Source: Bacteroidales bacterium
GTDB taxonomy: Bacteria > Bacteroidota > Bacteroidia > Bacteroidales > UBA932
Assembly: GCA_017423025.1 (NCBI GenBank)
Contig: JAFPGC010000014.1
Span: forward strand, 1 to 46,023
DNA: 46,023 nucleotides
Direction: 5' to 3'
The notes below the pieces were generated by a model. The model worked only from the letters and a program-made list of their open reading frames with translations, ran no database searches and was not told the DNA's origin. The position numbers and the translations under genes are program-made. The first letter of the stretch is position 1. Each line of letters begins with the position of its first letter. Of the stretch, positions 1 to 46,023 are shown piece by piece.

Positions 1-189
1 AAGTTCGGCGAAGAAGTCGTAAAGGCCGGTAACATCATCGTACGTCAGCGCGGTACTGTTCACAATCCGGGTCTGAACGTAGGTATGGGTAAAGATCACA
101 CCCTCTACGCCCTCATCGACGGCACTGTGAAATTCACCCGCAAGCGCGAAGACAAGTCTTTCGTTTCCGTACTTCCCTTCGAGAACTAA
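1..189 (+). CDS. rpmA: 50S ribosomal protein L27 (bL27), 3' part only
   Basis: Frame 1 is open from the window edge to a TAA at 187-189 and encodes the C-terminal 62 residues of L27. Recognisable segments are [27 protein letters not shown] and the basic stretch [10 protein letters not shown]27 is a large-subunit protein near the peptidyl-transferase centre. The 5' part lies outside the window. serS follows after only 3 bases, so the two are probably cotranscribed. Identification is secure from sequence. Confidence 0.95.
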
Positions 190-192
190 GAC

Positions 193-1464
193 ATGCTTAC
201 TTTAAAACTTTTACGCGAGTCTCCGGATTATGTCATCCGGAGACTTGCTGTTAAAAACTTCGATGCCAAGGACATTGTCAACAAGATCATTGTCCTGGAC
301 GACCATCGAAAGGCCCTCCAAACCCGCAGCGACGCCTACCTGGCCGAGCAGAAGAAAGCGGCTGCCGCCATCGGCCAGCTGATGAAGGAAGGCAAGAAAG
401 TAGAGGCCGAGGCCGCCAAAGAAGAAGTGGCCAGGATAAAGATCCGCTCCAACGAGCTGTTGGAGATGGCCGAAGACAACAACGCCAAGCTCAACGAGCT
501 GCTGGCGCTGCTGCCCAACATCCCCTGCGAGCAGGTTCCGGAAGGAAAAGGCGCAGAGGACAACGTGGTGGTAAAGATGGGTGGTCCGGAGCCCAAGCTC
601 CCGGCCGACGCCCTCCCCCACTGGGACCTGGCCAAGAAGTACGACATCATCGACTTCGACCTGGGCGTCAAGATTGCCGGTGCCGGTTTCCCCGTGTACA
701 AAGGCAAGGGTGCCAGACTGCAGCGCGCCCTCATCAATTTCTTCCTGGATTACAACACCGCAGCCGGTTACAAGGAAGTGGAGCCGCCCGTGCTGGTGAA
801 TGGCAATTCCGGTTTCGGCACCGGTCAGCTTCCCGACAAGGAAGGCCAGATGTACTACTGCAACGAAGACCAGTACTACCTGGTTCCCACCGCCGAGGTG
901 CCTGTCACCAACATCTTCCGGGATGTGATTCTCTCCGAGAACCAGTTCCCCCAGAAGTTGACGGCCTATACTCCCTGCTTCCGTCGCGAGGCCGGTTCCT
1001 ATGGCAAGGACGTGCGCGGCCTCAACCGCCTGCACCAGTTCGACAAAGTGGAAATCGTCCGCATCGAGAAGCCGGAGAACAGCTACGCTGCCCTTAATGA
1101 GATGATCGCCCACGTGGAAGGTCTCGTGAATGCCCTGGGTCTGAAGTATCGCATCCTTCGCCTCTGCGGAGGAGACATGAGCTTCACCAGCGCCATCACC
1201 TATGACTTCGAGCTGTGGAGCGCCGCACAGGGCCGCTGGCTGGAGATTTCTTCCGTTTCCAATTTCGAGAGCTTCCAGGCCAACCGCCTCAAGTGCCGTT
1301 ACAAGGACCAGGATGGAAAGACCCAGCTGGTACACACCCTCAACGGCAGCTCGCTGGCCCTGCCCCGCGTAGTGGCCGCCCTGCTGGAGGACAACCAGAA
1401 AGATGGTTACATCGAAATCCCCGAGGTCCTCAGACCTTACACCGGTTTCGACAGAATCGACTAA
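193..1464 (+). CDS. serS: Seryl-tRNA synthetase
   Basis: Cytoplasmic class II aminoacyl-tRNA synthetase (423 aa, normal length) that charges tRNA-Ser with serine. Residues about 1-110 form the N-terminal antiparallel coiled-coil arm, rich in Lys, Glu and Ala. The catalytic core follows, with a motif 2 region (TPCFRREAGSYGKD, then GLNRLHQFDKVE) and motif 3 near the C-terminus (LNGSSLALPRVVAALLEDNQ). The ATG at 193 lies 3 nt after the rpmA stop. There is no Shine-Dalgarno, as is usual in Bacteroidota. A bidirectional terminator follows. Confidence 0.97.
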   Translation: MLTLKLLRESPDYVIRRLAVKNFDAKDIVNKIIVLDDHRKALQTRSDAYLAEQKKAAAAIGQLMKEGKKVEAEAAKEEVARIKIRSNELLEMAEDNNAKLNELLALLPNIPCEQVPEGKGAEDNVVVKMGGPEPKLPADALPHWDLAKKYDIIDFDLGVKIAGAGFPVYKGKGARLQRALINFFLDYNTAAGYKEVEPPVLVNGNSGFGTGQLPDKEGQMYYCNEDQYYLVPTAEVPVTNIFRDVILSENQFPQKLTAYTPCFRREAGSYGKDVRGLNRLHQFDKVEIVRIEKPENSYAALNEMIAHVEGLVNALGLKYRILRLCGGDMSFTSAITYDFELWSAAQGRWLEISSVSNFESFQANRLKCRYKDQDGKTQLVHTLNGSSLALPRVVAALLEDNQKDGYIEIPEVLRPYTGFDRID

Positions 1465-1469
1465 AAAAA

Positions 1470-1498
1470 AGTCTCGGAGTTATTCCGAGACTTTTTTT
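1470..1498. terminator. Bidirectional intrinsic terminator between serS and the sirtuin gene
   Basis: A 9-bp stem AGTCTCGGA (1470-1478) / TCCGAGACT (1484-1492) has a 5-nt loop, with an A-run on the left and a T-run on the right, so it works in both directions. It overlaps the last codons and the stop (1480-1482) of the convergent sirtuin gene. The terminator stem therefore also encodes the C-terminus of that protein. Confidence 0.9.
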
Positions 1499-2184
1499 AT
1501 GAATTCCTGCATGCCCTTGGTGGCCACGTCCTGGATGAAAGTGACGCGGGGGTCGCTCAAGGGAACGGGCTTGGGATCTATCACATAGATGGGGCAGCCG
1601 TTCGGAGCATAACGATAAAGGCCGGCGGCGGGGTAAACCTGCAGGGACGATCCTACGATGAGCAGGATATCGGCTTTCTCCACCAGATCAATGGCTTTCT
1701 CGATGTTGGGGACGGCCTCGCCGAAGAACACGATGTGCGGGCGCAACTGGCTGCCGTTAGGCGCCAGGTCTCCAAGAACTACGGGCCGATATTGCACGTC
1801 AATGACCTCGGCCTCGGAGGCGGTGCGGTCGTAGACGCCGTTCTCCGGACGGACCTTGGTGAGTTCGCCGTGCAGATGCAGCACCTTGGTGGAACCGGCC
1901 CGCTCGTGCAGGTTGTCCACGTTCTGGGTAATCACATCTACATTGTATTCTTTCTCCAAGGCGGCGATGGCTTCGTGGGCGGCATTGGGCTTGGCGTCCT
2001 TGAGCTGCGCGCGGCGCTGGTTGTAGAAATCCAGCACCAGCTTGCGGTTGCGATACCAGCCCTCGATGGAAGCCACGTCGTTCACGTCGTACTGCTCCCA
2101 AAGACCTCCCGTATCGCGGAACGTGGCGAATCCGCTCTCGGCCGATACGCCTGCGCCAGTTAAAACAACCAAGTGTTTCTTCAT
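1480..2184 (-). CDS. cobB: NAD-dependent protein deacylase, Sir2 family (CobB/SIRT5-like)
   Basis: A 234-aa class III sirtuin that removes acyl groups from lysines, using NAD+. Seen in the protein: the NAD-binding GAG (10-12) with SGFATFRD, the QNVDN motif (87-91), and the catalytic His in HLHGEL (about H105). Y54-x-x-R57 (YNQR) is the signature of desuccinylase/demalonylase-type sirtuins. The usual four zinc-binding cysteines are absent; the only Cys is near residue 197. This resembles the zinc-less sirtuins I recall from Bacteroides. The ATG overlaps the stop of the upstream ATPase by one base (TAATG), so translation is probably coupled. It is the last gene of a three-gene unit. Confidence 0.9.
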   Translation of the reverse strand: MKKHLVVLTGAGVSAESGFATFRDTGGLWEQYDVNDVASIEGWYRNRKLVLDFYNQRRAQLKDAKPNAAHEAIAALEKEYNVDVITQNVDNLHERAGSTKVLHLHGELTKVRPENGVYDRTASEAEVIDVQYRPVVLGDLAPNGSQLRPHIVFFGEAVPNIEKAIDLVEKADILLIVGSSLQVYPAAGLYRYAPNGCPIYVIDPKPVPLSDPRVTFIQDVATKGMQEFIKKVSE

Positions 2185-3338
2185 TAGTCTTTCAGTTCAA
2201 AGTAATACTTGCGGATCCAGTACTCGAAGAGCGGATCTATGATCTGCGGATTGTCGTTCTCGTCAAAGACCAGCACTTCCTTCTTCATAAGGGCATCCTT
2301 CACGCGTTTGACATTGGCCGATGAATTGAGACCGTATTTGCGGATGACATCGGCCGCGCTGAAGCGGGTGACACCGTCCACCACGGCGCGCAGGAAGCTC
2401 ACCTGGTGGGTGGTAAGGTCGGCCATAATGGCGTTGAAGCGGGGTTCGTGGATGTTCACCAGCGTGCCCAGGGCCTCAACCAGGGCCTGTTCCACAATGT
2501 AACCCTTGCTCATGTGGTCGCAGATGGCGGCAAAGTGGTTGATGTACCACAGATGCCCCCGGAACAGACGGCAGGCGCCCTGCAGCAGTTCCTTCTCCAC
2601 CACCTTGCCGGCAGCCAGGAAGCCCTTGTGCACATGATCCGCCATTTCCCTTTCGTCTACGGGCGAAAGCGTCACGCGCTCCAGCTGGCGGTAGAAGAGC
2701 TGGCTGCTGAGGAAGATGGCCTTCATGGCATTGACGCCGGAGCCGCAGATGACCCAGGAGAAGAGATTGCTGACTCCCTTCTTCTCCCTCATGCAGGCAT
2801 CCAGCGGCCGCAGGATGACATCGGGGTCCTCCAGGCGGTTCAGGCTCTGGAATTCGTCAATGATGAGGATGAGGCGGGCTCCCCGGTCCTGAGCCAGGGC
2901 ATAAGGGAAGCGGAGCATGGCCTGCACATCGGCCCCTTCCAGTTCCCAGTTTAGGGAAAGGATCTTGTCCTCGTCCTCGAAATTGTTGGGATCGAAGACA
3001 AAGTGGGTGCCGCCCAGGTATTTCTCCGTGAGCGTGGCATATTCGGCCGGAGTCGAGGCCACCATGCGCAACACGGTATTGCCCAGCCTGAGCAGGAAAG
3101 CCTCGGTGGTACGGATATTCAGGGCCGAGAACTGCCCCACCGTAAACACCTTTCCCGACATTCGCATGGAGAAGAGGGCCTGCTGCACCAGCGAGGTCTT
3201 TCCGCTCTTGGGCGGTTCGCTCAGCAGCACGTTCTCCCCCTGGCCCAGAAGATTTCCGAGCAGGGTGACATCGGCCCTTCTTCCGACGAAGTTCTTGCCG
3301 GTTACATATTGTGCGTAGGGAAATGCTGTATCAATCAT
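2184..3338 (-). CDS. AAA-type ATPase, 'archaeal ATPase' family (PF01637-like)
   Basis: A 384-aa predicted cytoplasmic P-loop ATPase. The Walker A is EPPKSGKTS (about 41-49), and the Walker B is LILIIDEFQ with the acidic pair near 161-162. The C-terminal part looks like a winged-helix/DUF234-type segment (SAADVIRKYGL, then LVFDENDNPQIIDPLFEYWIR). Such proteins are common in Bacteroidota; most have no known function. Here it lies between an EF-hand membrane protein and a sirtuin, with one-base TAATG overlaps on both sides, which points to a joint function. A paralogue of similar size, with the same DEFQ Walker B, is encoded at 26818-27951. Confidence 0.85.
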   Translation of the reverse strand: MIDTAFPYAQYVTGKNFVGRRADVTLLGNLLGQGENVLLSEPPKSGKTSLVQQALFSMRMSGKVFTVGQFSALNIRTTEAFLLRLGNTVLRMVASTPAEYATLTEKYLGGTHFVFDPNNFEDEDKILSLNWELEGADVQAMLRFPYALAQDRGARLILIIDEFQSLNRLEDPDVILRPLDACMREKKGVSNLFSWVICGSGVNAMKAIFLSSQLFYRQLERVTLSPVDEREMADHVHKGFLAAGKVVEKELLQGACRLFRGHLWYINHFAAICDHMSKGYIVEQALVEALGTLVNIHEPRFNAIMADLTTHQVSFLRAVVDGVTRFSAADVIRKYGLNSSANVKRVKDALMKKEVLVFDENDNPQIIDPLFEYWIRKYYFELKD

Positions 3339-5551
3339 TATTCTGCGGTTTCAGGGAGTTCAACAGCGGGTTCGGCAGCCGTTTCCACCGCCTCTTCCAC
3401 CTGCTCCTGGGCTTCAGGTTCTACCTTAGCCTTCTTGAAACACTTGCCGGTAGAGAGGCACCAATAGACGCCGCAGGCTACCAGCAGGCAGATAACGATG
3501 CCACAGAACCATCTCCAGAAGGCCTTCTTGCGGGCGGCGGGATCCACGGCGGTCAGGCGCGGGAAGTCGGCCAGCGAAGTGAGGGTCTTGCCGAATTTCA
3601 CATTCACCAGGGACTTGGCGTTGATGGCCCAGCCATTGGCGTTGAGCACGGGACCCAGGTCACGCTTGCGGAGTTTTCTCCAGGCAATGAACATGGACGG
3701 GCCGGAGATGAGGAGCATGATGCCCACAATTACCAGCAGCAGCTGCCAGAATTTAAGGGACGCGGCGCCTTCCACTACGGCCACAAGGAACTGGCCGATA
3801 AAGCCGATGGCCATGCCGATGGCGGCAAAGATACCGGCGAACTTGGCAATGTCAAAGGAGGATGTGGCGGCCTTGGCGGCTTCCTTGCCGTCCCCTTCCA
3901 GCTTGGTGGAGGTGGCGACATCGGCCTTGGCGGTGAGGTCGGACAGGGACTTTTCGTTCTTCTCTGCGGCACTCTTGTCAACCTTGTCGCTAATCATGCG
4001 GGCCACTTTCTTGTACGGGGCCCAGAAGGCCTGGCGCACGGAGATGGGATTGTCCACGATGGCAATCACCTTGGCGGTGTAGTCGTTGCCGTCGCGGTCG
4101 TAGAACACGGCGTTCTTGCCTTCGCGCAGGCCGTCTACGTCACCGTCGGTGAGGACGGCGGCAATGTTGAAGCTGGCACCCAGTTTCTCGCTGGTGCAGC
4201 TGCAGTACAGGATGTACATGCCGCTGAGCGAGGAGATTTCCGGGGAAGGACCGGCCACCTTGATGCAAAGGTCTGTGCTGCGCTGGTCAATGTACAGGCG
4301 TCCGGCCTGGAACATGGCCTTCTGATCGGGGTCGTAGAAATCGGCCAGTACCACATAATTATTAAGGAAGCGGTAGAAGTTCTTCTGCAGGTGCAGCACT
4401 TTGTCCACTTCTTCGATGGAAAGGGCGTTGGCTTCCTCGGCCTTGTCCTTCTCGATGAGTTCCAGCAGGGAGGCCTTCTTGTCTTCCTCCAGGATGGCCT
4501 TGATGGCGTCGATGCCCAGGGATTCCACCTCGGCGCCCTTCTTGGCCTGCAGCCAGGCGGTGTAGGGGGCAAACTTGGCGCAGACATCGGCCCATTCCTC
4601 TTCCGTGATGCGGTCTTTCTTCCAGCCGATGAGTCCTACCATGGTTTCGACGGCGTTCTTCCAGGCGGGGTTCACGGACTTGAGGGCCAGCACGCCGTCC
4701 ATCACAGGCTTGGCCAGCGGCTGCAGCGCAATTTCGTCGGAGGCCGATGCCAGGTTTCCTTCAATGGCGGCAATCTTCTCCACGCTCACGTCTACGGCGG
4801 GGGCGGTGGCGGCGTCAAAGCTGATGAGTTTGCAGCGCATGTAATAGTCGGCCATCTTTTCCTTCAGGGCCTCGACGGCGGCCAGGGCTTCGGCGGTCTT
4901 TTCGCCGAACGGGAGCACCTCCTTGGTGCATTCTTTCTGCCAGGCGGCGTAGTCTGCGCAGGCGGTGTAGAAGGCCTCGATCTGCTCGGTGGTGATGCCG
5001 GGCACGCCGCTGCGGTCCATGGAGGAGGTCAGGCCGGCAATGGTTTCGATGAGCTTGGCGATTGCCTCGTCGGCCGCGCTGGCGGGGGTGATGATGCCGT
5101 CGCCGTTGAACTGGGTATCGGCAAAAATCCTGGTATTATCGGCCGTATCTTCCAGGGAAATGGACTCTTTCTTAAGGCCCAGGTTGTTCAGAATCTGGCG
5201 GGCCGATGCCTGCAGGCGCGCACCTACGGGATCTTCTGCGTTGAAGTCTTCCAGCTGAAGGGAATCCTTTTCCTCCAGAAGGAGATCGGGATTCTTGAGG
5301 ATGCCCGTGAGCCAGTTGGCCGTGGCGATGACTTCGTCCACACGGATCTTGCCATCGTTGTCTACATCAATGTACTTGAGGCATTTCTCGTCAAATTCCA
5401 GGTTGTTCACCGGGCAGCTGAGGACCGTCCACATCTTACGGTCCAGTTCTCCCAGGTGACGGATGTCTTCTCCGCTACGGATTTTGACTCGGACGGTGCC
5501 TCCCACCGATGTGAAGGCCCAGGGATAGGTGTTCTTAGCAGGCTTTTTCAT
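3338..5551 (-). CDS. EF-hand membrane protein of unknown function
   Basis: A 737-aa protein whose family I do not recognise. Residues 62-73 form a canonical EF-hand loop (DVDNDGKIRVDE). A second, degenerate NGDG loop lies near 145-156, so calcium binding is plausible. A long Ala/Glu/Lys-rich helical region follows. Two adjacent hydrophobic helices lie around residues 570-640 (FAGIFAAIGMAIGFIGQFLV and LLLVIVGIMLLISGPSMF), with a third near 690-710. An acidic Glu/Ala/Pro-rich tail closes the protein. There is no signal peptide, so the large N-terminal part is probably cytoplasmic. It is the first gene of the unit with the ATPase and the sirtuin, and it is divergent from rpsU. Confidence 0.7.
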   Translation of the reverse strand: MKKPAKNTYPWAFTSVGGTVRVKIRSGEDIRHLGELDRKMWTVLSCPVNNLEFDEKCLKYIDVDNDGKIRVDEVIATANWLTGILKNPDLLLEEKDSLQLEDFNAEDPVGARLQASARQILNNLGLKKESISLEDTADNTRIFADTQFNGDGIITPASAADEAIAKLIETIAGLTSSMDRSGVPGITTEQIEAFYTACADYAAWQKECTKEVLPFGEKTAEALAAVEALKEKMADYYMRCKLISFDAATAPAVDVSVEKIAAIEGNLASASDEIALQPLAKPVMDGVLALKSVNPAWKNAVETMVGLIGWKKDRITEEEWADVCAKFAPYTAWLQAKKGAEVESLGIDAIKAILEEDKKASLLELIEKDKAEEANALSIEEVDKVLHLQKNFYRFLNNYVVLADFYDPDQKAMFQAGRLYIDQRSTDLCIKVAGPSPEISSLSGMYILYCSCTSEKLGASFNIAAVLTDGDVDGLREGKNAVFYDRDGNDYTAKVIAIVDNPISVRQAFWAPYKKVARMISDKVDKSAAEKNEKSLSDLTAKADVATSTKLEGDGKEAAKAATSSFDIAKFAGIFAAIGMAIGFIGQFLVAVVEGAASLKFWQLLLVIVGIMLLISGPSMFIAWRKLRKRDLGPVLNANGWAINAKSLVNVKFGKTLTSLADFPRLTAVDPAARKKAFWRWFCGIVICLLVACGVYWCLSTGKCFKKAKVEPEAQEQVEEAVETAAEPAVELPETAE

Positions 5552-5578
5552 ATGGTAATAGTTTTGGTTATCAGTGCT

Positions 5579-5594
5579 ATAACATAAATGTTAT
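5579..5594. promoter_or_regulatory. Inverted repeat ATAACAT-AA-ATGTTAT
   Basis: A perfect 7-bp inverted repeat with a 2-bp spacer. It lies just downstream of the -7 box of the leftward promoter, at or near the expected start of transcription for the EF-hand operon. It could be a repressor operator or a 5'-UTR hairpin; the sequence cannot tell which. Confidence 0.45.
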
Positions 5595-5596
5595 CG

Positions 5597-5628
5597 CAAA
5601 TATAATAAATAATTTTGTGCATTTGCAA
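5597..5628 (-). promoter_or_regulatory. Promoter of the EF-hand/ATPase/sirtuin operon
   Basis: On the minus strand the -7 box is TATATTTG (5597-5604), with a TTG at 5626-5628 about 21 bp upstream. This fits the Bacteroidetes TTG/TAnnTTTG consensus apart from slightly wide spacing. It overlaps the oppositely directed rpsU promoter, so the two may compete. Confidence 0.6.
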
Positions 5629-5644
5629 AATTTATCTAACTTTG
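5615..5644 (+). promoter_or_regulatory. rpsU promoter
   Basis: The -33 element is TTG (5615-5617), inside TTTTG, and the -7 element is TAACTTTG (5637-5644). They are separated by 19 bp, an exact match to the Bacteroidetes housekeeping promoter. Transcription should start near 5648-5651, giving a leader of about 30 nt that contains the Shine-Dalgarno site. Confidence 0.8.
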
Positions 5645-5661
5645 CAGCCCATTTGAACAAA

Positions 5662-5670
5662 AAAGGAGGT
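5662..5670 (+). promoter_or_regulatory. Strong Shine-Dalgarno before rpsU
   Basis: AAAGGAGGT is a near-perfect complement of the 16S 3' end. It lies 9 nt before the ATG at 5680 and decides the start codon. I see no comparable site before other genes in the window. From the literature on Flavobacterium johnsoniae, bS21, bS18 and bS6 hide the anti-SD in Bacteroidetes ribosomes, and a strong SD at rpsU is thought to allow autoregulation by bS21. Confidence 0.9.
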
Positions 5671-5679
5671 GTAAAAAGC

Positions 5680-5874
5680 ATGATCATCGTACCCATCAAA
5701 GAAGGCGAAAACATCGAAAGAGCCCTGAAAAAATTCAAGCGCAAGTTCGAGAAGACCGGTGCCGTCCGCGAGATGCGCGCCCGCAAAAACTTCGAGAAGC
5801 CTTCCGTGAAGAAGCGCATGGCGCTCCAGAAGGCTATCTATGTTCAGCAGCTTCGTCTTCAGGAGGAGCAGTAA
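5680..5874 (+). CDS. rpsU: 30S ribosomal protein S21 (bS21)
   Basis: A 64-aa basic protein starting MIIVPIKEGENIERALKKFK, with the typical FEKPSVKKRM segment. An upstream in-frame start exists but lies 5' of the SD, so the ATG at 5680 is the true start. bS21 sits on the small-subunit platform. In Bacteroidetes it helps to sequester the anti-Shine-Dalgarno. The gene is monocistronic, with its own promoter and terminator. The leader SD suggests that the protein controls its own translation. Confidence 0.95.
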   Translation: MIIVPIKEGENIERALKKFKRKFEKTGAVREMRARKNFEKPSVKKRMALQKAIYVQQLRLQEEQ

Positions 5875-5900
5875 GCCTTTTACACACCTTATTATTATAA

Positions 5901-5933
5901 AAAACCGGACCTCGAAAGAGATCCGGTTTTTTT
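5901..5933. terminator. Terminator between rpsU and the M64 peptidase gene
   Basis: The stem AAAACCGGA/TCCGGTTTT continues into CTC/GAG after a C-A mismatch, closed by a GAAA tetraloop. A T-run follows on the right and an A-run precedes it, so it is bidirectional. Its 24-bp core (5904-5927) matches, in reverse complement, the hairpin at 8323-8346 in 22 of 24 positions; only two loop bases differ. Confidence 0.92.
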
Positions 5934-5949
5934 GTTAATATATGTAACT

Positions 5950-8055
5950 CTATTTAACCTCAACCAGTCCGGGAGGAGGCAACAGCGGAACCGGACGGGG
6001 AGGGACAGGATCGGATTCTCCCATCACCGAACTGCCGGCCAGATCACGAACCGGATCGATGGGAACATCCTTGGCCTTGAACGCGGCCCAGAACGCGGCC
6101 TCATTTTCGAAGGTCTCTCCTGCCAGCGACATAATCCGTTTAACAATCAGGTAGCGCTGGAAGGTGGAGAAATAGAAACGGTTGTCAATCATACAACTGA
6201 TTCGCTCACTGCGCCAACGGTTCAGGATGGATACATCCGCTCCCTGATATACGCCTATACGGTTGTAAAGGGGGTTGGATGCCGCCAGGGTGGCTTTCTT
6301 ATCCAGCAGGAACTGCCAGCCGGCAGCAGAGGCATCAGTATCAAGACCGGGATCAGAATAGGTAGCCGACACATTCAGGCCAAACGGAACCGTCCATTCG
6401 TAAGTATCGATATGCTCAACGGCGTCTTTATAAGTATCATACCAATACTCGTCCTTGAGGCGGGCGAAGCAGTGTCCACCAAATTCGTGAACCATGGTAT
6501 TGAGCCAGTTACCCGTGTTGGATCCAACCTCTGCAAACCGGCTAGCTGGAGTAGCCTGAACTCCCTGTGCAGGATCCGAATCGCTCTTGGCTTCCTTCGC
6601 GGGATACGACCAACTCATACCGCCACCGGAATATGTATACGGCGCCATACAATAAGCCTCTCCCGTACTGTAGGACCAGTTCCTGCCTCCGTAGCGGGTA
6701 TCATTAATAATCATCAGGACGGGGACCTCTTTGATTGTATGATAAGAAGTGATATCCGGACAATTTGCGATAACATAATTGAAGAGTTTCTCATCATTTG
6801 CCCGCATATCACTATAACTGCTCTCCCCCCATTTTGAACCAAAATAACAATCAACAGCAGTAGTGATGTTTCCGTTACCATCTGTAATGTTGGCACCTGA
6901 GGCATTGGATGCCACCTTCAGGATATACACATTGAAGTAATTCTTGTAGGACTTGAACGGCTCCACGCTGAACAGTGTGTTCATAGCGGCCTTGGCCAGC
7001 ATCTCGTATTTGTCCATCTCACTGGCGGTGAATCCGTCGGGAACGACCGCAATGGTCACGGGCTTCGTAGCACCGGCCGAAGCGGAAGTCCATTTGATGG
7101 TTTCCATACTCGGCGTCGCCGGATCCTTAAAGGCAGATCCCAAACTAATCTCGCCAAGATCGCTGATGATTCCACGGGAGAAGGTTACCGTTTTGGAGCT
7201 GATTATGGTAGTGCTGCCCGCCGAGCCACTGAACTTCAAAGAGAAGGAGGATTGGGTGCCCGGAACTACGGCAAAGTAGTAATATGTATCTGCGGCAAAG
7301 GGTCCATCAAGGGTTACGGTTGAAGAGCGTACATCCCCGCCAAAATTTATCGAGGATGACATCTGAGGAGTTCCGTCTGCAGCCGGAACCAGCACACTGT
7401 GTCCGGCCAAGGCGGAAGCGCCGGTAAGCGTTACAGACGTGACGGAAGAGGCAATGGTTCCGCTCATCTTAAAGCGGACAAATGCCAACATACTCTTGAA
7501 ACAGACATTGCTGGACAAACCTTCCGTGGCCTGCGCATAGGAATACAAATAGTTATCTTTTACCTTATTCGCTACTGCCACTTGATCACTAGGAACATTA
7601 ATCCTAAAGAGCATATTATCTCCATCATAACTCAATTCGTCCGGGGTTACGCCGTAAATAAAATGCCAGGGAGAGACGGAAGGTGTCCCATATATGGTTG
7701 AGAAATCCACTTTCTCTCCAGACCCGGTTGTAGTAAAGGGGATCTCGTAATAACCTGATCCTCCCCATGCATACATCGTAAACTTATCCCCGGACGTCCA
7801 CAAAACCTTTGCAGAAGAAGTTCCCACATCCATAGTGGTCTTCGTTTCCCCGTTCTCTTCAAATCCGGCGGTAATGGACACTTTGGGACCACTTACCAGA
7901 GGAAGTTTGTACTGAGACTGGTCAATGGCCGTCCACGGGTCAATCATGGTGACACGCCCCTGATTATCAAGCGTATCTATCTCATGGCCTTTCGAGCAGG
8001 AAACCACAAGCAGTGCAAGAGCTGCTATTCCAAAATATAAAGCATTCTTTTTCAT
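5950..8055 (-). CDS. Lipoprotein with fimbrillin-like N-terminal domain and M64 (IgA-peptidase type) metallopeptidase domain
   Basis: A 701-aa protein. The type II signal peptide has its lipobox at LLVVSC (Cys20), predicting an outer-membrane lipoprotein. Residues about 55-300 resemble a fimbrillin/Mfa-like beta domain (KVLWTSGDKFTMYAWGG and following). Residues about 325-660 are the peptidase M64 domain, with the zinc-site sequence MVHEFGGHCFARLKDEYW (HEFGGH at 523-528). M64 members include clostridial IgA proteases; Bacteroidales have many of unknown substrate. The C-terminus is proline-rich (PVPPRPVPLLPPPG). A 61-residue peptide gene lies 12 nt upstream in the same transcript. The gene has no GGCCGAT motif, unlike most genes here. 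Confidence 0.85.
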   Translation of the reverse strand: MKKNALYFGIAALALLVVSCSKGHEIDTLDNQGRVTMIDPWTAIDQSQYKLPLVSGPKVSITAGFEENGETKTTMDVGTSSAKVLWTSGDKFTMYAWGGSGYYEIPFTTTGSGEKVDFSTIYGTPSVSPWHFIYGVTPDELSYDGDNMLFRINVPSDQVAVANKVKDNYLYSYAQATEGLSSNVCFKSMLAFVRFKMSGTIASSVTSVTLTGASALAGHSVLVPAADGTPQMSSSINFGGDVRSSTVTLDGPFAADTYYYFAVVPGTQSSFSLKFSGSAGSTTIISSKTVTFSRGIISDLGEISLGSAFKDPATPSMETIKWTSASAGATKPVTIAVVPDGFTASEMDKYEMLAKAAMNTLFSVEPFKSYKNYFNVYILKVASNASGANITDGNGNITTAVDCYFGSKWGESSYSDMRANDEKLFNYVIANCPDITSYHTIKEVPVLMIINDTRYGGRNWSYSTGEAYCMAPYTYSGGGMSWSYPAKEAKSDSDPAQGVQATPASRFAEVGSNTGNWLNTMVHEFGGHCFARLKDEYWYDTYKDAVEHIDTYEWTVPFGLNVSATYSDPGLDTDASAAGWQFLLDKKATLAASNPLYNRIGVYQGADVSILNRWRSERISCMIDNRFYFSTFQRYLIVKRIMSLAGETFENEAAFWAAFKAKDVPIDPVRDLAGSSVMGESDPVPPRPVPLLPPPGLVEVK

Positions 8056-8067
8056 AGCGATTCCCCT

Positions 8068-8253
8068 TTAAAAATACAAGCCATCATCTATTGATGAGCC
8101 GAAGACGTCATCTGAACTGGAAATGGAGAACGGCGAGACGGGATTAATCGGAATGATCTCATTACTCGCCGTCAGGATGCTGCCCGAAATCTGGAAGTAC
8201 AGAACCTCCACAACGGGCACCTCGTAAGGCGCTTTGTTGGTGTTAGTGTTCAT
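8068..8253 (-). CDS. Small protein of unknown function upstream of the M64 peptidase
   Basis: A 61-residue protein starting MNTNTNKAPYEVPVVEVLYF and ending in an aromatic DDGLYF. I see no signal peptide or membrane segment. The pattern of a polar start, YEVPVVEVL, an ISGSILTASN segment and then a Ser/Asp-rich tail resembles a class of short Bacteroidales proteins often found next to secreted proteins; I know no function for it. It has a consensus promoter 23 nt upstream and ends 12 nt before the M64 peptidase, so the pair form an operon. It could be a peptide substrate or partner of the peptidase, but that is a guess. Confidence 0.65.
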   Translation of the reverse strand: MNTNTNKAPYEVPVVEVLYFQISGSILTASNEIIPINPVSPFSISSSDDVFGSSIDDGLYF

Positions 8254-8275
8254 AGATATGTTAAGTTAGCTTCTA

Positions 8276-8306
8276 CAAATATAACTGATATAAGCCATAA
8301 ATCAAA
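8276..8306 (-). promoter_or_regulatory. Promoter of the peptide/M64 operon
   Basis: On the minus strand the -33 element is TTTG (8303-8306) and the -7 element is TATATTTG (8276-8283), with exactly 19 bp between TTG and the -7 box. This is a full match to the Bacteroidetes consensus. It lies 23 nt before the ATG at 8253. Confidence 0.8.
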
Positions 8307-8316
8307 GTATACAAAT

Positions 8317-8346
8317 AGAAAAACCGGATCTCTCACGAGGTCCGGT
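8317..8346 (-). terminator. Terminator downstream of lptB
   Basis: The stem ACCGGATCTC (8323-8332) / GAGGTCCGGT (8337-8346) has a TCAC loop and one T-G pair. On the minus strand a T-run follows. It ends transcription from lptB, 74 nt after its stop, and it is nearly identical to the hairpin at 5904-5927 on the other side of the M64 module. Confidence 0.88.
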
Positions 8347-8419
8347 TCATTCTAACCTATTATTAACTAAACCAACTAAAACTAACCGGTTTAGTATTAA
8401 GCAAGCAGCGTGCCAAACT

Positions 8420-9223
8420 TTAGACGATATGTTCGTTCTCTACCTCCGCGCGGGCTCTTTCCACTGATTTAGAGCGTTTTAGCACGAAACCGGAACCTAA
8501 ATATTTTGTGCGAACATCTTCGTCGGAAGCCAATTCTTCGGGTGTTCCGGCCTGTAAGATGACCCCTTCGTACAGCAGGTAGGCGCGGTCTGTGATGGCC
8601 AGGGTCTCACCCACATTATGGTCTGTAATGATAACGCCGATATTGCGGTATTTAAGTTTGGCGATGATGTATTGGATATCTTCCACGGCGATGGGGTCCA
8701 CTCCGGCGAAAGGTTCGTCCAGGAGGATGAACTTGGGATCCACGGCCAGGGCGCGGGCAATCTCGCAACGGCGGCGCTCACCGCCGGAGAGCTGGATGCC
8801 CAGGGACTTGCGCACCTTGGAGAGGTTGAATTCGTCTATGAGACGCTCCATGCGCTCCAGTCTCTCGGCCTTGGTCATATTCTCCGTGCTCTTGGACAGT
8901 TCCATCACGGAGAGGATGTTGTCCTCCACCGACATCTTGCGGAATACGGATGCCTCCTGGGGAAGGTAGCCGATGCCCTTCTGGGCCCGCTGGTACATGG
9001 GCAGTTTGGTGATTTCGATGGTATTGCCTTCGTCGTCATCCAGGAAGATGCGGCCGTCGTTGGGCTTGATTTGCCCGGTGATCATGTAGAAACTGGTGGT
9101 CTTACCGGCACCGTTGGGGCCCAGGAAACCCACAATCTCCCCTTGCTGCACTTCCATGGAAACGCCCTTCACCACCGTGCGGACGCCATATTTCTTGACT
9201 AATTTTTCTGCTCTTAATTTCAT
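8420..9223 (-). CDS. lptB: LPS export ABC transporter ATP-binding protein
   Basis: A 267-aa cytoplasmic ATPase of the LptB2FG complex, which moves lipopolysaccharide from the inner membrane to the Lpt bridge. Walker A is [10 protein letters not shown] (about 34-43), the ABC signature is [15 protein letters not shown], and Walker B is [13 protein letters not shown] with an H-loop in ITDHNVGET. The C-terminal tail beyond the standard length (about 240 aa) is basic and Ser/Arg/Glu-rich. It follows dnaX, with a 90-nt spacer holding a repeat hairpin. The start codon lies inside a palindrome. Confidence 0.95.
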
Positions 9224-9235
9224 GTAAACATGAAA
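9218..9235. promoter_or_regulatory. Palindrome enclosing the lptB start codon
   Basis: TTTCATG-TAAA-CATGAAA is a perfect 7-bp inverted repeat. The lptB ATG (9221-9223, minus strand) is in one arm, so in the mRNA the start codon would be paired in a short AU-rich hairpin. A role in translation control is inference. Confidence 0.4.
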
Positions 9236-9254
9236 AGTTTAATGTTAACGTTAC

Positions 9255-9286
9255 CCCCTCCCGAAACCCCTCCCCTCGGGGGAGGG
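9255..9286. repeat. C-rich/G-rich palindromic intergenic repeat
   Basis: Two CCCCTCCC-type blocks are followed by GGGGAGGG. The 8-bp stem CCCTCCCC (9268-9275) / GGGGAGGG (9279-9286) has a 3-nt loop. This composition is typical of short interspersed palindromes found between genes in many bacterial genomes. It lies in the 90-nt gap between dnaX and lptB and could attenuate read-through. Confidence 0.65.
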
Positions 9287-9313
9287 ACTTATTTGGATCT
9301 TCGGGGAAAGGTA

Positions 9314-11053
9314 TTATTTGGTATCAAGTCCCATATCGGCCACGAAAGCGCGGACATCGGGGTTCTTTTCCATGAGGTCCTTGGCTTTTTCCTCGGGCAT
9401 GTAGGGGACTTTTTCGGTTTCTTCTATGGGGGTTACGGACACCAGCACATTCACCTTGGTGCAGGATACCAGCTCGCGAAGCTTGGTTTCCAGTTCGCGG
9501 AGCATCTTTTCCTCTACCCATTGCTTCTGGGCGTCGTTGGTCACGAAGAACTCCACCTGCTTGACGCCGTTTTCCTCATTCAACTGGATATTGCCGCTGG
9601 AGAGCATGCTGGCCAGACGCGGCTTGGCGCTGTACTGTTTGGCCAGTTCCTTCCACTGAAGCCGCACCAGATCGTCGTCCGGCAGGGCCTGGCTCTGAGG
9701 GGCCGCTTCCACGGGAGCAACCTCTTCCTTCTTCTCCTCCATGATGGCGCTCATGGAAAGGGCCGATCCGGTCTTGGGAGTGCGGCGACGGGTGGGGGTG
9801 GGGGCGGGGGCGGCAGCAGGAGTGGACACAGAGGCAACAGGAGATACACTCGCTTCGCTCGGTATGACAGGAGCGGGAGCAGCCGCAGAAGAATTCTCGA
9901 CTTTGCTCGAAATGACAGGGGCGGCCACGACGGGGGCAGCGACGGGCTTGTCGGACGGCTTGCCCATGAGGTAGCTCAGACGCATGAGGGCAAACTCGAT
10001 GTGCAGGCGCGGGTTGACGGCCGCCTTGTAGCCGGTTTCGCAGGCCGTGGTGATGCCCAGGGCCTCGTAGAGGAACTGATTTGAGCAGCGGGCCGATTGT
10101 TCGGCATAGAGCTTTTTCAGGGAATCGGGCAGCTCCAGCAGAGGTTCCAGGCCGCCGGTCTTGGCCACCACCAGGTTGCGGAAGTGGGTGGACAGGGAGC
10201 CTACGAAGTGCAGGGCGTTGAAGCCCTTGGCCAGAATCTCGTCAAAGGTAAGGAAAGCCCCGCCGTAATTGCCGGTAAGGAAATCCTCGACCAGTTTGAA
10301 ACAGTATTTGTAGTCCAGGACATTGAGGTTGCGGATAACGTCCTCATACTTGACTGTGGTGCCGCAGAAGGCCACCGTCTGGTCGAAGATGGTGAGGGCG
10401 TCGCGCATGGCACCATCGGCCTTGGCGGCAATCTCGTGCAGGGACTCGTCGTCTATGGTTACGCCTTCTTTCTGCGCAATGTCCCGGAGGTTGCGCACCA
10501 TGTCCGGGATACTGATGCGGTTGAAGTCGTAGGTCTGGCAGCGGCTTAGGATGGTGGGCAGGATCTTATGCTTCTCGGTGGTGGCCAGGATGAAAATAGC
10601 GTGTGCCGGCGGCTCTTCCAGGGTTTTGAGGAAGGCGTTGAAGGCACTCTGGGACAGCATGTGCACCTCGTCTATGATATACACGCTGTACTTACCCACC
10701 TGGGGGGGAACCTGCACCTGCTCCATAAGGGTTTTGATGTCCTCCACGGAGTTGTTGGAGGCGGCATCCAGTTCGTGGATGCAATAGCTCCGGCCCTCCT
10801 GGAAACTCACGCAGGACTCGCACTCCCCGCACGGTTCCATCTCCGGGCCGGGATGGGCGCAGTTGATCATCTTGGCGAAGATGCGCGCCGTGGTGGTTTT
10901 ACCAACGCCCCGGGGCCCGCAGAAAAGATACGCATGCGCCAGCTGCCCCCTCCGGATGGAGTTGGACAAGGTGCGGGCAATGGTATCCTGGCCGATGAGG
11001 CTTTCAAAAGAGTCCGGCCTATATTTCCTAGCCGATACGATATAGTCGCTCAT
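9314..11053 (-). CDS. dnaX: DNA polymerase III subunit gamma/tau
   Basis: A 579-aa clamp-loader ATPase of the replication fork. The N-terminal AAA+ module has Walker A GPRGVGKTTT (about 46-55), a zinc-binding cysteine cluster (CAHPGP, then CGECESC), the DEVH Walker B (IIDEVHML) and the SRC sensor (TILSRCQTYDF). An oligomerisation domain follows, then a low-complexity Ala/Pro/Ser linker (about 370-430) and a C-terminal tau-like domain. The linker contains two in-frame copies of a palindromic genomic repeat and a C-rich tract. I see no A-rich slippery site of the E. coli kind. It lies 9 nt after the endonuclease/phosphatase-family gene. Confidence 0.95.
   Translation of the reverse strand: MSDYIVSARKYRPDSFESLIGQDTIARTLSNSIRRGQLAHAYLFCGPRGVGKTTTARIFAKMINCAHPGPEMEPCGECESCVSFQEGRSYCIHELDAASNNSVEDIKTLMEQVQVPPQVGKYSVYIIDEVHMLSQSAFNAFLKTLEEPPAHAIFILATTEKHKILPTILSRCQTYDFNRISIPDMVRNLRDIAQKEGVTIDDESLHEIAAKADGAMRDALTIFDQTVAFCGTTVKYEDVIRNLNVLDYKYCFKLVEDFLTGNYGGAFLTFDEILAKGFNALHFVGSLSTHFRNLVVAKTGGLEPLLELPDSLKKLYAEQSARCSNQFLYEALGITTACETGYKAAVNPRLHIEFALMRLSYLMGKPSDKPVAAPVVAAPVISSKVENSSAAAPAPVIPSEASVSPVASVSTPAAAPAPTPTRRRTPKTGSALSMSAIMEEKKEEVAPVEAAPQSQALPDDDLVRLQWKELAKQYSAKPRLASMLSSGNIQLNEENGVKQVEFFVTNDAQKQWVEEKMLRELETKLRELVSCTKVNVLVSVTPIEETEKVPYMPEEKAKDLMEKNPDVRAFVADMGLDTK
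9790..9813 (+). other. G-tract with G-quadruplex potential inside dnaX
   Basis: Four runs of 3-5 G separated by single T or C bases lie on the plus strand, which is the template strand of dnaX. The tract fits a G3+N1-7 rule with the shortest possible loops. It encodes part of the Pro/Ala/Thr linker. Whether it folds in vivo is unknown. Confidence 0.5.
9847..9871. repeat. Palindromic repeat copy 1 within the dnaX linker
   Basis: Sequence of the type CTCGCTTCGCTCGGTATGACAG. It is related to the copy at 9894-9921 and to the 'TTTCGAGCGAAGCGAGAA...GTCAT' repeats seen between genes in many genomes. Here it is translated on the minus strand as PVIPSEASVS within dnaX. Confidence 0.65.
9894..9921. 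repeat. Palindromic repeat copy 2 within the dnaX linker
   Basis: Contains TTCTCGACTTTGCTCGAAAT followed by GACAGGGG, with TCGA and CGA palindromic pieces. On the minus strand it is translated in frame as PVISSKVENS. It is the same repeat family as 9847-9871, in the same orientation, with copy starts 47 bp apart. Confidence 0.7.
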
Positions 11054-11062
11054 AAACTGTCG

Positions 11063-11896
11063 TTAGTACTCCAGGACGGCGGTCACGGGATAGTGATCGG
11101 ACACGAAGGGGGCCTCCAGATACTGCTTGGTTACGCGCTGGAAGCTGGTGCAAGACTTGAATCCCTTGTAGAAGATGTAGTCGATGCCGGGGGTGCCGTC
11201 CACTTTGCCCCAGTTGTGCCAGGTGGTGCCGGGATCGGTTTCCGTGGCCGTCTGGCGGGCATCCAGCATGAGGTCGCGAAGGTCATTGAGGCAAGGGTCC
11301 GTGGGAAATACATTGAAGTCTCCGCAGAGGATCATGGGATAGCCTTCGGGATTCATGCCTCCGATGCGCTCTACCAGCAGGATGAGTCCGTTGCGGCGGG
11401 CTTCCTTGCCCACGTGGTCCAGATGCGTGTTCACAAAATAGAAGTGCTTGCCGGTGGTCTTGTCCAGGATGAGCGTCCAGGTGGCCGTGCGCTTGCAGGC
11501 GGCATCCCAGCCAAAGGACGGAACATCGGGCGTCTCGGACAGCCAATAGGTACCCCAGTTCATCAGTTCGGCCCTCTCGCTGTCGTAGAAGACGGCCATG
11601 TGTTCTCCGTCGGATACGCCGTCTTCACGGCCCACGCCCACATACTTATAGCCGGGGCAGTTCTCCTGAAGATATTCCAACTGGAAGTCCAGGGCTTCCT
11701 GGACGCCGAATACCAGCGGATGCTGATCCATGACCATGGCCGCTGCGGCATCGCGGCGGTTGGCCCAGACGTGGTCTCCGTCATTGGCCGTGCCGTACCG
11801 GATGTTGTAGGACATGACTTTTAGCGTGGCCGGTTCCTGTTTGCAGGCCACGAACAGGGGCAGAAGAGCTGCCAGAACAAGGGCTAGTTTTTTCAT
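11063..11896 (-). CDS. Endonuclease/exonuclease/phosphatase-family lipoprotein
   Basis: A 277-aa protein with a lipoprotein signal ending LLPLFVAC (Cys18). The EEP fold is seen from MSYNIRYGTANDGDHVW (N-terminal Asn site), through GVQEALDFQ (metal-binding Glu), NTHLDHVG and GDFNVFPTD (DxN), to VSDHYPVTAVLEY (catalytic SDH). These are the conserved DNase I/phosphodiesterase residues. Bacteroidales carry several such lipoproteins; the substrate (nucleic acid, sphingolipid or phosphoester) cannot be told from sequence. It probably starts a unit with dnaX. Confidence 0.88.
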   Translation of the reverse strand: MKKLALVLAALLPLFVACKQEPATLKVMSYNIRYGTANDGDHVWANRRDAAAAMVMDQHPLVFGVQEALDFQLEYLQENCPGYKYVGVGREDGVSDGEHMAVFYDSERAELMNWGTYWLSETPDVPSFGWDAACKRTATWTLILDKTTGKHFYFVNTHLDHVGKEARRNGLILLVERIGGMNPEGYPMILCGDFNVFPTDPCLNDLRDLMLDARQTATETDPGTTWHNWGKVDGTPGIDYIFYKGFKSCTSFQRVTKQYLEAPFVSDHYPVTAVLEY

Positions 11897-11948
11897 GTTA
11901 TTGGCTAAACAAATGTTGGTTCCAAGGCAAAGATACGAAATATTTGAT

Positions 11949-11956
11949 TAACTTTG
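11949..11956 (+). promoter_or_regulatory. -7 box giving a nearly leaderless transcript
   Basis: TAACTTTG matches the Bacteroidetes -7 element and ends 6 nt before the ATG at 11963. The transcript should therefore begin within a few bases of the start codon. I do not see a well-placed -33 TTG. Confidence 0.55.
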
Positions 11957-11962
11957 CATACT

Positions 11963-14074
11963 ATGGCAAAACGAAGCACTATAGCAGCCGTTGTGATAGT
12001 TGCTGTACTCTTGGCGGGCATTGCCGTTGCCGTTACCAAGTTGTACACACCGGTGCCGGGAGAAGACGAAGTGGTGTCGGCTCCGACGGGTTGGACCATC
12101 CTCAGGGCCGTGCCCTCGGATGCGGCCGCCGTATTTGTGTTTGACGGCAGCTCCAAAGCCTCCAGGATTCTGGCCGATTCTACGGGCCTCCTGCAGGGCA
12201 TCGTCGCCCCGGGGAATGACGCCTTCATGGCTTTTATCCAGTCACTGGACCGCCGGAAGATGGCCATTTCTCTTCACAACAGCGGCAACCTGGTTCCCCT
12301 GGTCGCCGCCCAAATCCAACCCTCAGATACCGTTGCCAGGCAACTGGCCGCCAAGGCCGGTCTTAAGACCCTGGAAAAGGACGGACACCTCCTGGCCTCC
12401 CGCTCGGAGACCTTTGTCAATGCCGGTGCCCGTCATCTGGAAGAGGGCCTTTCCATCCTGGGAACCCGCCGCCTGCAGGACCTCGTCAATCACGTGTCCG
12501 GCCAAGCCGTGCTGCTGGTTTCCCACGCCCACGCCCCCAAGCTTCTGCAAACCTTTGCCGGAAAGGAATTCCGCAAAGACTCCTTTGTAAAAGACCTCAC
12601 CGCCTGGAGCGCCTGGACCATCCAGGAAGCTGGAAAAGATCAGCTTTTCCTCAAAGGCGTATCGCTTCCCGGCGAGGCTTCCGCCAGCTTCTTCGGTGCC
12701 TTTGCGGGAACATCAGCCCAGGTGGCCGAATTCCCCGAGGCCGTACCTTATTATACCGCAACGGCCGTGGCGGTTCCTATCCCGGACGTGGACGCTTACC
12801 TGGCTTCGCGCCGCAAGCTGGAGGACGGACAGGGTCATCTGGCCCAGTTCAACAAGCTTCTCAAGGCCAAGGCCGGGCGCTCCCTTTCTCCGGAAGAATG
12901 GTTCCGCAACCTGCAGCCCAAGGAACTGGTACGCATCTCCTTCTTTGAGAAGGGAGAACGCCAGGATGCTTTGCTGGTCAAATCGGCCCGGGACCTCAAA
13001 CTGGGCAGCGGGGCTTCCAATGAATACCGCGGCGTCCTGGCCCAGGTGGCCGGTGAAGACTTCGCCGTAACCGATACCGTGTGCGCCTCGCTGGGCGGCA
13101 AGTGGAACGTGTTTGCCAGCGCCCCCGCCGTTCAGGCCCTGCAGGACGCCTCCATCAAAGAATACAACCTCAAGAACCGCCTGGCCGATGCTTCCGTCTC
13201 CCTGCCGGCAGGCTTTGTAGCATACAGCTCCCTTACCGACGCCCCGGACTTCCCGGACCGGCTGCTGGTAAAAGAACTGGCTTCTCCCCTCAAGGATTTC
13301 GCCGTGGGCGCCGGTTTTGCTCCGGCCATGGCCACCCTGGATTTGTCCGAGGCGCTTCCCTCCATGCGCATCCGGGTTAGCACTCACACCCTCAAGAGCA
13401 ACAAGGTCCAGGTGATGGAACGGGACACCACTGTCAACATTCCCACCGGCCCCTTTACCGTATATAATTACTTCACCAAGAAGAACAACCAGCTGTACCA
13501 GAACAGCAGCCTCTCTATCTGCCTCAACGACGAAAATGGAAAGGGAGTCTGGGGCATTCCGTTCAAGGAACCCCTCTGCGGCCGCGTACACGACATAGAC
13601 TTCTACAAGAACGGGAAAATCCAGTTCCTTTTTGCCGCGGGCGATAAACTGTACCTGCTGGACCGGCTGGGCCACTGGGTGAACGGCTTCCCCGTGAAAC
13701 TGCCCAAGGCGGTGCTGCTGGGCCCCGACGTGTATGACTTCACTGGCGCCGGCGGTTACACCGTCATGGTCCTGCACAAAGACAACAGCCTGGAACGGTA
13801 CAACCTGCACGGTCAGAAGCCGGACGGCTGGAAGGGCATCCAGGCCCCCGAAACGGTAAAGAACCTTCCGGAACTGCTGGAAGTGAATGGAAAGAACTAT
13901 TGGGTGGTCCGCACCAGCGTGCGCACCTTGGTGTATCCCCTTGCCGGCGGCGAACCGCTGGTGAAAGAGGAGGGCAACAAGATGCTGCGTCCCGACGCCC
14001 AGCTTAAAATAACGTCCAAGGGAATCAGCGGCGAGTGCTACGACGGCCGCAACCGGGACTTTAAATTGAACTAA
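11963..14074 (+). CDS. Membrane-anchored protein with a propeller-like C-terminus, function unknown
   Basis: A 703-aa protein starting MAKRSTIAAVVIVAVLLAG. One N-terminal membrane helix (about 6-28) is followed by a large, presumably periplasmic domain. The first 450 residues recall DUF3352-type proteins (AVPSDAAAVFVFDGSS), but only weakly. The last 200 contain repeats such as GKIQFLFAAGDKLYLLDRLG that look like beta-propeller blades. I chose ATG 11963 over a TTG 9 nt upstream because that TTG lies within the -7 box. It is followed 16 nt later by an acyl-CoA synthetase gene, probably in one operon. Confidence 0.7.
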   Translation: MAKRSTIAAVVIVAVLLAGIAVAVTKLYTPVPGEDEVVSAPTGWTILRAVPSDAAAVFVFDGSSKASRILADSTGLLQGIVAPGNDAFMAFIQSLDRRKMAISLHNSGNLVPLVAAQIQPSDTVARQLAAKAGLKTLEKDGHLLASRSETFVNAGARHLEEGLSILGTRRLQDLVNHVSGQAVLLVSHAHAPKLLQTFAGKEFRKDSFVKDLTAWSAWTIQEAGKDQLFLKGVSLPGEASASFFGAFAGTSAQVAEFPEAVPYYTATAVAVPIPDVDAYLASRRKLEDGQGHLAQFNKLLKAKAGRSLSPEEWFRNLQPKELVRISFFEKGERQDALLVKSARDLKLGSGASNEYRGVLAQVAGEDFAVTDTVCASLGGKWNVFASAPAVQALQDASIKEYNLKNRLADASVSLPAGFVAYSSLTDAPDFPDRLLVKELASPLKDFAVGAGFAPAMATLDLSEALPSMRIRVSTHTLKSNKVQVMERDTTVNIPTGPFTVYNYFTKKNNQLYQNSSLSICLNDENGKGVWGIPFKEPLCGRVHDIDFYKNGKIQFLFAAGDKLYLLDRLGHWVNGFPVKLPKAVLLGPDVYDFTGAGGYTVMVLHKDNSLERYNLHGQKPDGWKGIQAPETVKNLPELLEVNGKNYWVVRTSVRTLVYPLAGGEPLVKEEGNKMLRPDAQLKITSKGISGECYDGRNRDFKLN

Positions 14075-14090
14075 AACCTAATAGAGAATA

Positions 14091-15746
14091 ATGGAATTCA
14101 AGTCTGTAAACAAGATCCTGCAGGAAAGTATGGTCAGGAACTGGGACCGCCCGGCTCTTACCAACTACCAGGGTATGACACTGGCCTACCGTGAGGTGGC
14201 CCTTAGAATTGCCAAGCTGCACATCGCTTTCGAGATGTGCGGCCTCCAGAAAGGAGACAAAGTAGCCATCTGCTCCCGCAACCAGGCCAACTGGGGCGTA
14301 AGCTTCATGGCAGCCATCACCTACGGCGCCGTGGCCGTTCCCATCCTTCACGAATTCAAGCCCGGCAACATCCACTATCTGGTCAACCATTCCGAGGCCC
14401 GCGTCCTCTTTGTGGACGAGGTCATCTGGGAAGGCCTGAGCCCCGAAGAAATGCCCGACCTCTCCGTCGTGGTCCAGATCAATAACTTCAAATTCCTGTT
14501 TGCCGCCACCCAGGATCTCAACTACGTTCGCGAGCACCTGAACGAAGAATTCGGCAAGCGGTATCCCAACAGTTTCGGCCCGGAAGATCTCCATTATTAT
14601 GAAGACAGCTCCGAAGAGCTGGCCATCATCAACTACACCTCCGGCACCTCCGGTTTCTCCAAGGGTGTGATGATCCCCTACCGCGCCATTTACTCCAACA
14701 TCGAGTTTGCGCTGAAGGACGCCTGCCCCATGCTCAAGCCGGGCATGAACGTAGTGGCCATGCTGCCATCGGCCCATATGTACGGCATGATGTTCGAGTT
14801 CCTCTTCGAGATGACCATCGGCATGCACGTGCACTTCCTGAGCCGCGTGCCCAGCCCCAAGATTATCATGCAGGCCTTCAGCGAGGTGCATCCGGACATT
14901 ATCATCGCCGTCCCGCTGGTGATGGAGAAAGTGTATAAGAGCAAGCTCAAGCCCCTGGTGGACAAGACCAAATACTACCGCCGCATCCCCGTGCTGGACA
15001 AGGTCATCGAGAAGAAGTTCTGCACGGAACTCACCAACGCCTTCGGCGGTCAGTTCGAGGAAGTGATCCTGGGCGGTGCCGCCTTCAACCCGGAGGTGGA
15101 GAAATTCCTGCACGAGATTGGCTTCCACTACACCGTGGGTTACGGTATGACGGAATGCGCCCCCATCATCTGCTACGCCCATTGGAACAAAGTCAAGGTG
15201 GGAAGCGCCGGCCGGGCCGCCCTCCATATGCAAATCCGCATCGATTCCCCCGACCCCCGGAACGTTCCCGGCGAGGTTCAGGTCAAGGGTCCCAACGTGT
15301 GTCTGGGCTATTACCGCAACGAAGAAGCCACCAAGGCTTCCTTCACGGAAGACGGCTGGTTCCGCACCGGTGACATGGGCGTGGTGGACAAGGACGGCTA
15401 CCTCTTCCTGCGCGGCCGCTCCAAGTGCATGGTGCTGGGTCCTTCCGGCCAGAACATCTACCCCGAAGAGGTAGAAGCCACCATCAACAACTTCAACTAT
15501 GTAGTGGATTCCCTGGTGGTGGAAGACGACGGCGGCCTCACCGCCCTCATCTATCCCGACTGGCATCAGGGAGAACTGGACGGCTACACCCGCTCCGACT
15601 TCAAGAAGCGCATCTGCGGCATGCTGCCCGCCATCAACGACGAACTGCCCAAGTACGCCCAGATCAAGAAGATCGAGCTCATGCCCGAGGACTTCGAGCG
15701 TACTCCCAAGAAGAGCATCAAGCGTTATCTGTACCAGAGAATCTAA
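14091..15746 (+). CDS. AMP-binding long-chain acyl-CoA synthetase family protein
   Basis: A 551-aa adenylate-forming enzyme, probably fatty acid:CoA ligase, activating fatty acids via acyl-AMP. The P-loop-like motif is INYTSGTSGFSKGVM (180-194), followed by the YGMTECAP motif and FRTGDMGVVDKDGYLFLRGR (hinge region). A C-terminal catalytic Lys appears in ERTPKKSIKRYLYQ. The last bases overlap the dCMP deaminase start (TAATG), so the two are translationally coupled. The exact substrate is not determinable. Confidence 0.88.
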   Translation: MEFKSVNKILQESMVRNWDRPALTNYQGMTLAYREVALRIAKLHIAFEMCGLQKGDKVAICSRNQANWGVSFMAAITYGAVAVPILHEFKPGNIHYLVNHSEARVLFVDEVIWEGLSPEEMPDLSVVVQINNFKFLFAATQDLNYVREHLNEEFGKRYPNSFGPEDLHYYEDSSEELAIINYTSGTSGFSKGVMIPYRAIYSNIEFALKDACPMLKPGMNVVAMLPSAHMYGMMFEFLFEMTIGMHVHFLSRVPSPKIIMQAFSEVHPDIIIAVPLVMEKVYKSKLKPLVDKTKYYRRIPVLDKVIEKKFCTELTNAFGGQFEEVILGGAAFNPEVEKFLHEIGFHYTVGYGMTECAPIICYAHWNKVKVGSAGRAALHMQIRIDSPDPRNVPGEVQVKGPNVCLGYYRNEEATKASFTEDGWFRTGDMGVVDKDGYLFLRGRSKCMVLGPSGQNIYPEEVEATINNFNYVVDSLVVEDDGGLTALIYPDWHQGELDGYTRSDFKKRICGMLPAINDELPKYAQIKKIELMPEDFERTPKKSIKRYLYQRI

Positions 15747-16150
15747 TGGAAAAATTCGACAAATCTTATCTGGAAATGGCCGAAGTCTGGGCCCAGAATT
15801 CCTACTGCAAGCGCAGGAAGGTTGGCGCCCTGCTGGTCAAGGACCGCACCATCATCTCGGATGGCTACAACGGCACCCCGTCCGGCTTTGAGAACATTTG
15901 CGAAGACGAGAACGGCGTCACCAAGCCTTACGTGCTGCATGCCGAGGCCAATGCCATCACCAAGGTGGCCAAGAGCGGCAACAGTTCCGAGGGCGCCACG
16001 CTATACGTAACTGCGTCCCCCTGCGCCGAGTGCGCCAAGCTCATTATCCAGTCCGGAATCCGGCGGGTGGTGTACCGTGACGCCTACCGGCTCACCGACG
16101 GAATTGACCTGCTGGCCCGCGCCGGAATAGAAGTGGAGCAGATTCAATAG
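15746..16150 (+). CDS. dCMP deaminase (ComEB-type cytidine/deoxycytidylate deaminase)
   Basis: A 134-aa zinc enzyme that converts dCMP to dUMP in dTMP synthesis. Zinc and catalytic residues are HAEANAI (H65, E67) and SPCAECAK (C93, C96). YNGTPSGFENICED is typical of the dCMP deaminase substrate pocket. It begins at ATG 15746, which shares its A with the upstream stop. The S41 protease starts 5 nt after its stop. Confidence 0.93.
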   Translation: MEKFDKSYLEMAEVWAQNSYCKRRKVGALLVKDRTIISDGYNGTPSGFENICEDENGVTKPYVLHAEANAITKVAKSGNSSEGATLYVTASPCAECAKLIIQSGIRRVVYRDAYRLTDGIDLLARAGIEVEQIQ

Positions 16151-16155
16151 AGTTT

Positions 16156-17745
16156 ATGCAGAAGAAAATCGGAATCCAAATCCTCCAGGTGGTCCTGGGG
16201 ATCGTGATCGGCGCGCTGGTCACCTTCTCCATCGTCAGGTACCGCGAGCGCCAGCACCTGTTCCGCACCGAGAACCGGAACTGGCAGAAACTCAATCTGA
16301 TCCTGGGCATCGTGGAGGAAAATTACGTAGATACACTGGACCGGGAAGGCATGACCGAAGCCTCCGTCTCCGCGGCCCTGGCCAAACTGGACCCCCACTC
16401 GGTGTACCTGCCGCCCGTAGAACTGGAAGCCTCTGAGCAGTCGCTGGCCGGCAATTTTGACGGCATAGGCATCCAGTTCAACGTGCCCAACGACACGGCC
16501 ATCGTGCTGGAAGTGATTGCCGGCGGTCCCTCCGAAAAGGTGGGTCTGCAGCCCGGTGACCGCCTCCTCAAGGTGGACGACCTGGTGATCGCCGGTGTCA
16601 AATACCCGCAGGACAGCATTGTGAGCCACATCAAGGGCCCTTCGGGCAGCAAGGTCATCATCACCGTCAAGCGCGGTCCCGACGTGATTCCCTTTGAGAT
16701 TACCCGCGGCAAGATTCCCGTGCACAGCATGGACGCCGCCTTCATGGCCCGTCCCGGCGTGGGATACATCCGCTTGGGCAAATTCTCCCGCACCACCTAC
16801 CAGGAGTGCCACGAGGCTGCCATGAAACTGATGGACCAGGGCATGGCCCACCTCATCTTCGACGTGCGCGACAACACCGGCGGCTATATGGACCAGTCTC
16901 TCCTGCTTTCCAACGACTTCCTTTCCTCCGGCGACACCATCGTCTATATAGAAGGTAAGCATCGGCCCAAAGAGGTCTTCAAGGCCGATGGAAGGGGAAA
17001 ACTCCAGAGTATAAATCTGACGGTGCTCATCAGCGAGAACTCCGCATCGGCCAGCGAAATCTTCGCCGGTGCCATCCAGGACAACGACCGCGGAACCGTG
17101 GTAGGACGCCGCTCCTTCGGCAAAGGCCTGGTGCAGGAACCCTTCTTCTTCACCGATAAATCGGGCATCCGCCTCACCGTGGCGCGGTATTACACCCCTT
17201 CGGGCCGATGCATCCAGAAGCCCTACGGGACCTCGGAGAATTACAGCTACGACATCTACCGCCGCTACACCGACGGAGAGGTTTTCAGTGCCGACAGCGT
17301 CAAACTCAATAAGGAAGACGTGCACCACACCCGCAGCGGACGCGTGGTCTATGGCGGAGGCGGTATTATGCCGGACGTCTACGTCCCCATGGACACCACC
17401 CGCGCCTCCAATTTCTACATAGCCTGCAACCGCAAGGCTACGCAGATGCGTTTCGCTTCGGAAATGTTTGACCGCTATACGGCCCGCCTGGCGGCCATCG
17501 ACTCCTACCAGGAAATGGACCGCTTCCTGGACGGGTTGGACCTCAAGGCCAGTTTCCGGGACTTCGCCCGTACCAAGGACAGAATCAACGCTACCGAGGC
17601 GGAGTGGAACGAAACCGCTCCTTACCTGGTGCCTCAGCTGAGGGCGCTTATCGCGCGCTATTCCAAGCTGGGAGACAATGCCTTCTACAAGTACTATCTG
17701 CCGGTAGACGATACGGTACAGAAAGCGCTGGAACTCATTCCCTAG
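16156..17745 (+). CDS. S41 carboxyl-terminal processing protease
   Basis: A 529-aa protein with an N-terminal membrane helix (about 7-28) that anchors a periplasmic protease. A PDZ domain covers about 90-175 (GDRLLKVDDL). The S41 catalytic core has the Ser in NSASASEIFAG (S298) and the Lys in RSFGKGLVQE (K323). The family trims C-termini of envelope proteins. The C-terminal ~130 residues are helical and of unknown role. The gene ends with a CTAG shared with the stop of the convergent GH95 gene. Confidence 0.93.
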   Translation: MQKKIGIQILQVVLGIVIGALVTFSIVRYRERQHLFRTENRNWQKLNLILGIVEENYVDTLDREGMTEASVSAALAKLDPHSVYLPPVELEASEQSLAGNFDGIGIQFNVPNDTAIVLEVIAGGPSEKVGLQPGDRLLKVDDLVIAGVKYPQDSIVSHIKGPSGSKVIITVKRGPDVIPFEITRGKIPVHSMDAAFMARPGVGYIRLGKFSRTTYQECHEAAMKLMDQGMAHLIFDVRDNTGGYMDQSLLLSNDFLSSGDTIVYIEGKHRPKEVFKADGRGKLQSINLTVLISENSASASEIFAGAIQDNDRGTVVGRRSFGKGLVQEPFFFTDKSGIRLTVARYYTPSGRCIQKPYGTSENYSYDIYRRYTDGEVFSADSVKLNKEDVHHTRSGRVVYGGGGIMPDVYVPMDTTRASNFYIACNRKATQMRFASEMFDRYTARLAAIDSYQEMDRFLDGLDLKASFRDFARTKDRINATEAEWNETAPYLVPQLRALIARYSKLGDNAFYKYYLPVDDTVQKALELIP

Positions 17746-20060
17746 CGCAGGACCATACTGGTCACCTTACCGTCTTTCCACGATAAATCCAGCGTCTGCC
17801 CCGTCCGGGTGCGGACGCCTTTTATTTGTCCGCTGGGCCAGGCCGAAGGAAGGGCGGGAAGGGGCCGGACGCCATCCGGCGTGGACTGGACCAGCATCTC
17901 CACGACGCCCGCACAGCCACCGAAGTTACCGTCGATCTGGAAGGGAGAGTGAGCGTCCATCAGGTTGGGATAGGTGCCACCTCCACTTCGATAATCCGTT
18001 CCCTGGTACTTGTCCGGACTCACATAACGAAGAAGCCGGCGGTACATCTTGTAGGCGTTCTCTCCATCGCCCAGGCGGGCGTACAAATTCACACGCCAGC
18101 CACAACTCCAGCCGGTGGTTTCAAAGCCCCGGATCTCCAGGGTGCGGCGGGCGGCAGAGGCCAGCTCTCCCCCGGCGGGAATCTGATGACCGGGATACAC
18201 GCCAATCAGATGTGACTGGTGACGGTGCTGGGGATCCTTGTCGGGCCAGTCGTGGTACCACTCCTGCAAGCCCCCGGAGACTCCTACCTGGTATTCCTTC
18301 AAATCGGGAAGGACAGCGTCTACACGCTGGGCAAAGTCGGTATCCCCTACCTCCAGCGCCGCTTCACGGGCGTTGGAGAGGCATTCACGGATGATGGCCA
18401 GATCGGCCGTAGCTCCATAGACCGTGCGTCCTTCGTACCCGTCGGGGTATTTGTAGACATTCTCGGGTGAAGTGGAGGGAGAGGTGATCCACTTGCCGTT
18501 TTTCTGCACCAGGATGCCCAGGCAGAACTGAGCGGCGCCCTTGAGGGCAGGATAGTCCCGTTCCAGATCCCCCCGGTTCCGGGTAAAGAGCCAGTGCTCC
18601 CAGATGTGGGTAGCCAGCCAGGCTCCGCCCAGGTTCCAGTTGGCCCAGCAGGGGTCTCCCGTTCCCAGACCCACCGGGTTGGTCATGGCCCAGATATCGC
18701 TGTTGTGGGCCTCGCACCAGCCCTCGTTCACTCCGTAAAAGTTCTGTGCACTGCGCACGCCATTCACCGAAAGGTTGCGGATGAAGCCCAGCAGGACCTC
18801 GTGCATTTCCGGCAGGGCCGCTTCCTCAGCAGGCCAGTAGTTCTCTTCCAGATTGATGTTGGTGGTATAGTTGCAGCTCCACGGCGGGGTCATGCTCTCG
18901 TTCCAGAGGCCCTGCAGGTTGGCGGGAACGCCCACAGTGCGGGAACTGGAGATAAGCATATATCGGCCATACTGGAAGTAGAGAGCCTCAAGTTCGGGGT
19001 TGGACTCACCGTCGGCATAGCGCAAAAGCTGCTGGTCCGTAGGCAGGGCGCTCACCGCCGGATCCGTGCGACCCAAATCCAGGGAAACCCGGTCAAAGAG
19101 GGCCCGGTAATCGGTTTCGTGACGCTCCCAGAGGGTATTCCAGCCCATATCCAACGCCTGGCTAGCATTGGCCAGGGCTGCTTCCTTGTATTCCCGGCCT
19201 TCTTTCACCGGATCTTTGTCAAAGCCGTTGAAGCTGGTCTGATTGGCTACCACAATCACGGCTTCTTTGACGCCGGCTATATTGAGCACCTCGCCCGCCG
19301 CCTGGGCCGCCTCACAACTCACAACGGTGCGGTAATGAATGCCCCGTTCCGGATCGTAGGCAAAGCGCTCTCCATTCGGAGCATAATAGACGGGATAGGA
19401 ATGCCAGGCCGTATAGCCGTCGCTAACCAGAGTGTGGTCCTCGGTCCGGGTTTCATGGGGCTGCTCGCTCTCCAGGCTCACCGTCACATCCAGCGGCACC
19501 TCGCTGCTGAGTTTAATTACAATCACCGAATCGGGGGCCGATACGAAGTACTTGGCTTCAAATCCCTTCCCATCCCTGCGGTAAGTCACCGTAGCGGTGG
19601 CGTCGGAAAGATTCAGGGAACGGTGGTAGTCTGTTATTTTCCCCTCCGGGAAGCGCAGCAGCAGTTTACCCAGAGGCTGGTAGGTCTCACTGAAGTGACC
19701 CTGAAGATGATGCTGAAGTTCATCGGCCTTCTTGTAATTCTCCTGATCCAGGGCCTCCCGCACCTTGTCTACCCATTGGGCCGACTGCCCCCAGGGGGTA
19801 AGCGTATTCACCACCTTGTAGTCCGGGTGCTCCGCTCCCCGGTCGGGCTCTCCCGTCCACAGGGTGATATCATTCAGGGAGATGCGGTCTTCCACCGGGC
19901 CGCCATAGACCAGGGCGCCCAATTTGCCGTTTCCCAGGGGCAGTGTTTCCTCGAAATAGGTGGCCGGACGGTCGTAGTGAAGCAGGAGAGGCTGCTTCTT
20001 ACTACAGGCCAGGCTTGCAAGGCAAAGGGCCCCGCAGGCAAGTATGGAAGCTATTTTCAT
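17742..20060 (-). CDS. Glycoside hydrolase family 95 lipoprotein (alpha-L-fucosidase type)
   Basis: A 772-aa enzyme with a lipoprotein signal (LASLAC, Cys19). GH95 features include LPLGNGKLGALVYGG and NDITLWTGEPD near the N-terminus, TTNINLEENYWPAE and NWNLGGAWLATHIWEHW in the (alpha/alpha)6 barrel, and GLQEWYHDW followed by HRHQSHLIGVYPG. GH95 enzymes mostly release alpha-1,2-fucose, as from host mucin glycans; some act on galactose. There is no SusC/D pair nearby, so it is not in an obvious utilisation locus. It lies 10 nt after the acyltransferase gene. Confidence 0.93.
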   Translation of the reverse strand: MKIASILACGALCLASLACSKKQPLLLHYDRPATYFEETLPLGNGKLGALVYGGPVEDRISLNDITLWTGEPDRGAEHPDYKVVNTLTPWGQSAQWVDKVREALDQENYKKADELQHHLQGHFSETYQPLGKLLLRFPEGKITDYHRSLNLSDATATVTYRRDGKGFEAKYFVSAPDSVIVIKLSSEVPLDVTVSLESEQPHETRTEDHTLVSDGYTAWHSYPVYYAPNGERFAYDPERGIHYRTVVSCEAAQAAGEVLNIAGVKEAVIVVANQTSFNGFDKDPVKEGREYKEAALANASQALDMGWNTLWERHETDYRALFDRVSLDLGRTDPAVSALPTDQQLLRYADGESNPELEALYFQYGRYMLISSSRTVGVPANLQGLWNESMTPPWSCNYTTNINLEENYWPAEEAALPEMHEVLLGFIRNLSVNGVRSAQNFYGVNEGWCEAHNSDIWAMTNPVGLGTGDPCWANWNLGGAWLATHIWEHWLFTRNRGDLERDYPALKGAAQFCLGILVQKNGKWITSPSTSPENVYKYPDGYEGRTVYGATADLAIIRECLSNAREAALEVGDTDFAQRVDAVLPDLKEYQVGVSGGLQEWYHDWPDKDPQHRHQSHLIGVYPGHQIPAGGELASAARRTLEIRGFETTGWSCGWRVNLYARLGDGENAYKMYRRLLRYVSPDKYQGTDYRSGGGTYPNLMDAHSPFQIDGNFGGCAGVVEMLVQSTPDGVRPLPALPSAWPSGQIKGVRTRTGQTLDLSWKDGKVTSMVLR

Positions 20061-20070
20061 ATACTGAGTT

Positions 20071-21870
20071 TTAGTGTTTCAGGCGCGCTTTCAGCTCTTC
20101 AATTTCCTCCGGCGAAAGGGACCTGGAGAAAGATCTGAAGGAATTCTCCGGCACGTCTCCCATCCACATAATAATAAAGGCGTCCAGGGTATTGAAATCG
20201 TTATCCACGTTGAAAGCCACGTACTTGGCGCCCAGGGTGGCGTACTTGCGGAAAAGAACCGGCAGGCGCAGTTTTCCGGAAGACAGATACAGAAGGAGAC
20301 GGTCCAGGTCGTCTACGCTTTTGCATCCGGCCAGAAGGGCATCGGGATTCACGCGGAGAAAATCCGGAGTGAAAGGTGTGGTGGGGGCCACCAAATCCTG
20401 GGCATTCTCCATGGAATGGTTTTTCAGGAAGTAGTGGAGGATAAGACTCTTATAGAAAGTGGGGAAATCGGAGGACACGCTCACCGGCCCCATGGTATAC
20501 TCCATGCCTTTACAACGGGCAGCGGCCGTCAGAATTCCCGATAGGAGGAGTTTCAGGGGCAGTACTTCTTTTCGGAAATCGGGAGTTATGAAGGAGCGTC
20601 CCAGTTCCATGGTCTTGGGAAGATAAGGCTGCAATCCCTCTTTGAACTCGAACAGCGAAGCCGTGTAGAAGCCTTCTGGATGCTGCATCACTTCCGGTCC
20701 CACCCCAATGCGGTAGGCTCCGGCCAGCTGGTTCCTGGAGATACTCCAGAGGATGAGGTGCTTATAATAGGGGTCGTAGATATCCGTATCCAGGGATTTG
20801 CCCGAGCCCTCCCCTACCGTGCGGAAGGTGACTTCCCGCAATCGGTACACCTCTTTCATGAGGTTGGGAATGTCGTCCGGCCGGGTGAAGTAGCAGCGAT
20901 AATCTCCGCATTCGAAGAGGAGACGGTCCTGGATCTTTTCCAGATCGGCCTTCAGCAGCGCCGGATCCACGGGGTCTATGATGGGTTCCATCTTCAGGAT
21001 ATCGGCCCTCTTCTTTTCTTCTATGCAATTGACTTCCAGTGCATAGGTGAGGTTGCGAAGGTAGCAGCCCAGCTCTTCCGTGGAACTGAATTTGGCCATT
21101 TCTTGAGGCGTAATGGGCTGGCCGATGCGCACCTTTACATTGGTTCCCCTCTTGTTGAACACTTCGTGGATAAGACGGACCGTCCTCAGGCGGGGATGGA
21201 TCTTGCCCAGGAAATGGAAATTGCGGGAATTGGTGCCGTCAAAGTAGATGGGGACCACCGGCAGGCCGCTTTTCTGGATGAGCCGGATCATATTGGGCGC
21301 CCAGGGCTTGTCTTCGACCACCTTTTGGGCCGATACCGCCGTGCGCTTGCCTTCTTTCTGATAGGTTCCCACCTCGCCCGCGGGGAACAGGCCCAGCGCA
21401 CCGCCATCCTGGATATGCTGGAGGGCCATCCGGATGCTGTTGATGCTGCGTGCGTCGTTCTTGCCGGTCAGGTTGTTTACCGGAAGGAAACTGGAGGTGA
21501 GACTGGGGATGAGGGAAAGCATGAAGGTGGTGAGGATCTTATAATCCTCCCTGCGGCGGCCCACCGTGTCGCACAGGATGAGGCCGTCAATGCTGCCGAA
21601 GTGGTGGTTGGAGATGGTGATGAAGCCTCCTTCGGCCGGAATGCGGTCCAAGTCCTCTTCCGGTACGTCATAAGTGACTCCAACATCCTGCAGGATGGCA
21701 TGGGCGAAATCCGGGCCCATGAGGTCTGCATATTTGGCATAGGTTGTATTGACCTTGTCAATCTCCAGCACCTTGATAATGAGGCCCGAAAGGCATTTGC
21801 CAAACCATCCTTTGACACCCAGCATACGCTGGAGGTCCTCTGCGCTTAAGATATCCTTCTGCTTAGCCAT
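20071..21870 (-). CDS. Bifunctional acyltransferase (PlsC-like plus GNAT/OlsB-like), probable aminolipid synthase
   Basis: A 599-aa fusion. The N-terminal half is a lysophospholipid-type O-acyltransferase with NHHFGSIDG (H90-x4-D95) and LFPAGEVG. The C-terminal half resembles the hemolysin/OlsB N-acyltransferase fold (YRLREVTFRTVGEGSG, then LAGAYRIGVG and ELGRSFITPDFR). This architecture is that of OlsF/GlsF, which makes ornithine or glycine lipids. Bacteroides uses two separate genes, glsB and glsA, for the same job. A perfect promoter ends 4 nt before the ATG, so the transcript is probably leaderless. Confidence 0.82.
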   Translation of the reverse strand: MAKQKDILSAEDLQRMLGVKGWFGKCLSGLIIKVLEIDKVNTTYAKYADLMGPDFAHAILQDVGVTYDVPEEDLDRIPAEGGFITISNHHFGSIDGLILCDTVGRRREDYKILTTFMLSLIPSLTSSFLPVNNLTGKNDARSINSIRMALQHIQDGGALGLFPAGEVGTYQKEGKRTAVSAQKVVEDKPWAPNMIRLIQKSGLPVVPIYFDGTNSRNFHFLGKIHPRLRTVRLIHEVFNKRGTNVKVRIGQPITPQEMAKFSSTEELGCYLRNLTYALEVNCIEEKKRADILKMEPIIDPVDPALLKADLEKIQDRLLFECGDYRCYFTRPDDIPNLMKEVYRLREVTFRTVGEGSGKSLDTDIYDPYYKHLILWSISRNQLAGAYRIGVGPEVMQHPEGFYTASLFEFKEGLQPYLPKTMELGRSFITPDFRKEVLPLKLLLSGILTAAARCKGMEYTMGPVSVSSDFPTFYKSLILHYFLKNHSMENAQDLVAPTTPFTPDFLRVNPDALLAGCKSVDDLDRLLLYLSSGKLRLPVLFRKYATLGAKYVAFNVDNDFNTLDAFIIMWMGDVPENSFRSFSRSLSPEEIEELKARLKH

Positions 21871-21874
21871 AAAG

Positions 21875-21904
21875 CAAAGTTAATCAGAACTTGCCTTTTC
21901 TCAA
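21875..21904 (-). promoter_or_regulatory. Leaderless-type promoter of the fused acyltransferase gene
   Basis: On the minus strand the -33 TTG is at 21902-21904 and the -7 TAACTTTG at 21875-21882, with exactly 19 bp between them. The box ends 4 nt before the start codon, so transcription should begin at or next to the A of the ATG. Confidence 0.75.
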
Positions 21905-22000
21905 AAAAAATCCTCTGTTATTGTAGCCGTGAAATGCTCTTTTTATCCTTCCTTTGCAAATATCTGGGATTCCAGGTTTTCCAATGCAGCAAATAATTGT

Positions 22001-22008
22001 TATTTTTG
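22001..22008 (+). promoter_or_regulatory. -7 box before a small ORF
   Basis: TATTTTTG fits TAnnTTTG. An exact TTG is lacking at the -33 position (TTTC around 21978-21981). The ATG of the small ORF follows 7 nt after the box. Confidence 0.45.
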
Positions 22009-22015
22009 TAAGAAT

Positions 22016-22168
22016 ATGAAGCCCCTTTTCAATTATTATGTCATAGGAATCGGCTCCATCCTCAACGGGAAAACCATACCCGAGGCCCACAACACGGCCG
22101 TGAGAGTATCGGCCTATGTATGCACCCGCGAGGGCGCCATGCCAGAAATCCCAGATTCGTTAAAATAA
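22016..22168 (+). CDS. Small ORF of 50 residues, unknown
   Basis: Begins MKPLFNYYVIGIGSILNGKT and ends in MPEIPDSLK. I do not recognise it. It has a fitting -7 box and normal codon use, and it contains one GGCCGAT motif (as ATCGGCC). It has no signal peptide. It may be a genuine short protein or the remnant of a longer gene. The surrounding 21871-22266 interval otherwise holds only promoters and one hairpin. Confidence 0.4.
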   Translation: MKPLFNYYVIGIGSILNGKTIPEAHNTAVRVSAYVCTREGAMPEIPDSLK

Positions 22169-22202
22169 AGTAGAAATTGAAGGATTGGCACAATGATTTG
22201 TA

Positions 22203-22225
22203 GGGGTGGCACAACGGGCCGCCCC
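22203..22225. terminator. GC-rich hairpin between the two small ORFs
   Basis: GGGGTGGC (22203-22210) pairs fully with GCCGCCCC (22218-22225), counting one G-T pair, around a 7-nt loop. TCTTTG follows, a weak T-tract. It may terminate the transcript of the small ORF or act upstream of the next promoter. Confidence 0.5.
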
Positions 22226-22233
22226 TCTTTGCA

Positions 22234-22241
22234 TACCTTTG
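22234..22241 (+). promoter_or_regulatory. -7 box of the M13 peptidase operon
   Basis: TACCTTTG matches TAnnTTTG and lies 25 nt before the ATG at 22267. No TTG is found 19 bp upstream; that position falls within the GC-rich hairpin. Confidence 0.5.
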
Positions 22242-22266
22242 CTTCCGGATTTAACGAGCAAAGCGT

Positions 22267-22440
22267 ATGGATTTTACCATGATCATCACCGTAGCCCTGG
22301 CAGCCGCCATCATCGTCATTGTACTGATGCTGGTTGCCATCATCGTTTTCCAACGGTGGAGAATTGGGGAAAAGAATGCCGCCTTGGGAAAATTTATCCA
22401 AGAGAACATCAAACTGTTAGAAGAACTCAATAACAAATAA
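22267..22440 (+). CDS. Small single-span membrane protein, unknown
   Basis: 57 residues, with one strong membrane helix (about 4-29, MIITVALAAAIIVIVLMLVA), then a basic stop-transfer FQRWR and an amphipathic helical tail (EKNAALGKFIQENIKLLEEL). The tail has a heptad-like spacing of hydrophobic residues. The juxtamembrane pattern recalls the linker after the membrane helix of Bacteroidales TPR/two-component regulators, so it could be a small independent protein or a relic of one. Its TAA is 3 nt before the M13 peptidase ATG, so they are cotranscribed. Confidence 0.6.
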   Translation: MDFTMIITVALAAAIIVIVLMLVAIIVFQRWRIGEKNAALGKFIQENIKLLEELNNK

Positions 22441-22443
22441 ATA

Positions 22444-24372
22444 ATGAAAAAGATATTCTTTCTGATGGCTGTTGCCATCGTGGCACTGGGCTTGAGTGCC
22501 TGTCATACGGACGAACCAGACGAGCCGAAGACTGCTGAGGACAACGGCGTATGGCCCGTACCCGCCGACGCGGGGGATGCGAGTTATAAGCCCGGCGATG
22601 ATTTCTTCATGTACTGTAACGGCGGGTTCTGGAAGAACGCCACCGTTGACGAGTCGAAAGCCGAGAACAACTGCCTGGCAAAGGTCGAAATCCCGAGACT
22701 GATGGAGCAGCGCATCGAAGCACTTTATTTCCCGTCGCTGGAGAAGATGAACAAGGATATCGCCCTACGCGACGAGGCTACGCTGACAAAGCAGCAGCAG
22801 CGCGTGCAAGCGGCCATCGCACGAGTAGCAGCGGTCCAGACCGCTGAAGAGGCCTGGCAGATGATGGCCCTGATGATGAAGGAGGGTTACCACTTGCCGG
22901 TCAATATATCACTCTTCTCGCGCAAAGGCCGCATGGTAGCCTGCATAAAAATAGATCTCGGCAACGACTATGCTACGTCCATGCTGCTGCCGGAGGAAGA
23001 TTTGGCATGGCGACTGTCAAACGACCCCAAGGTGCTTGCCTCTGTGCGCCCGCTTTCAGATGGCGCCACCAAGAGTATCGATGGCGAAAAGTGGCCCATG
23101 CTCGTCACCATCATGCAGACTCTGGGCGTAGCCCCGGAAGATGCTTATGTCGTTGACGAGCAGCCGGATTTCGTATTGGAGAATGTGGCGGATAATATAA
23201 ACATGGTGCTTAAAATGATTCAGGACATGGACATTGACGGGATAAAGAATAACATCCTTCTGCCCGCCATCACTGCCGATTCTGCCCTGTACAGCGACGA
23301 AACCTCATTGACACAAGAGGAGCTGATTAATGCCATTAGCCAGAAGTATCTGCGCTACGAACGCTCAAAAGTCTTCGCCGATGCATACGTTACCGAAGAA
23401 ATGAAGCAACGCACCCTCGCAATCTGCGAACAGATGCGCGAGTCTTTCCGCCTGCGCATCGACGTCAATTCGTGGATGAGTGGTACTGCAAAACAGAGCG
23501 CTCGCAGGAAGGTTGATGCCATGATCTTCAACGTGGGTTGTCCTGACCTGTGGTTACAGGCAGGACTCCCCGACCTTGGCAATTGCGAAACCATCCTGGA
23601 CGATGTTCTTGCCATCCGTGGTACCCTGTTACAGCTTAACCTCAGTCTCATCGGCCAACCCACCGCCGAGGCTTCCTTCCACAACATCATCGCCAATATG
23701 ATGGACCTCACCGTGGTCAATGCCAGTTATCTGCTTAACGCCAACTCCATGAACATCTGGCCGACATGGATGATGGAGCCTTATTATCAGGAAGGCGCCA
23801 ACGAGGCGTACAACTACTCTACCTTTATGGTCACCGGCCACGAAATGACGCACGGCTTCGACACCAATGGGTCGCTGTTCAATTGGCAGGGCGACCTTGA
23901 AAACCTCTTTGCCGGCGATACCGACCGCCAGGAGTTCCAGAACCGCGCCCGGCAGCTGATTGACTGCTATAATTCCTTCGAGGTTATGCCCTGGGCCCTG
24001 CCGGGCCTCTACGCAGACGGTGCCTACACCGTGAGCGAAAACATCGCCGACCTGGGCGGTTTCCATATAGTCTACGACACCTATCTTCGCCATCTGCGCG
24101 AGAAAGGCTTTACCGGTGAGCAGTACGACCTGCAACGCCGCCGCTTCTACCTCGCCTATGCCTGGCTCTGGCACGGCAAGTACACCACCAAGTTCGCCCA
24201 GATGTACGTGAACGGCCTCGACGATGCCGGTACCGGCAAGAACGTCCACTCACTATCCCGCGAGCGCGTCAACGGAGTGGTCATGAACACTGACGACTGG
24301 TACGAACTCTTCCCCGTCCAGCCCGGAGACAAGCTTTACCGCAAGGATGAGGACCGCGTGAAAATATGGTAA
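22444..24372 (+). CDS. M13-family zinc metallopeptidase lipoprotein (neprilysin/PepO-like)
   Basis: A 642-aa protein with lipobox GLSAC (Cys20), then an acidic tail (HTDEPDEP) that fits a Bacteroidetes surface-export signal. The M13 domain covers about 45-640: the N-terminal GDDFFMYCNGGFW, NANSMNIWPTWMMEPYY before the active site, zinc ligands in GHEMTHGFD (H466, H470) and ENIADLGG (E532), and the C-terminal KNVHSLSRERVNGV. These enzymes cleave peptides outside the cell; in Porphyromonas gingivalis PepO acts on host peptides. It lies between a small membrane protein and a small lipoprotein. Confidence 0.93.
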   Translation: MKKIFFLMAVAIVALGLSACHTDEPDEPKTAEDNGVWPVPADAGDASYKPGDDFFMYCNGGFWKNATVDESKAENNCLAKVEIPRLMEQRIEALYFPSLEKMNKDIALRDEATLTKQQQRVQAAIARVAAVQTAEEAWQMMALMMKEGYHLPVNISLFSRKGRMVACIKIDLGNDYATSMLLPEEDLAWRLSNDPKVLASVRPLSDGATKSIDGEKWPMLVTIMQTLGVAPEDAYVVDEQPDFVLENVADNINMVLKMIQDMDIDGIKNNILLPAITADSALYSDETSLTQEELINAISQKYLRYERSKVFADAYVTEEMKQRTLAICEQMRESFRLRIDVNSWMSGTAKQSARRKVDAMIFNVGCPDLWLQAGLPDLGNCETILDDVLAIRGTLLQLNLSLIGQPTAEASFHNIIANMMDLTVVNASYLLNANSMNIWPTWMMEPYYQEGANEAYNYSTFMVTGHEMTHGFDTNGSLFNWQGDLENLFAGDTDRQEFQNRARQLIDCYNSFEVMPWALPGLYADGAYTVSENIADLGGFHIVYDTYLRHLREKGFTGEQYDLQRRRFYLAYAWLWHGKYTTKFAQMYVNGLDDAGTGKNVHSLSRERVNGVVMNTDDWYELFPVQPGDKLYRKDEDRVKIW

Positions 24373-24397
24373 TTATCAATCAAATAACAATCATAAA

Positions 24398-24943
24398 ATG
24401 AAAAAGAATCTGATGACGATGGCAGCCGTCCTTTGCTGCACTGCTCTGCTCACATCCTGTGAAAAAAACAATCCCGACCAGCCCGAAGCTCCGGACACCA
24501 CCCCCGTTGCCGCCGTGATGGACTACAGATTATCGGTTACTGATGACCTCTTCAGTGCATTTAACCTGACGGTGGAGTACTACGATGCCGCCGGTACACT
24601 AAAGACCGAAACCATGACTTCGAAGGATTGGACCAAAACCGTCAAGACCAACAAACTGCCTGCCACCCTGGGCGCCCGCCTGAAAATCCAGTTAAAGAAC
24701 GGTTTCGATTCCTCCAAGGAGGGAGTTTTTAGTGCAAAGCACGTCTACGGCTGCGAATACTATGTGGTAAACAAAAGCAACGAGAAGCTGGGAAGCGCTA
24801 TCACTAACGTATCGTCGGGTGGAGTGGACATGAAGTTTGAAAAGGTTCCCGACTATGCCGAAAGGTATCTGGACAAACCCATTATGAGGTTTCTCTACAA
24901 CTTCGCCGCCGACGGCACCGCTAACAAAGGCAGCTGGGAGTAA
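24398..24943 (+). CDS. Small lipoprotein of unknown function
   Basis: A 181-aa protein. The signal ends LLTSC (Cys21), followed by an acidic/Pro linker (EKNNPDQPEAPD). The mature part looks all-beta (YRLSVTDDLFSAFNLTVEYYD), so it may be a small Ig-like or jelly-roll domain. I do not recognise the family. It starts 25 nt after the M13 peptidase and before a terminator, so it is probably made with the peptidase at the cell surface. Confidence 0.7.
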   Translation: MKKNLMTMAAVLCCTALLTSCEKNNPDQPEAPDTTPVAAVMDYRLSVTDDLFSAFNLTVEYYDAAGTLKTETMTSKDWTKTVKTNKLPATLGARLKIQLKNGFDSSKEGVFSAKHVYGCEYYVVNKSNEKLGSAITNVSSGGVDMKFEKVPDYAERYLDKPIMRFLYNFAADGTANKGSWE

Positions 24944-24965
24944 CCCACCCGTAAACACGAGAAAT

Positions 24966-25008
24966 CCTCGCAAGGGGCTGTATTATACAGCTACTCGCGA
25001 GGGTTTTT
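24966..25008 (+). terminator. Two-stem intrinsic terminator of the M13 operon
   Basis: The outer stem CCTCGC (24966-24971) / GCGAGG (24997-25002) encloses an inner stem GCTGTAT (24977-24983) / ATACAGC (24985-24991), followed by TTTTT. The nested form is unusual, but it is a clear stem plus U-tract. Confidence 0.85.
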
Positions 25009-25092
25009 CGTAGTCCCAAGTGACATGATATCGAGCATGCATCCCAAGATGAAAAATAATAACAACATTCAATATAATTTATGAAAATATGC

Positions 25093-25108
25093 TATATTTG
25101 CAAATATA
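25093..25108 (+). promoter_or_regulatory. hipBA promoter -7 box inside a 16-bp palindrome (probable HipB operator)
   Basis: TATATTTGCAAATATA is a perfect palindrome, and its left half, TATATTTG, is the -7 box. It lies 10-25 nt before the hipB ATG. HipB-type repressors bind palindromes in their own promoter, so this is the likely autoregulatory site. No -33 TTG is at the standard distance. Confidence 0.65.
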
Positions 25109-25117
25109 TTTAATGTT

Positions 25118-25435
25118 ATGACAAAGGCTACGTTTTCAAACAAACTCCCCAGGCAACTGGCTAGGGATATGGCACTGACAGGGGAACAGATCCGCCTGGC
25201 AAGGCTTAGGCGCAACCTGTCCATGGAGCAGGTTGCAGAGCGGGCACAGTGCTCCATTCCCACCCTCACAAAGGTAGAAAAGGGCATAGCTACCGTAGCC
25301 ATAGGTACATATCTTCGTGTGTTGTATGTTCTTGGCCTCAACCAGGATATCCTCCTCCTTGCCAAAGAAGACCCCCTGGGCCGCTCAATACAGGATATTA
25401 ACCTTCCTCATCGCGAACGTGCGACCAAGAAATGA
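25118..25435 (+). CDS. hipB: HipB-like XRE-family antitoxin/repressor
   Basis: A 105-aa protein with a helix-turn-helix of the XRE type over about 22-77 (GEQIRLARLRRNLSMEQVAE, CSIPTLTKVEKG). It should bind DNA as a dimer, repress its own operon and neutralise HipA. The stop overlaps the hipA ATG by ATGA, so expression is coupled. The N-terminal 20 residues are basic. Confidence 0.88.
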   Translation: MTKATFSNKLPRQLARDMALTGEQIRLARLRRNLSMEQVAERAQCSIPTLTKVEKGIATVAIGTYLRVLYVLGLNQDILLLAKEDPLGRSIQDINLPHRERATKK

Positions 25436-26694
25436 ACGCCATGAAGCAATTATTGGTATATGCCGATTTTCATTTCCTTCCAGCTTCACAAAAGCTGGGG
25501 GCGCTGAACCATGACCGTGTGCGCGGAAATGAAGTCTTTTCTTTCAGCTATGACCAGACCTGGCTGAACAAATATGGCAACATACGTCTGGGAGAAGATC
25601 TGAACACCTTCCCCGGTCTTCAGTATGCGCCATCAGACTCCATTTTCGGGTGTTTTGCGGATTCCCTTCCAGACCGCTGGGGCCGCACTCTGGCAGAAAA
25701 GCGTGAAGAAATAGAGGCGATACGAAATAATCGGCCAGTAAAAAAACTCAGTTCCCTGGATTATCTGTTGTCCGTAGATGACTTGATGAGGATGGGGGGA
25801 TTCCGTTTCAAAACGGAGGAAGACGCACCATTTCTTAATGACTGCGGGACCATGCGTATTCCACCAATTGCTTCCTTAAGGGAATTGGCGGCGGCGGCCG
25901 ATGCTATCGAGAGGAGCGAGGAGTTAGGAGAACTGCCAGAAGAGAAGTGGCTTTATCAGTTGTTGAATCCCGGCACATCACTTGGCGGCGCCAGACCAAA
26001 GGCCAATGTCATGGAGAAAGATAACAGTTTATGGATAGCGAAGTTCCCTTCACGGGAAGACCGTCACGATGTATCCTTATGGGAGTTATTCTGCAATCAG
26101 TTGGCCAAATCCTGTCACGTGGATGTTGCCGATGCCACAGTTATGGACAGTGGAAAGCGTTATCACATTTTCCTGACCAAACGATTTGACAGGACTTCGG
26201 AGGGGAAACGTGTCCATTTTTCGTCTGCGATGAATCTGCTGGGCTTCAAGGACGGAGATGGACGCAATAACGGCAAGGGATACCTTGATATTGCAGATTT
26301 AATTATACAGCATTGTCCGGATACAGACAAACAATTGGAACAATTGTACAGAAGAATTGCATTCAATATTTGCGTAGGGAACGCGGATGATCATTTCCGG
26401 AACCACGGTTTCTTGCTTTCATCCAAAGGCTGGGTCCTGTCTCCGGCATACGACATTAATCCCAGCCTAAGCACAGATCAATGCCTGATGATTACAGAAA
26501 ACACAAATGAGGCAAGCTTATCGGCTCTTTCGGAGGCTCACGATTCCTATTATCTCCCCAAAGACCGAGCCCTTGCAATCATTGATGAGGTCCGTAACGG
26601 CATTTCCCGCTGGCCTTCCCTGGCGAAACAGTTGCACATGACGGAAACAGAAGTCAAAGTCTTTGAAGGCCGGCTCAATCTGTTTAAAGCATAA
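25432..26694 (+). CDS. hipA: HipA-family serine/threonine kinase toxin
   Basis: A 420-aa protein (E. coli HipA has 440). N-terminal HipA-coupling region (about 5-100: VRGNEVFSFSYDQTWL, SIFGCFADSLPDRWG), the glycine-rich GTSLGGARPKA (181-191), the catalytic loop GNADDHFRN (316-324) and the metal-binding Asp in AYDINPS (D341). All key residues appear intact, so an active kinase is expected. In known cases the target is glutamyl-tRNA synthetase or another translation factor; the target here is unknown. ATG 25432 overlaps hipB; a second ATG lies 9 nt in. Confidence 0.9.
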   Translation: MNAMKQLLVYADFHFLPASQKLGALNHDRVRGNEVFSFSYDQTWLNKYGNIRLGEDLNTFPGLQYAPSDSIFGCFADSLPDRWGRTLAEKREEIEAIRNNRPVKKLSSLDYLLSVDDLMRMGGFRFKTEEDAPFLNDCGTMRIPPIASLRELAAAADAIERSEELGELPEEKWLYQLLNPGTSLGGARPKANVMEKDNSLWIAKFPSREDRHDVSLWELFCNQLAKSCHVDVADATVMDSGKRYHIFLTKRFDRTSEGKRVHFSSAMNLLGFKDGDGRNNGKGYLDIADLIIQHCPDTDKQLEQLYRRIAFNICVGNADDHFRNHGFLLSSKGWVLSPAYDINPSLSTDQCLMITENTNEASLSALSEAHDSYYLPKDRALAIIDEVRNGISRWPSLAKQLHMTETEVKVFEGRLNLFKA

Positions 26695-26758
26695 ACTGCG
26701 CTTAAGAGCGACGGCATTCCCCTCATTTGGGGTCAAATAGCAACATTATTGAGTTCTT

Positions 26759-26801
26759 AATTATTTAATTTTGAATAATTGAGTTTTAAATATTACCTTT
26801 G
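26759..26801 (+). promoter_or_regulatory. Promoter and AT-rich inverted repeat before the second ATPase gene
   Basis: The -33 TTG is at 26771-26773 and the -7 TACCTTTG at 26794-26801 (20-bp spacing). The -33 lies inside an inverted repeat AATTATT (26759-26765) / AATAATT (26774-26780), a possible operator. The octamer ATTGAGTT also occurs twice, at 26748 and 26778. Confidence 0.6.
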
Positions 26802-26817
26802 CCCCAAACTATAGTTT

Positions 26818-27951
26818 ATGCTACAACCGAATCCATTCATAATTACTGCCGACTACTACGGAGCCAGATATTTCTGTGACAGACAAGCAGAAACCGAAAC
26901 CCTTGAGGGTAATATCGCCAATGGAAGAAATACGGTGCTTATTTCTTCGCGACGGATGGGTAAGTCCGGCCTTATCGCCCATGTCTTTAACAGAGATTTC
27001 GTGCAAAGTAATTTTAAAACTTTTTCGATAGATCTGTATCCAACTTCTTCTCTTTCGGAAATGATTCTGTTGCTGGCAAAGGAGATAACAGGGCAACTAA
27101 AAAACCGGGAAGAAAGAATCTGGGAATCATTCCTGGGAATTGTAAAGTCCCTCAGGCCAGGTTTCAAAGTTGATTCAGTAACAGGCCAGTTTGTGTTTGA
27201 TCTCTCATTGGGAGAAATTGTACGTCCCGCAGACTCTCTCAGGGAGATATTCCAGTACCTTGAAAGTAGTGATATCCCTTGTGTTGTTGCTATGGATGAA
27301 TTTCAGCAGATAGCCGAGTACCCGGATAATAATGTGCTGGAACTACTCAGAAGTCATGTCCAAAAATGCAAGCACACCTGGTTTATTTTTGCCGGCAGTG
27401 ACCGGCGTATGATGGAAAAGCTTTTCAACAATCCATCTGAACCGTTCTACATGAGTTGTTCTCCGCTGTATCTGGATGCAATTGATTACGATAAGTATCT
27501 GGCTTTCTCCAAAAAACACTTCGAGGAGGCAGGAAAAAGATTGACAGACGAATGCTTCAAAGGAATTTACGACTTGTTTGAAGGACACACATGGTACGTG
27601 CAACGCTTGATGAACGAATTATATGCGTGGACCAAACCAGGAGAAGTGGCTAATCTGCCGATGATGGAAAATGCTCTCACTTTCGTGATAAAAACATATG
27701 CCCGTACATTTCAGGAGCAGATGAGCACTTATCCCGAAGCACAAAAACAGCTCCTAATAGCTATTGCCAAAGAAGGAAATGCCGAACAGGTTACCTCCGT
27801 GGCCTTTTGTAAAAAGCACTCCATGAAAAGCCCCAGCACGGTACAAAGTGCCCTGCGAGTTCTTCACGACAAAGGAATCATCAGAAAAGAAGGCAATTCC
27901 TATTCTATCACAAACCGATTGCTTGGTATGTGGTTGACGACAGAGTATTGA
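26818..27951 (+). CDS. AAA-type ATPase, 'archaeal ATPase' family
   Basis: A 377-aa protein with Walker A SSRRMGKSG (43-51) and Walker B VAMDEFQQ (D160, E161), followed by a sensor-like FIFAGSDRRMM. The C-terminal winged-helix part (MKSPSTVQSALRVLHDKGII) ends NRLLGMWLTTEY. It is of the same general family as the protein at 2184-3338, but here it stands alone with its own promoter. Its codon use is more AT-rich than the surrounding core genes and it has no GGCCGAT motif, which suggests acquisition. The cellular role of these ATPases is mostly unknown. Confidence 0.85.
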   Translation: MLQPNPFIITADYYGARYFCDRQAETETLEGNIANGRNTVLISSRRMGKSGLIAHVFNRDFVQSNFKTFSIDLYPTSSLSEMILLLAKEITGQLKNREERIWESFLGIVKSLRPGFKVDSVTGQFVFDLSLGEIVRPADSLREIFQYLESSDIPCVVAMDEFQQIAEYPDNNVLELLRSHVQKCKHTWFIFAGSDRRMMEKLFNNPSEPFYMSCSPLYLDAIDYDKYLAFSKKHFEEAGKRLTDECFKGIYDLFEGHTWYVQRLMNELYAWTKPGEVANLPMMENALTFVIKTYARTFQEQMSTYPEAQKQLLIAIAKEGNAEQVTSVAFCKKHSMKSPSTVQSALRVLHDKGIIRKEGNSYSITNRLLGMWLTTEY

Positions 27952-27967
27952 TCTGCCCCAATAATCG

Positions 27968-27993
27968 AAAAAGCCAAGCGCCGGCCTGGCTTT
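27968..27993. terminator. Bidirectional terminator between the ATPase gene and tRNA-Arg
   Basis: AAAGCCA (27970-27976) pairs with TGGCTTT (27987-27993) around a GC-rich loop. The A-run on the left gives a U-run for leftward transcripts coming from the tRNA. A shorter T-run serves the rightward ATPase gene. Confidence 0.8.
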
Positions 27994-27998
27994 ATTCG

Positions 27999-28070
27999 TA
28001 GCCCGGAGGGGAATCGAACCTCTATTTAAAGTTTAGGAAACTTCCGTTCTATCCGTTGAACTACCGGGCC
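27999..28070 (-). tRNA. tRNA-Arg (anticodon CCU)
   Basis: 72 nt. Acceptor stem GGCCCGG/CCGGGCT (one G-U), D stem GTTC/GAAC, anticodon stem GAAGT/ACTTT with loop TTCCTAA (CCT at positions 34-36), T loop TTCGATT. The T stem AGAGG/CCCCT has one A-C mismatch. CCA is not encoded. It reads AGG codons. It lies downstream of rpmF and beside the hipBA/ATPase tract. Confidence 0.93.
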
Positions 28071-28091
28071 AAACCGAAATGAAAAAAGCGC

Positions 28092-28274
28092 TTACTCGGC
28101 GCTCTTCTCAATGATCTGACGACCGCGGTAGAAGCCGCACTCAGGGCAAACACGGTGATACATCACAGTGGCGCCGCAGTTGGGGCATACGCTCAGAGTG
28201 GGAACGGGCGCAAAGTCGTGCGTACGTCTCTTGTCTCTTCTCTGCTTGGAGAGTTTGTGTTTCGGATGTGCCAT
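28092..28274 (-). CDS. rpmF: 50S ribosomal protein L32 (bL32)
   Basis: A 60-aa protein: the N-terminal basic HPKHKLSKQRRDKRRTH and a zinc ribbon formed by CPNC and CPEC. It starts at ATG 28274, 20 nt after yceD. The yceD-rpmF pair is conserved across bacteria. tRNA-Arg follows on the same strand. Confidence 0.96.
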   Translation of the reverse strand: MAHPKHKLSKQRRDKRRTHDFAPVPTLSVCPNCGATVMYHRVCPECGFYRGRQIIEKSAE

Positions 28275-28294
28275 TGTTTATAGTTTTTAATTGT

Positions 28295-28768
28295 TTATTT
28301 GCTTTCAAAAAGTCCTTTCAGGGCGGCGAACGGGCTGTTCGCGCTAGCCTCAGCCTCCTCGTCCCCACGCTCCTTGTGACTCAGAAACCGGACGGTGTCG
28401 GGATCGCACTGGCCTTCCTGATGCAATCTCTGCAGGGGCAGTGATAGACAGACGAAGTCGTATACTGCCTGGCTGAGATCCCAATCCACTTCCACCGCAC
28501 TGGGGGTAAGGGTTTCGGAAGGATCTGCCTCCACGGGAATCTGGACGGGGTCCAGGCAACGGTCGCAGGGAACGGTTACCGTTCCTTTCAGATGGAGATC
28601 CGCCTCCACCTTGTTCCGGCCATCTTTGACCACCCGGATTTCCACGTTTACATCGGCGTCCAGGATTTCTGAATTGTCAAACTGTTGAAAGAACTCTAAA
28701 TCTGCTTGAGCGTGAAACTTACGCTCTCCGGCAGCCCAATCGTTCAGCGGTATGATGATACTTTTCAT
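28295..28768 (-). CDS. YceD/DUF177 family protein (23S rRNA accumulation)
   Basis: 157 aa from ATG 28768; a GTG two codons upstream is the only alternative. The family carries a C-x-x-C (here CDRCLDP, about 84-90) and is needed for normal 23S rRNA levels in E. coli and plants. It lies directly upstream of rpmF, the conserved context. A consensus promoter stands 25 nt upstream. Confidence 0.88.
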   Translation of the reverse strand: MKSIIIPLNDWAAGERKFHAQADLEFFQQFDNSEILDADVNVEIRVVKDGRNKVEADLHLKGTVTVPCDRCLDPVQIPVEADPSETLTPSAVEVDWDLSQAVYDFVCLSLPLQRLHQEGQCDPDTVRFLSHKERGDEEAEASANSPFAALKGLFESK

Positions 28769-28793
28769 GGCCACAAAAACAGATTAAGGGGTG

Positions 28794-28823
28794 CAAAGAT
28801 ACAAATAAATTTCGGATTATCAA
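28794..28823 (-). promoter_or_regulatory. yceD-rpmF promoter
   Basis: On the minus strand the -33 TTG (28821-28823) overlaps the stop codon of typA, and the -7 is TATCTTTG (28794-28801), with 19 bp between. This is an exact consensus. Confidence 0.8.
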
Positions 28824-30625
28824 TCTTCATTGGCGGAATTTCTCTTGCGGTCCAGCGGATCCAGCTGAATCTTGCGCATGCGCATGTGATTCGGCGTAAT
28901 CTCCACCAGTTCATCTTCCTGGATGTATTCCAGGGCTTCCTCAAGAGAAAATTTCACGGCCGGAGGCAGCACCACCTTCTCGTCCGAACCAGAGGCACGA
29001 ACGTTGGTGAGCTTCTTGGTCTTGCAGATATTGATATTGAGGTCGCGGTCGCGGGTATGTTCGCCCACTACCTGGCCTCCGTAAATCTCTTCGCCGGGTT
29101 CCACGAAGAAGCGACCGCGGTCCAGCAGCTTGTTCATGGAATAGGCAATGGCTTCGCCGGTCTCCAGGGAAACGAGAGAGCCGTTGGTACGCATCTCGAT
29201 ATCCCCCTTGTAAGGCTGGTAATCCTTGAAGCGGTGGGCCACCACGGCCTCTCCCTGGGTGGCGGTGAGAAGGTTCGAGCGCAAACCCATGAGACCACGG
29301 GTAGGAATCTCGAATTCCAGCAGCGTCCGGTCTCCGCGGGGTTCCATGCGGATGAGGGCGCCCTTGCGGCGGGTGGAGAGTTCGATGGCGGCGCCTACAA
29401 ACTGCTCCGGAACCTCGATGGACAGTTCCTCGATGGGTTCGCAACGCTGGCCGTTTATGGTCTTGTCCAGCACCTTGGGCTGACCCACCTGCAGTTCGAA
29501 GCCCTCGCGGCGCATGGTCTCGATGAGCACGCTCAGGTGCAGCACGCCTCGGCCGTACACCACGAAACTATCGGCATTGATGCCGGGCTTGACGCGCAGG
29601 GCGAGATTCTTCTCCAGCTCTTTCTCCAGGCGCTCCTTGATGTGGCGGGAGGTGACGAACTTGCCGTCCTTGCCGAAGAAAGGCGAATTGTTGATCATGA
29701 AGAGCATGCTCATGGTGGGCTCGTCCACGGCGATGGGCGGCAGGGCCTCGGGATTTTCGAAATCGGCAATGGTGTCTCCGATCTCGAAGCCTTCGATGCC
29801 CACAACAGCGCAGATGTCACCGCACTGGACCTCGTCTACATTGGCTTTGCCCAGACCTTCGAATACCATGAGCTGCTTGATCTTGCTCTTCTCCACAATG
29901 TCGTAACGCTTGCACAGGCTCACGGGCATGCCGGTCTTGAGGGAACCGCGGGTGATGCGGCCCACGGCGATACGGCCCACGTAGGGGCTGTACTCCAGGG
30001 AGGAAACCAGCATCTGGGGCGTTCCTTCTACCATGGCGGGGGCGGGAATCTCTTCCAGAATGGTGTCCAGCAGGGCGGTAATATCATTGGTGGGCTTTTT
30101 CCAGTCCTTGGACATCCAGCCCTGTTTGGCGCTGCCATAGATGGTCTTGAATTCCAGCTGGTCCTCGTTGGCGCCCAGGTTGAACATCAATTCAAACACC
30201 TCTTCCTGTACCTCGTCGGGACGGCAGTTGGGCTTGTCCACCTTGTTGATGACCACAATGGGCTTCTTGCCCATGTCGATGGCCTTGTTCAGCACGAAGC
30301 GGGTCTGCGGCATGCAGCCCTCGAAGGCGTCAACCAGCAGGAGCACGCCATCGGCCATATTGAGCACGCGCTCTACCTCTCCGCCGAAGTCGGAGTGGCC
30401 GGGAGTGTCGATGATATTGATTTTTACGCCTTTATACGTTACCGAAACGTTCTTGGCGAGGATGGTGATACCCCTCTCCCTCTCCAGGTCGTTGTTGTCC
30501 AGGATGAGGTTACCCAGGTCTTCGGGCTTGCGCACCAGGTTGGCCTGGTAGATCATACGGTCCACAAGCGTGGTCTTACCGTGGTCTACGTGGGCAATGA
30601 TGGCGATGTTTCTGATGTCCTGCAT
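28820..30625 (-). CDS. typA: Ribosome-binding GTPase TypA/BipA
   Basis: A 601-aa translational GTPase. G1 is AHVDHGKTT (about 11-19), G3 DTPGHSDFGGEVER, and G4 NKVDKPNCRPDE. Domains with EF-G-like folds follow, then the BipA-specific C-terminus (LLTATQGEAVVAHRF, GEEIYGGQVVGEH). It assists large-subunit assembly and stress adaptation. It is transcribed from its own promoter with a leader of about 30 nt. Confidence 0.96.
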   Translation of the reverse strand: MQDIRNIAIIAHVDHGKTTLVDRMIYQANLVRKPEDLGNLILDNNDLERERGITILAKNVSVTYKGVKINIIDTPGHSDFGGEVERVLNMADGVLLLVDAFEGCMPQTRFVLNKAIDMGKKPIVVINKVDKPNCRPDEVQEEVFELMFNLGANEDQLEFKTIYGSAKQGWMSKDWKKPTNDITALLDTILEEIPAPAMVEGTPQMLVSSLEYSPYVGRIAVGRITRGSLKTGMPVSLCKRYDIVEKSKIKQLMVFEGLGKANVDEVQCGDICAVVGIEGFEIGDTIADFENPEALPPIAVDEPTMSMLFMINNSPFFGKDGKFVTSRHIKERLEKELEKNLALRVKPGINADSFVVYGRGVLHLSVLIETMRREGFELQVGQPKVLDKTINGQRCEPIEELSIEVPEQFVGAAIELSTRRKGALIRMEPRGDRTLLEFEIPTRGLMGLRSNLLTATQGEAVVAHRFKDYQPYKGDIEMRTNGSLVSLETGEAIAYSMNKLLDRGRFFVEPGEEIYGGQVVGEHTRDRDLNINICKTKKLTNVRASGSDEKVVLPPAVKFSLEEALEYIQEDELVEITPNHMRMRKIQLDPLDRKRNSANED

Positions 30626-30658
30626 ATTGCGTCTTTTCTATATCTTCAAAAAATCCTG

Positions 30659-30689
30659 CAAATTTAACTTTTTTTCGCGAAAGAGACAA
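30659..30689 (-). promoter_or_regulatory. typA promoter
   Basis: On the minus strand the -7 is TAAATTTG (30659-30666), with a TTG at 30687-30689 (20-bp spacing). It lies 33 nt before the ATG. Confidence 0.7.
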
Positions 30690-30807
30690 CTTGTGCACCA
30701 GCCGTTTCACACGGAAAAAAACTTTGTCGGGGCTTGCAGGACCTTGGAAGGCCGATACGGGCCGGTGCCTTCGTCCAAAATTCTGTTTTTTCGCAGATTA
30801 TCCGTTT

Positions 30808-30829
30808 AGGCCGATGTTATAATCGGCCT
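30808..30829. repeat. Hairpin made of two inverted GGCCGAT motifs
   Basis: AGGCCGAT (30808-30815) and ATCGGCCT (30822-30829) form a perfect 8-bp stem with a 6-nt loop, GTTATA. It lies in the 296-bp intergenic region between the divergent typA and lipoprotein genes. No T-run follows, so it is not a normal terminator. A third copy of the motif is at 30753-30759. Confidence 0.75.
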
Positions 30830-30896
30830 TCTACGCATGCCGGAGGCCGAAAATGCAGTTAAACGTTTCATTATTCGTTACACGGATAAGTTTTCC

Positions 30897-30904
30897 CAGC
30901 TTTG
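30897..30904 (+). promoter_or_regulatory. Possible -7 box of the metallopeptidase/DUF3575 operon
   Basis: CAGCTTTG is one base from the TAnnTTTG consensus and lies 17 nt before the ATG at 30922. The expected -33 region has only TTCG. Confidence 0.35.
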
Positions 30905-30921
30905 CACAAAAATGATGCGTT

Positions 30922-32490
30922 ATGAAAAGACTGATTCTCTTATGGCCGATCTGCCTGCTGGTAGCATGCAGCCAGTCGGCGTGGCCGGACGACTCCGGCC
31001 GATTCCCCGAAGAGGGGATCCAGCACGGGATGATCCAGCTGGGCGAGAAGCTGGAAGACCCCTACACGGTGGAGAACATGCAGAAGGCCCTGGAAAACGT
31101 TTACGGTACCAAGGCCGACCGCGTAGACATCACCGCTACAGACCATTATGTAAGGTTCCTTCCCAAGGACAATGACCAGTACATGGCCCTTCTGGAAACC
31201 GGTATCTACCTGCTGGACCACCCGATGGACTACAGCATTGTGAGGGAAGGAGACTACTACCAGGACCCCGAGGTGGGGAACGACGCCATCACCTGGCAAT
31301 ACGCCGTGGTGCCCAAGGACTTCCCCTTCCCGGAAGGCATTAAGGTAGAGTACCTGGACGATGTCTACATCTCCGAGCACGCCGCCACCACCAGGGCCGT
31401 TACGGACATTGACTGGGCACTGGTAGAGAAAGAGGCCTACCGTCTCACCGGCAACGAAGAACTGTGGATGGAGCCCACCAAGGCCGAGACGGCCGCCCCC
31501 AGCGGGCGCATCACCATTGAGGATCCCCTGTTCAGCGGAGGCAAGCCCTTCGGCGTAGCCGGGGTGAGGGTGGCAGCCAACATCTTCGTCAAAATAGCCA
31601 CCGCCTATACGGACCGCGACGGCTATTACCAGATGAGCAAGACCTTCTCCGGACAGCCCCGCTACCGCCTGGTCTTCCAGAACGAGAAGGGGTTCAACAT
31701 CGGCTTTAACTTCCTCATTGTTCCGGCTTCCGTGAGCACGCTGGGCAAGGGGGAAGCAGGAGGTATGGACCTGCACGTGACGCAGGACAGCGAAGGTTCC
31801 CTGTTCCGCCGCTGCGTGACAAACAATGCCGCCTACGATTATTATTCCCGCTGCACGGAAGACGACCTGGACATAGCGCCGCCGCCTTCGGACCTCCGCC
31901 TGTGGATTTTCCCGGACATCACCTGTTCCAGCGCCAACATGCTGCATCACGGAGCTTTCATGAACCAGACCCTCATCATGGCGTATCTTAAGGAATACCT
32001 TCCCCTTGTCAAACTGTTCCTGCCGGACATTACCATCGGCACAAAAGAAAAGACCTACGCCCAAATCTACGAGACCGTGATTCACGAGATGGCCCACGCC
32101 AGCCACTATGCCCAGGCCGGAAATGACTTCTGGACCCCCTACATAAACTATATTCTCCTTTCCTTCGTGAAAAACAGCCGGATCGACTACGGCAGCGGAG
32201 ACGAAGAAGGAGCCACATACTGCGAACTGGGAGAAATGTGGGCCTACTTCATGCAGGAAACTCTCAAAAAAGACCGGTACGGCGGCACGGTACGGCAGTT
32301 TGGCAACACCTTCTGGTTCAAACCGGACATCTTTACCTACTTATATGAAAGGGGCATCTCCCGGGGAGAGATTTTCCGGGCACTGAAAGCCGGGGTCGCC
32401 ACCACGGACGACCTGAAGGAAGAACTCATCACCCAGTTGCCCGAGCGTGAAAGCATCATCACCCAAACCTTCCAACATTATGGCAAATAG
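30922..32490 (+). CDS. Predicted zinc metallopeptidase lipoprotein (HExxHxxH), undescribed family
   Basis: A 522-aa protein with lipobox LLVAC (Cys16). The middle (about 195-275) resembles a carboxypeptidase-regulatory-like beta domain (GVAGVRVAANIFVKIATAYT, RDGYYQMSKTF). The C-terminal third has VIHEMAHASHY (H388, E389, H392, H395), a complete HExxHxxH zinc site, followed by the conserved-looking CELGEMWAYFM. I cannot assign a MEROPS family. The last 11 nt overlap the DUF3575 gene, so it belongs to a three-gene envelope operon. Confidence 0.7.
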   Translation: MKRLILLWPICLLVACSQSAWPDDSGRFPEEGIQHGMIQLGEKLEDPYTVENMQKALENVYGTKADRVDITATDHYVRFLPKDNDQYMALLETGIYLLDHPMDYSIVREGDYYQDPEVGNDAITWQYAVVPKDFPFPEGIKVEYLDDVYISEHAATTRAVTDIDWALVEKEAYRLTGNEELWMEPTKAETAAPSGRITIEDPLFSGGKPFGVAGVRVAANIFVKIATAYTDRDGYYQMSKTFSGQPRYRLVFQNEKGFNIGFNFLIVPASVSTLGKGEAGGMDLHVTQDSEGSLFRRCVTNNAAYDYYSRCTEDDLDIAPPPSDLRLWIFPDITCSSANMLHHGAFMNQTLIMAYLKEYLPLVKLFLPDITIGTKEKTYAQIYETVIHEMAHASHYAQAGNDFWTPYINYILLSFVKNSRIDYGSGDEEGATYCELGEMWAYFMQETLKKDRYGGTVRQFGNTFWFKPDIFTYLYERGISRGEIFRALKAGVATTDDLKEELITQLPERESIITQTFQHYGK

Positions 32491-33046
32491 TATCAAACGA
32501 CTGCTGCTGGCCTGGGTTCTTGGCTCCCTGTGCCTCGGCGCACACGCCCAGCGATGGGCCGTCCAGACCAATCTGGTGGACTATGCCAATTTCGGCACCC
32601 TGAACATCGAAGGCGCCGTGGCCTTTGACCAGCACTGGTCGGCCACCGCCGTAGCCAAATTCAATCCCTTCCATTTCAAATACAAAGGCGAGCCCGTATC
32701 GGCCCGGCAGCAGGTACTGGCCGCCGGCGTGCGCTGGTGGCCCTGGCATGTGTATTCCGGCTGGTGGGCCGGTTCCAAGCTCCAGTTCCAGGAATATAAC
32801 CGCGGAGGTTGGGACGAAGTGGACAAATCCACCAACGAAGGCGACCGCTACGGCCTGGGAATAGCCGGAGGTTATTCCTATATGATCAATCCGCACCTCA
32901 ACATAGACATAGGGGTAGGCGTATGGGCCGGCTGGGACCGTTATACCACCTATTCCTGCCCCGTTTGCGGCCTGGTTCTGGACAAGGGAGACAGGGCCTT
33001 CATCCTCCCCAACGACCTCCTGCTGGCCCTGGTCTATGTGTTCTAA
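32480..33046 (+). CDS. DUF3575-type outer-membrane beta-barrel protein
   Basis: 188 aa from ATG 32480; upstream in-frame sequence lies within the previous gene. A signal peptide ends near AHAQ (about 20-24). The mature part shows alternating strands with aromatic girdle residues (WAVQTNLVDYANFG, YGLGIAGGYSYMI, LNIDIGVGVWAGWDRY), matching DUF3575 proteins encoded with Bacteroidales fimbriae. A CPVC pair occurs near 164-167. It overlaps both neighbours by 11 nt. Confidence 0.8.
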   Translation: MANSIKRLLLAWVLGSLCLGAHAQRWAVQTNLVDYANFGTLNIEGAVAFDQHWSATAVAKFNPFHFKYKGEPVSARQQVLAAGVRWWPWHVYSGWWAGSKLQFQEYNRGGWDEVDKSTNEGDRYGLGIAGGYSYMINPHLNIDIGVGVWAGWDRYTTYSCPVCGLVLDKGDRAFILPNDLLLALVYVF

Positions 33047-33776
33047 GGGACTCGGGGCCCTGGCGGGCCTCCTTATCCTGTTCTCCTGTTCGGTAAAGGA
33101 AAACCGGACGCTGTGCCCCTGCGCCCTTAGCATTGAACTTTGGGGGCTTCCCGGTCCTGTAAGCGTACAGGTGGTGGCCGGAGACCACCGGGCCACCTAC
33201 ACGGCCCGGCAGGATACCATGATGCTGGTCCAGGTCCCCAAGGGCAAGATCCGTCTGATGGCCGTTTGCGGAGTCGGGCTGGAGCCGGAAGAAAACCTGG
33301 AGATTCCCTTCGGGTACGAATGCCCTCCGGTCTACCTTTACTCAGACCTCGTGAATACTTTGTGCGATTCCACCCGGGTGAATGTACAGCTGAACAAGCA
33401 TTTCTGCACCCTTTCGCTCAGTTTTGACGGGCCTAACGGCTGGGGAGAACCCTTCTGGGCCCAAATCCGGGGCAACGTCAACGGTTTGGACCGGGAAGGA
33501 AAGCCCACGGAGGGAGATTTCTCCTGCCGCCTGGATGCCGGCCTTACCGTGCGCCTCCCCCGCCAGTCCCCCGAAGAAGAACTCTGGCTGGACATTTCCA
33601 TGCCCGACCAGGTGGTGCGGAGTTTCGCCCTGGGTACCTACATGCAGCAAGCCGGATATGACTGGACGGCCCCCGACCTGGAAGACCTTCCCCTCAAGAT
33701 CCAGCTCTCCGTCACCGAACTTCTCCTCAAGACCGGTCTGTGGAAAACCGTCTTTCCGATAGAGGCCGATATCTGA
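33036..33776 (+). CDS. FimB/Mfa2-like fimbrial lipoprotein (tentative)
   Basis: A 246-aa protein with lipobox ILFSC (Cys18), then SVKENRTLCPC, a start seen in the anchoring minor subunits of Bacteroidales fimbriae. The body is beta-rich, with several cysteines (CPC, CGV, YECPP, LCDS). DUF3575 plus FimB/Mfa2-like pairs are typical of fimbrial loci, but no major fimbrillin gene is present here. The locus may therefore be a reduced or different surface appendage, or a sorting partner for the metallopeptidase. Confidence 0.6.
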   Translation: MCSKGLGALAGLLILFSCSVKENRTLCPCALSIELWGLPGPVSVQVVAGDHRATYTARQDTMMLVQVPKGKIRLMAVCGVGLEPEENLEIPFGYECPPVYLYSDLVNTLCDSTRVNVQLNKHFCTLSLSFDGPNGWGEPFWAQIRGNVNGLDREGKPTEGDFSCRLDAGLTVRLPRQSPEEELWLDISMPDQVVRSFALGTYMQQAGYDWTAPDLEDLPLKIQLSVTELLLKTGLWKTVFPIEADI

Positions 33777-33785
33777 AAAATTTAT

Positions 33786-33815
33786 TTGGACTTTCAAAAA
33801 AAGTGCGTATATTTG
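33786..33815 (+). promoter_or_regulatory. tRNA-Leu promoter
   Basis: The -33 TTG (33786-33788, in TTTGG) and -7 TATATTTG (33808-33815) are 19 bp apart, an exact consensus. It lies 15 nt before the tRNA. Confidence 0.85.
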
Positions 33816-33830
33816 CAGTCCCAAATTGAT

Positions 33831-33914
33831 GCGCGGATGGCGGAATTGGTAGACGCGCTACTCTCAGGAGGTAGTGTCCGAAAGGACGTGTCAGTTCGAC
33901 TCTGATTTCGCGCA
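33831..33914 (+). tRNA. tRNA-Leu (anticodon CAG)
   Basis: 84 nt. Acceptor GCGCGGA/TTCGCGC, anticodon stem CTACT/GGTAG with loop CTCAGGA (CAG), a long class II variable arm (GTCCGAAAGGAC), T arm GTCAG-TTCGACT-CTGAT, discriminator A. CCA is not encoded. It reads CUG. Confidence 0.96.
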
Positions 33915-33917
33915 CGA

Positions 33918-33946
33918 AAAAAGGCTGGAATTCTCCAGCCTTTTTT
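33918..33946 (+). terminator. Terminator of tRNA-Leu
   Basis: Stem GGCTGGA (33923-33929) / TCCAGCC (33934-33940) with a 4-nt loop, an A-run before it and TTTTTT after. Confidence 0.92.
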
Positions 33947-33990
33947 CATTTTTTTCCTTATCTTAGCGGAACTGAATAACACTATTAGAT

Positions 33991-35439
33991 ATGCCCGTTA
34001 AATTTTACAAGCCTGAGCATCAGGTTCCCCTGGAGATGCACAAGGTCCGCGTGGTCCAGAAGCTCTCCCTCCTCCCCGTTGAAGAACGTCTGAATAAAAT
34101 ACAGGAAGCCGGAAACAACACCTTCCTGCTCCAGAACAAAGATATCTACCTGGATATGATCACGGATTCCGGTGTGAACGGAATGAGTGACCAGCAGGTA
34201 GCTTCCATGAGTATTGCCGACGATTCCTACGCCGGCTCCGAGACCTTCAACCGTGTGAAGGCCGCCATCAAGGAAGTCTTCGGAACCGAGAATGTACTGC
34301 CTGCCCACCAGGGCCGCGCCGCAGAGAACATTCTGGCCGAGGCCTATGTGAAGCCCGGCATGTACACCCTCATGAACTTCCACTTCACCACCACCAAGGC
34401 TCACATCACCCGCCTGGGCGGTGAAGTCATAGAACTGGTGGACAAGAAGGGCCTCATCCCCCAGACGGACGATCCTTTCAAGGGCAACTTCGACCTCAAA
34501 CTCCTTCGCAAAACCATCAAGGACCTGGGTCCCGAGAAGGTAGCTTTCGTGCGCGTGGAAGCCGGTACCAACCTCATCGGCGGCCAGCCCGTGAGCCTGG
34601 AGAACATGCTCGCAGTCACGGACATCTGCCACGAATTCGGCGTAAAAAGCGTGCTGGACGCCTCCCTGCTTCAGGATAATGTCTACTTTATGAAAGTACG
34701 CGAGCCCCGCTGCAAGTTCATGACCACCAAGGAAATCTACCATACCCTGGCCGATCGCTTCGACATCATCTACTTCAGCGCCCGCAAACTGGGCTTCTCC
34801 CGTGGCGGCATCATTACCGCCCACGACAAGAAGTTCACGGACGAGATGATGGAGTTCGTCCCCCTGTACGAGGGCTTCCTCACCTACGGCGGCATGGAGG
34901 TGCGCTCCATGGAAGCCATGGCCGTGGGCCTGTACGAGAGCCTGGATATGGAATACATCAGCCAGGGACCCGAGTTCATCGCCTACCTGGTGAAGGAACT
35001 GGACGACTACGGCGTGCCCGTAATCAAGCCCGCCGGCGGCCTGGGCGCCCACCTCAACTGTTCAGAGATTGTTCCCAAGATTCCGCACGACCAGTATCCT
35101 GCCGCCGCTGTGGGCGCAGCCCTGTACATTGCCGGCGGCATCCGCGGTATGGAACGCGGTACCGTGAGCGAGCAGCGCAACCCGGACGGCTCGGAACGCT
35201 TCGCCGAACTGGAACTCCAGCGCCTGGCCATGCCGCGCCGCGTGTTCACCCTTTCTCAGGTGAAGTACTGTGCCGACCGCGTCAAATGGCTCTGGGACAA
35301 CCGCGAACTCATCGGCGGTCTCAGATGGACCTACGAGCCCAAGGTGCTCCGCTTCTTCTTCGGCCGGATGGAAGAGATAGGCTACTGGCAGGAAGACCTG
35401 GTCAAGAAGTTCCGCCAGGACTTCGGAGACTCCTTATAA
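33991..35439 (+). CDS. Beta-eliminating lyase, tyrosine phenol-lyase/tryptophanase family
   Basis: A 482-aa PLP enzyme. Against my memory of tyrosine phenol-lyase (TPL), the N-terminus (EAGNNTFLLQNKDIYLDMITD), YAGSE, HQGRAAE, FTTT and MERG (with the Arg that selects tyrosine in TPL) fit TPL better than tryptophanase. The PLP lysine is in FSARKLGFS. Two positions differ from both known enzymes: the D-x-x-R after the PLP-nitrogen Asp is DASL here (Arg to Leu), and the KKD after the Schiff-base region is RKL. Products would be phenol or indole, pyruvate and ammonia, if it is active as such. Many databases would call it tryptophanase. Confidence 0.8.
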   Translation: MPVKFYKPEHQVPLEMHKVRVVQKLSLLPVEERLNKIQEAGNNTFLLQNKDIYLDMITDSGVNGMSDQQVASMSIADDSYAGSETFNRVKAAIKEVFGTENVLPAHQGRAAENILAEAYVKPGMYTLMNFHFTTTKAHITRLGGEVIELVDKKGLIPQTDDPFKGNFDLKLLRKTIKDLGPEKVAFVRVEAGTNLIGGQPVSLENMLAVTDICHEFGVKSVLDASLLQDNVYFMKVREPRCKFMTTKEIYHTLADRFDIIYFSARKLGFSRGGIITAHDKKFTDEMMEFVPLYEGFLTYGGMEVRSMEAMAVGLYESLDMEYISQGPEFIAYLVKELDDYGVPVIKPAGGLGAHLNCSEIVPKIPHDQYPAAAVGAALYIAGGIRGMERGTVSEQRNPDGSERFAELELQRLAMPRRVFTLSQVKYCADRVKWLWDNRELIGGLRWTYEPKVLRFFFGRMEEIGYWQEDLVKKFRQDFGDSL

Positions 35440-35440
35440 A

Positions 35441-35472
35441 AAATCAGGCTTGCCGATTGGCAAGCCTTTTTT
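35441..35472. terminator. Bidirectional terminator between the lyase gene and deoC
   Basis: AGGCTTGCC (35446-35454) / GGCAAGCCT (35459-35467) with a GATT loop, an A-run on the left and a T-run on the right. It serves both convergent genes. Confidence 0.93.
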
Positions 35473-35474
35473 CT

Positions 35475-36362
35475 CTAGAAATACGCGACGGTTTTCTGTT
35501 CGACGGCCGTAAGCAACTTGTTGGCCAGCGAGGAAACGCCGAAGCGGAAGAGGTTCTTGTTGAGCCATTCCTCGCCCAGGATGGTGCGGACAATGGTCCA
35601 GTAGCACACGGCGTCCATGGCCGATGCAATGCCGCCGGCAGCCTTGAAACCCACCTTCTTACCGGTTTTCTCGTAATACTTCTTGATGCACTCGCACATC
35701 ACATAAGCGGCCAGCGGGGTCGCATTCACCTTTACCTTGCCGGTAGAGGTCTTGATGAAATCGGCCCCGTTTTCCATGGCCAGGAAACTGGCTTCGGCAA
35801 TGTTTTCCGGCGTGACCAGCAGGCCCGTCTCCAGGATAACCTTGAGGACCACCTTGCGGCCCAGCTCTGCGGCTACGCGGTCAATGCACTCGCGGGAAGC
35901 CTTGATCTCGGCCCCGGCGGTCTCATAGTCTCCGGCGAGGAAACTGTTGAGGGCCAGCACGATGTCAATCTCATCGGCCCCGCCGCGAACGGCCAGTTCA
36001 ATCTCGTGGAGCTTCACCTCCAGGAAACTCTGGGAGGTGGGGAAGCAACCGGCCACGGTGGTTACGTTCACCGGAACCTTACGGGTAGAGGCCACCACGG
36101 ATGCGAAGTTGGGGAACACGCAGATGGAGGCCGGCAGCGGCCAGTCGGGATAGTCCTTGGCAAAAGCGTTCACCTTCTCTACCAGGGCCTTCACCCGCTG
36201 GGGGGTGTCTTCGTTGGCCAGGGTGGTCTGGTCCATGATACCGAAACAAGCCTTGAAGAGCGACTCGCTGGCCACTTCTTCCAAACCGCCGGCAATCACT
36301 TCCAGGCTGCGCGCAATGGCCTCCTGGTTGGGCGTATAGCCGTATTTACTGGAAATAGACAT
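35475..36362 (-). CDS. deoC: Deoxyribose-phosphate aldolase
   Basis: A 295-aa class I aldolase that splits 2-deoxyribose-5-phosphate into glyceraldehyde-3-phosphate and acetaldehyde in nucleoside breakdown. The Schiff-base lysine region is ADFIKTSTGK, and the second lysine is VGFKAAGGI. It is longer than E. coli DeoC (259 aa) by an N-terminal helical extension. It starts 3 nt after the radical SAM stop, as the last gene of a minus-strand series. Confidence 0.95.
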   Translation of the reverse strand: MSISSKYGYTPNQEAIARSLEVIAGGLEEVASESLFKACFGIMDQTTLANEDTPQRVKALVEKVNAFAKDYPDWPLPASICVFPNFASVVASTRKVPVNVTTVAGCFPTSQSFLEVKLHEIELAVRGGADEIDIVLALNSFLAGDYETAGAEIKASRECIDRVAAELGRKVVLKVILETGLLVTPENIAEASFLAMENGADFIKTSTGKVKVNATPLAAYVMCECIKKYYEKTGKKVGFKAAGGIASAMDAVCYWTIVRTILGEEWLNKNLFRFGVSSLANKLLTAVEQKTVAYF

Positions 36363-36365
36363 AAG

Positions 36366-37115
36366 TTATCCTTTGATTTGAATTGAAAATCCTTCGTCAA
36401 TGAGGGGCTGCACCAGGGCACGCATCTCCTCAACCGTATATTTGCCCAGTCCCTTCATGGGCGTTTCGCGGTCGATGGTGTACACCATCAGCTCGCGGGG
36501 TTTGAGCTTCCGCACTATCTCCATCCAGCCTTCCACCCATTGGGCCGATTCCCAGCCAGGTCCCCGCAGGAACATGGTCTGCATCACAAAATCTCCCTGG
36601 AAGCGCGCCATCTGCTCTACCACCTGCGCTACGTGATACTCCCCTGCCGGCTTGTTCACCAGAGCGACCTGCCCGTCGGTGGGGGCATCCAGCTTGAGGA
36701 TGGGATTGTCCACCTTTCTCAGAGCCTCAAAAACACCGGGCCGGCCGATGCGCGTGGCATTGGACAGCACGGAGACCTTGGCGGCAGGATAGTACCGTTC
36801 GCGGAGCTCGAGAGTAAGGTCGATGATGGCCGGGAATTCGGGATTCAGGGTGGGCTCGCCGTCTCCGGAGAAAGTGATGGAATCGATGGGAATTCCAGCG
36901 GCGGAGCACTCTTCCAGCTTGGCCTGCAAGGCCTTAAACACATCTTCCCTGGTGGGCAGCACCGTATCTCCCAATCCGTCCTTGTTCCAGCCGCACTCGC
37001 AGTACACGCAGTCGAAATTACAGATTTTCCCTTCCTGCGGCAGCAGATTGATGCCCAGGGAACTCCCCAGCCGGCGGCTGAAAATGGGGCCGAAAACCGT
37101 CGCTTCGCGCATCAT
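36366..37115 (-). CDS. Radical SAM protein of unknown substrate
   Basis: 249 aa. The Fe-S motif is CNFDCVYC (C32, C36, C39), followed by ECGW. GDGEPTLNPEF is typical of the COG0731-like group. No extra Fe-S cluster domain is seen. The ATG at 37115 overlaps the stop of the amidohydrolase gene by ATGA, so the pair is probably functionally linked. The substrate cannot be named. Confidence 0.85.
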   Translation of the reverse strand: MMREATVFGPIFSRRLGSSLGINLLPQEGKICNFDCVYCECGWNKDGLGDTVLPTREDVFKALQAKLEECSAAGIPIDSITFSGDGEPTLNPEFPAIIDLTLELRERYYPAAKVSVLSNATRIGRPGVFEALRKVDNPILKLDAPTDGQVALVNKPAGEYHVAQVVEQMARFQGDFVMQTMFLRGPGWESAQWVEGWMEIVRKLKPRELMVYTIDRETPMKGLGKYTVEEMRALVQPLIDEGFSIQIKG

Positions 37116-38281
37116 AGCAACACGGATTTGGAGGCCGATGTAAGTTTTCCGTCGGCCAGATTGGTCACATGCACGATGCCGGGCTTCTTCCCAGGCTCCA
37201 GGGTACCCAGAACCTTTTCCTTGCCCAGAAAACAGGCGCCGTTCAGGCAGGCCCAGGTAAGCAGTTCACCCAGCGGCACATCAAAAGCCTCCTGCAGGCA
37301 GAAGAGTTCGTCCAGCAGGTTAAGATCGTCGTTGGATGACAGGGAATCCGTTCCCACGCAGATGGGAATGCCGGACTCCTTCATAAGGCCGATGGGAGGC
37401 AGGGTGTTGTGGATGAAGCGGTTGGACAGCGGGCAGACGGCGAAGAAGGGGTGCTGCAAGGCGGCGTTGGCCGCCTTCACGCCTTCGGCCGATAGCGAAC
37501 ACTCATGCACCAGCAGCACATGACCCGCGACGGGGAGGGATACTCCGGCCGCGAGGCGGTCCAGAAAATACTGCAGGGAAGAAGTCCCCGTCACGGGAGG
37601 AGTGGGAATGCCGTTGGCCACGCGGTTGTCCCACATGGGACCGCGGCCATACATCATCATCTCCTCTTCCTCGTCGGATTCTTCGCTGTGGAAGCTCAGG
37701 AATCCGCTCTTCAGGCCTTCCACGGAGGAGGCCGTCACCAGCGCCGGACTCATGGTATAACAGGAGTGCGGAGTGGGAGCTGCATCCAGGCCCATGGCCA
37801 GGGCCTTGGCCTGCAGGGCTTTGACGCCCTCCATCACGGCTTCCCAGCCGTTGGGATCGGCCCCGAAGACCTCCAGGAAGGTACGGGTGTACATAGGGTG
37901 GGCAGCCTTCACGGCGAAGGAATCGTCGCAGTTGGAAATATCGGCCATGGCCACCACGCCCTGGGCGTACAACTGGTCCATGGCAGCCTTGAGGGCCGCT
38001 ATCTTGTCTTCCAGGGAAGAGGTGTCCCTCAGTTCGTTGATCTGGTCTATGAAGCCCGCCATGCCTGTTCCCTTGCGGAACATGCCCTTCATGTAGGAAA
38101 GCTCCACATGGCAGTGGGCGTTTACCATACCGGGGCACAAGGCCCCTTCCATCACCGGTTCCCCGCTCTCACACATACCGGTACGGAGCACCACGCCCTC
38201 GTCGTCCACTTCCACGAAGGCATTCTCCAGCGGAAGGGGCGAAGTCAGCGTATACAGATAGCGGGCGGCGTAACGTTTCAT
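37112..38281 (-). CDS. Amidohydrolase-family metal-dependent deaminase/hydrolase
   Basis: A 389-aa TIM-barrel amidohydrolase. The metal-binding HxH is in NAHCHVEL (H56, H58), with further ligands in SFHSEES and in GTDSLSSND. It belongs to the chlorohydrolase/guanine-deaminase-like group (aminofutalosine deaminases are also here). The substrate is probably a nucleoside-like amine, but this is not certain. ATGA overlap with the radical SAM gene and a 2-nt gap from DUF4296. Confidence 0.82.
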   Translation of the reverse strand: MKRYAARYLYTLTSPLPLENAFVEVDDEGVVLRTGMCESGEPVMEGALCPGMVNAHCHVELSYMKGMFRKGTGMAGFIDQINELRDTSSLEDKIAALKAAMDQLYAQGVVAMADISNCDDSFAVKAAHPMYTRTFLEVFGADPNGWEAVMEGVKALQAKALAMGLDAAPTPHSCYTMSPALVTASSVEGLKSGFLSFHSEESDEEEEMMMYGRGPMWDNRVANGIPTPPVTGTSSLQYFLDRLAAGVSLPVAGHVLLVHECSLSAEGVKAANAALQHPFFAVCPLSNRFIHNTLPPIGLMKESGIPICVGTDSLSSNDDLNLLDELFCLQEAFDVPLGELLTWACLNGACFLGKEKVLGTLEPGKKPGIVHVTNLADGKLTSASKSVLL

Positions 38282-38283
38282 TT

Positions 38284-38757
38284 CTACTTGGAATAGGGAT
38301 GGTAGAAAAGGGAGTCCTTGTTAAACTGAAGGTATAGCGTATCGAGGGCCGATGAAGGCTGGGGCAGACGTTTGGTATCGGGCTTGAGGCCCCATATGCG
38401 CAGGAAACCATTGCGCCAGTTCTCTTCCTTAAGCTCTTTCTCGGCCTCCTTTGCCTTCACCGTCAGGCGGTTTTCCACCTTTTCCATAATTTTCTCCATG
38501 CGGGAGGCGTCCTCCAGGTAATACCCCAGGCTGTACATGAAATCGTCCGTGTCGTAGCCAAAACTCTCGAAGATGCCTTCATACACTAACGAAGTATCGG
38601 CCTGTTTGCGAAACTCCTGGTTTATCTTGAGGTACTGGTCCTGCATCAGGACCTGCAGCATGATTTCTTCCATGTCTCCCCGCGGGATGCGCTGCGGCCC
38701 CTTGTGACAGGAGACCGCCAGCACCAGCAGGCAGACGATGGGAAGAAGGCGTTTCAT
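38284..38757 (-). CDS. DUF4296-type lipoprotein
   Basis: A 157-aa protein with lipobox LAVSC (Cys17), then RIPRGDMEEIMLQVLMQDQY, typical of DUF4296 lipoproteins in Bacteroidota. It is mostly helical, charged and without an enzyme motif; function unknown. One-base TAATG overlap with pheT and close spacing to the amidohydrolase. Confidence 0.85.
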   Translation of the reverse strand: MKRLLPIVCLLVLAVSCHKGPQRIPRGDMEEIMLQVLMQDQYLKINQEFRKQADTSLVYEGIFESFGYDTDDFMYSLGYYLEDASRMEKIMEKVENRLTVKAKEAEKELKEENWRNGFLRIWGLKPDTKRLPQPSSALDTLYLQFNKDSLFYHPYSK

Positions 38758-41198
38758 TATCTGAGCGTGGCTCCAAACTGGTTCTGCAGGGCGGTGAGCA
38801 CGTTGTTCATGGTGCTCTCCACCTCGTTGTCGGTAAGGGTGTGCTCAAGGTCCTGAAGCACGAAGTTCAGGGCGTACTGCTTCTTACCGGCGGGAATCTT
38901 CTCTCCGCGGTACACGTCGAACAGGCTCACGCTCTTGATGAGCTTCTTGCCGGCCTTGAGGGCGCACTGGCGGACATCGGCATAAGCGACGCCTTCGTCC
39001 AGCAGGAGGGCCAGGTCACGACGCACCTCGGGGAAGCGGGGCAGCTCCTTGAAGGAGAACTTGTCGCGCTTGATGAGGGAGAAGAGGACTTCCCAGTTTA
39101 TCTCGGCCGCAAACACCGGCTGCTTGATGCCGAAGCGCTTGCACAGGGCCGGATTCAGGGTGCCCAGGGTGGCCAGGAGCTTGGGCTCCTTGCCGGGCAG
39201 GCTGTAGGTAATGCCCTCGGAGAAGATGTCCGAAGGGGCGGCGCCCATGGCCAGGGTGTTCACGTCAATGCGGTAACGGGCCATAAGGGCCTCTACATAA
39301 CCCTTCAGGAGGAAGAAGTTGGACTTCTGGGCGGGACTGCGCCACACCTTGTCCGGCGTTCCGCTGATGAACAGGGAGAAGCAGCGGTGCTCTTCGTAAC
39401 CGGCCAGGGTGGTTCCGTCGGTTTCGGGACGGCGCTGGTACACAGAGCCGTACTCGAAGAACTTGAGGGACGCAGCCTGACGGTTCAGGTTGTACGCCAC
39501 CACTTCCAGGCCGTTCAGAAGGAGGGTCTGGCGCATGACATTCAGGTCCTGGGAAAGCGGGTTCACAATGTGGACGCACTTTTCGGCCGGGAAAGTCTCC
39601 AGCTTGGTATAGTATTCCTCCTTGGTGAGGGAGTTGTTCATGGTCTCTACGAAGCCATTGGCTGCCAGCCAGTTGGAGATGGCGTTGCGGGTGGCCTCGG
39701 GATCCGGCTGGGCCGAAGGATTCACGCTCATGCGCAGGTTCTGCGGCAACTCGATGTTGTTGTAGCCGTAGATGCGGAGGATTTCCTCCACCACGTCGCA
39801 CTCGCGGGTGACGTCCACCATATAGGTGGGGGCGGCCACCACGGCGCCATCGGCCTTCTTCTCTACAAACTGGTAATTGAGGCCTTCCAGGATCTTTTCG
39901 ATGGTGCTGTGGCCGATCTTCTTGCCGATAAAATGCTCGATGCGGTTGTAATCCAGGGTGATGCGGGCCCGTTCGATGCGGGTGGGATATACCTCGCGGA
40001 CCTGGCCGATGACCTCGCCGCCGGCCACCTCCTGGATGAGGAGAGCGGCGCGCTTAGCAGCGTAGGGAGCGGCCTCAGGGTCTGCTCCACGCTCGAAACG
40101 GAAGCTGGCGTCGGTGCTCAGCTGCTGGCTCTTGGCCGTCTTGCGGATGCTCACGGGATCAAAATAGGCGCCCTCGATGAACACGTCCACGGTGCTTTCC
40201 GTCACGCCGGAATCCTCACCGCCGAAAACACCGGCGATGCACATGGGACCCGCTGCATTGGCAATGACCATGTCGCAGGCGTGGAGCTTGCGCTCGATGC
40301 CGTCCAAGGTCTTGATGGGCTCACCCTCGGCCGCCCGGCGCACAATCACCTTACCATCCACTTTGGCGGCGTCGAAGGTATGCAGCGGCTGACCCGTCTC
40401 GAACAGCACGAAGTTGGAGATATCCACCACGTTGTTGATGGGCTTGAGGCCGATGGACATCAGGCGCTCCTGCAGCCACTCGGGGCTGGGGGCCACCTTC
40501 ACGCCCTTGACGGTGATGCCCACGTAACGCGGGGCACCTTCGGTATCCAGCACTTCCACGGGGATGGATTCCCCGGCGCCTTCCTTGAAAGCGTCTACGG
40601 AAGGGATGCAAAGCTGGGCGGGGATGTCCTTGCTCCTCAGATATCCGTACAGGTCACGGGCTACGCCGATATGGGAAGCCGCATCAATGCGGTTGGCGGT
40701 AATTTCGTACTCGATGACGGCCTCGTCCTTCAGCTGCAGATATTCCTTGGCGGGAGTACCCACGACAGCGTCTTCCGGCAGCACCATGATGCCGGCGTGG
40801 CTGGAGCCGATGCCCAGTTCGTCCTCGGCGCAAATCATGCCGAAGCTCTCCACTCCGCGGATCTTGGACTTCTTGATCTTGAAGTCTCCGGGAAGCACGG
40901 TGCCCAGCTGGGCGAAGAGGACCTTCTGCCCGGCCGCCACATTGGGGGCGCCGCAAACCACCTGGACGGGTTCCGGAGTGCCGTCATTAACCGTGGTCAC
41001 ATGCAGGTGATCGGAATCCGGGTGGGGGTCGCAGGTGAGCACCTGGGCCACTACCACGCCCTTCAGACCGCCGGGAATGACTTCCTGCATTTCCACGCTG
41101 TCCACTTCAATACCGATGGAAGTCATGGCCTCTGCCACCTGCTCCGGGGTAAGGTCACACTTCAGATACTCTTTCAGCCAATTGTAAGATAATTTCAT
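38757..41198 (-). CDS. pheT: Phenylalanyl-tRNA synthetase beta subunit
   Basis: 813 aa from ATG 41198 (MKLSYNWLKEYL). An in-frame ATG at 41219 lies in the intergenic repeat and is unlikely. Domains in order: tRNA-binding (about 40-150), B3/B4 editing, B5, core, and a C-terminal FDX-ACB anticodon-binding domain (FKELPRFPEVRRDLALLLDE). It pairs with PheS, which is encoded elsewhere. It follows ftsY after 45 nt. Confidence 0.95.
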   Translation of the reverse strand: MKLSYNWLKEYLKCDLTPEQVAEAMTSIGIEVDSVEMQEVIPGGLKGVVVAQVLTCDPHPDSDHLHVTTVNDGTPEPVQVVCGAPNVAAGQKVLFAQLGTVLPGDFKIKKSKIRGVESFGMICAEDELGIGSSHAGIMVLPEDAVVGTPAKEYLQLKDEAVIEYEITANRIDAASHIGVARDLYGYLRSKDIPAQLCIPSVDAFKEGAGESIPVEVLDTEGAPRYVGITVKGVKVAPSPEWLQERLMSIGLKPINNVVDISNFVLFETGQPLHTFDAAKVDGKVIVRRAAEGEPIKTLDGIERKLHACDMVIANAAGPMCIAGVFGGEDSGVTESTVDVFIEGAYFDPVSIRKTAKSQQLSTDASFRFERGADPEAAPYAAKRAALLIQEVAGGEVIGQVREVYPTRIERARITLDYNRIEHFIGKKIGHSTIEKILEGLNYQFVEKKADGAVVAAPTYMVDVTRECDVVEEILRIYGYNNIELPQNLRMSVNPSAQPDPEATRNAISNWLAANGFVETMNNSLTKEEYYTKLETFPAEKCVHIVNPLSQDLNVMRQTLLLNGLEVVAYNLNRQAASLKFFEYGSVYQRRPETDGTTLAGYEEHRCFSLFISGTPDKVWRSPAQKSNFFLLKGYVEALMARYRIDVNTLAMGAAPSDIFSEGITYSLPGKEPKLLATLGTLNPALCKRFGIKQPVFAAEINWEVLFSLIKRDKFSFKELPRFPEVRRDLALLLDEGVAYADVRQCALKAGKKLIKSVSLFDVYRGEKIPAGKKQYALNFVLQDLEHTLTDNEVESTMNNVLTALQNQFGATLR

Positions 41199-41210
41199 AT
41201 TGCTATTCCT

Positions 41211-41240
41211 TATCGTCATTCCCGGCCTGACCGGGAATCT
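41211..41240. repeat. Palindromic repeat (GTCATTCCCGG type) between ftsY and pheT
   Basis: ATTCCCGG (41218-41225) / CCGGGAAT (41231-41238) with loop CCTGA, preceded by CGTC. It is a member of the widespread 'GTCATTCCCGGC-tTGA-CCGGGAAT' intergenic repeats. It sits in the mRNA between the two genes. Confidence 0.8.
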
Positions 41241-41243
41241 CTT

Positions 41244-42164
41244 TTATTGTATATCTTCGAGTTTAAACAAATCTTCTACAAACTCTTTCTTGTCGAAGAC
41301 CTTGAGGTCTTCCACTCCTTCCCCTATTCCCAGGAACTTGATGGGGAACTTGAAGCTGTCCACAATGCCTACCACCACGCCTCCCTTGGCGCTTCCGTCC
41401 AGTTTGGTCACGGCCAGGGCGGTGACGTCCGTGGCCTTGGAGAACTCCTTGGCCTGGATGAAGGCATTCTGCCCGGTAGAGCCGTCCAGCACCAGCAACA
41501 CCTCGTGCGGGCCGTCAGGCACCACCCTGCGGATGACATTGCGGATTTTGGTGAGCTCGTTCATGAGGTCCACGCGGTTGTGCAGACGGCCGGCGGTGTC
41601 GATGAGCACCACATCGGCCTCTTTGGCTACAGCCGATTTTACCGTGTCGAAGGCCACGGAGGCAGGGTCTGCCCCCATGGGCTGCTTGACGATATCGGCC
41701 CCGGCGCGTTCCGCCCAGACGGTGAGCTGCTCCACGGCGGCGGCGCGGAAAGTATCGGCCGCTCCTATGGTGACTTTCTTGCCCTGCTTCACCAGCATGG
41801 AGGCCAGTTTGCCGATGGTGGTGGTCTTGCCCACGCCGTTCACGCCCACGATGAGCATGACGTAAGGCTTCTTGGAAAAGTCAAAAGGCTGCACGGGGGC
41901 GTCGTCTCCCATGAGATTGGCAATCTCGTCCCTGATGAGGGCGGTGAGTTCCTCCATGTCCACGTACTTGTCCTTCTCCACCCGGTCCTCGATGTTGTCT
42001 ATGAGCTTGAGCGTGGTGTCTACGCCCATGTCGGAAGACAGGAGAGCCTCCTCCAGTGCATCCAGCACATCTTCGTCCACCTTGGACTTGCCCGTAATGG
42101 CCCGCCCCAGCTTCTGGAAGAAGTTCAGGTTGGTCTTTTTTACGCCTTTATCGAATATTCCCAT
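41244..42164 (-). CDS. ftsY: Signal recognition particle receptor FtsY
   Basis: A 306-aa SRP-family GTPase without the acidic A domain, typical for short FtsY forms. G1 is GVNGVGKTTT (107-116), G3 DTAGRLHN, G4 TKLDGSAKGG. It docks SRP-ribosome complexes at the membrane. Consensus promoter upstream; pheT follows on the same strand. Confidence 0.96.
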   Translation of the reverse strand: MGIFDKGVKKTNLNFFQKLGRAITGKSKVDEDVLDALEEALLSSDMGVDTTLKLIDNIEDRVEKDKYVDMEELTALIRDEIANLMGDDAPVQPFDFSKKPYVMLIVGVNGVGKTTTIGKLASMLVKQGKKVTIGAADTFRAAAVEQLTVWAERAGADIVKQPMGADPASVAFDTVKSAVAKEADVVLIDTAGRLHNRVDLMNELTKIRNVIRRVVPDGPHEVLLVLDGSTGQNAFIQAKEFSKATDVTALAVTKLDGSAKGGVVVGIVDSFKFPIKFLGIGEGVEDLKVFDKKEFVEDLFKLEDIQ

Positions 42165-42181
42165 AGATACGTATTAACTTA

Positions 42182-42211
42182 CAAAGATAACATTTTCGGC
42201 CCATAAAACAA
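42182..42211 (-). promoter_or_regulatory. ftsY promoter
   Basis: On the minus strand the -33 TTG is at 42209-42211 and the -7 TATCTTTG at 42182-42189, 19 bp apart, an exact consensus. The -33 adjoins the terminator of asnA. Confidence 0.82.
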
Positions 42212-42214
42212 TGA

Positions 42215-42241
42215 AAAAGCCGCCCGGAAAGGACGGCTTTT
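42215..42241 (-). terminator. Terminator of asnA
   Basis: AAAAGCCG (42215-42222) / CGGCTTTT (42234-42241) with an inner CC/GG pair, followed by a U-run on the minus strand. It starts directly after the asnA stop (42243). Confidence 0.88.
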
Positions 42242-42242
42242 C

Positions 42243-43280
42243 TTATGCCAAATCTATGCCGGCCTGCTGGCAGGCGCGGCGCATTTCCGGCGGCCAGATG
42301 GCGCTCTGGATTTCGCCAATATGGGCCTTTCTCAGGAGGAACATGCAAAGGCGGGACTGGCCTATACCACCGCCGATGGTCTGCGGCAGCTTGCCGTCCA
42401 GCAGGAGCCTGTGGAAATAGAGGTCTTCCTTCCAGAGCATGTCCTTGAGTTCCAGCTGGCGGTGCAGGGCCTCGGGATTGACGCGGATGCCCATGCTGGA
42501 AATCTCGAAAGCACTGTCCAGCACCGGATTCCAAAGCAGGATATCGCCATTGAGGCCGAAGTAACCGCCCTCCGTGGGGGTGCTCCAGTCGTCGTAGTCG
42601 GCGGCGCGGCCGTCGTGGGCCTTTCCGTCTGAGAGTTTTCCGCCAATGCCGATGATGAAAACGGCCCCGTACTCCTTGGCGATGGCGTTTTCACGCTCCT
42701 TGGCGGTGAAACCTGGATAGCGCTGCAGGAGTTCTTCGGCCTGGATGAAATGAATCTCCTCCGGGAGCATGGGGGTTATCTGGGGAAACTCCACGTAGAG
42801 CTTGTTCTCCGTAACCTTGACGGCCTCGTAGATGCGGCGGACGGTCTTCTTGAGGAAGACCAGGTTGCGCTGCTCCGGGGTCATCACCTTCTCCCAGTCC
42901 CACTGGTCCACGTAGATGGAATGGATGTTGTCCAGGTCCTCGTCCGGACGCAGGGCATTCATGTCCGTATAGATCCCGCGACCGGGCTCTACGCCCAGTT
43001 CGGCCAGTTTCAGGCGCTTCCACTTGGCCAGGGAATGCACCACCTCGGCAGGGGCATCGGCCAGACTCTTTACCGGAAACTTCACCGGGCGCTCCACTCC
43101 GCTAAGATCGTCGTTGAGACCCTGCCCGGAGAGCACCATCATGGGGGCCGTCACACGCAGCAGAGCCAGCTGGGCGCTCAGATTTTCCTGAAACATGTCT
43201 TTCACGGCCTTGATGGCCTTCTCCGTCTGCTCAACACTGCCAAGCAGATTCCGGTAATTCTTGGGGATATATAGTGACAT
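42243..43280 (-). CDS. asnA: Aspartate-ammonia ligase (asparagine synthetase A)
   Basis: 345 aa from ATG 43280; a TTG 9 nt upstream lies in the -7 box. The class II synthetase-like fold is shown by LRVTAPMMVLSGQGLNDDL, then VDQWDWEKVM and GIRVNPEAL, and the C-terminal GGGIGQSRLCMFLL. It makes asparagine from aspartate and ammonia using ATP. The -7 box ends 6 nt before the ATG, so the mRNA is nearly leaderless. Confidence 0.95.
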   Translation of the reverse strand: MSLYIPKNYRNLLGSVEQTEKAIKAVKDMFQENLSAQLALLRVTAPMMVLSGQGLNDDLSGVERPVKFPVKSLADAPAEVVHSLAKWKRLKLAELGVEPGRGIYTDMNALRPDEDLDNIHSIYVDQWDWEKVMTPEQRNLVFLKKTVRRIYEAVKVTENKLYVEFPQITPMLPEEIHFIQAEELLQRYPGFTAKERENAIAKEYGAVFIIGIGGKLSDGKAHDGRAADYDDWSTPTEGGYFGLNGDILLWNPVLDSAFEISSMGIRVNPEALHRQLELKDMLWKEDLYFHRLLLDGKLPQTIGGGIGQSRLCMFLLRKAHIGEIQSAIWPPEMRRACQQAGIDLA

Positions 43281-43286
43281 AGCGTG

Positions 43287-43294
43287 CAAAGATA
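43287..43294 (-). promoter_or_regulatory. -7 box of asnA (nearly leaderless)
   Basis: TATCTTTG on the minus strand. A TTG lies 22 bp further upstream (43317-43319), inside the first CCCGTACAC repeat region, wider than the ideal 19 bp. Confidence 0.6.
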
Positions 43295-43308
43295 GTCATT
43301 TTTTCGGC

Positions 43309-43398
43309 CCCGTACACAAAAACGGGCCTCTGGGTGTACGGGTGGGCAAAAAACAACAACCCGTACACCAAAACACCAGGTTTTGTGCACGGGTTGTT
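43309..43398. repeat. Four alternating inverted copies of CCCGTACAC
   Basis: Copies: CCCGTACAC 43309-43317, GTGTACGGG 43334-43342, CCCGTACAC 43360-43368, and the variant GTGCACGGG 43385-43393. Start-to-start spacing is 25, 26 and 25 nt, with alternating orientation. Alternative hairpins are possible between neighbours. Confidence 0.8.
43348..43398 (-). terminator. Terminator of the lepB/rpmB/rpmG/DUF4295 unit
   Basis: Long hairpin AACAACCCGTACAC (43355-43368) / GTGCACGGGTTGTT (43385-43398), with one mismatch, followed on the minus strand by six U. It lies 18 nt after the DUF4295 stop and uses the two rightmost copies of the CCCGTACAC repeat. Confidence 0.85.
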
Positions 43399-43416
43399 AT
43401 TAGAAGCGAAAAGGCT

Positions 43417-43575
43417 TTACTTCTTAGCGAAGAAATCTTTTTCCTTACCCTCTTCCACCAGCTGCTCTACGAACACGTAGGCACCGGTCTTGGGGCTCTT
43501 TTCCATACGGATCACCTTCACCATGTGCTTTGCACCGGCTTTTGCATCGAAGGTTGCAACTGCTTTCTTTGCCAT
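43417..43575 (-). CDS. DUF4295 small basic protein (likely ribosome-associated)
   Basis: 52 residues, MAKKAVATFDAKAGAKHMVK to KDFFAKK. DUF4295 proteins are short, basic, specific to Bacteroidota and encoded next to rpmB-rpmG, as here. The Flavobacterium johnsoniae ribosome structure revealed a new protein, bL38; DUF4295 is a candidate for that, but I am not certain of the match. It starts 12 nt after rpmG. Confidence 0.85.
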   Translation of the reverse strand: MAKKAVATFDAKAGAKHMVKVIRMEKSPKTGAYVFVEQLVEEGKEKDFFAKK

Positions 43576-43587
43576 AGTCTAAACTGT

Positions 43588-43776
43588 TTATTTAATCTCA
43601 CGGTGGAGGGTTACTTTCTTGAGGTACGGGTTGTACTTCATACGCTCCAGGCGGTCGGGGGTGTTCTTCTTGTTCTTGGTGGTGATGTAACGGGACATAC
43701 CGGGAACACCGCTAGCCTTCTGCTCTGTGCACTCCAGGATGACCTGCACCCTGTTTCCTTTCTGTTTCTTTGCCAT
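43588..43776 (-). CDS. rpmG: 50S ribosomal protein L33 (bL33)
   Basis: A 62-aa protein, [20 protein letters not shown], with the typical [16 protein letters not shown]. Only one Cys remains, so this is the zinc-free form. It lies between rpmB and DUF4295, with about 21 and 12 nt spacing. Confidence 0.96.
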
Positions 43777-43797
43777 AATACTTAAGGATTAAAAGGG

Positions 43798-44040
43798 TTA
43801 AACAAGGTTCACGTATCCTTTCTCCTGAGCGGCCTTGAGGGTAGCGTCGAGACCATTCTTCTCGATGATACGCATGCCCTTGGTGGTGACCTTCAGGGTG
43901 ATGAAACGCTGTTCGGCCTCGGACCAGAACTTCTTGGTCTTGAGGTTGAGGGAGAAGTCACGCTTGGTGCGCAGCTTGGAATGGGCAACGTTGTTGCCGA
44001 TCATTCTCTTCCTACCGGTTATCTGACAAACCTTTGACAT
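43798..44040 (-). CDS. rpmB: 50S ribosomal protein L28 (bL28)
   Basis: An 80-aa protein, MSKVCQITGRKRMIGNNVAH, with KLRTKRDFSLNLKTKKFW. It follows lepB by 20 nt and leads rpmG and DUF4295 in the same direction. Confidence 0.96.
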   Translation of the reverse strand: MSKVCQITGRKRMIGNNVAHSKLRTKRDFSLNLKTKKFWSEAEQRFITLKVTTKGMRIIEKNGLDATLKAAQEKGYVNLV

Positions 44041-44060
44041 AATATTTTACTTTTTTATTG

Positions 44061-45398
44061 TTATACAAGTTTTAAAAAGCGTTTCCAGCGGATGCTCTTC
44101 GGGAATGCCTTGGTGGCATCGGTGGAAAGCCAGATGATGGACGGGGATCCCACAATGTGGTCTTCCGGAACGAATCCCCAGTAACGGGAATCCAGGGAGT
44201 TGTGGCGGTTGTCGCCCATCATGAAATAGTAGTCTTGTTGGAACGTGTATTCTGCAGCGGGTTCTCCGTTGATGAAAATACTTCCATCCTTAACTTCCAG
44301 GGTGTTGTGCTCGTAGTCGCGGATAATGCGCTCGTAGAACGGGAGATTATCCTGATTCAGGGGAACCGTCACACCCTTTTGGGGAATCCAGAGAGGGCCG
44401 AAGAAGTCGCAGGTCCAGCGCGTTTTCCCGGTGAAGGGGAAGATGCCGGTGTCCTGTCCGGTGGCGGGATAATGGTCCAGATTGGGCGTTATGTCCACCA
44501 CGCTCTTGAGCTCTTTCACTTTCTCCAGCATTTCTGCGGTGAGCGGCATCGTAGGATAGCCGGGCAGACGCGAATCGAAATACAGTTCGGAGAGGTTCAG
44601 GCCCAACTCCTCCAGCTTGAGCTGGTTGATACGGGAACCGCTGGTGATTACCTGATACGTGAGCTGTCGTCCGGGATAATCGGGCTCCTTTTCTCCGTTC
44701 ACCCACACCAGACCGTCTTTCACTACCAGCGTGTCTCCGGCAACGGCGACACAGCGCTTGACGTAGTGGTCCTTTTTATCGGCAGGACGGACAATGATAG
44801 GGCCGAACTGGGCAATGGTCTTTTCTCTTCCGTAGGTGCGGACCCAGGCGTAGTAGTCGTCTGCGGGGCGCTGGGTAAGAACAGTATCACCATTGGGGAA
44901 TCCGAAAACCACGATGTCTCCCCTTTTGACCTCACGGAAGCCCTTCAGCCTGCGGTACTTGTTCTGGATGAGAGTGGAATAGGACTCTTTTCCGAACGCC
45001 CGGTTGTGGGTGAAAGGAATGGTGAGGGGCGTCTGGGGGACGCGCGGTCCATAGGTGAGCTTGGATACGAAGAGATGGTCTCCCGTATACAGTGTGCTCT
45101 CCATGGACGAGGAAGGAATCTTGAAAGCCTGGAAGAAGAAAATATTGATGAAGGTGACCACAATCACGGCGAAGATGATGGCATCCAGCCAGTCCAGCCA
45201 AAAGTTGTGTTTTTCACCGGGCGCATACTCTTTTTTCCAAAAGAGCCACTTGACCTTCTTGGTAACGATGAGGTCGAAGATAATGCCCAGTCCCAACAGG
45301 AACCAATAGTTTCCCAGCCAGATCACCCAAGCCACGTAGAGTACAGACCAGAAACCCAGCCTGACCCACTTGTTTCGGATGATTTCCTTCCAGCTCAC
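44061..45398 (-). CDS. lepB: Signal peptidase I
   Basis: A 445-aa inner-membrane protease that removes signal peptides in the periplasm. It has three hydrophobic N-terminal helices (about 15-45 and 70-90). The catalytic Ser is S98 in IPSSSMESTL and the catalytic Lys is K214 in HYVKRCVAVAGD. The family boxes are KRGDIVVF and MMGDNRHNSLDSRYWG. The insertion between the Lys box and box E (about 230-390) makes it longer than E. coli LepB (324 aa), as usual in Bacteroidota. The start is GTG, 10 nt after rplT. Confidence 0.95.
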   Translation of the reverse strand: MSWKEIIRNKWVRLGFWSVLYVAWVIWLGNYWFLLGLGIIFDLIVTKKVKWLFWKKEYAPGEKHNFWLDWLDAIIFAVIVVTFINIFFFQAFKIPSSSMESTLYTGDHLFVSKLTYGPRVPQTPLTIPFTHNRAFGKESYSTLIQNKYRRLKGFREVKRGDIVVFGFPNGDTVLTQRPADDYYAWVRTYGREKTIAQFGPIIVRPADKKDHYVKRCVAVAGDTLVVKDGLVWVNGEKEPDYPGRQLTYQVITSGSRINQLKLEELGLNLSELYFDSRLPGYPTMPLTAEMLEKVKELKSVVDITPNLDHYPATGQDTGIFPFTGKTRWTCDFFGPLWIPQKGVTVPLNQDNLPFYERIIRDYEHNTLEVKDGSIFINGEPAAEYTFQQDYYFMMGDNRHNSLDSRYWGFVPEDHIVGSPSIIWLSTDATKAFPKSIRWKRFLKLV

Positions 45399-45408
45399 GG
45401 AACAATAA

Positions 45409-45753
45409 CTACTTTACGGATTTAACAATAGCCTCAAAAGCCTTGGGGTTATTCATGGCAAGGTCTGCGAGAACTTTGCGGTTAAGGCCGATGTTCTGCT
45501 TGGCGAGACGACCCATAAGCTGGGAGTAGGTGAGACCATGCTGGCGGGCGGCGGCGTTGATACGCTGGATCCACAGGGAGCGGAATTCGCGCTTCTTGGC
45601 CTTGCGGTCGCGATAGGCGTAGGTGAGACCTTTCTCGTAGGTGTTCTTTGCAACTGTCCAGACATTCTTGCGGGACAGGAAATTACCGCGGGTTCTGGAG
45701 AGAATCTTCTTGCGGCGTGCCCTGGAGGCAACAGAGTTAACTGATCTAGGCAT
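45409..45753 (-). CDS. rplT: 50S ribosomal protein L20 (bL20)
   Basis: A 114-aa basic protein, [20 protein letters not shown], with [19 protein letters not shown] and [20 protein letters not shown]. It is a large-subunit assembly protein and in other bacteria represses its own operon through rpmI. It lies 77 nt after rpmI and 10 nt before lepB. Confidence 0.97.
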
Positions 45754-45830
45754 AAATTTTTACATTTTTGGAGGCAGTGACCTTTTTAAAAACAGAGGTG
45801 CTTTCAGACTGCGTTCCAGTTAAACAATAA

Positions 45831-46023
45831 TTACATTACAAGAAGTTCCTTTAAACGGCCGAGATCGTCCTTCTCCAGGATAGCGAAGTGATCCAGGTTG
45901 CGTTTCTGTTTCTTGGTCTTCTTGGTGAGGATGTGGCTGTGATAAGCGTGCTTCCTCTTGATCTTTCCCGATCCGGTAAGCGTAAAGCGCTTTTTGGCAC
46001 CGGAGTTGGTTTTAAGCTTTGCC
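45831..46023 (-). CDS. rpmI: 50S ribosomal protein L35 (bL35), 5' end outside the window
   Basis: 64 codons are visible, from [20 protein letters not shown] to [13 protein letters not shown] and TAA (45831-45833). This is essentially the whole protein except the first one or two residues. It precedes rplT, the conserved infC-rpmI-rplT order; infC would lie beyond the window. Confidence 0.95.

Follow-up and report, generated by a model that had tools for sequence, protein, structure and literature searches.

Copies of GGCCGAT in the window and their setting

The window, i.e. the whole stretch of DNA that was analysed (46,023 nucleotides), contains 69 copies of the heptamer GGCCGAT by exact word count, 34 on the + strand and 35 on the - strand, or one per 667 bp. 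An earlier sequence-only reading had estimated about 65 copies, about equal on the two strands and one per roughly 700 bp, against about seven expected by chance (the zero-order expectation is 7.5) and about ten copies of GGCCGAC (exactly 10 were counted); its observation of an excess is confirmed. The example positions it gave were correct with the exception of 30753-30759, for which the true site is 30750-30756. The copies and associated features are as follows.

1784..45492, + strand: GGCCGAT, 34 copies, starting at 1784, 2140, 2316, 3793, 4742, 5201, 9761, 10091, 10990, 12172, 13183, 16983, 17203, 19536, 21120, 21328, 25896, 30750, 30809, 30944, 30997, 33764, 34749, 35619, 36543, 36743, 37133, 37387, 37487, 38347, 39911, 40004, 40448 and 45486
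370..43062, - strand (ATCGGCC on the + strand): GGCCGAT, 35 copies, starting at 370, 2349, 2928, 3270, 3920, 4340, 4586, 5138, 9335, 10415, 12982, 14768, 16961, 17046, 18402, 18962, 19722, 20944, 21001, 22108, 23650, 25730, 30350, 30822, 32698, 35760, 35973, 37856, 37940, 38596, 39849, 41613, 41694, 41754 and 43056
17203..17209, + strand: rare Arg codon CGA (Gly-Arg-Cys) forced by a GGCCGAT copy, from translation
30809..30828, intergenic: two GGCCGAT copies pointing in opposite directions and separated by 6 bases, from reading of the sequence
5208..9334: copy-free stretch with an M64 peptidase-like gene (5950-8055) and an ABC ATPase gene (8420-9223), from the gap list and Pfam
25903..30349: copy-free stretch with the end of a HipA-like gene (25432-26694), further genes and most of BipA, from the gap list and Pfam

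The CGA-forcing copy, previously placed around 17205 in an S41 protease gene, was located at 17203 within the S41 peptidase gene at 16156-17745 (Pfam S41 and PDZ). The inverted pair lies between BipA (28820-30625, - strand) and a gene at 30922 (+ strand). Overlapping copies that form the complete dyad ATCGGCCGAT number 14 in 325 kb, below the expectation from independence. The empty tracts that had been noted at about 5.2-9.3 kb and 25.9-30.3 kb are exact: the first lies between the copies that start at 5201 and 9335, the second between those that start at 25896 and 30350. Gaps of at least 4 kb are expected 0.57 times in 345 kb from the mean spacing, and genes lacking the word are as many as a Poisson model predicts (13 of 150, 13.1 expected), so the gaps in the window are a mild departure at most and their earlier reading as cassettes is unsupported. 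The larger part of BipA/TypA, by Pfam a common housekeeping gene, falls in the second tract.

Excess, strand balance and spacing across the genome

The window comes from a Cryptobacteroides of the rumen (order Bacteroidales). The source MAG (2.39 Mb, 87% complete) contains 4,066 copies of GGCCGAT (2086 on the + strand, 1980 on the - strand), and 318 copies of the reversed control word (167 and 151). In the window, GGCCGAT ranked first among all 7-mers under a second-order Markov model (11.1 expected, 69 observed), and under a third-order model, the check that the sequence-only reading had proposed, the excess stayed in a 331 kb genome sample (576 observed, 129 expected, rank 1). Under the maximal-order (fifth) model of the window the word fell outside the top 12 7-mers, because its own hexamers are inflated: GGCCGA and GCCGAT are the top two 6-mers in the window under a fourth-order model.

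The sequence-only reading had named the loss of the excess under a codon control as a refutation. Synonymous codon shuffling did not remove the excess: 66 copies were found in 42 window genes (identified by our own gene caller), compared with 12.5 +/- 3.1 after shuffling (maximum 21 in 500 shuffles), and further codon-controlled counts were 560 versus 109 +/- 9 and, in 345 kb, 588 versus 114. The idea that the word is a by-product of codon and dipeptide usage can draw on the fifth-order result, on the single reading context of the six in which the word is not raised (4 versus 3.2 under codon control), and on a slight over-use of Ala-Asp (1.20 here and in relative G541, compared with 1.14 in one outgroup set and 1.00 in another). 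The codon-shuffling controls refute it, and it is left with next to no probability: the word is clearly raised in the other five contexts, intergenic DNA is raised as well (6.6x, 6.5x in genes), and sampled outgroup members of Cryptobacteroides stand at codon expectation under the same control (1.14x). A drift of proteins towards Ala-Asp was set aside, the difference between these values being too weak to use.

Strand counts over 20 stretches, taken independently of origin and terminus, fit 50:50 (p 0.81), and models with a polarity of 0.60 and 0.75 were worse by 5 and 56 log units, respectively. Polarity was also looked for in G541 and G535 and none was seen. The earlier argument against a polar motif is confirmed over the 20 stretches. 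A correlation with GC skew depended on window size and failed to hold on recheck, and apparent strand runs in the positions from G000 C1 and G541 C2 were rejected, that of G541 as a listing artefact because the G541 sequence itself is strand-balanced. The equal excess inside and outside genes, the five raised contexts and the lack of polarity show that it is at the level of DNA, rather than through codons, that the word is acted upon.

The balance of strands bears on the possibility of a Chi-like site, kept for promoting recombinational repair by guiding or protecting an AddAB/RecBCD-type nuclease. Like Chi, GGCCGAT is a short asymmetric word that is overrepresented in the chromosome, its length and density resemble those of Chi sites in other species, it is retained at synonymous sites, and L265:4764-7736 encodes an AddA-like protein that has UvrD helicase domains and matches a PD-(D/E)XK nuclease below threshold. 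Chi sites as a rule favour one of the replication strands, and GGCCGAT does not; nor was a comparable word found in the other members of the genus or the 14 other genera that were sampled, though Chi would be needed there too. We therefore consider a Chi-like role unlikely.

Spacing of the word is nearly random, and no crowding was seen at gene ends. A binding site for an abundant clade-specific nucleoid or chromosome-organising protein would suit a word that is dense, present on both strands and even across genes and intergenic DNA. Against it, the spacing is random instead of regular, a strong gain in one clade of a genus is unexpected of a core structural protein, and the chromosome-organising sites that are known tend to be either much scarcer or polar; we rate this explanation as unlikely.

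Gain, retention and variants among relatives

The enriched genomes fall in one clade of Cryptobacteroides in a BipA tree. Other genera were sampled through 17 of 118 relatives (14 other genera plus Cryptobacteroides, each genome represented by between one and three stretches no longer than 20 kb), and no 7-mer exceeded a codon-controlled score of 6.2 there; a weak word could be missed since the samples are small. Alignment evidence comes almost entirely from ~20 kb around BipA. Of 157 clade sites that could be aligned, no more than 6% have GGCCGAT in most of the outgroup as well. Precursors one change away from the word differ from it at six of its seven positions, and the changes include transitions as well as transversions; these alignments show that copies were gained inside the clade, recently and often from near-misses. 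Between clade members, synonymous TCG is kept in 66% of cases inside the word and 31% elsewhere, and CGA in 35% and 13%; between clade and outgroup the figures are 18% and 32% for TCG, and 2% and 8% for CGA. Taken from aligned sequence, the TCG and CGA values show retention of the word at synonymous sites within the clade. GAT following [ACT]GCC is kept at 79%, above GAT inside the word (62%), a point against the self-DNA reading proposed below.

Core near-misses are depleted (GACCGAT 0.26x here and 1.46x in the outgroup, GGCTGAT 0.47x here) and edge variants are raised (TGCCGAT 1.5x, GGCCGAA 2.0x), a pattern that would be expected of graded recognition. The depletion would also follow from biased repair or mutation, in which a clade-specific repair enzyme, comparable to that of very short patch repair, converts mismatched near-misses without selection, and a word density blind to function agrees with this. 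A single mismatch bias would hit one position, as opposed to the six positions and both substitution types observed, and the source genome lacks the C5 methyltransferase that classically accompanies such repair (PF00145 unmatched); biased repair is accordingly a very doubtful explanation.

Relatives G541 and G543 prefer TGCCGAT, and G535 and G540 are mixed, carrying both words. Genomes preferring TGCCGAT still hold a 3x excess of GGCCGAT, so the dialect is a shift rather than a switch, the preference at the first base moving towards T in some relatives. In-place conversion of the G-word to the T-word was seen in none of the 11 and 73 core-keeping aligned pairs, which are too few. For the sister group GTCGATG was considered as another dialect and rejected, since it is not a top word there (148 versus 86 after codon shuffling).

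Candidate machinery and comparison with known signals

Profile searches of the source genome (87% complete) gave no match to the methyltransferase families PF07669, PF01555, PF00145 and PF02086. Among 21 enriched genomes, 9, 4, 8 and 4, respectively, were over the cut-off; five (G000, G512, G517, G530 and G531) had none of the four, these MAGs being incomplete, and none of these four tested families is common to the enriched genomes. Such an enzyme, orphan or restriction-linked, would be called for if the word were kept around a DNA methyltransferase in the manner of HIP1. Seven bases, asymmetry and an A near the 3' end recall the sites that type IIG or type III enzymes recognise. Cyanobacterial iterated words share with GGCCGAT a clade- and genome-wide excess, relatives that favour variants and inequality among near-miss positions, and are described as following methyltransferase gain (PMC4390886). 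HIP words, which are linked to methyltransferases, are palindromic, whereas GGCCGAT is asymmetric and the four families are absent here and patchy elsewhere in incomplete MAGs, and we regard a HIP1-like origin as improbable.

PF00437, the pilus or type II secretion ATPase, was over the cut-off in none of 19 enriched genomes and in 2 of 11 others. ComEC was found in all 21 enriched genomes and in 46 of 47 overall, and therefore fails to separate enriched genomes from the others; that of the source genome is 360 aa long with the Competence domain alone, and it may not serve transformation.

The DNA uptake sequences of Neisseriaceae (DUS) and Pasteurellaceae (USS) likewise consist of one short asymmetric word in thousands of copies on both strands. 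In density GGCCGAT is comparable to the most abundant DUS, such as kingDUS with 5,918 copies in 2.4 Mb, and one-base dialects and mixed dialects are known for DUS (PMC3630211 for both), as here relatives carry one-base variants and some genomes two variants together. GGCCGAT differs in its length (7 bases, compared with 9-12), in its Bacteroidales host, in the lack of a pilus ATPase in those 19 enriched genomes, uptake here being predicted only, and in not crowding at gene ends as Pasteurellaceae uptake sequences do (PMC2346458). In Riemerella, of the same phylum (Bacteroidota) as the Cryptobacteroides host, transformation without pilus genes is described with ComEC, DprA, ComF, RecA and several proteins of unknown function, in a paper that nowhere uses the term "uptake sequence" (PMC8459023). 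Searches of open-licence PMC papers turned up nothing relevant to Bacteroidetes uptake sequences, GGCCGAT, Cryptobacteroides methylation or Bacteroidales competence.

Of the uptake-like, modification and nucleoid-protein options offered by the sequence-only reading, the first is best supported, by gain in the clade, synonymous retention, tolerant edges and one-base shifts, the second is weakened by the methyltransferase results, and the third is neither favoured nor rejected. As the best explanation, offered tentatively and short of an even chance, we propose that GGCCGAT marks self-DNA for uptake or recombination, that molecular drive has spread it, and that a putative pilus-free reader recognises it. 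A sequence-specific receptor or recombination factor would favour DNA fragments carrying the word, such fragments would replace resident alleles by homologous recombination, and chance copies would spread until dense and randomly spaced; a changed reader would shift the preferred first base and start a new dialect. Such a signal would work as DUS and USS do, but its reader would have to be other than a type IV pilin, as proposed for the Riemerella uptake machine. The fuller proposition, that Bacteroidota have a pilus-independent system for recognising self-DNA and that this system has filled the genomes of the rumen clade with a 7-base signal of its own for uptake or recombination, in dialects that differ by one base, is possible and is put forward with somewhat more reserve.

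Few lineages are known with words so strongly repeated, and each has led to transformation, recombination or methylation. Because hundreds of relatives have been sequenced, enrichment is graded among them and preferences have shifted, the Bacteroidales case should allow the origin of the word to be dated and its reader to be traced by genome comparison. The uptake reading, if true, would mean that gut bacteria which are abundant, for the most part uncultured and without the usual pilus exchange DNA naturally. Viral contigs with close word pairs were rejected as candidates, at least 80 loci measured looking like unspecific GC-rich contigs; among the matches listed (at least 80), viral loci had a median of 3.5 further copies per 10 kb, and the two dense viral contigs were only mildly above codon shuffles.

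Excess of GGCCGAT and its layout

The window contains 69 exact matches to the word GGCCGAT (reverse complement ATCGGCC). The source MAG (2.39 Mb, 88 contigs, 87% complete; the window lies on its contig C5) contains 4,066, vs 318 copies of the reversed word. In a 331 kb sample consisting of the window and 20 stretches of the source MAG, with two stretches masked, 576 copies were counted, vs 88 expected under a second-order and 129 under a third-order Markov model; GGCCGAT was the top 7-mer under both, and the excess claimed by the sequence-only reading was upheld. The next base 3' of the word in this sample was G in 49% and A in 29% of cases, and the 7-mer was taken as the full word because codon-shuffled copies lean alike (47 and 25 of 114). 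The existence of the enriched word is certain. Searches of open-licence papers turned up none describing a word of this kind in Bacteroidales.

Within genes, 560 copies were observed vs 109 ± 9 after synonymous shuffling (100 shuffles), and 66 vs 12.5 in window genes only, which places the excess beyond codon usage. Five of the six reading contexts were raised, the exception being the second sense frame.

Table. GGCCGAT by reading context, observed/shuffled.
Sense frames: 21/1.6, 4/3.2, 285/55
Antisense frames: 91/39, 17/3.4, 142/6.8

Ala-Asp pairs preceded by G were encoded as GCC GAT 285 times vs GCC GAC 69 times, and those preceded by C 13 vs 40 times. With composition allowed for, fold excess was equal in intergenic DNA (16 vs 2.4 expected) and genes (588 vs 90); intergenic DNA has fewer copies per kb because it is AT-richer.

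Intervals between copies were near random (CV 1.06 vs random 1.00 ± 0.04), 13 of 150 genes of at least 900 bp lacked the word vs a Poisson expectation of 13.1 (dispersion 1.18), and copies did not crowd at gene ends. The word had been read as lacking strand skew, and this held in the window (34/35) and in the 20 stretches, where counts were consistent with 50:50 (p 0.81). Replichore polarity models of 0.60 and 0.75 were 5 and 56 log units worse than 50:50, and two relatives, G541 (for the first-base variant TGCCGAT) and G535, likewise gave no polarity. A Chi-like polar motif fails a tested feature. Strand correlated with GC skew when 27 windows of 10 kb were used (-0.64, p 0.0003); with 31 windows of 8 kb the value shrank to -0.31 (p 0.09), and with gene orientation removed to -0.18, and the correlation was given no weight. 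At window positions 30809-30828, between divergent genes, two copies stand face to face across a 6-base gap, a pairing that could form a hairpin.

Distribution among relatives

The relatives identified by BipA are Bacteroidales from rumen and gut; the genus name rests on the title Candidatus Cryptobacteroides, which some of them bear. Among 400 genus genomes drawn evenly from a larger group, source MAG included, counts ranged from 18 to 4,066, the source MAG being highest by eye; elsewhere in the family, across 110 genomes from other genera, the highest count was 984. Genus members outside the enriched clade (outgroup) had 126 copies vs 111 codon-controlled (1.14x) in 25 loci. A BipA tree covering 43 genomes, a single-gene and thin basis for a species tree, placed the 33 enriched genomes (GGCCGAT count at least 5 times the reversed-word count) within one 36-row clade (support 99/99). 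Three loci inside this clade, L028, L032 and L065 (the last on a long branch), lay below the fivefold cut; L028 and L032 retain a small codon-controlled excess (21 vs 6.4 in 33 kb).

A milder codon-controlled excess of TTCCGGA (~2x to 3x) was seen in enriched and non-enriched groups alike (groups of loci L001-L080; stretches L274-L279 of genome G540). A 13.6 kb stretch of an IMG/VR contig (L300, GC 62%) carried 25 copies of GGCCGAT vs 1 of the reversed word, with 17 in genes vs 7.3 after codon shuffling.

Site history and preference shift

When 157 clade sites were aligned to the outgroup around BipA, the outgroup majority had GGCCGAT in 6%. Single-base differences, scored repeatedly at one site by related genomes and so not independent events, were C>T at position 7 (23 sites), to A at position 6 (13), at positions 2 and 3 (four each), 4 (three) and 1 (one), position 5 not being represented among those listed. 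Near-misses were depleted in the source MAG, with weaker or no depletion in the outgroup; GGCCGAA was raised.

Table. Near-miss words, source MAG and outgroup.
GACCGAT: 0.26x, 1.46x
CGCCGAT: 0.54x, 0.99x
GGCTGAT: 0.47x, 0.76x
GGCCGAA: 2.0x, 0.98x

Between clade members GGCCGAT was kept in 45% of 2,060 pairs, vs 12-33% for 13 of 15 comparison words, the exceptions being GCCGATG (38%), which overlaps GGCCGAT, and TGCCGAT (62%). Codons kept between clade members inside the word vs elsewhere were TCG 66% vs 31%, CGA 35% vs 13%, ATC 89% vs 74% and GAT 62% vs 48%; GAT following [ACT]GCC was kept in 79%, above the figure inside the word, and GCC in 86% inside the word vs 88% before GAT outside it. 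Against the outgroup the corresponding values were TCG 18% vs 32%, CGA 2% vs 8% and GAT 24% vs 44%. Compared with itself, the outgroup gave 49% in both for GAT and 61% vs 40% for TCG, the TCG values resting on 23 pairs at 6 sites.

In two relatives TGCCGAT outnumbered GGCCGAT (G541, whole genome, 2,678 vs 1,702; G543, 2,409 vs 1,447).

Table. Codon-controlled excess of TGCCGAT and GGCCGAT.
G541: 4.1x, 3.0x
G543: 3.8x, 3.3x
G535: 3.2x, 4.8x
G540: 3.2x, 3.9x
Source MAG: 1.5x, 5.2x

The core GCCGAT is constant, and tolerance lies at the first base, to which lineages give different weight.

Proposed explanation and search for readers

Some sequence-specific agent has worked on this clade's DNA, drawing GGCCGAT from near-misses and holding it; the mechanism is not certain. 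An uptake or recombination drive would jointly explain the region-blind density, non-polarity, tolerant edges and preference shifts. Closest in kind are DUS dialects (PMC3630211) and HIP words (PMC4390886).

Proteins that might recognise the word were sought in 47 genomes (21 enriched, 2 borderline, G536 and G539, and 24 others). Methylation as an explanation fails a tested feature: methyltransferase families PF07669, PF01555, PF00145 and PF02086 were over cut-off in 9, 4, 8 and 4 of the 21 enriched genomes, the source MAG had no match to any of the four, and in five enriched genomes (G000, G512, G517, G530 and G531) all four were lacking. Of the nine PF07669 matches, two lie in 301 aa frames that clear the cut-off only when neighbouring frames are counted in, and both look like the protein methyltransferase PrmC. 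PF00437 passed its cut-off in none of 19 enriched genomes and in 2 of 11 others. Two non-enriched genus members, G134 (L169) and G041 (L170), encode a GspE/PilB-type ATPase with a strong PF00437 match (over 400 bits), in contrast to the remaining 28 genomes of this panel. For a methylation word as for a pilus-borne uptake word, the usual reader is therefore missing, and no substitute was found. A Riemerella screen shows that pilus-free transformation is possible in Bacteroidota (PMC8459023).

ComEC was found in 46 of the 47 genomes, all 21 enriched included, the match sitting in most of them in open frames close in length to that of the source MAG. An AddA-like gene lies near ComEC in the source MAG, and a TonB-plug protein adjoins the AddA-like gene, on stretch L265:
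L265:15434-16516 (-), ComEC, 360 aa, Competence domain alone
L265:949-4659 (-), TonB-plug protein, 1,236 aa, with C-terminal OmpA domain
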